From Pegea sp. RAD2-039 (lineage: Eukaryota > Chordata > Thaliacea > Salpida > Salpidae): a DNA stretch of 64,000 nucleotides. Shown piece by piece: positions 1 through 64,000 of this stretch. A program made the translations under genes and the position numbers. Below the pieces are notes generated by a model. That model was not told where the DNA came from. It saw only the letters and a program-made list of their open reading frames with translations, and did not search any database. The stretch is taken from contig JAQGEQ010000344.1 in assembly GCA_034620365.1 (NCBI GenBank), forward strand, positions 304,182-368,181. The letters run 5' to 3'. Each line of letters begins with the position of its first letter. Position 1 is the first letter of the stretch.

Positions 1-1629
1 AAAATAATACTTTAATTTAAATATAAATTAATGTAAATACTTTATTTTGCTTTTTTTATAGAAATTCAAACAAGTTACTTAAAATAAAAAGAAATTTTGA
101 AGTGGTAAATGGGAACTAATAAAATTATAAATTATTAAAAATGATTTTAAAAATTAGTTTTTAAAAATAGATAATTAACTAAATGGTGAAATTACAGGTT
201 TAGAAACTTATAAAAAGAAAAAGAAAGTTTTTTTATTGAAATTAATAGTTTTTGAGAAAATGTTTCAAATTAAAAATATTTATAGAAGTTAAAATAGTCT
301 AATATTTAGTAGATTTATAAATATAAGCTAATAATTTATAAAATTTATCATATACAGAAAATATACTTTATATGATTACAATTATTTGAAAATTCAAAAT
401 TTATAAATTACTGAAAATAAATAAAATAACAAAATAAAAAGACAATATATAAGAATGATACAAAATTATATAAACTTACTAAATGTGTAACTAATTAAAT
501 TTATAAAAAGTTTAAGATTAAACTATAAAATGTTAGATACAAAAAAACGACTCAATTAATAAATTTTATAAGACTTTTACCCCAAACATAAAAGTTTTAT
601 AAAAGGTAAAAACATTTTAACTTTCATAATGAAAATAATATCAATATATATTTTCAAGTTCAATAAATTAAAAAAAAATTACTAAATTAAAGAACAAAGA
701 GAAATTATTATCAATTTTTTAATTTTAAAGAAGTGATATCTCAGCAATAAAAGCGATATAAATTACTTATATATTGAGCAGTTATTTAATATCATAAGTA
801 GAAATATGTTCTAATATATTCTCATTATTAAATTTTATATAAACTAAAGCAAAGGATAATATAAAAATGTAGTACTACACCGTATAAAAAGTGTATTTAT
901 TATAAAATAAAACAAAATTGAAAAAGAATTTGAACGAAATGAGCGAAAACTTATGTACCATCACAACCAAGCAAAATACAAACAAAAAACATTTAAAAAT
1001 AACTTGACTAGAGATAAACAAAGTCAAAGCAAATAAGAGATTTCAAGCGACCAGTAATAGCAGAATATTAATCAACTAGATTAGAAATTACGATCTTACA
1101 ACAAAATTCTTAGTCAAGCCCTATAGACGATGTAGGAAAAATTTCCGCCATTTTTATCACTGTGTGGTGCAAAAGAGATAAGTAATTAGATGGCGGGAAA
1201 ATATTTCAACTAAAATGGAAATTCAAATGGTTCAGTGAAGAAAGGCGAATAGAAAAAGGAAATAAAAAATGTGTTCGACCACTTTAAAAATAATAATGCT
1301 ATGATTATTGTCTTTCTTTAACTTTAACAAGTTTATAGAATACAATATAAATCTTATCATGAAAAAAACTTTAAGTCTATTTCTTGCCGTAGAACTAAAC
1401 AAACTAACACTTTACCATCAACTTTTATCCAACTTTTATAAAAAAAAACAAACACTTTAAACTACAAAACTGCTTATACTGTTTCTAAAGTAATAAGAAC
1501 TTTTTTTAAGTACTTTTTAAGTACATTTGTATTAGAATCCATCAAAAGTTTTTTACAGACAGTGTATTTACAAATTCAAATACTTAGTTTATTTCTATTT
1601 TTAACTTATAAGATAAATAACTAAATTAA
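1..1629. other. AT-rich DNA, no gene seen
   Basis: Very AT-rich sequence with homopolymer runs and frequent stops in all frames. I see no splice-consistent exons, no RNA gene and no tandem repeat. A slightly less AT-rich patch near 1110-1260 shows no recognisable coding pattern. Confidence 0.6.
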
Positions 1630-2016
1630 TTAAAGGCGTACTTTGGCCGAGAACGACTATGCTGAAAACTAGAACAGAAAGTATGGATATCCGGTTGTAG
1701 CCCATACAGTAGGATACCACGTCAACAAGGAACAGACAGCCTGATGTAGCGGAACAGACAGACTGGTGCTAATATCTCAGGAGCTGGCAGAACGACACTA
1801 AGTACAGTGACAACTGCCTACGAGGCCCCAATTCTGGCTTTAAATTTGGAGTTTTGCGTCTCCTAGAAGTGTTGTCATTAAACAGACTCACAAGACCCTT
1901 CTACCCGGGTTTTTATGGACTTTTTCTTGTCACAAATATGGTTCTATCCAAGCTCAAACTTGAGAACTTTCGCATATCAAGCGGGCGTGATAACCGCTAC
2001 CCTACGTAGACAGACT
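1630..2016 (-). mobile_element. tRNA-derived SINE-like element
   Basis: This patch of about 390 nt stands out by its balanced base composition between AT-rich flanks. Read on the minus strand, its first 75 nt (about 2016 down to 1940) resemble a tRNA: an A-box-like GGGTAGCGGTTATCAC, an anticodon-arm-like stretch ending GCGAAAG, and a degenerate B box around AAGTTTGAGCTT. The layout and wording are closest to eukaryotic tRNA-Val, but the anticodon stem has only about three pairs and the loop no longer carries a valine anticodon, so it is not a working tRNA. The rest would be the SINE body, which contains two near copies of CTGTCTGTTCC. I saw no clear poly(A) tail or target-site duplication. 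Inference: an old tRNA-headed SINE; a lone tRNA pseudogene is the alternative. Confidence 0.6.
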
Positions 2017-5000
2017 AATCAGCTCAATACTAGTATGATTATTTAAGAAATATATGAGATTTCTTATTCTATTTTTATAGTAGACAAATTTTTACTAAGT
2101 TAAATGGACCAACTTAATTTTGATTGTAACTTTAGTTTCTTGACAAAACTTAAACAATTTAAAATACTCATAGAATCTCATAAGTTTCCGAATATTGATT
2201 CATATTAGTTCAGCCGCAATTATAATTCTCGGACCTTTTTAAGTTATTCTAAAAATTTATTATTAATAGTAATTAGCTTAATAATAGTTTCTATCAACTG
2301 GTTCTTTTTATAACCTCTCTCTTTCTCTTAACTTGTTTAAAGTGCAATCTTCTATATTGAAAGGATTACTTTAACCATCAACTTTTATTTTGAGAATATC
2401 AAATAACTTTATATTATTATTATATTAAGAATATTTTTATATATCTTAAGCACAGTTTTTATAGGAATTTTTTATCTAATTACATCAAATATTTAAGGTA
2501 CTTGGGCATTTTCCTATTATATTATACAGAATTTAAACATTGAAACATTGAAACATAATTTGTAATATAAACAATATAACTTTGTATAAACAAATATAAA
2601 TTTGTAATTTCTGTTAAATTTATTATGTCTTTTTGTTTAACGTTTTAAATATATTTTAATTCTTAGAATTTATCTGGAATTAAACCTAGACACTGTCCAC
2701 GTCCAGTGTCCAACGTCATTCAGCAAGGGGATATGAGTAGTTTCAGAAAAGCAAAAACACTTTTTTATCAACTTTCTATGTTGGTTTTATGTTGGTTTTC
2801 TATATTTTGTAAATAAAATGATGACGACAGATAATGATGAAATATTTATGCTTTTCACTTCTGAACTGTGAAGTAAATTTGTTTTTTGAAGAAAATAGTT
2901 TATTAAAATTATGTAAATGATAGAAAACATAGAAAGCTCTATTTTTTCAAACTTTGGTTAATATAAAGAACTTTGTTGAAGTAAAACTTCTTTACAGTTT
3001 TTTAGCAGATATTTTTACAATCAGCTTATTTTTCAATTTATTTATTTAATTTGTTTATAAGCAGAAGGTTACCAAATTAAAAAAGAATGAAAATTTATAT
3101 TATTTCTTCTGATTTTGAAAGTTCTGGTTGAAATATAATGAGATAAGAAAAATATTTAACTAACTTGGTATTCTGTAAAAATATTTCCTTAACAAAGAGA
3201 TTATAAACTGTTGGTACTGTGAGTGGAAAAATCATTTGTTTGCATCTTTTAAAGGTGAGTATTGATTTTAAACCAAAACTTAAATATAAACATTAAGAAG
3301 GAAACAGTTACTTCCTTATGAAACAAATTACATGAATAATTAATATTGCCAGGACATATAGTTAGTCTCACAGCATGAAAAGTTTTCTGTTAAGGTGAAC
3401 TTGTTTTAAAATTTATTTTAAAAGTCACTATACTTGTATGTCATTTCTTGTATAATTTTTCATTTGTGATTTTTAAGTTATGATAATTGTTTTGAAAGTT
3501 AAATGTTGAAAATTTGTTTTTTTTTAAAATAAAAATTAGAAAAGTTTTACATTTTGATAATCTTGTTTAACATTCTGTTTGTTATGTTATTTAAAAACAT
3601 AAATTGTTTTACTAAATAAATATTTCAAGAAGTAGCTTTTATTAAATATTTATTTGTATACTCGAACGATAAAAAATTGTTTCAAAACTTTGTTTAGTCG
3701 AGGAAATTAATTAGAAACTTCTATCTTAGTTTTTTTGTATTTTTTTCTTTGTTTATATTGACAGAAGATTATCAATTAAAAATAAATGCAAAGAACCCAG
3801 CTTTTTCCTTATAATTTCAACAATTTTAGTTAAAAGACAACTTTCTTCAACAACTTTATAGGGAATAAACTCTTTGTAACTTCCTTTTTGACTATTTTCC
3901 TTAATATACTTTTATCATATAAATTTTATTATATCGAATATAATAATATAGTGAATATTGTGTTGCAGGGTATAATTCCTTTCAAACGTTTCTTTTACCT
4001 TTTTATTGAGATAACTTTTCTATTAACCTTTATCTTGTAATTGAGAGAATAGCTAGAAACAACATTGAGAACTTCAGTTGTATGAAAAAGAGATTTTAGA
4101 AACAAATCAATTTATGCTGCTGGAAGCGGTAAAGAATGAAAAGAAATTGATTTGTTAAGAAAGAGACTAGAACAGAGCTAGCAATTTCATAAAATATTTA
4201 CTCAGTATTTAGTATACTAACAAATCAATTTTTTTCTGCTATTAGAAAGTTTCGTTTTTATCAAAGTTATTTTATAATTTTATGTTATCAAATACAAAAC
4301 TTGAAAACTTTATTAAACTTGTTTTAAAACCAATTTTCAGTTGCTGTTACCTCTTTAGCATTTTTATTTGTCTTGTTTATGTAATTTTTCAATGTATTAT
4401 TTAATGTTAAAAGGTTTAAACAAATAAACAACTTTTGCTTCGTGTCTCATAAAGCTTATGATATTTAAATAGATTTTGAAAAAAACTTCTTTACAAGGAC
4501 TTTTACATTTTTTAATAATTATGACTTGCAACTGAATTGATTTTTCTTACCAAACGGTTTGATAGTAAAAATTTATCGAGAAAATATCAGCTAGAAATAT
4601 GGCTCTGAACTAGCTTTCATTAATAATTAATCCAACTAAATGCTGTTTCGATCAATTTTTTTGTATTAAGGTTTGTTTGTTTGGTGAATATTTTTGCTTA
4701 AACTATCAGCTGCGTCGACAACAAAAAATTAATAAAATATTAGTTGATTCTATCAAGCATTTTGAAAAATAAAACTTCCAAGTTATCCAGACTAATTTTA
4801 GTTTCATGAAAAACTAATTTTTGTCGCTATTTATAACAGATTTTGATGTTAAAAATTCTGAACTCCTGCTAGCAGCTTACAGATAAGCATTTTTATTAAA
4901 AATCCTTTTTTTTTATTTAAAATATTAGTTTAAAAACTTATCTAAAAAGTTTCTGTAGATTTCAAAACAATTTGATGAAATAGTAAAATCATTATCAGAT

Positions 5001-5437
5001 AAATTGTCTCAATCGTTCTTATATTTTGTATTAATATTGGAGCTAAAAATTGTAATTTATTAAACAAAATATTAATAATTTTTTTAATAAATAATCTATT
5101 CTTGACCAACTTAAATTAAAATGGATTTTATCAAGTTTTAGCGTAAAATTTTTCTAATAACTATTTTATTTATTTCTAGCTTTTTTATGAGGACAATAGC
5201 AACACTTTGTTTATTTAAAAAAAACGGGAGAAATAAGAACAATAAATGAAAAAAAACCGTTATCTTTATTCTACTATATAAAAAGTATTGTGTTCAATTT
5301 TATTTAATCAAAAAACAATTTATTTATTTTCAAATCTGTATTTTGTAAACTATTTTTTCAATTTTTACAATTTATTTTATGAACTAGTTTCGGAATTACA
5401 GATATTTTGAATAAATAAAAAAAAAAATAAATAAGAA
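2017..5437. other. AT-rich intergenic DNA upstream of a galactosyltransferase
   Basis: AT-rich DNA with no supported gene. The last few hundred bases probably include the promoter and 5' leader of the glycosyltransferase that starts at 5438, but I recognise no specific element. Confidence 0.5.
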
Positions 5438-7270
5438 ATGAAATTAATTAGAGGTAAAAGAGGTTTTTGTAAAATAAAGTCTGTATTAAAATACTTGCGA
5501 AAATTTTCTGTACTATTTATTCTACTCGCCTCAATATTTTGGTTTTTATCAACTTACTGGACAGAAAATGAAGAAGAAAAAAAATGGGAAAAGCTCATAG
5601 AAAACAATAACAAAAGTTGGAGAGAACAAATTTGTAGGTAGATTTTGTCAATTCTTACCACAAAAGTTGTTCTACGAAATTGTGTAGGGAATAAGGAACA
5701 ATGTAGAGATTTAAAAGTGATGCTTCAACCAAAAAATGAAAAAAAATTAAAATTCACGTCGAAGCCAGCTTCGAAAAACCCCATAATCTCTTTCATTCAT
5801 CAACCAGTAAACGTAATGCGAAGATTAGAAAGTTTAACTTGTGGCATCAATGCTGGTAAGTTTTCTTTCAATTTATAATTTCTTAATTCCATTTTTATTC
5901 CAGTTATTTAAGTTTAATTATTTGTAAGAAATGATTAACAGTAAATTTATAAGTAGCAACTAGTCTGATAGTTATCAGCTTTTTCAGTGACCTTATCTTC
6001 AAATTCCAGGATTTTGAGGGGAAAATAAATTAGATTTTTAAAAGTTGAGTAGAGAAAGGTTTTGTGTTGATACACTAAAAATCATTTCACAAAAATGTTG
6101 AATCAGATTTGATTAAAAATTAAAACTCAGAATATAAAAGAATAAATAGAAATGTTTACTAAAATCTATTTCAATTAAAAAACCCATTCAGGGTGATCAG
6201 CCAACAAACCAATTGCTTGTTATTGACGAAGCGTTTTCGTCGTGTTGTCATGACAACGCTGTGTTTGTTGATAGCGGAAAGTCCGGTGCTGACAATTGTA
6301 CACTTCATCAAAAGCGCGATTGACAACAAAGAACGACGAGAAGTGATTCGAAAGACTTGGGGCGGCGTGAAGGGTATTGGGGGCGCGTGTCGACATGAAG
6401 TAGTGTTTGTAATGGGGACCGGTGGTAAAGAGAAAGAGCGTTTGTTACGCGCGATTCAAATCGAAGAAGAAGCTCGTCACTATGGTGATTTGTTGCAAAT
6501 AAGTGAAGAAGACTCTTCTAAGTGAGTTGTGACGTAATGAAAGTGTCGATGACGTCATCACTTGTGATTGCAGAAACCTCGGAATAAAAGTAACTGCAAG
6601 TTTGCAGTGGGCTTCTAACTTTCTGCATCCTCATTGGCTGTTTACATCGTGCGACGATGACGTCATCATCAATCCATTCAACCTGGCCACTTACGTGCAT
6701 TTTATGAGTGTGACGTCATCAGTTGAAGAATCTAGGGCACGACCATGTTACGAACAATTGCCAATCGTCTGTTTCTATAGTTACAAGGAGCTAGATAAAC
6801 CTGTTCGTGATCCGACCAGTAAATGGTTTATTTCAAATCAATCTTATTCGGGTAAATACTGGCCAGCTTACTGTCGAGGTGGTCTTTATTTGATGCCCAC
6901 TTCATTGGCTGCTCGTTTATATCAAGTCTCTTCACAAGTATCTTTGATTCATCTCGATGATGTCCTTATAACTGGATTGATGAGAAAAAAGTTGGAAGAT
7001 GGAGCAACAAAGATCTTTGTATGTATCTTTGATGATCTGTTGAAAGTCTTCCTGATGAAGATCTTTATTTTGCAGCCTGCTCCTTATTCTCAGCGATCTG
7101 ATTTCCAACTTTACACACGACTCTTCGGAGGAGATGATCTCGAAAAAGTCTTTATTCGTCATCTGTGGGGAAATATCAAAAACCGGAAAGTTGATATTGA
7201 GCAAGAAATGATGAAAGGATGGGAACTGATCAGTAACGGAGAGATTTGGAAGTCTCAAGGATGTTACTAG
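5438..7270 (+). CDS. beta-1,3-galactosyltransferase family type II membrane protein
   Basis: Golgi glycosyltransferase of the GT31 (Galactosyl_T) family, expected to transfer galactose or N-acetylglucosamine from UDP-sugar in a beta-1,3 linkage. Exons as read: 5438-5633, 5688-5855, 6192-6521, 6574-7018 and 7076-7270. The start Met is followed by a basic stretch and a single hydrophobic anchor (VLFILLASIFWFLSTYW), which fits a type II Golgi protein. Family blocks follow in order: ERREVIRKTWGG, VVFVMGTGG, YGDLLQ, the metal-binding DxD motif as CDDDVIIN, and DDVLITGLMRKKL near the C-terminus. Intron 6522-6573 contains TGACGTCA. Intron 7019-7075 is 57 nt and stop-free, so retention would stay in frame. 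The odd point is the exon 2/3 join: the obvious GT-AG pair leaves the frame off by one, so the first two exons or that junction may be wrong. The best available poly(A) signal is AATAAA near 7358. The family call is firm; donor and acceptor sugars are unknown. Confidence 0.88.
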
Positions 7271-8542
7271 CATCTTCATCTTCACTCATTTCTTTCAACT
7301 TTTATTTCAATTTTTTTTGATTTTAGGAAATTTTCTTTTTAGATTTTCTACTTTTTCAAATAAAAACTTTTTACTTTTTGTTGTTTCGTTTTATTAGTTT
7401 TTTTTGTTCTTTTTTTTTTTTTGGATTAAATTTGCATTTTAACAACTTTACTTTCAAACAATTCAAATGATTCTGAAACGTTAATTGAAATGAGAGATTT
7501 ATAATATTGTTTTTGCTTTAATTCATCTGATATTTTTTCACTTTGAAATTATTTATTCATTTTTATCAAATTTATTTCTTTACTTGATATTTAAATTCGG
7601 CTAAAATTAAAATGAAAAATTTTTAAGGTTAATTTTTTTTGATCAAATAATTGAAATATTTTTGAATTTTTTTGATCTTCTTCTTTTATCATTCTTGAAT
7701 TTTATATTTATGGGTTAGTCGATCATATTCTCGTTGAAGAATAATCGAAAGTTGAAAAAACAAAAAGATTTTCACAAAATTTCTAATAAATTGAAAAACT
7801 TAGATATTTTATTTACAAGAATTTCTTCATTTAATTTATGATGAATTTTTAAATACTTTTTTAAGATATAAATTTGTTCAAATGAAATTCAAAACCAACA
7901 ATTAAAAAGCCAAATAAACTGATTTCTTTTTGGAATGAATTTCAATTTTACCAAACTAATCTTTTCTTGATTTACAAATTTTAAGTTGAATGAAAAAGGA
8001 TTGTTTAGCAATTGTGTTGTTAAATGCTTTTGCATCAGTTGTTGAATGTAAACAAATTTTAAAAATAGAATAATCATTTCACATATTGCCTTAAAAACAG
8101 TTTCAACATTTATTTATCTTTTTTTTTATAAAGTATTTTGATTCATTTTCATAACATTTGAATTTGCTAGAACCCTTTTCATATAACTTTTATTACTTGT
8201 TCCTATTTGCTGATTAAATGATAAAACAACTTTATGTAATATCCTGATTACTTGAATATATTGATTGATTTTTAACTAGGATACAAACTTGATAAAAACT
8301 ATTTAATATCTCTAATTTCTTTAATGTATTTAATTTCTTTTATGAGATTTTGCAGCAAGTAATTATTGTAAGAAAGTAATATCCAAATTGAATAGAAATT
8401 TCGTTTGGGATTACTATTAAGAAATTGAAAGTTTCAGCATTTCATTTTGCAGTTAGAACTAAAATTCAAATTAATATAAAAAGAAACAAAAAAAATAATT
8501 ATTTTTTGTAAATTCTTTGTTTGAAAACAATTCAAAATTTTG
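7271..8542. other. intergenic DNA
   Basis: Contains the 3' untranslated region of the galactosyltransferase (AATAAA near 7358), then AT-rich sequence with T-rich runs. I see no gene or structured element. Confidence 0.5.
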
Positions 8543-9706
8543 ATGAAAACTTCAAACTCTTCTAATAAATGGGGATTATTGGAATCCGTCAAAGATCGAG
8601 AAAATAAGTTTGAACTGGCGGGAATTATAAACTTCTTTTCCGGCAAAGATGGAATTTTAATTAGAGGTCCTCCAGATCAACTAATCTTCACTTTAACACC
8701 TCATCAAATTATTGTTCCTCAAAGTCGAGTGTTGATTCGCGTAGATGATGACGTCATCGAGAGCGAGGCGCAGATGATTGGTGATTCTTTATTAGAAGTT
8801 GATGGAATCGGGAAATTCTATTATTACGTCACAGCATTGGTGAAGATTCGAAGACCCCCGAAATTGCCCCGGAGGTACCAGTTGATCGAAGAAGTGGGTT
8901 TTGGGGCTTTTGGACGCGTCTTTAAAGCAATTCATCTCGGTGAAGCGCGTATTTGTGCGCTTAAAGTCGCGATTAAGAACTCACAGCTCCACAAAGAAGT
9001 TGAGATCACCAAAGAGTTTTCTTCATCTCCTTGTCTCGTCCGCTTTTTCCATTTCTTTAAAACTTCTGCTTATGACGTCATCGATATGGATTACTGCTCC
9101 GGTGGATGTCTTTCTCATTTAATCGCGTGTAATGACGTGATAGATGAGTTACAGATGAAAGTAATCTTCTTTCAGGTGCTCCAAGGACTTGATTCGCTTC
9201 ATCGACATCATATTGCGCATTGTGACGTCAGACCCGACAACATCCTTCTCTGCGATCTCACCACTAGGTGTCAGGTCAAACTTTGTGACTTCGGTGTCGC
9301 TTGTGACGTCACAAACGCGCGAACAGGATTTTTCGGTTCTTTTCCTTACTCCGCTCCTGAGATGATGAAGCAACATCCGAACATCGCGCGGTTAATGACG
9401 TCATACAAAGTCACGTGGGACGAAGGCGTCGATATTTGGAGTTGGGCGATTGCTGTTTACTACGCGATTTCGAAATCGCTGCCTTTTGGGTCACCACGTG
9501 ATTACCATGGTTACCATTCACGCGCTTCTCAGTTACATCATCCGATCTTTGATGATGTCAGCTGGTCATCACGCTCTCATGACGTCATTCAAACTATTGC
9601 ATCTGTGCTGCAAGTGTCAAGAAGTAAGAGGCCGACATGTAGCGAGCTGATGACGTCATCGTGGTTTGATGACGATTTCCAAAAAGCGTTTAGATATATT
9701 TGGTGA
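8543..9706 (+). CDS. FHA-like domain protein kinase (CHK2-like), HCD variant
   Basis: Single-exon gene of 387 residues. An in-frame TTG precedes the ATG chosen here. The N-terminal 110 residues align in pattern with the FHA-like region of the neighbouring gene at 10374, but lack a clear GR...SxxH core. The kinase domain starts near residue 118, with a complete glycine loop (VGFGAFGRV), the beta-3 lysine in ALKVAIK, the catalytic loop HCDVRPDN (residues 226-233), CDFG (DFG at 249-251), SAPEMM and DIWSW. The catalytic Asp, the Asn and the DFG Asp are all present, so activity is expected. The usual HRD arginine is a cysteine, which makes it a non-RD type unlikely to need activation-loop phosphorylation. 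By family knowledge, FHA-kinases of the CHK2/Rad53 type act in DNA-damage signalling; that role here is inference. Eight TGACGTCA copies lie inside the gene and its stop. Lack of introns suggests a retroposed origin. Confidence 0.85.
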   Translation: MKTSNSSNKWGLLESVKDRENKFELAGIINFFSGKDGILIRGPPDQLIFTLTPHQIIVPQSRVLIRVDDDVIESEAQMIGDSLLEVDGIGKFYYYVTALVKIRRPPKLPRRYQLIEEVGFGAFGRVFKAIHLGEARICALKVAIKNSQLHKEVEITKEFSSSPCLVRFFHFFKTSAYDVIDMDYCSGGCLSHLIACNDVIDELQMKVIFFQVLQGLDSLHRHHIAHCDVRPDNILLCDLTTRCQVKLCDFGVACDVTNARTGFFGSFPYSAPEMMKQHPNIARLMTSYKVTWDEGVDIWSWAIAVYYAISKSLPFGSPRDYHGYHSRASQLHHPIFDDVSWSSRSHDVIQTIASVLQVSRSKRPTCSELMTSSWFDDDFQKAFRYIW

Positions 9707-10373
9707 TGACGTCATCATACTGTTGAGGTGATTCATTTGCTGTAATTCGAATACATTTCAAAATAAAAAATCTTTCACAGAATAAAATAAAATTATAATA
9801 AACTGAATAAGTAAATACAAGAGTAAATACTGAAGAAATATTATTGTATAAAACAAATATGATAAAAATGTATTTGATGAAACCAAATGAGTTTAAAGAG
9901 TTTTGAAATTAAATTACTCAAAAAGAAATAAGTAACAATATATAAGCAGATGTGGGTTAAGTTTTTGATCAGAGTCAACTTTTTTCAATCGAATCTTGAT
10001 TAGAATCAGTTATTTTTAGAGTCGAATTTTGTTCAGCACAGAATTATTTTTATTTAAAACTGAATTATTTGAGTTTGCAAAGTTTTTAATTTATCTGTAA
10101 GCACTGTTTCATTTACTAAAAGAAGTTTTTCTTTCTTAAAAACTGTAAAAAGATTATTTCACGGAAGAATGATTATTCAATCATTTAGTTACTTGATTTA
10201 ATTAAAAAATCTTCAAATATGAAAATGAAATATATCTTCAGATCTTTAATGAGTTTAAAACCAGCTGAGTTAGAAACTACTTTCTGAAAGTTGTTATTTT
10301 GAGATATTTTTATTAATAATGAGATGATTCTATTTACAGATTTGATTAAAATATACTTTTACTCAGATTTGAA
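9707..10373. other. intergenic DNA between tandem kinase genes
   Basis: Begins with a TGATGACGTCATCA palindrome that starts in the stop codon of the upstream kinase. It then holds AATAAA-type signals and AT-rich DNA. It should contain the terminator of the first gene and the promoter of the second; no further element is recognisable. Confidence 0.5.
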
Positions 10374-11567
10374 ATGAGTTTTCCGTGGGGGGTTTTACAA
10401 AATGACGATACAACTTATAATTTGTACTTCAATTCCGAAGTCCACAAAGTTTATTACAATGAAGAGAAAGGACTAGAACTGAAATATCAAAATAATGACC
10501 TCAGCGAGTATCTTCATATATTCACTATAACACAACATGAAGAAGACAAGTTAATCTTTATACAATCAACCAATGACGAAGTGTTTGTGTATGTAGATGG
10601 AGAAAAGGTTGATGGATGCCGTTGTATACTTGGCGATCATTCAATTGAAGTTGGAAATTGGTTTTATGATCTTTTAACTGTTAATAATCAACATGGTTTG
10701 ACGTTCCCTGATTCAATCAATCAACTTTATGTCCCTATTAACCGTCTTAATTCACCCCAATCTTCAAGAGGAGTCTTTAAAGTCTTCAGCGTCCAATCTT
10801 TCCAAATCCGAGTTAACAAATTTGTAAAGAGCGCACAGAAAAAGTCGTCGAAAGCGCGAAATTTGGAGAAGCTTCGAAGAGAATATGAACTTCTTAAAAA
10901 GATCGAATCTCCCCACATCGTCAAAGTCTTCGATTTCGTCGTAGCTGATCGCGATGTTGCATTCATCAGTATGCAGTTTTGCAGCGCGCTAACTCTTGAG
11001 CATCAACTCCATATCCGTCATCAAGTGGAAGAGCGAGATGCCGTTGCTATGTTACATCAACTCCTCATCGCGCTTCAGCACCTTAATCACGTTGGTGTCA
11101 CTCATCGAAACATCTGCCCGCGTAACATCGCGTTTTCGCGTCGCACTTCTTTCCATCATCCAATCCTGATTGACTTCAGTCACGCTGATTCACGCGAATC
11201 GATGACAGGGTTCGTTGGAACTTTTGGATTTGCAGCTCCTGAAGTGATGTTACAACGCAAAGAATTACGTCAGAGTACCAATGACGTCACATACACGCGA
11301 AGCGTTGACTTGTACAGTGTCTTTGCTACAACCTTTAACACCTTCTATGCCGCATTGCCCTTCGGTGACGCGATTCATCGCGTACGTTACCTCCAAAACG
11401 CGCTTAGCTTCTATCTTCAAATCAGTGATGACGTCATGAACCGCGCGACTCCTGCCTTTCGGAAGTTGCTTGAATCTGTTCTTCTTGTACCCAGTGATCA
11501 ACGCCCTACAGCTGATTCGTTAAAAGAACAGATGGAAGCTGACTTCAAGACTTTGATGACGTCATAA
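10374..11567 (+). CDS. FHA-like domain pseudokinase, tandem paralogue
   Basis: Single-exon gene of 397 residues, same strand and architecture as the kinase at 8543. The N-terminal part has an FHA-like strand pattern (VFVYVDGEKVDG followed by LGDHSIEVGNWF, about residues 68-100). The kinase fold is recognisable (HIVKVFDFV, ALQHLNHVGVTH, AAPEVM, SVDLYSV, SDQRPTADSL), but the key residues are broken. The glycine-rich loop is absent. HRD is HRN (residues 244-246), so the catalytic base is lost, and DFG is DFS (267-269). Known pseudokinases often regulate a related active kinase, so pairing with the neighbour is a reasonable inference and nothing more. The gene ends inside the palindrome: ATG ACG TCA TAA encodes the last residues and the stop. 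The intact long frame argues against a decaying pseudogene. Confidence 0.85.
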   Translation: MSFPWGVLQNDDTTYNLYFNSEVHKVYYNEEKGLELKYQNNDLSEYLHIFTITQHEEDKLIFIQSTNDEVFVYVDGEKVDGCRCILGDHSIEVGNWFYDLLTVNNQHGLTFPDSINQLYVPINRLNSPQSSRGVFKVFSVQSFQIRVNKFVKSAQKKSSKARNLEKLRREYELLKKIESPHIVKVFDFVVADRDVAFISMQFCSALTLEHQLHIRHQVEERDAVAMLHQLLIALQHLNHVGVTHRNICPRNIAFSRRTSFHHPILIDFSHADSRESMTGFVGTFGFAAPEVMLQRKELRQSTNDVTYTRSVDLYSVFATTFNTFYAALPFGDAIHRVRYLQNALSFYLQISDDVMNRATPAFRKLLESVLLVPSDQRPTADSLKEQMEADFKTLMTS

Positions 11568-11749
11568 TATCGACGTCTAGTTTTTTCTTTTTTTCTTCTG
11601 AGCTTTTATTTTCGAAATTTTCCTCTTTTTGATCATTTTAATTCTTTTAGCACAAATTGAAAATATTTTTTAATGAAAAATAAAAAAGTTGGTTAAAATT
11701 TTTAAAATAATTTTATTAGGGGTAGTTAGTCAAAACTTTAGAAATAGTT
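11568..11749. other. 3' flank of pseudokinase gene
   Basis: T-rich DNA with an AATAAA near 11676 that could serve the pseudokinase transcript. No other feature. Confidence 0.4.
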
Positions 11750-12770
11750 AGAATGTAGAAATTCTACTGAATGGTACTTTCCAATCTTTTAGTGAACATG
11801 TTTTTATGATTTTAATATTCTCAATTTTAAGTTTCCACAATTCTGACTTATCCTTTCCATAAAAATTTACTTTTTGAATATCAATTCGGGTTCCGTTCTC
11901 CAAGATCCTCAAGTGATCAGCTTGGCTCCACCAGTGATTATGCTCAAACTTAAAAAAATTATGCTTCAGCAAACAAACTATCTACTATATCATCAATACA
12001 GGCATTTGCAAAGCTTTTGATTCACTTTCACATCCCATTTTAGTAAAAACTCTCGGTAAAACTCACCTAACCCTTTTTAAGTTTCCAGTAGTTCTTCATA
12101 TATATGGATGATTGTTATTTAACATTGAATCGTTTTAGAAATATCATGTTCTTTTCCAACGACGCCAAACTTTTTAGTACGAAATTAGTTGCTCTTCAAT
12201 CTTCTTTAGGGTCTACTAACTTATGGCTTCAAGCTAAACAACTCAACCTTGCAACCGACAACCAATAAACAAACTTTCAAAGTTTAATCCAACATCATCT
12301 GACTTTTATCTAAAAAACAGTTTCCCAAAATCAAGTCATCAAAAACTTGTAATTATTCATCTGTCATGATTTCAAATAAACTGACCGCGTAAACTATTTG
12401 TTCAGATCTGATTTACCTACTTCATACCAAACTCATCAAAAAAGTTTTGACACTGTTAAAATTTATCACTAAATACATCCGCCTTAAATTAGTTCTTTTC
12501 CGTAAAGTTTTCTCACCTTAAAAAAGATAATATAAAACTTGAATGTGTACAATCACTAGTAGATACTAGAAAAACTTTCCCCAGCTCAATATTAAGGCTT
12601 TGAAATATTGACGCCTTTTTTCTGACCTTATCTGATGATCCCTTCGTCCTAAAAGACTCTTCATTCAAAATGAGTCAAAAGGGTCATCACAACATGAGAT
12701 TCTCCTTAGGATTGCATCACTAAATCGAAATTGGTCACTTAACAGAAATTATTTAGAAAATATGATTTAA
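11750..12770 (+). pseudogene. decayed non-LTR retrotransposon reverse transcriptase
   Basis: Translation in shifting frames gives the order of landmarks of a LINE-type reverse transcriptase. There is a VPQGSVLGP-like stretch around 11885-11910 and a degraded catalytic box FFSNDAKLFS (canonical FADDTKLF) near 12146-12178. LQSSLGSTNLWLQAKQLNL follows, as in the region after the catalytic Asp pair. Downstream pieces near 12540-12740 resemble the family's C-terminal part. Stops and frameshifts are numerous and one catalytic Asp codon is changed, so it is dead. No poly(A) tail or target-site duplication was identified. The clade (CR1, RTE or Jockey-like) cannot be told by eye. Confidence 0.6.
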
Positions 12771-13536
12771 GTAATTTCTTTGATAAATGATATATAAAAC
12801 TGCCAGCTTCTTTATTTTTCATGTTAAATTTTTGATTCACAATTTATATTTTACTTATGCCTCTACACTGTTTCTATTCTTTCTCTATTGAATATGCTAA
12901 GTATGATAGTTAAGACCTTTTCATTATTTTTCTGCTCATATTGTTTTGTTTTTGTTTGTTAAAAAAGCTTTGTAATTTGTCACTTGCAATCAAAATAAGA
13001 AAATAAATTTTGACTTTATATTTTTATATTTTGATTTAATTCATTAAATTCGTTTAATTTTTTGTAAGATAAAAGGAAATTTAAACTTGCTAAGAGGTTA
13101 AGCTTGACAAACAAACTTTTCAATAGAAAAATATTGATGCTAGTTGGTCAGCTTTAAAAACGAAATTAATAAGAAATATTATAAAAACATTTGCATTTTA
13201 GTTTTTTTAAATAAAAGTAAGATTAAAATTAACCGTGCAAAAAATGAATTTATTTATAAAAAATAACTTTGATTCATCTAAGTGGAAACGTAATAAACTG
13301 TGTTTGAAGTTAATTTTATTTACAGTAAATTAAAATAACCTTATAAAACTAATTTACCAATTAATAATTTATTTATTTATTGCAATAAATGCGAAGGAGG
13401 GAGTTAATAAATAAATTTAATTAATAAAACCTTTTTTGCTAGGCTCCCAAATAAAAAGAAGCCAATTAAAAAACTTATAGGTTTTTGTCACAAATTTTAT
13501 TTTTCGTCATTTAATATATAATAATAAAATTATAAA
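12771..13536. other. intergenic DNA upstream of LAMTOR1
   Basis: AT-rich DNA leading to the LAMTOR1 start codon. No TGACGTCA, no recognisable promoter element and no exon. Confidence 0.45.
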
Positions 13537-15105
13537 ATGGGAAACAAAACTTGTTGTCCGAAATCTGATGATGATCATTTAGTAAGATTTATTTTTGTTA
13601 GTTTTATAGACGTTTCTTTTCCCAATACATGTGCCTGTACCTTTATTATTCTTTTTGTGTTGTATTTTTTTAATATTCAACGTAAACGTACAAATCAAAA
13701 ATATTAATTAATTGCGACAACTTTCAAGTTTTCTTTTTAAATTTTATTATGATTTATCATAATTTAGAAACTATAAAGTTGACTAAATTTGAAAATATTA
13801 TTTTGTTATTTTTAATAATATTAAATGAATTTTAGATAAATGAAAGAAATTTATATTTCTAAAAATTTTAAATATGAATACTAAGTATTTGTTTCTGTAT
13901 ATTTAAAAATCATATTTTAAAAAAACTTTATTTTATCTTTAAATTTTTAGTCCTTAATAAGTTATTTTTATTTTACTTCATTTTGATTATAAATTTATCA
14001 AATTTCTTGTGATATATAAATTATAATTTATTATTTGCTGATTAGAATTAAATTATATTTTTACAACAAAGAAATTTATTTTTAATCTTTTTTTGAATTT
14101 TCTTTTTTAACAATTTTGTTTTAAAATAAAAAAATTCAGATAGAAAATTATTAAAGTGAAATTTGCCCATATTTTTTTGTCTAGACCATTTGTCAAATTA
14201 TGATTTCAAATATGGTCATATTTTCATCATTTTCATAATTAAATGGAAAGTAATATCTTAAGATGATTGTGTCTGTCATAGTGATCTTGTCATTGGGTTA
14301 CTATATTCAAGTTGACAGTCAAATAATTCAATTACAGTTTAATAACCAACTTCACATTTTTTATCATTTAAATTTCAATTATAGAGAAGATAAATTAACA
14401 AAATTGACTTTATTGATTATTTTAACCAATTTCAATTATTATTCAATCATAATATTTGAAGCCAAAATGTTTAAAGGTCAATTTTGTACTTTTTAGGATG
14501 AACGCTCACCTCTACTAGGAGGAGATAAAACTGATGCAGTGACTACAATTCAGCCTAACCTGTTAATCCGACCAGTAGAATGTCCCGACGACTCCCTGAT
14601 CTCTGAACCTCAACCTCAATCAGAGCAATCTCAACTTGGATGCATCGTCAATAATCTAGACAAGTAAAAGAACCCAATTTCAAACTTCCATTCTCATTTG
14701 CATATTTGTAGAAAAGTCATCGACATCTCAGCGTCCGAAACGATGAGGATCAGTTCTTCTGAATACATGGATCGAGTCGCACTATACAAGTTTGTATCTC
14801 GATGTGACGTCATCGGTTGTTAATGATCGCTGGTTGTCTTAGAGAAAAGTTGAGTAATCTTCCAGTATTATCTGATTTAGAAGAGTCTTTGCTTCCATCT
14901 GCATCTGATGATCCTGTTGGTGTCCTTTCACAACCTCTCATGCCTTATTCAGAAATTCTACAAGTTGGTAATTAGATATCGCGCGCTGATGACGTCATAT
15001 TGCTGTTTTCAGGTGCAGCAAATGTCTCAACAAATTGTAGATGCTTACAACGAGATTCAAATTAAATCGGATAAACCTCTTTTTATTTCGATTGCTGAAA
15101 AATGA
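13537..15105 (+). CDS. LAMTOR1: LAMTOR1 (p18), Ragulator subunit
   Basis: Lipid-anchored scaffold of the Ragulator complex, which holds Rag GTPases and mTORC1 on the lysosome. Five exons: 13537-13581, 14497-14663, 14712-14789, 14843-14963 and 15013-15105. Their phases agree and give 167 residues, against about 161 in vertebrates. The N-terminus MGNKTCCPK has the Gly2 needed for myristoylation and the adjacent Cys pair for palmitoylation. A second block, ERSPLL, resembles the family's dileucine-like lysosomal signal. The core shows VIDISA and SEYMDRVALY, matching the conserved NIIDVSA...EYMDRA segment, and the C-terminal helix includes QQMSQQIVDAYNEI. Two splice donors are unusual GTTTGT and GTTGGT, chosen because only they keep frame. 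Introns 14790-14842 and 14964-15012 each contain TGACGTCA. Intron 1 (915 nt) is AT-rich and featureless. The last codons overlap an antisense gene. Confidence 0.9.
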
Positions 15106-15479
15106 TCTTATCTTCATCTTCTTCTAGTGCAATATTTTTTCTCTGATTGTTCAGATTTTGAATCAAGTTACAAGTTTGTAGCTTTTCAAACTTTGGTGTT
15201 GAAAGATTGACAGATGAAAATACAAGCTGTTGTTCTAGTAGCTTTTCATCCAAGCGCAAATACCTAAAACATCTTTTTATAATCAATAAAACAAATGATT
15301 TAATTTCGTACTGAAACAATTTTTCATTGAAGTAGCGTCCACTGTTGTTCAAATCTAGAACAGTTTAATATAAAGCCATTTTAGTTGATTTAGCAGCTTG
15401 ACTTGTAAAAACTTAAAGTTAATTTAACGAGATATTTGTGCCTGGTAATAGAAAGTTCTGAGGATTCGCCTGCTTCTAG
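15083..15479 (-). CDS. C-terminal exons of an unidentified minus-strand gene
   Basis: Three minus-strand exons join in phase: 15479-15429, 15354-15312 and 15263-15083 (stop). They give about 90 residues including FYYQAQISHLNNSGRYFNEK, YLRLDEKLLEQQLVFSS and an acidic tail ALEEDEDKIIF. The composition suggests helical or coiled-coil structure; I do not recognise the family. The intron 15264-15311 is 48 nt, stop-free and a multiple of three, so the exons also read through as one frame. The stop lies inside the LAMTOR1 coding region, so the two genes overlap tail to tail by 23 nt. The upstream exons are unresolved; coding-like pieces occur further right on the same strand. Confidence 0.5.
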
Positions 15480-18400
15480 CTGCAAATTACCGAGAGGTAA
15501 CTCGTATCATCTAATATCATCGGTGTCGTAAAATCAAAGTTAGATTTTTGGGAATTTTATATTAAAGGAAAATATTTAGTTGAATCTCAACTAGTGCAAA
15601 ATCAGATTATACTTTGAACTTAACTTTATCCTGTCGTTTTCAGAAAGCTTCAAGAGCTTTAACTTTTAATCAGTGTATTAAATACAAGCCTCTGATTAAG
15701 TCTCGGTAAGAATCCACAAAAGGTTTCCAGTTGTTGCATCCAAATCTTCCCACTTCCTTTGTTTATAATAATATTTTTAGCAGATAAAGTTCCTTGTATC
15801 AGATTTCTGATGGATAAGCTTTGAAGTCAACAAGCTCAGAAGGCTAGTAATTTTGCAAAAAGATTCTTTTTTAGTTTTTGAAGCTTTTGCAAATCAAGTT
15901 CATCGCCAGGATTTATTTCTGTTAACCTCAATCAGTAATCGTAAATATAATATAGTTGAGAAAATAATGCCATTTTAACACTGTATACTTATTATTTCCA
16001 AAAAAAATTTAAATGAATATTTTATTTTCTCGTATAAATGAAAATACTTGATTTTGAACATATTTCTATATAATAAATATATTTAAAAATTCATTTTTTA
16101 ATTTCAAAGAAATTGTTATCATTTCATTTATCTATTTCAATCATTAAACAATTATTTTTTAGAAAGTTCATCTATTTTACAGTAAAGCTTTAACATAATC
16201 TTTCATCAAAGTTGATTTGAGTACAAATTTGTTTGAATACAAATGTTACGATATGGTGGCGGATTGATTTATACCCATGCCTTTTTATAATTGACAAAAA
16301 AACTAATTTTGACCTTGCCAAAAATTCTGTAGAACCAATCTTTATATTAAAGTCAGTTTTATTAAAAAAATCTGTTTATTGACGCATGCCTCGAAACAGA
16401 ATCTTTGTGGTGCTCAAAGATACTTTAGACTTAGATATATCGATAATTATTGACTCTTTAAAATCATAAACCAAAATAAATAAGTTTTTAATTAAGCTTT
16501 CAACTGCTTTCAGTACTGTTATAAGCAAAATAAATATTTTTAATATGATTATCATATAACAATCACCAGGTTTATATTTATTAAACTAATATTTTAATGA
16601 TGATCACATTTATAAATGATGTATCTAAAAATAGATTAAACGATTTTCAGGAATTACGAGACTGTATAGAATTTTGAATCAGGTGTTTCGGCTATTCGGT
16701 AATAAGGAATAACCGTTCTATCAACAAAAGGCCTACGCCTTTCTTAATCTAAAATGTGAGTTAACAGACTTTTTGTATTTGTTTACTAATTATTTGTTTT
16801 CCATTTCCTTCTTTATTAGTAGTCAGAACATTTTCTACTCCAAAAATATCTTTAGTGTTTAATTTTTAATCAAAATACTTTAAATAACTTAATAAGTTTA
16901 AATTTTGTTGTAAAATATTTTTTATTGTCAGCTATATGTAAAATTAAGTAACTAATATATCAAAATTTGAAAAATGTTATTTTTGAACCTTTATTTTTGA
17001 AAATATGTTTAACTTTTTCAGTTTGCTTGCAAATATTTACATTTATTTGTTATGTTTTTGTACTTTGCATGAAGCAAAATAACTTTTCTTGAATACTTCT
17101 CTTATTTCCATGATTTTAATCTTTAAGCTAAATTTTTAAATTAATTGACAAAATAATCTAAGACTTGATCTTGTTGTTGATAAATACAATTCAAGTGTAA
17201 TCTCTTTATCTTTTGATGTTAATTATATTATCATTCTAAACTTAAACTTTTTTGCTTTTCTCTTAAACTTACCTAACTTTATTGTTTTTTTAATATATTT
17301 TAAAGTATTTCAGGAAAATTCTTTTTTTCTTGATCTGTTAAAATTTTTGCTAGGTATAAACATTTTTTTTATTGACTTTTATTTCAAAGTTAACTTTACT
17401 AAAAGCCTTTAAAGGACTTTTTCTGGTTATAAATTATATTTTTATTTAATATAAAATAAATTTGCTGTTATTTGAACTATATTTTGTTATAATGTTAATT
17501 TTGTAAATGGTCTATGCTTTAATTTCTTTTTTTCTACTATTAATAGACTATTATTAGTAAAATTTCTCAAATTTCTAGTTTATATAACATTTTTGATATA
17601 TAACAACTTATCTCTTTTTATAAGTTTTCTATTCTTAGACATTTAATACAATTCATTATTAGAAATAAATTAACTTATTTTATATAAAATGGTTCTAGCA
17701 GTTGTTTTAATTTGATAAATTTTTAAATACATTAAAAAAAAATTTTCATATACTTAATTGTATTAAATGTTATAATCTTTAAGGTTATTAAAAAAATTAA
17801 ACTGATTACTAAAATGTTAAATATAGTTGATACATTTCACAATGAACATATAAAAAGATTTTATTTGAAAGAAAAGTACTCAGATCAAAAAGATAATCTG
17901 ATGAAATGCCTTTCTGAAAAGTGAATTTTCAAGCAACTGTTTATTCATTAAATATCAAATTCAAAATATTTTATATAGAAATTAATATTTAACTTACTTT
18001 AGAGATATTTAAACTTTAAGAATAAGTATTTTTGGTAATTATTTTTTCTTATTTGGTAGAGTCTGATGGTAACTGATCATAATCTAAAAGAATATCTAAA
18101 GAAATTTTCTACACAAAGTATTTTCTATTTAATTTATTTTTTATTCAACTTTTTTTGTATTAATTAAATAAATTGGAATTTTTTATATCATTATCAAATT
18201 TTAATCAAATAAATCAGTTTATTAGTAAATAATTGATTAAACTGTTTAAGTATTTTGTTAGAAAATCTTTCTATTATAATTCTTTATGATTATAATTATT
18301 TTTCATTAATCTTTTTTGTAGGTATTATAATAATAGTAGTACCTTAAAAATTAATTTTAGATTATGCTTTTTATCTTAGAATGAATTTATTCTTGATTTT

Positions 18401-19160
18401 CAATAGCTATGAATCATTATTTTTCAAACTTTTAAACTATTTTAATTTCTATTTTTGTTCTTTATTTTCTTTCAGCAATTAATTATCTTAATTGTGACTA
18501 TTATCTAAAAAAGTTCAATTTTGTAGTTTTAATGTTTATGAATAAAAAGTAGTTCTTATACAAATGCAAGTTTTATATTTTATATTCTTGTAAAACTTGG
18601 TTTAAAATTTAATTTTTGAGATCAACTTTCAGTTCATTTCTTTTATTTACTGATATTATTTGATTTTAACAACATTTTACTAAATAATTTATTTAGCAAA
18701 ATTTTTTTTGATTTCTTATTTAATAGGCTTTTTAATTTATCTTATATTTGATCAATTTTAATTTGATGATTTGTTAAGTTGAAGATATGAATCAGATTTT
18801 TTGATTAAAAAATGATTTAATCAGTAAAACTTTATCAACACTAATAAGTTTTCATGACTACTTAAAAAATTGTAAACTTTTAGTAAGTGGCTTTTTGCAT
18901 AATAAGCATTTGCGCATTTATTTGTGTTGTTCTGTAATTTTTTAGATTTAAAATCAATAGAATAGAAAAAACACAAATTTTAAATTTAGTAAATTCATTC
19001 TGATAATTACAGTTTTCAGTAAATTCTAAACTTTAGTTTAATCAACTGATTAATTATTGTGATATTAAAATTATTAAATAAGTCACAATTATTTTTTTTG
19101 TCGCAATCCAAATTTGTTTTCCATCATTATTATTTTTTGTTTTTCTTTTCTAAACAAACT
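15480..19160. other. mostly intergenic; scattered coding-like fragments to 16.8 kb
   Basis: Between 15.6 and 16.8 kb the minus strand has short open stretches that read like exons but that I could not join. One is near 15920-15835 (INPGDELDLQKLQKLKK), one near 16740-16640 (PFVDRTVIPYYRIAETPDSK, ending at a GT donor), and one open stretch of about 55 codons lies at 16335-16190. They may be upstream exons of the gene ending at 15083, or a separate decayed gene. From 16.8 to 19.16 kb the sequence is AT-rich and I see nothing in it. Confidence 0.3.
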
Positions 19161-19240
19161 TGCAAATAAAATGACGTCAGTCGATTACGTCACATCCACC
19201 AATCGATAAGCAAAACAGCCATCATCCTTGGAAACCAATA
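19161..19240. promoter_or_regulatory. CRE/CCAAT cluster, possible promoter
   Basis: A GC-richer patch in AT-rich DNA holds TGACGTCA (19172-19179), TTACGTCA (19186-19193), a CCAAT at about 19199 and a second CCAAT-like ACCAAT near 19230. This is the usual composition of a CREB/ATF plus NF-Y promoter. It lies 2.2 kb upstream of the syntaxin-1 start codon with no other plus-strand gene between, so it may drive syntaxin-1 through an unseen 5' non-coding exon. That link is inference. Confidence 0.4.
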
Positions 19241-19890
19241 ATTTAGGATGTAGTTGTTTACTAGTTGAAATATTTTGTTGATTGATCAAAAACTAATCCC
19301 TCAAATAAGGAAATAGAAGTTGAAATAGTCTCAAGATAGGAGATGAAATCGTGAATATATTTGCTTAGAAATCTTTTTTGTTACATTTCATCGAATAAAT
19401 TATTCAGCAGAAAAATGTTTAGCTGTGGGCTTTATAGGAAAAAATTCAATAAAACTTTTCCACGTCTAATGTTACTCGCTAACATATCATCCAACTTTTT
19501 ACTTTTATTTCGAGCAATCGCTACCTGTACCTTTGCTTCAATTGTTATTGGTCAAGTTAATCATTAATTTCACCTCTAAATTTGATTAATAAATTGCTTT
19601 AAATCAAATAGTTGAAATGAAATTAGTTATTTTTGTGTTTGCACATCATACGTTGAAAATGATTTCAACCCAACAATTGAGCATTGAATATTCGAAGGTG
19701 AACAGATAGCAACTGTTGTCAATATGTTAGTTGGCTTTTTATCGAATTTCTCGTTTGCTGCTGGTGGTGGTGGTCTATTCAGCTAACAGCTTGCTTCATT
19801 GTCAATTTTGTATCAAAATCACTTCGTTTCTGATTCGACTTTTGTTAGTTAAGCCACATTATTAGCATAAATATCGACTTAAACGATTAG
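19241..19890. other. unassigned DNA before minisatellite
   Basis: Moderately AT-rich sequence with one plus-strand open stretch of about 60 codons from 19361 that lacks a family signature or convincing start. It could be 5' leader of the next gene. No firm feature. Confidence 0.35.
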
Positions 19891-20542
19891 ATGTTGATGA
19901 TCGAATGTTGATGATCGGATGTTGATGATCGGATGTTGATGATCGGATGTTGATGATCAGATGTTGATGATCGGATGTTGATGATCGGATGTTGATGATC
20001 GGATGTTGATGATCGGATGTTGATGATCGGATGTTGATGATCGGATGTTGATGATCGGATGTTGATGATCGGATGTTGATGATCGGATGTTGATGATCGG
20101 ATGTTGATGATCGGATGTTGATGATCGGATGTTGATGATCAGATGTTGATGATCGGATGTTGATGATCGGATGTTGATGATCGGATGTTGATGATCGGAT
20201 GTTGATGATCGGATGTTGATGATCGGATGTTGATGATCGGATGTTGATGATCAGATGTTGATGATCAGATGTTGATGATCGGATGTTGATGATCAGATGT
20301 TATGATCGGATGTTGATGATCGGATGTTGATGATCGGATGTTGATGATCGGATGTTAATGATCAGATGTTGATGATCGGATGTTGATGATCAGATGTTGA
20401 TGATCGGATGTTGATGATCAGATGTTGATGATCAGATGTTGATGATCGGATGTTGATGATCGGATGTTGATGATCAGATGTTGATGATCGGATGTTGATG
20501 ATCGGATGTTGATGATCAGATGTTGATGATCAGATGTTGATT
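19891..20542. repeat. 14-nt minisatellite (GATCGGATGTTGAT)n, upstream copy
   Basis: About 47 head-to-tail copies of a 14-nt unit, GATCGGATGTTGAT. The main variant has A for the first G after GATC, giving GATCAGAT. One unit lacks a base near 20300. The same unit forms a larger array inside syntaxin-1 intron 3. Confidence 0.97.
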
Positions 20543-20550
20543 AAGCGGCC

Positions 20551-20781
20551 TTAATCTTGAATGTCGTCATCATCATAGCAATCATTTTCAAATTTCTCAT
20601 TCAGCAAATAGTTTGAGGTTGCTACCGATGGTGAAGTATTGATTATTCTCAACTTTCTCTACATTTTTGTCAATAATTTCGTAATTTTGTATCTAGGTTT
20701 CTTCATCTAGGATATTTGCCAACTTTTAACAAGCATTTGTTCCAATAACCGGTTTTTCTGGCACTGGTCTCCTGGGTGATG
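20551..20781 (-). CDS. possible terminal exons of a minus-strand gene
   Basis: Two minus-strand blocks join in phase 0: 20781-20731 (after TTAG, before GTTAAA) and 20658-20551 (after GTAG, ending in TAA). They give 52 residues containing CQKNRLLEQMLRKLRII, a likely helix, and an acidic end DCYDDDDIQD. The stop codon is 9 nt from the minisatellite edge. No upstream exon was found in the 600 nt to the right, so this may be a remnant. Family unknown. Confidence 0.3.
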
Positions 20782-21426
20782 CTAACCTGAAGTTTGACCT
20801 CAATTTAACGTTTTTTGTTTAATTTATTTTCTTTAGAAAATATTTTTAAATCATTTTGTTGACTATTTTCTCATTTTAATTTCTACTAAAATAAGTTTTA
20901 TTTGAAAGTTGAAACTAAATAATTGTTTCAAATTTAATTTGAATTTTGATGTAATTAGAAAAGTTGTTGATAATTGATGAGATATGATTGGTTGTTGCAG
21001 AAACAACTACTTGTAGTTAGCTAGCGTCATACAAACTATTTCCTTTTTATTTACTTGATATATAAATCATAATATTGATTGAAACGTAGAGATAGAATTT
21101 AAATAATTTGCTATTTGGTTTGCTTATTATGTGGGCAATTATAACAGACTGTTGAGGTCCTTGGTACTGTGAAGTCCACCACCTAGGCCCTCTCGATTTT
21201 ATGGATTTTTTTCACTTTTTAGATATTTAAATCATATATTTAGTTACCAAATGTTGGTCTTGTTTTTAAAAGAAATGTTTTATAAAGCAGATGTGGTTGA
21301 TTTAGTTAATGAAATAGTTAACAGATATAAATATTTTCACAGAATTGTAGTAATTGGTTAAATAACTTAAGTGATATGTAAATTTGATGAAATTTGTTTA
21401 AGAAGAATAAATATAAAGCTTTCAAC
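20782..21426. other. upstream flank of syntaxin-1
   Basis: AT-rich DNA with no gene. The last part is presumably the 5' leader of syntaxin-1; an in-frame TTG lies 33 nt upstream of the chosen ATG but nothing supports its use. Confidence 0.4.
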
Positions 21427-27134
<5,708 letters not shown>

Positions 27135-27137
27135 TCT

Positions 27138-27569
27138 TCATCTTAGAAGATCCAATCCTGTTTCATGTTCAACGTTGTCATCGTCGATATTATTTCTTGT
27201 TTTTCTACAAAATCCATAATTTTTTCTGCTGCCGCTTTCTTTATCTACTATTTTTGATTTTTTTTGCTTTTTGATCGAAGCCTCTTGTCTTTGCAATCGT
27301 TCGCTCTCTCTGTTGTAATCACGACATGATGACGTCACTGATGACGTCATTTGTCGCATGTCATTTCTGTTGTATTTGTTGTAATGAAGTTACAAAAAGT
27401 TGTTGTGATTTTGAAGTAGATACTTTAATGACGCGATTGAATCTTCCAGAAGCGAATATGTATGATCATTTGTTGCGTCATCTTCGCTGTTGTTCTTACC
27501 GGAATTCTACTTGGAACTATCAAGAAGTGATGACGTCACTACTTCCGGAATGTCTTCCTCTCGGAGCAT
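27138..27569 (-). CDS. small coiled-coil protein, unidentified
   Basis: Minus-strand gene read as three exons: 27569-27543, 27506-27394 and 27309-27138, giving 103 residues in consistent phase. The protein starts MLREEDIPE. It continues with YSLLEDSIASLKYLLQNHNN and a charged helix SERLQRQEASIKKQKKSK, then ends GLDLLR. I do not recognise a family. The second intron (27310-27393) holds two TGACGTCA copies. The first intron would be only 36 nt, shorter than others here, so the start is less certain than the rest. The stop codon is 3 nt from the syntaxin-1 stop on the other strand, so the two transcripts must overlap. Confidence 0.5.
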
Positions 27570-27658
27570 GTCGGAACAACTTCTATTTATTCCACCTCAA
27601 TTTGAGCATGTCTCTTTTTTTGTTGATGTTTAATGTTTCTTTCGCACGATTCTTCTAC

Positions 27659-27672
27659 TGATCACGTGATCA
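27659..27672. promoter_or_regulatory. TGATCACGTGATCA palindrome
   Basis: Perfect 14-nt palindrome with a central E-box CACGTG, about 90 nt upstream of the start of the minus-strand coiled-coil gene. Its TGA...TCA outline matches the TGATGACGTCATCA element. A promoter role is inferred from position only. Confidence 0.4.
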
Positions 27673-29281
27673 AGTTGAAGTGAATAAACAGAAAATCAAT
27701 CAGCGTCTTCTGGATGACAACAAGTTCGCGATACTGTTCAAGCTTCAATTATTTAAAACTTTTAATTTTTAATCGGAACACATTTTCTTTTCACCTTTTT
27801 AAAAGTATTTCCAACACCACTAAATACCACAAAAGATAGATAATAACTTGTCTTCAAGCAGTCTTGTTGGCTGAAGATGGTTAAGATGTGCGCACTAAAC
27901 AGTCTACTTTGCTTCAAACATTTTTATCATTCAACAAAATCATACAAAAAAATTAGTCAACAATTTCAACCACGTTTGGTTTAATATTTGATGATTAAAA
28001 ATAATTTTCACTTAAACTGTAAAAGTATCATTGATGAATATCTCCTAAACTATACAATAAATCCTCTAAACTTTCTCTTTATATATTTGAAATATTAACT
28101 CAAAAAAACAATAAGTTTTGTAGTTAGAAAACAATGACGTTTTAAAGAACTACAAATTTCATTGATAAAATCACTGATATTTTAAGTTGATATCTTTTCA
28201 CATGAGATCTACAAAAGTACTTTTTCAGATTCTATCATTTCATTCTAAAAGAACTCAAATTTATCAATCAGTAAATATCACAATTTAATAAGATAACAAA
28301 TTCTACCTTTTATAAACAGGATAAAGTCTATCTGCGGTTCAACAATGACATTACTAAAAAAATCGTGTAAATGCGCGAGGGAAATACCGATTACCTTCAT
28401 TTGTATACAACTGAATTTGTTGCAATCTTCAATAAGTGGAACTGATGATGATGATTAGTTCATCAAACTTAATTGTAATTTATTTAAGTAACTTCCAGTT
28501 TGATGTCTTTCATTGAAGAAGTCCTCATCTTCTTCTGAAAAACTTCCACTTTAAAATCTTGTTCTTGGGTATCCGGTTAGATCTTTCAACAAATCGTTGG
28601 ATCATCTTCCATACAAAACAAGAGCTTCAGCATATACTAGACTAGCCTGCAGCACTTCAACCTTCTTATCACCCCTACTTCCGCATACAAATCTCCTTAA
28701 GAGTATCAGTCCTGACTTACAACGCCGATCCGATAAGTTGAGATCTTCTTCGAATCAAGTTAAGAAGTCTCGAGTGAGAAGTCCCCCTCCCTGGCATCAT
28801 CTTCTAATCTTAAGCTTCTTATAAGTGTTGCTGCTTTCTAGAATGTTCCATTATAACACTTTATTATCATGGGTGCATTATAGAGTCTGTCTTACTGCTT
28901 GAAATTTCTTCCTTGATAAGAAATCCGGACATGAAATCACCTGAAAGATCTGAATGAGTATAAGTTTCAAAAAAAAAGGTCCTTGAGTAGTTGATTACAT
29001 GGTTTGAGACAACTTACAGCTTGGAAACCAAGAAAACCCATTAAAAGATTGATTTAGAATATTAGTTGTACATTAAGATCAAATAAATCAGAACTTCTTA
29101 TCTGCTACAACTAGTTGTGAAGTTTCAGACTTTTTTAATTAAATAAAATAAGTGATAGATATTTGTAATTATTGAAAGCGGTTAACGAATACTAAAAAGT
29201 TAAATTGTTTCATTTCTGTAAAATGGAACTCAGAGAGTAGAAATTATAAAAGAAATGCTGAACAGGATTCAATCAACCTGA
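27673..29281. other. intergenic DNA, no confident gene
   Basis: A plus-strand open stretch of about 75 codons from 28597 and a short ATG frame from 28346 (KKSCKCAREIP...) are seen, neither with a recognisable domain or good splice partners. The rest is AT-rich. Confidence 0.35.
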
Positions 29282-29638
29282 TGACGTCATATAGAAGATT
29301 TGATGACGTCACATCACATTGAAAGAGCCCTGTGCATGTTTGCAATGTTAGAAATTTGAAAAGTTGAAGTTTTTTAAGCAAATAAGCTTTTAATTAGGAT
29401 TTAATGAATGAAACTGATGACGTCACGTAACCATGACAACATATAAATGATTAGAAATCATAATAGAAATATGTAAAAGAACTTAATGTAGATAACATGA
29501 TGACGTCATAAATCGTGTTTTTGAATCGCGGTTTAATTGGTCACGTGCACATTTTCGAGTACTTCCGTTTGTCTATTTAGTTTTGAGGCAATTTCTTACT
29601 GACGTCAAATATGAAATTATACATATTATGTGACGTCA
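29282..29638. promoter_or_regulatory. cluster of six TGACGTCA palindromes
   Basis: Six TGACGTCA sites lie within 357 nt (first 29282-29289, last 29631-29638), four of them as TGATGACGTCA. One CACGTG-containing GTCACGTGCAC lies near 29540. No gene is adjacent within 1 kb that I can define, so target and direction are unknown. It could be an enhancer, a promoter of an unrecognised gene, or only a dense patch of the genome-wide palindrome. Confidence 0.45.
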
Positions 29639-32197
29639 TCTCTTCTCGATAATTTTACAACTCTAGTTTTTCTTCTAGATTCACAGAACTCAACTTGAAT
29701 AATTTGTTTAATTCAAACTTCTTAAAACAAATGAATGAACTCTAGTGAAGTTTTCCGTAATCCGTTTTTAAGAAGAAAATTTCATAAAAAAGATGCTGGT
29801 CTCCACTTATTTAATTTAAATACTTAGATGTAGTTTGTGTCTCCACAAATCATTTGATACTGTAGTTACTAAGTCTATGTTTTATCAATAGCATCATAAA
29901 AATATCAAGTTTGCGGAACAATAAAAAGTATTTAGGTAGTAACAAATATTTGACAAATTTCTAAATCGACTTTTTGAAACATTTGAAAGTTTGATGAAAG
30001 TATCTGATTAAAGTCAGTTGAATATGAAAATCAGGAGTTTCAAAAACAGGAGAACCAGATGAAATTAAAAAACTACTTCTTATTTCGATTTAGCCAGTAG
30101 TTTACGAATAGAAGTAGTTAACAAAACTACAAAGAAACATCTGACTTGATCATCGAAAAAAGAAGGTTTAACTTGGACAGTTTTATGAAAATGATATTTT
30201 TATAGTAAAAGATCAAGTGTGAAGATTACATCAAATGTAAGATCATTTTCACTAAATGATCCAACTGTCAATAATGTCTTCTCTAATAAACTGGAATCAT
30301 TAAAAATTGAAGATCTTAAAGCTAAGCAGATGAATTGAATCAATTAGAATCTAATGTCTTTGAGTATTTGTGATGTAGATTCAACCAGCAAATCAGCAAA
30401 CATTTTCCATCTTGCTACTTAAAGAAAGACATAAATCATGATGGCTACAAATTAAAAGAAGTTTTAAGACTCGATTGAAGATTAAAAGAAGATTTGAATC
30501 AGTTTCAGATGAAAATTTATCTAAATTTAACTTCAAATAGTTTTTCATTAAAACTTGTGAAGTAATAATTATTACACAAAGAGTTTGAATTTAATTTTAA
30601 TGAATATTAACATTGATACTAGAAAGGAAAATCTTAATAAATTTCAGATATATTGCTTACAATCAATCAGTAAAATTGGCTAGTGGCTTATTACTAGTTT
30701 ACTTTCATGAAAAGTTTGATTTCGTTTTATGTATTTATCAGAAGAATTTTAAGATTTAAGTATTTATTACTTTAGTCTTTTATATGAAAACAATTTTCTA
30801 ATTTCAATTTTGCTAATTTTTGTGGTTCTATTATTTTGTAGGTTTACAAAAAGGATTTAAAGTAGAAGATGAAGCTAATCAAGTTTCAGTTGTTACTTCT
30901 ACTGCAAGTCGGTGTTGCTCCTATAACGTGTCTGACTAATTGGCAATTTTCAAACAATTTTCTTTCAGTTTTTATCAAGATAAGTTATTCTTTTTTGAGA
31001 AGTAAATGTAAAGTGTATAAATATATTACTAAAAATACTTAATTGTAAAAGTTTAAATAGTATAAGTTTGACTATAAAGTTATTTAAGATATTTTTTAAT
31101 CAATTTAAATAAAGTTTTTTAGAAATTGTGGAACAACTGAAGATACAGAAATTTCGGTTTATGAAATCTTAGCAAAATGTTTTGTTGCTTTCATAGGACG
31201 TTTGGATCAATATTTTCATTAAAAACATCAAACAAAATAGAAAAACTTCAATAAAACTATTTATAAATTGATTATTGTATTTAATGATAAGTGTAAAAAA
31301 CAAAAAAAAAAAGTTATAAATAAGATATTATAAAATAAATGAAATATATACAGCTAGATAACGAATTTGATTCAATTTTCATTCCACAAAATTGACCGAT
31401 AATTAAAAGTTTTAAAGTCTTTTTTAGACCAACAGAAAATTCATGAAATTAATAAAAAGTTTTACAGCATTTTAAGCAAACGTTTTGAAATTATTGTCTT
31501 GCAATAAACTTCTTCTACATTTATCCAAGTCGTTTCGATTTCAACCTAAAGTTGTTTTACTTTAAAAAAATATTTTTCTAAAGCTTACGATGTGTTGATC
31601 ATGAAAAAAAGCTTTAAGTTCTTCAACGAAAAACTTTCCAAATTTTTCATTATCTTTAAAAGAAGCAAAATTTCAAAATTACATTTTTGTAAAAAGAAGT
31701 CCGGAGCTTTTAATGACTTCGTCTTCAGAGAACTCTTTAAGAAGATCAACTCCTTTTCTTATTTAACTTCCAATTTTACGACTTTTTTATGATAAAAATA
31801 AACTTTTTAATGAGATTTATTGAAGTTGAAACTATACTAAAATATTTGAATAAAAAATAGAAATTAAAACAATTGAAAGAACTCAGTCAACAAAAGATAT
31901 CAGAAAGATGTAGATAACATCAGTAGAGAGCAGGATTAAGGAGAGATAGTGAATTTGGTTTGAAGTAATTTCGTGAAAAATCTTCAGGAGTTTCTATCAC
32001 TCGAAACAGGAGTCACTGTTGAATTGAAGTCACGTGAACCGTAAACACTGATGTACATACAAAGATTTATTTCGTAAAGTTGTTTTTTTATGGAATTTTA
32101 TCAAATTTGTTCTTTCGTTGTTGAAATCAGTAAATTTGAATAAAAAATATAATTTTCATCGATGTGCACTATTGCACATAGCTTCGAGACTTTGTTA
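29639..32197. other. intergenic DNA with weak plus-strand coding-like fragments
   Basis: Two short plus-strand stretches look exon-like. One lies at 30842-30939: it follows TTTTGTAG, contains GFKVEDEANQVSVVTSTAS and ends in TAA. The other lies near 30215-30335 and contains SFSLNDPTVNNVFSNKLES. They could not be joined and may be chance. No other feature. Confidence 0.25.
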
Positions 32198-32320
32198 TGA
32201 CGTCATCACGGATGCAAATGTTTACACTAGACAATTCGGCTGCCGCAATGTGGTGAAGAATTGTGTACGTAACAAATAGACGAAGAAGAAGACACAAAGA
32301 TGTCATGGTCGGGTAATTAG
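32198..32320 (+). promoter_or_regulatory. CRE plus octamer, possible promoter and first exon
   Basis: TGACGTCA (32198-32205) is followed 6 nt later by the octamer ATGCAAAT (32212-32219). About 95 nt further on is an ATG reading MSWSG before GGTAATT, which could be a short first exon with a donor. A downstream partner exon was not identified beyond the large minisatellite, so this is only a candidate. Confidence 0.25.
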
Positions 32321-32684
32321 CTTCACTTGATCTAAAATTGGATGCTTAAGAATTTTAAAGAAAGCGCAAAATCGAAACGAAAACACCGAAACAGCGAAAT
32401 AAACAAAACCATGCTTAGAATGCCTCGAAATAGATAAAACTGAACAAAAAGTTTTTTTTTAAAAGCAGTTTTAGCTGAAAAACTCAATTAATGTTTTTTA
32501 TATAAATATTTTATATAAATAAAAAAGTTTGACAATTTTTAGCAACTTATTTGATGTGAATTTTTTTCTAAATAATTAAAACTTGAAAAAAACATAAATA
32601 AAATTTTTCAAGTTTACAATTTTTAATTTATCACATTTCACATAAAAAGAAATATTTTAAACTATGTTGTATACCAAAACCTAG

Positions 32685-35279
32685 CAACATCTCATCAACC
32701 ACCAACAACCATCTCATCAACCATCAACAACCATCTCATCAACCATCAACAACCATCTTATCAACCAGCAACAACCATCTCATCAACCATCAACAACCAT
32801 CTCATCAACCAGCAACAACCATCTCATCAACCATCAACAACCATCTCATCAACCAGCAACAACCATCTCATCAACCATCAACAACCATCTCATCAACCAG
32901 CAACAACCATCTCATCAACCAGCAACAACCATCTCATCAACCATCAACAACCATCTCATCAACCATCAACAACCATCTCATCAACCAGCAACAACCATCT
33001 TATCGACCAGCAACAACCATCTCATCAACCACCAACAACTATCTCACCAACTAGCAACAACCATCTCATAACCGGCAACAACCATCTCATCAACCATCAA
33101 CAACCATCTAATCAACCACCAACAACCATCTCATCAACCATCAACAACCATCTCATCAACCAGCAACAGCCATCAACAACCATCTCATCAACCATCAACA
33201 ACCATCCTATCGACCAGCAACAACCATCTCATAACCAGCAACAACTATCTCACCAACCAGCAACAACCATTTCATCAACCAGCAACAACCATCTCATAAC
33301 CATCAACAACCATCTCATCAACCATCAACAACCATCTCATCAACCACCAACAACTATCTCACCAACCAGCAACAACCATCTCATAACCAGCAACAACCAT
33401 CTTATCAACCATCAACAACCATTTCATCAACTATCAACAACCATCTCATCAACCAGCAACAACCATCTCATCAACCATCATCAACCATCTCATCAACCAT
33501 CAACAACCATCTCATCAACCAGCAACAACCATCTCATCAACCATCAACAACCATCTCATCAACCATCAACAACCATCTCATCAACCAGCAACAACTATCT
33601 CATCAACCAGCAACAACCATTTCATCAACCAGCAACAACCATCTCATCAACCAGCAACAACCATCTCATCAACCAGCAACAACCATCTCATCAACCAGCA
33701 ACAACCATCTCATCAACCAGCAACAACCATCTCATCAACCATCAACAACCATCTCATCAGCCAGCAACAACTATCTCATCAACCAGCAACAACTATCTCA
33801 TCAACCAGCAACAACCATTTCATCAACCAGCAACAACCATTTCATCAACCAGCAACAACCATCTCATCAACCAGCAACAACCATCTCATCAACCAGCAAC
33901 AACCATCTCATCAACCAGCAACAACCATCTCATCAACCAGCAACAACCATCTCATCAACCATCAACAACCATCTCATCAGCCAGCAACAACTATCTCATC
34001 AACCAGCAACAACCATTTCATCAACCAGCAACAACCATCTCATCAACCAGCAACAACCATCTCATCAACCAGCAACAACCATCTCATCAACCATCAACAA
34101 CCATCTCATCAACCAGCAACAACCATCTCATCAACCATCAACAACCATCTCATCAACCAGCAACAACCATCTCATCAACCAGCAACAACCATCTCATCAA
34201 CCAGCAACAACCATCTTATCGACCAGCAACAACCATCTCATCAACCAGCAACAACCATCTCATCAACCAGCAACAACCATTTCATCAACCACCAACAACC
34301 ATCTCATCAACCATCAACAACCATCTCATCAACCAGGAACAACCATTTCATCAACCAGCAACAACCATCTCATCAACCAGCAACAACCATCTCATCAACC
34401 ATCAACAACCATCTTATCGACCAGCAACAACCATCTCATAACCAGCAACAACTATCTCACCAACCACCAACAACTATCTCACCAACCACCAACAACCATT
34501 TCATCAACCAGCAACAACCATCTCATCAACCAGCAACAACCATCTCATCAACCACCAACAACTATCTCACCAACCACCAACAACCATCTCATAACCAGCA
34601 ACAACCATCTCATCAACCATCAACAACCATTTCATCAACCATCAACAACCATCTCATCAACCAGCAACAACCATCTCATCAACCATCATCAACCATCTCA
34701 TCAACCATCAACAACCATCTCATCAACCAGCAACAACCATCTCATCAACCATCAACAACCATCTCATCAACCAGCAACAACCATCTCATCAACCAGCAAC
34801 AACCATCTCATCAACCATCAACAACCATCTCATCAACCATCAACAACCATCTCATCAACCATCAACAACTATCTCATCAACCAGCAACAACCATCTCATT
34901 AACCAGCAACAACCATCTCATCAACCAGCAACAACCATCTCATAAACCACCAACAACCATCTCATCAACCAGCAACAACCATCTCATCAACCATCAACAA
35001 CCATCTCATCAACCATCAACAACCATCTCATCAACCAGCAACAACCATCTCATCAACCAGCAACAACCATCTCATCAACCACCAACAACCATCTCATCAA
35101 CCATCAACAACCATCTCATCAACCAGCAACAACCATCTCATCAACCAGCAACAACCATCTCATCAACCATCAACAACCATCTCATCAACCATCAACAACC
35201 ATCTCATCAACCATCAACAACTATCTCATCAACCATCAACAACCATCTCATCAACCAGCAACAACCATCTCATCAACCA
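32685..35279. repeat. 22-nt minisatellite (CATCTCATCAACCAGCAACAAC)n
   Basis: About 118 copies of a 22-nt unit, CATCTCATCAACCAGCAACAAC. The common alternative has CAT for CAG in the middle, and rarer units have CAC, TTATCG or ACTATCTCACC. Runs of the CAG type are interspersed with CAT types, and longer blocks recur, so the array probably grew by unequal exchange of multi-unit blocks. Confidence 0.97.
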
Positions 35280-36000
35280 ACTTGCAGTGGTGTTAGCGAT
35301 GGAGCTTTCTTTTATCACACTTGGCTGGTTTTGATAAGGTCTTCGACCTCTTGACCGATGAAGACAAACTTCTTTGCTTCATTTAGAAGAAAGTATGCGC
35401 GCAATGAAGCTTAACAAGGGCTGATTGTCGTAATCAACAAACTGCTTCGCCCCTGTCCCACTAGTGACGTCACATTTCGATTACATGTACCGGGGAATTC
35501 CCTAAAATGCAAGTGGTTGTAAATACAAAGCAATATTGGGCTTTGCTTTTGTTGTTGTTTGTTTTTCGCTTCAAATGATCACAGGAAAGGGGGAAGTACC
35601 ATGATTGACGCACTAATGCCTTCCCTAATCGAATTAGTGAAGCGTAAAGTGTCCAAAACAAACAGTAATCAGCCTTCATTACAAGATCATCAGCAGATTG
35701 GTGGTTGGCGGTGCATGCAGCTGTGCAAGCCACTCATAATTTATCACTGATATTGTCGGGGCTTTCCCAACACTGAAACCAACTTGCTGTTAACTTTAAG
35801 TATAAAACCACTCATGTAAACCATTGATGACGTCACTGATCTTTTCTTGTGGGTTTGAACTTACTTAGCGACGATGTGATGACGTCACAGCTGCCAGCGG
35901 CTCACGATTTTTTGAATACATTCTGAAATGGTTTGAAGTTAGAATTGAACTTTATTGAGTGAGTTGTCATAACAACGGAAGATATCGAGTAACATTGCTC
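35280..36000. other. GC-richer patch, unassigned, with three TGACGTCA sites
   Basis: The sequence is distinctly less AT-rich than its surroundings up to about 35750. One plus-strand stretch directly after the minisatellite (from about 35296) reads SHLAGFDKVFDLLTDEDK before a TAG. The minus strand is open for about 85 codons at 35733-35470. Neither can be assigned. TGACGTCA occurs near 35464, 35827 and 35880. A gene is possible but not demonstrated. Confidence 0.3.
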
Positions 36001-37423
36001 ATATATAAATTGATCAAATGATCGAAATATAAATTAGCTGGAGATGGTTTCAGATTGCAACTAAAACTTTAAAAGAATCCCTGATTAATATGATCTGATG
36101 TCGGAGAGTTTTCAGTAAGATTCGTTGATAGAAATGAGGTGGGTAGGATGTTAAACAGTTTAACTGTGGCTGAAACTTGACAACGTGATAAACAAACTCT
36201 TCAATTGAAAACAGTTCTTCATGTAAACATTTATTTTGAGTTTTTCTTTTGCTCTTTGGTCAATATTGAATCATTTAAAAGAAGTAAAGACCACCCTTTA
36301 GTCGTTGCTTCAGACTTCGGCCAAAACTTTTCAGATTCACTAACGAAGCAAGTAAAGAAGGGGGTCACGTGATTAGAACAATAAGCGGAAAGCTACAAGA
36401 GAAGAAACGAAGGTGGGGAGAGGGAGGGGGTTACAACATCATCATTGTACAGTCACGTCTACCTTAAAGTATTCCTCTGAACCTTTTCTGATCCTCTTTT
36501 AATCAAATCCTTCAGTTCTCTATCTTGAACATTTCTAAGTTTGAAATTTTGGAAGCAAAGTAAATGTGATCTTCAATTTATCTTAAAAATAGATCTTCTT
36601 TTGGAGCTAATCTTTAAATAATGAAAAATTTGCTGAAAGATTTGCTGAATTAGAAAAGTTTTTATAAAAAGCTTCCAAGCAAAAGTCTGAAAGAAAAAGA
36701 TTTAAGTGAAGAAAGAATTGTTTATTTGAAAGTTGCTTTTGTTGAACTTGTTGTTTCCATCAAATAATTAGCATGACATTATGATGGTAAAAGATTTTGA
36801 AAGATTACTAAAGCCCACATAAAGTTGACAAATTACAATTATTTCCTTTTTCTTATTTGACATTTTTTGTCAAGGGTCGGATTTCTATTTTCCCGTCTAT
36901 TTTTGGCTATTCTCAATGATGAGAATTTAGGTTGCATTCCTAATATTTCTCATCTGTTGATTTTTCAACTTTTTGTTTTTCTTAGAAATCAACTCCTAAT
37001 TTTTCTTCAACTTTTACCTACAGACTTCTGTTTATTTTGAGTAAATAAACTTCAAATTTCGACTCAATCTTCAAAGTTAGAGTGAAAGCTCTTCCACTGT
37101 AAGTAAATATCTCGTTGACTCCAATAATGATGTCAGTATTCGTTTTTTATGTTCGTTCTTGCACCAAAGTTTTTGTGAATTTAGTGAAAGCTTTTAGTTG
37201 TTGTAAGCAGAAAGTTGATCTTAAAAAGAATTTGAAGAAGTTTTTGAAGCAATTGAATGAAAACTAGAAAATCTTCTCTATGAGACTGACTGTTGAAAAA
37301 CTCTTCGATTTGTTGTCAAAATTGCTGACTTTAACTCAACACAAACATGATGAACTTGAAGCTGCTTGTTGATACTTCAATTTAAACTCAACAAACACGT
37401 GACCTTTTTGATATTCTTGTAAT
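36001..37423. other. intergenic DNA
   Basis: No gene recognised. A purine-rich patch near 36361-36440 includes GGTCACGTGATT and a G-rich run. The rest is AT-rich. Confidence 0.4.
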
Positions 37424-37879
37424 TTAATAAGCAGACAGCAAATTTATTTCAAAAATTTTCTCAGCTTTCGACAAAATAGAAATAGAAGTCTTCACTGAGA
37501 TTAAATTTGATCCAAAACCTTTTTTAGGAATTTCATAAGTGGTCGATTTGACTAATTTGGGCTTTGATGAAAATTGTTGGTTCAATTGAAAGAAGATCTG
37601 AGTTGGTTTAGTGGTTTGCTTTGTTTGTTCGTTCACTTTCAATTCTGCTTTGACTAATTTGTCTTAGGTACACATTAAAAGTGAATCTAACTTCTAATCT
37701 AAAAGCAAACATTTAAATCCATAGCGTTTTCGAGCTCTCCTAATAAATAACCAACGTAATATAATGAGAAGCCAATGAGGACTTAGTAAATCATCCAACA
37801 GTTTTACACTCGAATGCTTGCTTGCTGGTTCTTCGTTTTTCGTGCAGCTTTTGTAAAGTTGAGTAAATAACAGTTTCAT
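37424..37879 (-). CDS. hypothetical 135-residue protein, two exons
   Basis: Two minus-strand exons, 37879-37711 and 37662-37424, are separated by a 48-nt GT-AG intron and join in phase. The start is the first ATG; an in-frame GTG lies 15 nt further upstream. The product has a hydrophobic segment (HWLLIILRWLFI) followed by a basic run RRARKRYG, then a Lys/Thr-rich part with two KLVK motifs. No family is recognised. It would diverge from the LRR receptor gene, with the palindromes at 38104 and 38215 between them. Confidence 0.3.
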
Positions 37880-38103
37880 AATGAATGGAAACACTAAAAA
37901 GCGCTTTTGTTAATTTGGCGCTAATTTAATAACTGAAAATTGAATTTCGATGAAAAACGAAAATATTTTTTCGCCAATAATTTTAATCGGAACGAATTAA
38001 AAAGCGAATTCAGTTTTGTTAGTAGCTCGATGGTTGTTATGACAACCTTACAGATAGACAAAGATGACCGAAACATCATAACAAGTAAAAACGTCATCGA
38101 TTG

Positions 38104-38222
38104 TGACGTCACTTTCCGACGATTCAAATGAAGTTGAGAAGAACTGAATAATGGCGCTTTTACTTCGATTATCAATCATAGCGTTGTCATAGAAACAAAT
38201 GATGTTAGCTGATATGACGTCA
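38104..38222. promoter_or_regulatory. paired TGACGTCA sites upstream of the LRR receptor
   Basis: TGACGTCA at 38104-38111 and 38215-38222, in a GC-richer patch about 0.8 kb upstream of the LRR receptor start. It may be a bidirectional CRE promoter shared with the minus-strand hypothetical gene. A role is inferred from position only, since the same motif also occurs in exons and introns here. Confidence 0.35.
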
Positions 38223-38995
38223 TAGTTTCTTCATCATTGCATCGTGTCTTTTGCTGCTACGATTTAGCGATCACTGGAAGCAGTGAAGCGGAACACAAAC
38301 TCAGTCATCCAATCAAACTCTCTTTTTTTCTCTTCTCTCAAATCTTCGAAAAACTCAGATTTTTGAACGAAAATATTTTTTATTTTTCTTCACAAGTTGA
38401 AGTTTGTTGAAATTCAATCCTCTTGTAAGTTGCAAATTGTAAGAAGTTGATAAATGAGTGAGCTACTCCAGAAAACGTGTTTGTGAATGGATGCTAGCTC
38501 TTGTGGATCTTTGATAATCTCATCAAAGATTAATTCAGTGATTTTAAAGGTTTTTATTTTTGAAGGTTGTTGAAGTAGATTTTTTAGTCGATAATTTCAG
38601 AGGTAATCAGTTTTACTTTCAATCATTTTTCTTTTATTAAAAATTTATTAATTACAAGTTAATTGCTTGTCAGAAATCTACTAATAACTTGTTGCTAGTT
38701 ATAAGTGATTGTAAGAAACTTTAGTTTCTATGAAAGTACTAGCAAATGAAGATGTGTTAACAGATGTAAATGCTTCGCTTACAAACGCTACAAACGCTAC
38801 AAGTTTGTAAATTACTTTATCAGATCTTAGATAGCGATCAGTTTATCAACTTAAAAAGACAATTGTCGATTTTTAAGTTCAATTATTTAGATAACATCAA
38901 AGCTTAAGAAGTTTCATGTTTCACGACGTATGCTTCAGAAATATTTATTATTCATAAAATAATCATTTGAATCATTTGTTAGTTTCACCTTCAAA

Positions 38996-41866
38996 ATGAG
39001 AATTTATATTTTTATTGCTGTTCTCTTCTATCTGGTATTTTACGTGAAGACGTGTCCTTCTGGATGTAACACTTGTACAAGTCGCGAAATTTGGTGTGGA
39101 AACGCACACCTTAAACAATTTCCATCTAATATCCCAGCTAACATCAGTTTGTTGTATATGGTCGGCAACTCAATCTCAGCTATTCCAGATGAAGCCATGT
39201 TCAGTTTTCGTAAGGTAAGTGGATTTGGCGCGTAAAAAACTCTCTCTTTTTCGATAAGTACTTTCAAGTACCTCAAAACTGAACGCTTTCATTTACTTGA
39301 CGGTATTGAAAGTCCGTTTTTCAATCTAATGTGTTCACTCACAAACCAAATTGAATAATCACTACAAGCATGTCTCGTAACAGCAGCAAGTCTACCCCCC
39401 CAAATCCGTGCAAACCTCATTTGCGCAGATAATTGCAAAAGAAAACATGAAGAGAAACTGATGAAATTGTCTGACTCTGTACACTAGAGGTCGTTGTAAC
39501 AACAGACTTTTTGTTTAGACTTTGAAGACCTGGTATATGTTCAAAAACCAACTGAAATATGAAGGAATCGGCAAACAGGGATTCCGTCAATTAATCTTCC
39601 TTCAATCTCTCGACTTAAGTTGGAACTTTTTCACTAGCATCAGAGCTGATATGTTCGCAGGTATGATGACGTCATCATTCAATGAATTGTTGATGACGTC
39701 ACTTCTTTGATAGGAATGAGAACGCTACGTGAACTGTACATGAAGAATAATCGAATTTCTCGAATCTATCCTGAAGCATTTGCAAATATGACAAGTCTTC
39801 GTGATCTACAACTAACTGGAAACAGAATTGTTTCTGTTCCGCTGTTAACTGGAATTCCAGCTCTTTTACGTCTGTATTTGGATAATAATGAAATCAAAAC
39901 AATTGGTTACAGCTTTATCAAGTTACCACATCTCTCAGAGTTATCAGTCAGTCACACTGATGACGTCATCAATCGATTAACACTCGGTGATTACAGGTTG
40001 CAGGGAATCGTCTTCAAAAGCTAGAAGCAGACGCTTTCGCGGAACAGAGCGAAATTTCGTGGCTTAATGTTAGTAACAACCTCTTTAAAGTGTCTCCGTC
40101 AGCTATCAGGTAAGATACATCACATCGCCGTTCCGCATCACTAATTTTCGACTTCCAGCAACTTCAGTCAGCTCCGAGGACTCTATTTGAGTGGAAATCC
40201 GATTTCACGTCTTCCTGCTGATCTCTTAGCAAATGCAAATCCTATCAAAGTTCTCGATATCAGCGCGATGCAGCTGACGTCATTGGAAAGCGGATTTCTG
40301 CCACGTGGTCGTATTCTCAACACTATTCGAATCGGGGAAAACCCCTGGACATGTGATTGTCATTTGCGTCATCTTCTCGACTTTATTACGTGAGTGATGA
40401 CGTCATCATCACGTTCAACTTCATCGAGCTGTTTTTGTAGCGAGTTGAAAGACTCTTTTAATGACCTCTCGGAGGCAAAATGCGCCCGACCCCCTTCAAA
40501 GCGAGGATTGCTCCTCAAAGATCTTCAGCTTTCAGATCTTGGATGCAAGGAGACGTACGTTTTCCTGATTCTCATTCTCATCTTAATCTCCATCTTTTAC
40601 AGAGAGCAATCTGAATCCAAGAACGAAGATCCTTGCTCCTTAGTCACGTGCTTGAACGGAGGATTTTGTGTCATCGATGGGATTACAGCGAGCTGTAAAT
40701 GCGCCACTGGGTGGCGTGGAAGAACTTGTAGCGATCGAATCATGATTAACTCAATTACGTCACCAACAAATCAATCAGAAGATGAAGATCTTCAAGACAC
40801 ACTTTTATTAGAAAAAGATTCGATCACAGTTGACAGTGTGACTATCCAAGTGCCCCAGCTGGGGGCTGAGTATCTCATTCGTGTCCTTGAGTTAACTGAT
40901 GATCGCGGAGGACTTCTCGAACGTCAAAGTTATCACATTCGACCAATTAAACGCAATCAGCGTGTCTCAGGACTTGCTTCAGGTGCTACTTACAAAGTCT
41001 GTCTCGTATCGCTACTTGCTCCTTCTGATAAGCTTTGTAGCACGATCCAAACTTCGATTCAATCAACTACGTCATCAGTTGTCGTGGAAACATTCACTCA
41101 ACAAAAAATAGTAGTTGATGAGAAAGATGGTGGATCTGATACAGAAGAAGATCGGGAAAAAACGCAGATTTTTGCCGGAGTTGGAGCTGCTTCACGCGGC
41201 GAACCTTCCAATTTTCTCGATCATCACAATCAATCAGTTTATCTGTTAGTCGGGGCAGGAATTGGTGCCCTTGTGATACTTGTATCAGGCGCCTTAATCT
41301 TTCTCTTCCTCCGTAATAAAAAGAAGAAGATTGCCTCTTCTAAGCTTCAACAGATGTCGCCTCTCGAGAAGCGATTACGTCACCCGTCACCATCTCGGTT
41401 TCCTGCTCATTATCCAAATGGGTCTTTAGGTCGAAGTAGCATTTCAGGGGGCAGTACAGTTGGTCACGTGACCAGCCAACCTTTGTTGCTACTAGAACGT
41501 TCCTCGCCCCTCAACCTCGCCCCTGCGCCCAACAATGACGTCACAGATGAGTATGTTGCCATGGCAGGAAAAGGGCAGCAAACTTCTATGTCCAGGTCTG
41601 TCTATTTTTACGGTCCTACACATCCAAATGAGATGTCAGGTCGGAGTCACACCCCTATTTGTCCCCCTGACCCCTACCGTACGTCACCACTTGTAACGTC
41701 GCGAATTAACGGCTCATACGCGACTACTATGACGTCACTGGTGGCTGGAGGGGGCGCGGAAACGAAACCGCTTCGTCAAAGTCTTCTCACCAAATCGTCG
41801 ATTACGTCATGCACTATTCCGGAGTGCTACTCGAGAAACGCGATGACGTCATCAGTAGTGGAGTGA
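38996..41866 (+). CDS. vasorin-like LRR/EGF/FNIII single-pass receptor
   Basis: Type I membrane protein of 771 residues. Seven exons: 38996-39214, 39519-39660, 39714-39946, 39997-40109, 40159-40389, 40441-40554 and 40603-41866; all phases agree. Domains in order: signal peptide (MRIYIFIAVLFYLVFYVKT), Cys-rich LRRNT cap (CPSGCNTC), about eight leucine-rich repeats with repeats such as LRDLQLTGNRI and LRGLYLSGNPI, LRRCT cap (NPWTCDCHLRHLL), an EGF module (CSLVTCLNGGFCVIDG...CATGWRGRTC), an FNIII-like region, one membrane helix near residues 563-586 and a tail of about 185 residues. Vertebrate vasorin has this same order and binds TGF-beta; ligand binding here is not shown. Introns 39661-39713 (two copies), 39947-39996 and 40390-40440 contain TGACGTCA. 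Intron 40555-40602 is 48 nt, stop-free and hydrophobic when translated, so it can be mistaken for a membrane helix. Confidence 0.88.
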
Positions 41867-41914
41867 AGACTTTCAAAATTGTGATTTAATAATCAAAGCT
41901 AAGTAACAAGTTGA

Positions 41915-41997
41915 TGACGTCATCATTTCTGAGATGATTTGATGAGTTGTGACGTCATCACAAGCTGCAAGCAGTGTACGTGTCACCAATGACGTCA
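41915..41997. promoter_or_regulatory. three TGACGTCA palindromes between convergent genes
   Basis: Three sites within 83 nt, starting 49 nt after the LRR receptor stop. The next gene to the right ends here too (it is on the minus strand), so this is not a promoter position for either neighbour. Confidence 0.4.
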
Positions 41998-42624
41998 TCA
42001 CTTCTCACTGTTTTTCGTTTTTTGAATATTCGAGAAATTTCGAACTTTTCATTTGTTTCAAATTGAATTGTGAAAAAAAATTTGCAAAAATGTTTTGGAA
42101 ACACTGCCTACAAGGCTGATTGAAATTGATTTTAGTAAATATTTCAGACTATTAAGAAATGTCAATTCTGATTTATTTCAAAATTACTTTTTACTATTTA
42201 TTGATAAATTTTAGTTTTTGGCGAAATTTTTTCCCTAATTTCAACAAAAACTGAATTTGAATGTAATCTTGAATTTGTTCGCTACTAATATTTCTATTTC
42301 ATTAAAAAAATATCTAATTTTATTGTTATAATAAAAGCAAGCTTGAAAAGCAGCCTAGCTAGAATTCAAATAGTTTTTAATTAAAAGTGTTTAAGATAAA
42401 CTTTTATGAAATAAAACAAATGCAAGTTCAACAACAATTTTTTATTAAACTGCTAGATGGCGATACAGAGTAGTTTAATCTGTTTGACTAACTAAAAATA
42501 AACTGAACAATTTTTAGCTTTTATAACTCACTAGAAAACTAAAACAAAACAAGAAAAGCTATTTGTTGTTGAGATAAAGTTTCGCGAAGATCTACAAATT
42601 AGACAGCTTCTTGTACTTAACTTT
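41998..42624. other. convergent intergenic DNA
   Basis: AT-rich DNA between the 3' ends of the LRR receptor and the minus-strand SLC5 gene. It should hold both poly(A) sites. No other feature. Confidence 0.45.
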
Positions 42625-45439
42625 TCAAAAGTTAATACAATTTTCATTTTCATCCTGGTTCATAATTACTCTTATTGGCTGCATCATCATCGGTTCTTCA
42701 ATTTCTGGTACACCAAGACGAAAAAACTTGTTGAATGAAGGTGGTAGAAATGAGAAGTAAATTAGAGGTAGAAACAGTTTCGGATCTAGATCTTTTGGCT
42801 TTGTTGCTCCTACAAAGTATTAAATTATCAACTACATCATCAACTAAGTAACAAACCTGTGAGAAAAGAAACAGTTATTCCAACCACGAGTACTACAACC
42901 AATGTAAAGGCGACGTACAAAAATGGAGAGGTATAGTAGAACATTTGTAGATTAGTTGGTTCGAAAGAAGGAAGTGTAAATAGTGTTTGGTTTGGCTTGA
43001 TTGTGCAATTAGACATTGGCAAAGGAAGTACTCCTTGTCTGTGTAATGAAGCTGGGTTAGATAACGCACCGGCACCCATCCAAACTGCTAGTACAGTTGC
43101 AACAATATGGCCAGATAAAGCGCCCTGCAATAATGTGTCATGGACTTTGTGTGTGAAGTCACTGGTCACCTTAGTATTAGCCCAAGGTACAAAGATTCCA
43201 AGAGTGAATAGCCCAAGTAATGGACCAGCTACAATTCCTGAAATTTGCATGAATGCAACTAAGAAGGTCTGGCCGAGATTTTGAAAGATGAAAGCAAATC
43301 CGGTTGTAAAAACCCCGGAAATAAAAACTGTTGAAGATAAATAGATGAAAAGATGAAGATGAAATTGAAGCATCTTTACCAACTGTCTTACTCCACCAAA
43401 GATATTCTCTTTCAGTAATTTCAGGTTTGAGAACTTTAGTGAAATCTTCCATGAGCATCACACTTACGGAGTTGAGTCCTGATGACATTGAGCTGAAACA
43501 ACATTCGATGATTGATGTAGATCAGTTTGAAAGTAGAGACCTCAATGCTCCGCTGTACAGGGCACTTAGATAAAGTCCTGAAAGTCCAATGTGGTCACTA
43601 AATAGTTGAACCATTGTGTAAGGAAAGACTTGATCTTGGCGTTGTATCTTCCCAGTAAATAAGAGATCACAATCTTGATATAAGGCGAGCATGATTGCTC
43701 CAATAAAGATGGATGTTAGCATGATTACTACAGTTGGCAAAGTAGAGAATAAATTAGCTCTGAAATAAAAGATTTGTTAGTTGGGATAGAAATAAATTAA
43801 TAATTATTATTTGTTGAAACTAAAATGAAAAAGAAATTAGTTTGTTGTAATATTGTTAGTGCTTCGATATCGGAATAATGACTGATGATGCAAATACCAA
43901 AGAGGGTGTAAGGATTCGTCACAAACATGCTCTAAGCTAGACATATCAATAACGACAAGTGATTATTCATAATCTTCTACTTGTTTTTCAGAAGATAAGG
44001 AAGCTGCCAAGTAACTTAGCTTCACAGATATACATCGAAAAGTTAAAGAGACTTTCACGAAAAGTCATCTTAGACCAACAAAGATAGAAGATAAGAAATA
44101 TTTACATCTTATGATATGAATATATATTTTTAATATTATATATACTACTAATATTACTGATATATAATAAATATAATGACCATAATTAAATAAAGTTTAG
44201 AGTAAACTGTTCTTTTAGAAATTAAACTTTTTGATTTTTAATTATTACAAGGACTTTTGTAAGTTGCAAATATACTTGTTACAAATTCTGATGTTTCATC
44301 ATCAATATTTTAATGAAGAAACCTTACATCCGGGCAGTTTTCGTGTTTCTACATGACAAAAATCTCTGAGACATCGATTGGTTAGCACAGGAAGCTCCAC
44401 TCATACTAACTGCAGTTCCAAATCCAATTGAGAACGCGGTGAAAGAGTAAGAAGGATCTGCATTAAAACTGAAACAAGTTGTGAATGAGAATATGCAAAT
44501 TTATCGCAACTTACTTATTGAAGTTAAATCGATTCAGGTTCTTTACAGCATCATACACTTCTCCTATACCACCAACTTTTGAAACACCAATTACGCAAAT
44601 AAGAACTTGTCCCAAAAGCATAACAACTGATTGAAACGCGTCTGTCCATACCACAGCTTCGATGCCTCCCTGTCATGGTCGTCAACAGACTCTGAGTGAT
44701 GACGTCATAAAGACGACTTACAAATGCTGTGTAGGTTGTACAGATGACTCCTGTTGCCATCATAACTGATTCTATTGGTAGTGGAGTTACCGCGTTTAGC
44801 GCTAATGACGGGACGTAGATATTGATACTCATGAAAAGGATCTGCGGTTGAAAAGATGACGTCATTGAAGCGACAACGAGACTTACCATGTTGATGATGC
44901 AAAAGAATGATGCAACTCGCCGCACGGTGGGGTTGTAGCGAAGCTGAAAATACTGAAAAAGAGATTAAATGAATAGAAGATGAGGATTTGATGAACCTTA
45001 TTAATTGAATTCAACTTCAATTGTCGGAAAAGTGGTATGTAGTAGCAATGAGCTACAAGTTTTGAGATTACTGTTCCAACTACAAACCAGCAGGTCACGG
45101 TCCCGAAGAAATACATTTGAGTTGAAAGTCCAATTACTGTGTAAGCGCTGACAAATGTGAGTGAGATGGAGAGTCCAATTGGAATCTAAGAAGAGTTTTA
45201 AGAAAAGTATATGAAGTTGGAAGTTTGTTACTTACTGGGTGAAAGTTCCCTGAACCAAAGAAGTAATTGTAGGTGTTCCCTTTACGACCTTTCCAAGCAT
45301 GGTAAACACCAAAAAGCACAGTTAGAAGCAGAACCGCTGCACAAAGAGCAAATAAAATATCAAATAGAAACTGATACTGAAAATACAAACCTCCAAAGAC
45401 AATATAATCTCCCAGACTGATGTAACTTGCATTTAACAT
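42625..45439 (-). CDS. SLC5-family sodium-solute symporter A
   Basis: Multi-pass plasma-membrane transporter that uses the sodium gradient to import a solute; closest in feel to the SLC5A5/A6/A8 (iodide, multivitamin, monocarboxylate) branch. Eleven exons on the minus strand: 45439-45236, 45185-44997, 44952-44887, 44841-44722, 44669-44515, 44468-44328, 43759-43541, 43492-43380, 43327-43170, 43124-42857 and 42809-42625; phases close to give 605 residues. Signatures include LGDYIVFGG, GLSISLTFVSAYTVIG, GGIEAVVWTDAFQ, SSGLNSVSVMLMEDF and GPLLGLFTLGIFVPWAN. Introns 44842-44886 and 44670-44721 contain TGACGTCA. Intron 43169-43125 is 45 nt, in frame and stop-free. The gene is divergent from symporter B with matching exon lengths, so they arose by duplication. 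The substrate is unknown. Confidence 0.92.
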
Positions 45440-46715
45440 CAATTCGTTTGTTGATTAAAATAAATAACAACGAAAAAGTTCAAATCTATTTTATTTTCTT
45501 GCCTTTTTTAATAGTGAATTTCAAATGAAATTTTTGTTGAGTATTTTATGAAATTAAAAAATGAAATTAAAAAGTAGAAAATTTTGCCTTTGAAGCTATT
45601 AAAAATGCTTGTGAAGCTTAATTCAGATTATAGAAAAAACAAAATATTAAATTGAATATCAAAATTGATTTGAATACAAAACGTTTGAATTTCTTCAAAA
45701 TACTTCCTGTTTTATTCCAAGATTCTACGACAATTGTTTAAGGACTTCTTTTCCAACTTTCTTCCTACAAATTTATTTAAAGGTATCCCAAGTCTAATGA
45801 TAGATTGTTGAATCTTGATGAAGTCATTAATTCAATCTTTATACTTATAAAAACTTCAACTTTTAATTTCTAGTCTAACTGGAAACTAAAAATAAAATCT
45901 TAATACAGAAAACTGTTTTTATATTGATGGCGATAAAGAAGGAATTGAAATAAATCAAATTAAATATATTTTCAAATCTAACTTCAATTACTTTTAAACG
46001 AACAATTTTCTTTTTAATTAAAGAAGAAGAAGAAGAAGAAGAAGAGTAGTTGGCAGATTTAATTGGCTATAAAAGTTTGATCTTCAAAATAAGCAGAAAA
46101 TGATTAATCAGCAAGTTTGCAGACACCACAGAATCAGTCTCATGTAAAATTAAAACTTCAAATAAAATACTTTTGGATAAAAAATTTATCTTAAAAAATA
46201 TCGAAAAAAAAGTTGAACAATTTGATCAATAGTTCTGAAATGTTTTTGAAAATAATAAATTTCTGTATAAAGTGAATATAGATTTATAAAAGATGGCAAA
46301 AGTTTGTATAAACAGAAAAGAAAATGGAAAAAAGAAAAACAAATTTTAGGCAGTTGTTTTTCTCTTCAAAAATATTTGAAGGTTTTATTTTCATATTTTT
46401 ATTTCAAAATATCAAACACAGAATACTGAAAAAGTTATTTTTTCTGAACTTAAATAAACCCAATTAACATTAAACTGCGTTAAAACACAAATTATTTTAT
46501 TTATTCAGAAGTTATAAATACATCAGAGGTTATTTACAAACCTAAATCAATATTTGCTCGTTGGTAAATCATAAAAACTAAATTAATAGGCAAAAGCAGT
46601 AGTGGCCATTTACTGCTAGTGGTCACTTTCCAGTATAATCCAAAACCTGTTAAATATTAATCAAGTACTTTCATATAACATCAACTTGTCATTTGTGTAA
46701 TTGATCCTGTTTAAA
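45440..46715. other. shared upstream region of the SLC5 pair
   Basis: Divergent intergenic region of about 1.3 kb between the two SLC5 start codons. AT-rich, with an (AGA)n run near 46024-46046. It should contain both promoters, but there is no TGACGTCA and no other site I recognise. Confidence 0.45.
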
Positions 46716-49700
46716 ATGGAGAAAGAGCAATTCAACCAAATTGATTTTGTTGTTTTTATTGGTGATTATTTTTTTGATTTGCTATAAAATAATCTTAAAA
46801 TTTTAATTGATTAGTTAAACTAACTTATGTAATAATAATTTTGAAAATACTAGATTCAGTTAACAATTAAATAATCATTCTATTTATAGGTATGTTCATA
46901 ATCGCATCAGCAATAGGATTATATCATGCTTATAGAGATCGTAAAAAGAATAATACAGAAAACTACTACTTTGGTGGGAATGAACTATCTCCAGTAAGTA
47001 GCTCACAATATTATGAAACCAAAACAGCTTCGTTTAATGACATTTTTATAGTAAAAGCATTCACATAAATATTTATATAAACTTGCTTATACTAAGAAAT
47101 GTTGTGAATAACAATTTTATGATTTAATTTAAAATATTTTTTTAAACTTTTTTGTTTACATCAATATTAAGATTTGAAAATTTAGAATATAGATGTAAAT
47201 TTTTATTCGGCTTTTGTAATTGTTGATATCTTCTTGTATTTTGTTGCTTCTGTTAATCTGTCGTAGAGTTGGCTGCAAATATAATTGATGAAGATTTATC
47301 AAAGCAAGTTGCAGTACAACATTAAAAAATGATAAAAATATTTGCGCAGTACATCTTTTAATAATTAAAAGCAGCAAACTAAAAAAAAAGCAAAGTATTC
47401 AGCAAAATCAGACGTTGGTTTTAAACAAATAAAGGAAATTAAACAAACTGAACGGCAAATTTTAAAAGTTTGCCTAAAATGTTGTACTATAAAAAAACAT
47501 GATAGAAATTGTATGATGATAAATAAAGTTATTACAAATAAATAAACAAACAAACAAATAAATAAACAAACAAATAAACAAACAAACAAATAAATACTAC
47601 ATAAATAATTACTTACAAACTTTCATAGAAATATCTTTTACTCTTTGATGGAGGATCACTTTGAAGATATTTTATGTAATTAAACTAATCGATTCCAATT
47701 TATCTTATTTAACATCAATTACTAAACAACAATTTTTATGATAGATAATGATGGGTCTCTCTATAGCAGTATCTTTCATCTCAGCTATTACTATCATTGG
47801 TTATCCTACAGAAGTTTATTTTAATGGTATGATTATCTTATGGTATCCATTTGCTGCTTGCTTCTCAAAGATTATTGCATGTCTTTACTATATCCCTTTG
47901 ATTCACCGTTTGAAGTTGGTATCTATTTACCAAGTAAATTGTTATCACATGCTTTTGTTATCTTCTTATCACATGATCTGTGTTTTATTTTGAATAGTTT
48001 TTGGAGCTTCGTTTCAATCACTTGGTTAGAAAAATCGCATCTTTTCTAGGAATACTTAACTTGGTAAGTATCTGATAATTGCTGTCAAGTTGTAAAAGTT
48101 TGTAATTCAGTTTTTCTATTTGTCAACAACGATGTATCTGCCTGCCCTTGCTCTTAGCGCTGTTACTCCACTTGAATTAAACACCTCGATCTTGATCACT
48201 GGAGTAGTTTGTACTTTCTACACAACACTAGTTAGTTGCATCTTGAAACTATTTGAGTTTTATCTGGAGTATGTAGGGTGGAATGAAAGCAGTGGTTTGG
48301 ACCGATGCATTTCAAGCACTTATTATGTTTGGTGGTCAAATTGTTGTATTGATTGCATCTGTATCTTATGCTGGAGGTTGGAATGAAATATGGATTAGTT
48401 TAGAGAGAGGGAAACGAAATAACCTTTTTGAGTATATTTTTATGTAAACACTGAAAAATGTTGAGTTATTTGTTTACAGTTTTACTCCTGACTTAACTCA
48501 AGTCTACACTGGATGGTCGGCATTTGTTTCACTTTCAATTACTTATAGTATAACTGCTTGCATCAACCAACCAGTTTCTCAAAGATATCTTTCTTGTAAA
48601 TCGATAAAAGATGCTCGTATGTAAGATACCATCAAAACATGTCGACTTTTTTCAAATTTAATACAAACTATTTGATTTAATATTCGATTTTCAAAGGCTA
48701 TTTACAGATTAGCCAATTTAAATTAATTCTTGAAGCTACAACAACATCACAACAAACCAAATAAACAATTATTTCAGAGCGTGCGTTTTTGCTACTATAC
48801 CAACTATAGTAATAATGGTTATTTCTGTATTGACTGGAGCAGCAATGTATGCTTACTATGAAGGGTGCGACCCACTAAAACTAAACAAAGTGGAAAAGCC
48901 AGACCAGTTACTACCTTATATGGTGATGGACATTTTTGAAAATGTGCCTGGTGTAGCAGGGTTGTTTGTGAGCGCCGCTTTCAGTGGAACTCTCAGGTTT
49001 AATAATTTCTATCAATTTTTCAAATATAATTTCAATTAATTTATCAAAACTTACTTTCAGTACCGTCTCTTCTGGAATCAACTCTTTATCTGTTCTGGTC
49101 ATGGAGGATTTAGTAGTCGTGTTTCATAAAGATTTAAATGAAAATAGAAAATATCAACTCAGTAAACTGATTGGTTTGTGTGAAATAAATGAAAGAATTT
49201 GATGTTAATCTTGTTGATGTAGTTTTAGTTTTTGGGGTTTCTGTTTCACTTTTCGCTTTTTCAATTCAATTCATCGGTTCGACAATAATAGAAATCTCAT
49301 TTGTCATCTTCGGATGTATTAGTGGACCAGTCCTGGGTGTCTTTACTCTGGGATTATTCTTTCCTTGGGCAAACTCTTACGTCAGTTGACAGTTTCACTT
49401 TAAAATCACTTAATTTGTTTGTTTAGGGAACACTTATTGCTCAAGGAATTTCTACCGGTTTCTGCTTCTTACTTGGGTTAATGAACTTGTTATTTCAAAT
49501 CCCACATACTTCTAGCTCTGTTTTGCCACTTTCAATAAGTAATTGCTCTTCGTTTGCAAACTCAACATCTACATTTGAGATAATTACCGACGATAATTTT
49601 GGGTAAGTTTTTAGAATCATATTTGAAATCAGTAAAAAATCAACCTAATATTTGATAGAGATAGCCTAGAAGGTTCTATATTTGCTGTTTCATTTCTGTA

Positions 49701-49995
49701 TTATGGACCTATTGGTTGCTTTTTAGTTGTCATTATTGGTCTGTTATTGTCGTTTCTAACTGGTGAGTTGTTATAATTCTATCAATATTTACCAGACCTC
49801 AAATTTATTGAAACAGGTTTTAACAAATCCGCTGAAACAAATCCTGAACTTTTTGTACCAATTTTTGATAATGAATGTCTACCAGAATCAGTTCGCCATT
49901 TTTTCCGCTTTGGAGTTCCTCTTCCAAACAAGAAGTCAGAAGAAAATAATCTTGAAGACGAAACAACAAAACTGTTTAAAAATACTGAAGTTTAA
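46716..49995 (+). CDS. SLC5-family sodium-solute symporter B
   Basis: Divergent paralogue of symporter A, same expected function. Thirteen exons: 46716-46761, 46890-46993, 47745-47933, 47998-48063, 48111-48230, 48277-48431, 48480-48620, 48778-48996, 49061-49173, 49223-49380, 49427-49602, 49659-49762 and 49817-49995; 589 residues. Eight consecutive exons (189, 66, 120, 155, 141, 219, 113 and 158 nt) have exactly the lengths of their counterparts in A. B has an additional intron in the first transmembrane region (46762-46889) and one at 49603-49658. Signatures: QIDFVVFIG, GLSIAVSFISAITIIG, GGMKAVVWTDAFQ, SSGINSLSVLVMED and GPVLGVFTLGLFFPWAN. The N-terminus is about 18 residues shorter than in A. 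Codon use is more AT-rich than in A and no TGACGTCA is present. Substrate unknown. Confidence 0.9.
47533..47598. repeat. (AAAC/AAAT)n microsatellite
   Basis: Tetranucleotide run of mixed AAAC and AAAT units inside intron 2 of symporter B. It keeps reading frames open on the minus strand by composition alone. Confidence 0.85.
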
Positions 49996-52774
49996 GGAAT
50001 TATTTTAAGTAAATAATTATTTAATTGCAAAATAGCTGGAATTTTGAAACGATTAAATCTTTAAAGTAATATTAAGCTTCTTAGAATCAAATGTTTAAAA
50101 GTTTCTGATTGATGATTAGAGTTACAATCAAGTTTACTTTCCAACCTCGCTGATCACCATTTTATTTATCTAAAAGATAATATAAAAATGAATTTTTAAA
50201 TAAATGATACTCCTGACTATTTTCAAAAAGTCCTTAAATTATTTGAATAAATTATTTAAAATAAAAATTGTGCTTATGAATAATTTTTAAAATTAATTGA
50301 AGAGAAAAGAAAACTTTATCTGATCTTTGATGAAAAACATCTGTTCTTTAACGGAGTTAAATCAGAAGTATTTGACAAAAAAATAAATGACTAAACGTGT
50401 TTTATAGTAAACATTGAGATAACCATTAGATTTAGTTGTAACAATATTAAGTGTTCTTGTAGAGAATGCTTAGATAAGTTTTTTGAATAAGAGATTTAGT
50501 TTAACAATATTTCTGTATTTTTGAAATAAATTTCTTCCCAGATTTAACTTTAAAGTCAATCCAAACGAAACTAAAGACAAAACTAAATAGATAACAAAAA
50601 ATTCTTCTTAAATGAAATGATTAGATAAATCTAAACTTTCGATTAGATGAACAATGTTTCAAGAAGAAGAAATTTTATCAAGATAGGATATAATGATGAT
50701 TTTATGAGCAAGAAACCCTTGTCTACTCAAGCATGAATTTGTTCGAGATGTTATATAAGCTTAGCAGAGATAGAACTTGAAGAAGATACGAACTTTATAT
50801 TTAAAGTATCAAACCGATTTGACAAGTTTTTGTAAAGTACCTAGCAGTTTCAAATCACTAATAGAATATCTTATCGAAGCATCTTATGGAAAAATAACAA
50901 AATTAATAATAAATAGATTCATAAAATTAACAGATATACATATAAATAAATAAATTAACAAACTTCAAATTAACATCTAGTTATTTTTTTAACTTTTTTA
51001 TAACTTATATAAATTTGATTTTGAATTATTTCTAGTTGTCATTTCACAAATAATGTTAAACTGTAGTACATGTAACTTTTCATTATTTCTATCAAGTTAC
51101 GTTGTTCTGTGTTTGTTAAAGAAGCTGTACAATTTGTAAATTGTTTTTCAGTAAAAAATCACAACATCAGATGTGTTTTCTTCATTAAGCTCTTTATTAA
51201 TTAGTTCTTAATTTCAAACTAAAAATAAAATGTTTTTCTAAGTGAAGAAATGTTTTAAAACAAATCATGTAATGTGATAAAATTATAAATTCCAAATTAT
51301 TGGTTTTTAAATTAAAGCTGTTAAATTGATTATCAGCGCCACTTAGCGGTTAAAACTTAAAACGTAGTATTTGTTAGTCTTCATAAAACTTATTTGCATT
51401 AAAAACCAAATTAGTTTCAAAATGGAATTTTTTCGTTTCAAATTGCAAACAACAAAAATAAGCAGATTTATTTAACATTTTACAATTACTAATTGATTCA
51501 ATTACAAATTAAAAGTTTTTTTAATTTAAAAAAACTGATAATATAAACAAGAAAAATAAATCAATTGAAATGGTAAGAAACCACAAGTTAAAGTCTTCAG
51601 AAACATAATTTCTAACCACATTTGAAAATTAAATACTTGAATATATCTAATTGAAAAAAATATTTTCTTGAATGACTTTTTACATCAACGTAAGAAGGTG
51701 CTTTAAGTGGAAGTTTATTTTCAGAAAATTGAAAATATTTGTTGTAACTCTTACTACAAAACTTAATCTGAGTTTAATATTGAATTTCAGTGAAATAGGG
51801 ACATTAAAACCAGATTTCTCTGAAGATTTTATCAAATAATGATATTACAGATAAGATTGTTTGAGAGATTTACAAACAGAAAGTGAAGTTTAAACAAATG
51901 AAATTGGTAATAAATATTTGTATTCTTTACACAAGTCAAAAGATTGCTCCTTTTATATCAACATCAATCTCAATTATGATCTCTCGACTTACAGGTTATT
52001 TTGCTGAAACAAGATATGCTTGCATATAAGCACTTTTAATATTAAGCAACATTTTTATGTTTTTCTTGAATACCCACTTTAATAAATTTCTGACTTTTTT
52101 CAACATTGAAATTTGACAAAATGTTCTGGTACTTGTAGTACTTCTTCTAATTTCTTTTCCAACTTTCTAATATCATCAATAGTATTCTGTTTCACTTGTC
52201 TTAAAGACTTTATCTGGCTTCTTTGAAGATCGAATCTTAATAACTAGAAGACTTCTTAATTGTCACTTTTTCACTAAGGAGAAAGTAGTTTTTATTTTTA
52301 TGTATGAATTATAGAAATATTAAAATGATTTATTTGAATTCAATTGAATGTTTGAGAATTATTTTTTTACTTTTATGACAATTTTTTAAACTTCAATATT
52401 CTAAACTGAATTTTAAATTTTTTTTCGTTCAGTTTTCTTCTGTTTTTATTTTTGTAAAGACGATGCACTAATTACAAATAATCTTTTCTTCAAACAGTTA
52501 ATCAAAAAATTCTCATTAAAAATAATGACAGATAATAATTAGAACATTAATCAAAGCTTCAACAGATAATTAAATATAATTCACGAATATTTTCACATCA
52601 TTGAATTTGTAGCACAAAATAAGTTCGTATCAGATAATTGTCAAACATTTTCTATTTAATTCTAGTTGTTGAATAAGAATGGTTTCCTCGTAACAAACGT
52701 GTAGCTTACATAACAACCTAACTCAAAAGTCCATCTAAGTTTCAATTGTTTATCATTATAGTAAAAATCTTTAC
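49996..52774. other. AT-rich intergenic DNA
   Basis: 3' flank of symporter B and long AT-rich DNA. I see no exon, RNA gene or repeat array in it. Confidence 0.5.
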
Positions 52775-52915
52775 TTACCTATTTATTTACTTACTTATTT
52801 GTTTACTTATTTGTTTGCTTAATTATTTGCTTACTTAATTATTTGTTTACTTAATTATTTGTTTATTATTTTATTTGTTCATTTATTTGTTTATTTATTT
52901 ATTTATTTAATATTT
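52775..52915. repeat. (TTTA/TTTG/CTTA)n microsatellite
   Basis: About 140 nt of imperfect tetranucleotide repeat, mainly TTTA and TTTG with ACTT-type units at the left end. Confidence 0.85.
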
Positions 52916-55900
52916 TGTTCATTTCTACAGATAATTGAAAGAATAAAATCAAATTTGTCTCATGTGGCTGATAGACAACAAAAAGTTGGAATTATTTCTC
53001 AGTTTGAATTATTAAAGAAATTATCTTATTAATTTTCTATCTTGAAAATGTTGAATTTACGAAAAGCTTTTAGAGAATTATTTAAATTGAAGTTTGCTTT
53101 GTCGAAGGGAACAATAAAATAAATTGTTATGAAATACTATTTGTTGTAAGCCAGGGACTTTAATGATTAAGTTAGTCTAAATCTTGTATTTGTCGAAACA
53201 TTCATCTGAAAACAAAATATGTTTCATATTTGAAAAAGAATTGGAAAAAGTAGTCCGGTAAAATTCTGAAAATTAAACAAAATCTAAAACTTCTTTCAAA
53301 TTAGAATCTCAACAAATTGATATTAAACTGAAACGGAATAACTAACATCAGATATGATCTTTAATTGATTTCGAAAGAGTATAATTGACAAATAGCAAGA
53401 CAGTTATGTGAAACAGGTCGACGCTTGTGAATGAAAATTAATGTATAGCAAGACGAACTTTATGTAAGCTTCATGCACGAAATAATATCAAAGCCAATAT
53501 GTCAAAGTTAAAATGACAAAGTTGGTTTGTTATGAGATGACAGCAACAATAGGATAAAACATTTGTGAAGAGGATAGAAACACAAAGAACTGCTGCAAAC
53601 TAGCTAACGAATAGTAGCAAGCTATTTTATTGCACCAAAAACGTCATTTAAAAAAGAATTTTTGCAAAATTTATAAAGTGAGCGGTGGTAAAGGAAAAAA
53701 TTGTCAGAATCAATTTTACATTTTGTAAATCTAATTTCATACTTGAAAATATTAGCTGATCACATGACTACAGCATCTAAAATTAGAAATAGTTTTTAAT
53801 ATTCTGTTGTTTTTATAAAACTTTAAATAATGATGTTAAATTTGTTTAATTTAGACAAACATTTTTAAAAAATGCTAAATTTGAGCACGTCTTGCTAAAT
53901 ATATGTTTTGAATTTATAAATTTAAAATCTAATTGAGTTTATTAAATTTGTAAGAAATGCAAAGTTGTTTGAATGAAAATGATTGTTTAAAAAAACTTGT
54001 AAATAATTCTGACTAATTTGTATTTGACATTAAAAATAAACGATTTATTTTTGTTTTGCTACTGATTATACCACAGAAATCTTTTTTAGAAATTAAACTT
54101 CTTGTATTATAAACATCAGCTGAGTTGTTAGAAACTTTTGCTTGTAGTTGTCATTAAAGAAACTAAAAACTGTTCTCTGCACCACTAAAGTTGGGTACTT
54201 GAGACCTTTTAGTACTTCTTTATGACTCAGTGTTTGCTCTATGATCTCTGTCATTTGTTATTTGCATTCATGCATTAAATCAATCAATAAATGAGATAAG
54301 AAATGCCAAATAGCTTTTTTATGATTAAAAAAACAAACGAAATGTTTTTTGGGTTTTTTTTCGAAAATATTTCAACAAAAATAAAAAGTAGAATATTTGA
54401 AAAGTGGTAATTATGAAAGAGTTCGAATCTGCAGTGAATTAATTTTGTGGTGAAACAAACTTATTTGTTTTGTGGTTTGCTTGAGAAGTGATTTTGATAG
54501 ATAGTTGTTACGAAAGATACTAAAGAAGGTGTTCAGAAGATTTTCATAATTTTTAATCCCATTTTAAAACTTTTAATTTTTCATATAATCCGTTTTAATT
54601 GGAATTTATCTAAAATATAATTTTTTTAGTAGTATAAAACAATTCGTTATTTTCAAAAAAAGATAATTAATAAAAATCGAATATTACTTTTGATCAGCTT
54701 TAAATTATCAAAAAAAAAAAGAATAAATTACATTAGCGTTCCAGTCTGCTTGATTTGATACAAAAGTATGATTTAGTAATTTTTCTCAAACGATTAAAGT
54801 ATTTGAAATATATTTGAACATGATTTAGTTCAACGTGATTTTAAATCGTGAAAAATTGCTAAACAATTTCTTTCTTAGTTTTTACTTATTCTAGAAACTT
54901 CCAGACTTATTGGATATTTTAGAAAATTTGTTTTTATATTTATTTGAGCAACTTTTCATTTCATTTCAGTGAATCTGCATTATTTGATCAGCAGAACGTA
55001 AAAAATGTTCAATTATGGTTATAAACATTTCTGAAAATATAATAAGAAAAAATGTCATGTTTAACTGAATGCTGAATAATAAACTCATCATTTTACAAAT
55101 TTCATTAGCTTCAATATTGAACAAATTCTATCTGATTTTATCGTCATCATATTCTTAATATTATTATAAAACTAGATATCCTCATTTATTTGTTTTGTAA
55201 ATTGAAATATCAAATTAATTAGAATTCTGTAGTAGCAACTATAAACATCTCTAATAAACTCAGGTACTTTTATAAGTAACTCGATTTATTACAAGGCTAA
55301 CGACAGGTAGTTGTATGTTACAAAGTATATGAGTAGCATAAGAGAATATACTTCAAAACTATACAAGAAAAATTTGATGAATTTGTAAGTTTTTTTACTT
55401 ACATCTTTCTTTTTAGGCAATCTTTTTTGTTTCTTCTTCAATACAATAGGAGACGGCTAAATGTGTCCTTATATTGAGTGAGCAGTTAATAATTTGGCAT
55501 CTAATTAAACTTCTGAAACAAACTTCTGTAGCTAAGGTAATCCGATAAAAATGAAAAAGATTTTAAAACTATTTAAGTACAATGAGAAGCTGTAGTTAAA
55601 GTTTAGAGAAATCAGAAGTGAACTTGCTTCAAACCTTTTTTTCTAAAACCTCACGAATAAAAGTTTTGTAACAAAAATGATACTACCGAAAGCTCATTAA
55701 AGGTAATTAAAAATCGATAAACAAAATAGAATTTTCATAAATATTCATAGAAACGAAATACTAAGTTGCGATTAAAGATTATTGGAATGCAAGAAATTTC
55801 TCGAAATAACCAAATCTCTATCGGTCGAAATCGTTAAGTTAAAATACATAAGAAATGATCAATATTTATATATCTTTATTTCCAACTTTAATAATATTTA

Positions 55901-56340
55901 TATCTCTTCCAGTAGTTCATAAGAGCCAGTCAACCAAAAGCTGCTTAAATACATCAGTCACTGTAATCAATTCATCCAACAGTAGCTAAGTCTGTGTCAC
56001 TACTTTGTGGTTGTTTCGGGAGAAGCAAAGACTTTGGAAATAAACCAATTAGAACGTCGTATTTCTAATCACTTGAAATTTAAATATATCGAGTTTTTGA
56101 TAAACATCATTCTGTAAATTATATCATAAAAAAATATTGTTTAAAATACAAAACCAGACTCCTCAAAAGATCATTTTCAGACATAAAGATATTACAGATT
56201 ACAAACTTAAAACAAAACTATCAAATGATTAAATTAACTTAAAACATTATTACATTAAATTAAGTTGAATACTCGAAACAAATAATTTAAAATAACTTAA
56301 AAGAATTGATAAAACTAAAAATGCTAACAAGACCTCGATG
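52916..56340. other. AT-rich intergenic DNA
   Basis: No gene or structured element recognised. Small less AT-rich patches (for example 53400-53480) show no coding pattern. Confidence 0.5.
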
Positions 56341-56435
56341 AAAAATGTCTCTACAAGAAAGATGATGATGAAGAGGTGATGAAGAGGTGATGAAGAGATG
56401 ATGAGGAAGAAGTGATGATGAAGAGGTGATGAGGA
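56341..56435. repeat. GATGATGAAGAGGT-type purine-rich repeat
   Basis: Short imperfect tandem repeat of GATGAAGAGGT units with GATGAT spacers. The unit shares the GATGA core with the larger minisatellites. Confidence 0.75.
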
Positions 56436-56989
56436 ACTTTCTAGATTAAAAAGCTCCAGCTAAAAGCAGATTTGTTGCAAGGAAAGAAAGATCTCATTTG
56501 AAAATATAAGAGTCTTGTAAGGTAATACAGCAGCATGTTGCAAACCATCAACACTCATGTTTTGTAAGATAAGCAAGAAAAGTAAAAAAGAAAAAAGTTC
56601 AGGAAAGATTAAAGTTCCACGATAATCCACAAATCTCAATCATACTGCTGTGAAAAATGCGATGGGCGTGTCACAAACGTGCCCCTAACAGGACAAAAGA
56701 ACCACAACTCTTTGAAAATCTTCTTTTGTCTCTCTTTCTAGTTCATATACTCCCTTTACTTGCATGTCCTACCCTTAATCATTTAACCTTGAAACACTTC
56801 AAATAAAAAAGTAATTACCAAACAAACGAACGAAAATTTGAACTACTAATTTCATAACCACCAACTTGCACTACATTTCTAGGAAGTTATATAAACTTTT
56901 AGATTACCTCAGTTAGAAAGAAGTAAAAACAGAAGAAAGTACGATTGGGTAGAATGAATAAATACTTGTCATCATATTTCATCAACAAG
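56436..56989. other. intergenic DNA
   Basis: Ordinary AT-rich sequence. No feature supported. Confidence 0.4.
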
Positions 56990-57245
56990 CAAAATGTTCA
57001 GTCTTTGCAATATCGATGCCTTTGAATTTCTATCCCAGGTTAGAATATTTCAAATATCAGAATCTTTCATACATCCTCAGAGGTTCTTTATTAAAGATTT
57101 AACCGTTCAACAACTTTACTAACATCCAGTGAAGTAATAGGTTTTTTGATTGGGTAACAAAGGTTTGGAATTTCTTACCGACTTCTTTACAACATGAAGT
57201 CCTTCACCTCTTCAAAAAGCCTTTTTAAAAAACTATAAAGTAATT
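56990..57245 (+). pseudogene. 3' remnant of a non-LTR retrotransposon ORF
   Basis: A plus-strand stretch near 57145-57228 translates to FFDWVTKVWNFLPTSLQHEV followed by LHLFKKPF and a stop. This matches the C-terminal pattern of LINE reverse-transcriptase ORFs (FF..RV...WN.LP..V..A.S...FK..L). Upstream frames are broken. It has the same element type as the fossil at 11750 but no obvious nucleotide identity to it. Confidence 0.5.
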
Positions 57246-58339
57246 TCCTTAACAAGTCATATATCACTATGTCTCTTTCTTCATTTTTCAACATGTTCTT
57301 TATATTAAGTTTTTACTCATAACTTACATTTACTCAAGTTCCTGTTTGTTCTATATTAGTTTATACTAAACTGTAATAAGACCTTCTCATCACTTTTAAA
57401 CTCATATTGCTTTCTTGTTCGCTATAAGAGCTGTAAAAATAATCATTTTAAAGATACTTGCAAGCGCGATATGAAATCGCTCAACATCAATATCAGCAAT
57501 TGAGAGGATATCGCAGCGGATCGCTCCGAATGACGCTCTCTACTTCGCAAACAACTGAATGATAGAGAATAAAAAACAGATTCAGAGTAATAAAAAGAAA
57601 TCCTAGAAACGTTTAGTTCATTTACATATTTCTTATTTGGTTTTAACACCATCTCTTATAGCACAACCAGCATGGTGGTTCTTGGCTGAAACAGGTCTTT
57701 CTATATCAAGCAAATCAGTGAAACTTCATTTAGTGGTTTACTTACAAGCATCACTTTTTTATGTAAATTCTATAAGCTTGATCTGATAAAATAGAATATA
57801 TATTTTATTAATTGTTTACTTGTTTATCATTTGTATTTTTCTGTAGTTTTATGAACCACAAGTGCTTTTGAAGCAGTTAACAGTTTAAATTAGCAAACTC
57901 GAGTTTGTGTGGATGAACACTAAAATGAATAAATGTAATTCTAAATATATCAACTTCAAAACATTTTCTGGTTTAATGATATCTTACAACCCGATTTTTG
58001 TAATTAAACAGAAATTATTTTTCTAAATATTTTTTAAAAATATTTGAATATAAAATCTAAATATTGAAACTAGAAATGCTGAAGATGTATCAGCTGATCA
58101 AAAATCTATTTGTTTTCATGAGTTTGTTGTGGGTGGATCCAAGCTACTATTCAGTAAAAAATAAATATCTTTATGTGCAGATCGAATGTTTTTTATTAAA
58201 ATTTACAATTTTAAATCAGAAACAAATTATAAATATTTTGTAAATACTTTGAGGTTACTAATCTGTAAACAGCAAAAAGACCAGGAAAACTAACAGGAAG
58301 TAGATTTATGAAAGATTAAGGCAGATTATTTTGTAAAAT
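57246..58339. other. intergenic DNA with a small GC-richer patch
   Basis: Mostly AT-rich. A patch at 57460-57560 is GC-richer and stop-free on the minus strand (about 35 codons, containing RERHSERSAAI), with no recognisable domain or splice partners. The 3' end of the ADAMTS-like gene lies just to the right. Confidence 0.35.
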
Positions 58340-61300
58340 TTATTCTTCTCTGATGATCTTCTTCACCTGTAAAACGAACTTTTAAACTCAAATATCGATT
58401 TATTTGAAGGAAATTTGAATAATAACGAAATTCATTTGACTAATTGAAGAAATACTAACTTCAGTTTTCCCATTGATACAGATGCTATTATGAGATGTTA
58501 AAACAAAACACTTTTCTCCATTTCTCACAAATTCTGGGATTATAATATTTGTTTTAGAGGTTTCATTCCTTTTACAATGCAGAATGCAGCAAGTTAAGTC
58601 TGAATCATAAAAGATATAAGATCATCAGATAGTTACTTCAGATTTATTAATTAAGTTAGGTAATTGGAATATTCTTCTCAAATCTTTCACAACATCAAAT
58701 TCTTCAAACTGTTTGATATTGTGGTTGCTTTAAGAGCTGTAGTATTTACTATCTATTGCCACACGGTAAGTAAATAGACCAGCAAAACCACACAAACCAG
58801 CAGTAAATAGACCAGCAAAACCACACAAACCAGCAGTAAATAGACCAGCAAACTGAAATTGACGATTTTTAGGTTAAATGAAGACTTACAATTTTCAGTT
58901 AAAGCATGGACAAGACCAAATTGTTTGCAGCGATTCAGTCGATAATCAATTGATTTATTTACATTACAATCATTTTTACAAGCCTTTGTTTCTATCGAGT
59001 TAGATAAACAATCAATTCCACCATTTGCTGGACTGAAAAATAGAAATTTGTGTTTCACAGAATGATCAGATGCAAGTTCAGGAACTCATTTTCTTACCTA
59101 GGCGAATCACATTTTCGTTTTCGATATCTCAATCCAACTCCACATTTCGGGAAACATTTTGACCATTTTGACCACTTACCCCAGCTCCCATTTACGACTT
59201 TGAGTTTTGGTACTGATGATTTATCAAAACATTCGTTGTCGACACAATACTGAAATTTAAAGAATTTTTATTTAAAAATCAGTTCTATCTGTAAACAAAC
59301 TTGTTCAAAAAGATTGCTTCAAGCACAGTTGTTAAAACATTCCAAAGATAAGCAATAACTTACTCTATTCAAGCCACATTCTGTTCCTTCTAAAACTGTC
59401 GCCATATTACTTCTAATCTTCTCTTCAGCGTCTAATTCAACTCCATTATGCATGCACCATAAAGTTCCACATGGATTTTCATTCATCTTTAAAAAATAAG
59501 GTTTTCAATCTTGACTTGTTCGTGATCTTCAAAATACAATAATCTCATCTGATTTCACCTTTGGGGCCATTGAATAGTTTGTTCCATATATCATCTCACA
59601 TTGTTGATCTATAGTATATCTTCTACCAATATAAATATCAACTACCTCGTTTTGCTTCACTTCCCGATTTATAAGACAAGAAATAGATCTGAAATAAGTA
59701 AAAGTAAAATTTCGAAATAAATTCAGATAAAGTGTAAATCTTTTACGATGTTTTTCCTAAAGAACCCAAAGAACATCTTGACCAAGTGAAATCAGATAAA
59801 GAGGGAGGATGTGTTATATTCATCACATTGTTGAGTTCTAATCCAACGCAATCTGTTGATTCGATTGGTTTTACTCCAATACTGCAAATTCATTGATTTT
59901 TGTAAGTGTCTCATCTACTCAATTATTTCAAAATCATAAATAGTTTTAGATTAACAGCCACCAAAATTTTATTTTTTCTACTTGGTACTCACGTCTGGGC
60001 AATTTTCTGTGCCATGATCATAATTGTTTTCTTTCCTTCATCTCTCAAACTAAACACTGGCACTGCATGACCACAAACAGTAGTCGAAGAAGCTAAATAG
60101 GAAATTAAAAAGAAGTTCCTCTAGGTTGGTGCTGTCTACAATTACTAACCTTTAGTTGTATTATGCAAATAACTTCCTAGATAAAATGCCACGTTGCTTT
60201 CACTTACTCCTTCGCTATTTTGAATTCGCAACGAATTAAGAACACTTTCCAGTCCTCGATACTTTGCTGAACGGTCAGCCGAATCAGTCTGTGCAACAAT
60301 CAACCTTGTTTTGAACATTTCAGTTTTAAGTTGAATAAGTTTTCAATAATTTAAAAGTAATTATAAAAAAGATTGAATAAAGATATAAATATGTATAATA
60401 TTGAATATATATAAAAAAGATTGATAAACATTTCGATTGAAGTGATTGTAGAAAAACAGTTTCGAAAGAACACTTACTTCATAATCGTTGAGAAGGAACG
60501 TTTTATTGAGTACAATCTTGATATCAAAACCATTCTTCTTTACATCAATGTTTTGAAAAATTTTGTTAACCTTCAAAATTTGTGTTTTAATATACTAAAA
60601 ATATTAAGAAGCTATTCACATTATAAACTAAATATTTGATCCAATCAACAATGTTCTTTTTATCATGCAGTTGTATCACACTTTTTGCCACAATAACTGC
60701 AAGTTTTATGGAATATGAAGTCTTATGAGGGTAGTTGAACTGCTTTCGAAGAAATCTTTCAGTTTCACTCAAACCACCTACATGAAATATCCTCTTATCT
60801 TTCAATTATTAAGTTTTGACAGAATTCAAAGTTACTAAAATATTCAAGTGAAACATTCAGAGCTACTTTTGAAAATGTAGATTTACATACTGGTAGATTT
60901 GTATGAAAGACTCAAAACTCCCTGCTCTCTAGACATTAGGAATTCTAAAGGCTTCGTCTTTTCTACAAAGATAATGTTAAAAGTTTAAAATGTGTTTTGC
61001 AGAAAATTCTACTAATGATCTTTAATGATGTTTCAAATTGAATTTTATTTAAAATTTATATTTTCACAAAAGTACTTGGCAACCCTCACCTTTTAGTTAG
61101 TAAATTCTTCTTAATTTAGATCTGATATCAATTAATCTCACCAAATCAGTACCATTAAATGAAGTAATGAACTTGTAAAATCGGTTATTAGTCATGATTG
61201 TTCCTTTTTTCTAAAACAGAAAACTTGCTCTATATTGTAAAAAAGTTTTTATTTAAAAAAGATATTTTAATTGAAAAGCTCACCGTACACATGTCATAGT

Positions 61301-61937
61301 TGACAATCGATTTCGGGAAATACAAAATTTTCCTTCTTTGGTGACTTAAAGGAAGATTAACTAATCGACCAGTCAAGAAACAACGAGATGAATTTGATGA
61401 TTCGCTATCATAATTATAAAATGCTTTAGATGTAGGAAAATCTTGAGTTTTAAGCTCTAGATAGAGATTTTCTTCAATCTTATGAGATTTGGTAAGTGAT
61501 ATGTAAATAGTAGGAGCTTCATTTTCTACTATAGACTGAATTTCATTCAAATCTTCCTCAGTAAGTTCCGGTGTTTCAGTTCCATCAAGTTGACGTTGAG
61601 TTTGAAAATGATAGATGGTTGTACGTCTTAAAGGATCTTCAAGATTCGATGTAATGATTTCAAATTGTGGTGTCAAAAGGAATCCCTCAACCTCAGATAC
61701 TATAGGACTCGCCAAGTCTATAAAAAATAAATAATCTGTTTTGGAAGAAGATAGATATTTCAAATCAACTTACAAATACTGTCAACATCTTCACAATTTC
61801 CAACCAAAAACCAAGTTTGCTTTTTAAAATAATTTTGTTGATTTTTTATCGAAATGTTTTGATTTAAATGTCCTGCTGAATGAACTTACCAACATAAAAG
61901 CACAGGTCACAGCAAGTGAAAGAGATAGTTGTACCAT
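58340..61937 (-). CDS. ADAMTS-like protein with lost zinc site
   Basis: Secreted metalloprotease-family protein of 648 residues. Fifteen minus-strand exons: 61937-61890, 61819-61774, 61717-61284, 60957-60891, 60798-60629, 60570-60478, 60288-60150, 60092-59993, 59881-59747, 59688-59559, 59486-59364, 59249-59098, 59032-58890, 58599-58460 and 58366-58340. Every junction agrees in phase. Order: signal peptide (MVQLSLSLAVTCAFML), pro-region with a CFLTGRL block, catalytic-fold domain (SIKLAVIVAKSVIQLHDKK; SVLNSLRIQN; TWSRCS), disintegrin-like/Cys stretch (NPCGTLWCMHNG, YCVDNECF), one thrombospondin type 1 repeat (GSWGKWSKWSKCFPKCGVGL) and a short Cys-rich end. The position of the HExxHxxGxxHD zinc motif reads AQKIAQTIGVKP, so no His ligand is left and hydrolysis is not expected. 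A spacer domain is missing. Acceptors at 60957, 60798 and 61819 are weak, so those three boundaries are the least certain. Confidence 0.85.
58768..58855. repeat. 33-nt tandem repeat inside an ADAMTS-like intron
   Basis: About 2.7 copies of a 33-nt unit (plus strand CAGTAAATAGACCAGCAAAA...). Because 33 is a multiple of three, the minus strand stays open and reads a false exon FAGLFTAGLCG. The true next exon, 58599-58460, has the conserved cysteines and the right phase. Confidence 0.85.
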
Positions 61938-63774
61938 CTTCTTTATATTCTTTGAATTTCTTGAAAATATATTTCTTTAATAGTTTAAAAAGTAGTTCCT
62001 AGTCAGTAAGAAGAGACATTCATAATTATTTCTAATCTTGTTTACAGATTAAATCAACATTTCAAATGTAGAAAGATTGAAACATAAAAAATTCTTCTCA
62101 TGAACCTATTATTCATAGATTCAACAAATTTATGAAACTTATTTCAAAACTTTTAGCGTCGAACAGATGCCATGAGCTTGTTCCTTTTAATTCATCATCG
62201 TTTGTTGAGTGCACCTACTACATTTGTTTCTTAATTCTAAACACCCACCCTTTTATAGCTTAAAAATGGCCTTTAATGGCTAATTAAAGTTTTATTTAGT
62301 AAATATTCACTACTATGTAGTGAAATTAGTTAAAAGGTAAATAATTAGTTGGTATTTTAAAATTTGCAGAATGTTAAAATGTCTTTAAAAATTGTATTTG
62401 TTATTGTACCTTATAAGCAAAACATATGATAAAGTAAACAGTTGGCTACTATTCATATTTTCTGTTTTTACTTATTTACAAAAGGTTTGTTTTGATATAT
62501 TAAGGTCAATTTTTGAACAATCACAATTCTAAAGCCAAATTCTAAAGCTTACTTTTCAAATTTAAATTCTACTACTACAAGATCCTAAACAGTGTGAGAA
62601 GCTATGAATAACTTGTTTGATTACCATAAAGTTACAGTTTTTTGTGTATTTATCTAATTCTACATTTGCTTATTTTATTCAACGCATAACTAGAGGTGGT
62701 AAATGATAGAGAAATGGCAGCAGCATGACTACAGAAAGATAATGAGATGATGATATTACAGTTAAACATAATTAAAGTATAAGAAATGGAAACACTGCAT
62801 AAGTAAATATAAGTTGTGAATACAAACTAGAAATTAAAGGGGAAAATAAAGAGATTAGCTATATGATAATTTACTGGTTAGCGAAATCATTCAAATCATA
62901 TTTCTTAAAAATAATTTTTAAAAGAGGTGATGGAGTCGAGAAGAGATTGTAAAGTCAACTAGGTATCATTGAAGAAGACCAGCTTCTGAGCACATATGAA
63001 AGATCGCGATCTTTAAGGAAGTCAGTAAAGCCGAGATGACAGAAGCCATGAAAAATTTCAAATAGTAGCAAAAGGTCAGATTGAAATATCTTTTTCTAAG
63101 TAAGGACTACGTTCAAAAGAGTTGAATTCTATCTTGTGACAAATGCATGTGATGAACAAATTGAATAAAATTTGAATAATTTATTCTTAAAATATTTAAA
63201 CAATTAGTATGAAGTAACTGAAGTAATTCTGAATAAACAATTTACTTGATAGGCCATTTCATTAACATTCCATCTAATTGTTCACTGTTATATGCTTTGA
63301 GGACTACTGAAATGCCATGTTTTACATCTTTCTAAATGTTTGACTAATTAGATGTTATTTGTGAGAATGTGTGTTAGCGAGAGATGGTTTCTTCAGGCAC
63401 CCTCCTTCGCGTTTATTGTAATAAATAAATGAAAAATGAAGATGTTTTATTGTTTAATGAGCGGAAATTGGGAAGTTTTATTGTTTTTTAGATAAAAGTC
63501 AGATTACTTTGGGATAGATTTTGAGGGTATATTTATCAGTAGGAGGAAATATTTGTCGATAGCTAACTTTAGTTGTTTAGATTGAAGCCATAAGTCATTA
63601 AACTCCAAAAAAGATTGAATAGTAAGTTATAAAAAGTTTAGCTTTGTCGCCAAAAAGCATCAAGCTTACAAAACCATAGAGATGAACAACAGTCTATAAC
63701 GTTTTAATATAAATATAGAGAATGTTACCTTGGGGAGCACCAATGAAGCTTGAATTTAAGTTTTTGGGTATTAT
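61938..63774. other. intergenic DNA
   Basis: 5' flank of the ADAMTS-like gene, then AT-rich DNA. A less AT-rich patch near 62930-63060 has no recognisable coding or RNA feature. Confidence 0.45.
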
Positions 63775-64000
63775 ACAGAGGATGTACACAGGGGTAGTAC
63801 ACAGGGATGGTACACAGGGATGGTGCACAGGGATGGTGCACAGGGATGGTACACAGGGGTGGTACACAGGGATGGTGCACAGGGATGGTGCACAGGGGTG
63901 GTACACAGGGATGGTGCACAGGGGTGGTACACAGGGATGGTGCACAGGGATGGTACACAGGGATGGTACACAGGGGTGGTACACAGGGATGGTGCACAGG
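63775..64000. repeat. 13-nt minisatellite (GGTGCACAGGGAT)n, continues past the window
   Basis: At least 17 copies of a 13-nt unit, GGTGCACAGGGAT, with GGTACACAGGGGT variants. The first units near 63775 are degenerate and the array is cut by the window edge. Because the unit is stop-free on the minus strand and 13 is not a multiple of three, all three minus frames stay open with the same 13-residue peptide repeat, so open frames here do not indicate a gene. Confidence 0.95.

Follow-up and report, generated by a model that had tools for sequence, protein, structure and literature searches.

Short palindromes iterated far beyond chance are known from the HIP1 system of cyanobacteria, in which the sites reach densities close to one per kb and one-base deviations fall at the first and last base (PMC4390886). 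In animals, the nearest descriptions concern the cyclic-AMP response element (CRE) and related sites. The relevant passages of PMC1796609 report that CREs in Ciona show no bias towards transcription start sites and that CpG methylation of a CRE can block its binding. A motif with the same core, TRTGACGTCA, is found 10 times in one 1.8-kb Ciona enhancer, and spans a site required for activity in the enhancer of Cnot11 (PMC11001920, sections on these enhancers). The DNA analysed here, a stretch of 64,000 nucleotides (the window), carries an iterated palindrome, TGACGTCA.

Abundance, clustering and genomic setting

The window holds 46 exact copies of TGACGTCA against 0.63 expected from a first-order and 0.39 from a second-order Markov model, which places it first among the 256 eight-base palindromes when these are ranked by observed over expected + 0.5. 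The preliminary description had arrived by eye at about 46 copies, between 6550 and 44864, and had judged that chance would give well under one; the count confirms the former, with the same limits, and the expectation of 0.4-0.6 the latter, while the base composition, put near 72% AT, was measured at 69.4% AT. Over the 105.7-Mb assembly TGACGTCA occurs 27,792 times (0.26 per kb on average) versus 969 times for ACTGCAGT, a control with the same letters in reversed order, so that the genome-wide count proposed in that description came out far above both Markov and reversed-letter expectation, rather than near them. The palindrome extended to 14 bases is present 1,972 times, versus none for its reversed-letter control and about 9-10 calculated from base composition for the whole assembly. 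The statement that many copies reach this 14-mer therefore holds genome-wide, but was generous for the window, in which only 6 of the 46 extend fully. Genome-wide counting covered TGACGTCA and GTCACGTGAC, all 256 palindromes having been ranked in the window; GTCACGTGAC, also CpG-centred, is likewise iterated (814 versus 9 for its reversed control). A literature search whose scope lay mostly outside subscription journals found no report of genome-wide iteration of TGACGTCA.

The copies are not uniformly distributed, being crowded in patches of ~2-4 kb, with flanks unlike one another. Of the first 100 sites on one contig (C1), 45 lie within 500 bp of another site, where Poisson predicts 6.2, and close pairs (starts 10-40 bp apart) number 5,606 genome-wide, versus 0 for the control and a calculated ~226 if sites were uniform. 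Conversely, TGACGTCA is absent from 7 of 10 stretches of 10 kb picked without regard to the motif (three from the window's own contig and three from C1, whose 14-mer list was already known). The earlier remark that the palindrome saturates the gene-bearing part of the window is thus right in part, the copies being clumped. Site spacing shows no helical phasing at periods of 9.5-11 or of 9-12. Among the close pairs listed on C1, 10 of 58 are spaced 20 bp apart (P 0.0005 for a largest class of this size if spacings were uniform), but the same holds for only 1 of 21 from stretches off C1, and this spacing is therefore a lead at most.

The patches also differ in composition. In 449 bins (372 with no site and 32 with three or more), the observed/expected ratio of CpG, calculated with the motif removed, was 0.62, 0.90, 0.98 and 1.12 for bins with 0, 1, 2 and 3+ sites, respectively, a difference that holds within each of four GC classes. 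Motif-rich bins are in this respect CpG-island-like, with a ratio near 1 that is lower elsewhere. GC content climbs from 0.28 to 0.38 with motif density, which is beyond what loss of methylation alone would give and may be caused by gene content. A clear drop of TpG/CpA in bins with the motif is confined to the top GC class, which falls short of clean evidence for decay of methylated CpG.

Along the window (no strand is assigned to any site), the first three sites lie at 6550..6718. Site 6550 is read as falling in an intron of ~50 bp, and 6658 and 6711 belong to a coding exon of a galactosyltransferase-like gene, the former covering DDDV codons that we read as the DxD motif. Eight sites follow at 8749..9714, seven of them in a single protein-kinase ORF of 393 codons (8525-9703), where six are within the Pkinase match and 9223 coincides with catalytic-loop codons (HCDVRPDN). 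Three sites (11282..11564) lie at the 3' end of another protein-kinase ORF (10350-11564), two within its Pkinase match. Further on there are two sites at 14805..14997, one at 19172..19179, one at 23424..23431 that forms the full 14-mer, three at 27330..27538, six at 29282..29638, one at 32198..32205, three at 35465..35887 and two at 38104..38222; a copy of the 27330..27538 region on contig C122 is 71% identical and has none of its three sites. Three more lie inside and near a leucine-rich-repeat exon (39667..39968). Of the two at 40275..40405, 40398, which stands at the start of a stop-to-stop ORF (40394-41863), is possibly intronic. Six sites occupy 41536..41997, three of them (41536, 41730 and 41844) in this same ORF, which encodes EGF domains, and the last two are found at 44700..44864. 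Since 10 of the 46 sites fall within Pfam-matched coding stretches, one of them on the kinase catalytic loop, the copies are not restricted to promoters; their presence in coding exons and 3' flanks bears out the spread beyond promoters noted earlier, and enrichment solely at transcription start sites was not seen; a weaker bias towards such sites may exist. Elsewhere in the same material, a membrane-protein-like ORF gave no match when used as query in a protein search, and an alternative-oxidase Pfam match in another stretch (L006) was dropped as it was below cut-off and came from a repeat-like ORF. Homeodomain matches and a marginal GH6 match were also obtained from the genome, and mark the animal as a likely tunicate. 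A nematode origin was rejected on these grounds and because no cuticle collagen was matched, the latter a weak negative by itself, since no control genome gave a signal; a glass sponge or a placozoan as source likewise gained no support from the literature listings.

Flanks and near-variants

Alignment of 198 sites (396 flanks) gives the extended consensus TG[A/G]TGACGTCA[T/C]CA, with A in 70%, G in 24%, C in 5% and T in 1% of flanks at position -1, G in 49% at -2 and T in 64% at -3. No clear consensus exists beyond 3 bp, either in the 46 window sites or in the 198. The flanks sustain the CRE/bZIP-like character attributed to the palindrome from the outset and favour its recognition by a bZIP protein. 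They match the optimum of AP-1/ATF-type bZIP dimers as tabulated in PMC9164029, whose entries for the factors concerned give GATGACGTCATCA for FOS, ATGACGTCAT for FOSL1::JUN and TGACGTCA itself for CREB. For comparison with the second iterated palindrome, GTCACGTGAC, the table has GGTCACGTGACC for USF2.

The spectrum of near-variants was compared between motif-rich and motif-poor DNA. These sets were assembled by motif content (L001-L004, L010, L011 and L013 coming from known clusters), and octamer totals are therefore high or low by construction, so that the neighbour classes alone were used. In motif-rich DNA a clear excess over background among single-base neighbours is limited to TTACGTCA, in which one half-site base, the second, is changed (18 versus 2.7-3.9 expected; genome-wide 5,160 versus 2,795 reversed). 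The excess is mild for TGAAGTCA (17 versus 6.4-9.6) and TGATGTCA (15 versus 5.7-8.1), the remaining nine single-mismatch classes total 19 versus about 15-22, and variants at the end bases total 6 versus 3.9-5.7. Exact TGACGTCA is about 5- to 7.5-fold more numerous than the one-off copies in excess of expectation. In motif-poor DNA GTCACGTG is raised as well (2 versus 0.3-0.4), and the neighbour TGAGGTCA, with 8 versus 2 there, indicates that single classes can stray.

Binding, drive and other explanations

The explanation that we prefer, and to which we give about an even chance of being right, is that the patches are bZIP-bound and unmethylated and contain homotypic site arrays whose exact copies are kept by selection. 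The patches, dense in TGACGTCA, rich in CpG and a few kb long, would be bound by a member of the AP-1/ATF/CREB group of bZIP proteins, which would hold them open and unmethylated, and selection for binding would keep copies exact whether they lie in exons, likely introns or gene ends. In its favour are the flanks, the excess of TTACGTCA among near-variants, the iteration of GTCACGTGAC, the rise of CpG observed/expected with motif density, the abundance of close pairs, the bZIP genes, and, from Ciona, the lack of start-site bias of CREs and the repeated TRTGACGTCA. We infer all three elements, that is, the bZIP as reader, the unmethylated state of the patches, and selection instead of drive as the keeper. 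Judging from its sequence, the genome holds possible readers of TGACGTCA: at least 12 bZIP matches were obtained, and the 10 fetched include one CREB-like (L037) and one JUN-like (L036), the types encoded being CREB-, JUN-, FOS/ATF3-, C/EBP- and XBP1-like, as named by reading. Several observations count against bZIP-bound arrays. Regulatory arrays usually contain many weaker sites, whereas here exact copies predominate; sites in coding exons and in a catalytic loop are not obviously needed for regulation; the bZIP set, with its minimum of 12 matches, shows no obvious expansion; helical phasing is absent; and the rise in GC, the TpG/CpA result and the stray classes of motif-poor DNA weigh on the same side. 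In the Ciona work one notochord enhancer did without its CREB-type site and, Cnot11 excepted, TRTGACGTCA lies outside the minimal enhancers described (PMC11001920, sections on these enhancers), which also counts against such a reading.

The main rival is a conversion-like drive, a possible but distinctly less probable explanation, in which the bound palindrome would be the preferred donor, or a suppressor of breakage, in meiotic recombination or repair, and copies would spread through recombining patches regardless of the underlying sequence. Such a drive would accommodate the occurrence of sites in exons, likely introns and 3' flanks without distinction, the hotspot-like size of the patches, the increase of both GC and CpG with motif density, and the galactosyltransferase family, whose different copies have several sites at codons that are not homologous, as though these had been gained independently. 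The fission-yeast M26 hotspot, whose CRE-like ATGACGT is the binding site of the bZIP pair Atf1-Pcr1, counts in its favour, while known hotspot motifs tend toward loss, not gain, by conversion. The extended TGA/TCA consensus is not GC-rich, which also speaks against drive and excludes plain GC bias as the source. That a self-spreading, bZIP-bound TGACGTCA wins meiotic conversion or repair and overwrites introns, UTRs and tolerant codons, as a HIP-like drive in a chordate, we consider unlikely.

A ratchet of methylation and mismatch repair, as for HIP1, could create and maintain a short exact palindrome in strong excess that enters coding DNA, but it is made very improbable by the clumping of the sites and by a deviation at the second base (TTACGTCA) with end bases near expectation. 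Selection on RNA or protein, through splicing signals or favoured DV or MTS peptides, would suit stretch L013, where many sites are, by reading, near splice sites; yet copies past the end of that gene, in our own gene model, are equally exact, and sites in ORFs use both open coding frames (reading xDVx or xTSx), which leaves this explanation with little credibility. These readings are forced, since the remaining frame would read TGA, a stop, and avoidance of that frame, true by construction, was excluded as evidence. Spread within a mobile element or tandem repeat, likewise very improbable, can draw on motif-carrying units of 20 bp (L013:6342-6410) and 36 bp (L010:251-331) and on alike flanks in 19 of 211 pairs less than 160 bp apart, against unlike flanks in the other 192 and a flank consensus that stops at 3 bp in both the 46 window sites and the 198, and the transposition or target footprint once suggested is not supported, there being no common flank past 3 bp.

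Significance and relation to known systems

Should thousands of patches be held open by bZIP proteins through arrays of perfect sites, the animal would offer a natural test bed for how chromatin state depends on site number and exactness. Were drive the true cause, a sequence-specific force would reach even an enzyme's catalytic loop, in an animal that is probably closely related to vertebrates. On either reading, tunicate enhancer studies that take repeated TGACGTCA as gene-specific would need a genome-wide background.

Among the described systems, the TRTGACGTCA of Ciona notochord enhancers shares its core with the palindrome, and is presented for few enhancers, genome-wide iteration being unmentioned in the corresponding sections of PMC11001920. 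With HIP1 of cyanobacteria, TGACGTCA has in common a short exact palindrome, a huge excess and entry into coding DNA, and to this extent the likeness proposed in the preliminary description stands. Close kinship does not, because the copies are clumped rather than even, average 0.26 per kb, deviate at other than the end bases and belong to an extended, protein-like consensus of 14 bp; TGACGTCA is not a HIP1 member. The M26/CRE hotspots of fission yeast have the same core and are bound by a bZIP pair; we know of no iteration of this core at the scale of 27,792 copies. As in vertebrate CpG-island CREs, a CpG-centred octamer lies within CpG-rich DNA, but here the sites extend through gene bodies and 3' flanks. 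Finally, many sites for the same factor within a few kb, with flanks of the bZIP optimum, recall homotypic CRE/ATF/AP-1 clusters, from which the present case differs in its 27,792 perfect octamers across the genome, coding exons included, and in its few degenerate sites; homotypic bZIP-site arrays would here be unusual in their genome-wide scale.

Abundance and arrangement of the palindrome

The eight-base CRE/bZIP-like palindrome TGACGTCA is present in 46 exact copies between positions 6550 and 44864 of the window, the same number and span as given in the preliminary description, and ranks first among the 256 eight-base palindromes there, with 0.63 or 0.39 copies being expected under first- and second-order Markov models, respectively. 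Its 14-nt extension TGATGACGTCATCA occurs six times. The genome-wide count proposed in that description (assembly of 387 contigs and 105.7 Mb, whose contig C132 ends with the window) returned 27,792 copies of TGACGTCA versus 969 of the same letters in reverse order, and 1,972 of TGATGACGTCATCA versus 0. Base composition alone would give about 9-10 14-mers per 27,792 octamers (arithmetic from the window composition), a figure so far exceeded that the flanks are also non-random. Statistics other than pattern counts refer to about 270 kb, window included, partly picked for motif richness.

The copies are clumped in patches of about 2-4 kb. Among ten 10-kb stretches not picked for the motif (L006-L009, L012, L014-L018; three from the window's contig and three from contig C1, whose 14-mer list had been seen beforehand), seven held no copy, one held 1 and two held 14 and 16. 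Stretches picked inside known clusters held 32 (L010), 19 (L011) and 36 (L013), and the 10 kb adjoining the window (L005) held 25. For the first 100 sites of C1, 45 had a neighbour within 500 bp, with 6.2 expected under a Poisson model; genome-wide, pairs with starts 10-40 bp apart numbered 5,606 versus 0 in the control and, by arithmetic, about 226 under uniform placement. Among the 58 close pairs listed for C1, 10 were spaced at exactly 20 bp, with unlike spacers, compared with only 1 of 21 elsewhere. In L010, 30 copies are packed into 103-2603, and the exons of the same gene at 3050-4344, read from translation as IBTK-like, carry none. In L013, a predicted gene, read as adenylyl-cyclase-like, has copies in its 3' flank as well as in several exons and a large number of introns; gene models, bZIP and Hox names, and gene names without a Pfam match are all readings of translations.

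Flanks, neighbouring words and CpG content

Neither the 46 window sites nor a 198-site set showed a clear flank consensus past 3 bp on either side, which argues against a repeat family as the source of the copies. Alike flanks in 19 of 211 pairs less than 160 bp apart represent local tandem units. Over 396 flanks, the base at -1 was A in 70%, G in 24%, C in 5% and T in 1%, with G at -2 in 49% and T at -3 in 64%, in agreement with the AP-1/ATF-type bZIP dimer optimum in a table of PMC9164029.

Motif-rich DNA (81 kb, rich by choice) held 190 exact copies versus 1.2-2.3 expected, and its 12 single-mismatch classes summed to 69 versus 30-44: TTACGTCA 18 (2.7-3.9), TGAAGTCA 17 (6.4-9.6), TGATGTCA 15 (5.7-8.1) and the remaining nine 19 (about 15-22). 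Genome-wide, TTACGTCA numbered 5,160 versus 2,795 reversed. Motif-poor DNA (125 kb, poor by choice) held one TGACGTCA versus 0.6 expected and eight TGAGGTCA versus 2, so that single neighbour classes can stray.

With the motif removed, CpG observed/expected in 500-bp bins was 0.62, 0.90, 0.98 and 1.12 for 0, 1, 2 and 3+ sites (372, 28, 17 and 32 bins), at GC contents of 0.281, 0.330, 0.368 and 0.384. The rise with motif presence was seen within each of four GC classes, with 1.13 (25 motif bins) versus 0.44 (22 bins) at GC 0.40-0.50. CpG and motif were correlated (Spearman 0.48, 284 bins), a site being present in 33 of 48 CpG-high and 12 of 137 CpG-low bins. The TpG/CpA ratio was 1.15-1.21 over motif classes and clearly lower with the motif in the top GC class only (1.15, versus 1.36 without it), which gives no clean sign of methylated-CpG decay. 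A second CpG-centred palindrome, the USF-like GTCACGTGAC, is also iterated (814 genome-wide versus 9 reversed), its core GTCACGTG occurring 14 times in rich DNA (0.9-1.4 expected) and twice in poor DNA (0.3-0.4). A CACGTGAC-bearing tandem array lies at 23744-23861.

Large minisatellites occupy 19890-20541, 21911-23196, 24958-26929 and 32688-35279 (units GATGTTGATGATCG, TGGTTGCTAATAACTGGTTGCTAGTGAT and CATCTCATCAACCAGCAACAAC), one of them being based on GTTGCTA words. The contig ends within a 13-bp tandem array (unit ACAGGGATGGTAC, 63775-64000), which perhaps caused the assembly break. In the nematode Caenorhabditis auriculariae, a FISH probe that is apparently directed at a satellite includes TGACGTCATCA (PMC13370393), probably by coincidence.

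Coding exons, duplicates and gene content

Seventeen window sites lie inside four stop-to-stop ORFs (two kinases, one galactosyltransferase, one EGF protein), where they translate as xDVx or xTSx, confinement to two frames being forced by the TGA stop of the third. Site 6550 is read as intronic and site 40398 may be so. Pfam-matched coding stretches hold 10 sites (kinases 6 and 2, galactosyltransferase 2), one overlying a kinase catalytic loop (HCDVRPDN, compare RAD53 HRDLKPDN).

The galactosyltransferase family gave 16 matches, from which 10 paralogous loci were fetched. Sites occur in the aligned coding part of three (L026, L027, L032) and are absent from that of seven (L028-L031, L033-L035), two of which align partially. 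Carriers share DDDV or DDVI codons, the remaining sites being at other residues or frames; L026 and L027 are not independent, since they look near-identical over one tract. These two, on contig C23, appear to combine a near-identical part with an adjoining diverged part, a gene-conversion-like pattern; motif copies within the diverged part are confined to L026. Window 5724-7373 has a recent inverted duplicate at G000:C132:294006-294740, a galactosyltransferase-like gene, differing by 6 substitutions and one gap (left edge placed where nine mismatches crowd); at site 6550, one substitution separates TGACGTCA from the duplicate's TGACATCA. All three motif sites of window 27280-27592 are absent from a copy that is 71% identical to it.

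At least 12 bZIP matches exist in the genome, 10 of which were fetched, including sequences named from translation as CREB-like (L037), JUN-like (L036), FOS/ATF3-like (L039), C/EBP-like (L041) and XBP1-like (L045); the repertoire looks ordinary, 12 being a lower bound. GH6, to our knowledge a tunicate trait within animals, has one match barely above the Pfam cut-off (27.5 versus 27.0 bits). Of 71 homeodomain matches, 20 were translated and read: two, posterior-Hox-like by translation (L049, L050), share a contig at a distance of 22 kb, and others elsewhere in the genome were classed in the same way as Cdx-like and Xlox-like. In the tunicate Corella, Hox12 and Hox13 reportedly share a single scaffold (PMC7337526). 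The animal studied here is regarded as a probable tunicate.

Possible basis and known systems

The likeliest explanation is a bZIP protein for which binding along the patches is favoured; absence of methylation would then preserve their high CpG content. Exact copies and indifference to coding sequence fit plain regulation badly; a conversion-like drive would accommodate both features better, and is nevertheless considered unlikely. Concerning favoured bZIP binding, PMC1796609 states that CpG methylation of the octamer can block binding and that no TSS bias of CREs was found in Ciona. Moreover, a 1.8-kb Ciona enhancer region contains TRTGACGTCA 10 times; one enhancer has this sequence over a site required for its activity, the others have it beyond their minimal elements, and a CREB-type site in another enhancer was dispensable (PMC11001920). 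These Ciona results suggest that motif iteration may be wider among tunicates. As to the likeness to HIP1, the highly iterated palindrome of cyanobacteria, raised in the preliminary description, it holds for the kind of excess; the two systems differ in spread and in deviation pattern (PMC4390886).
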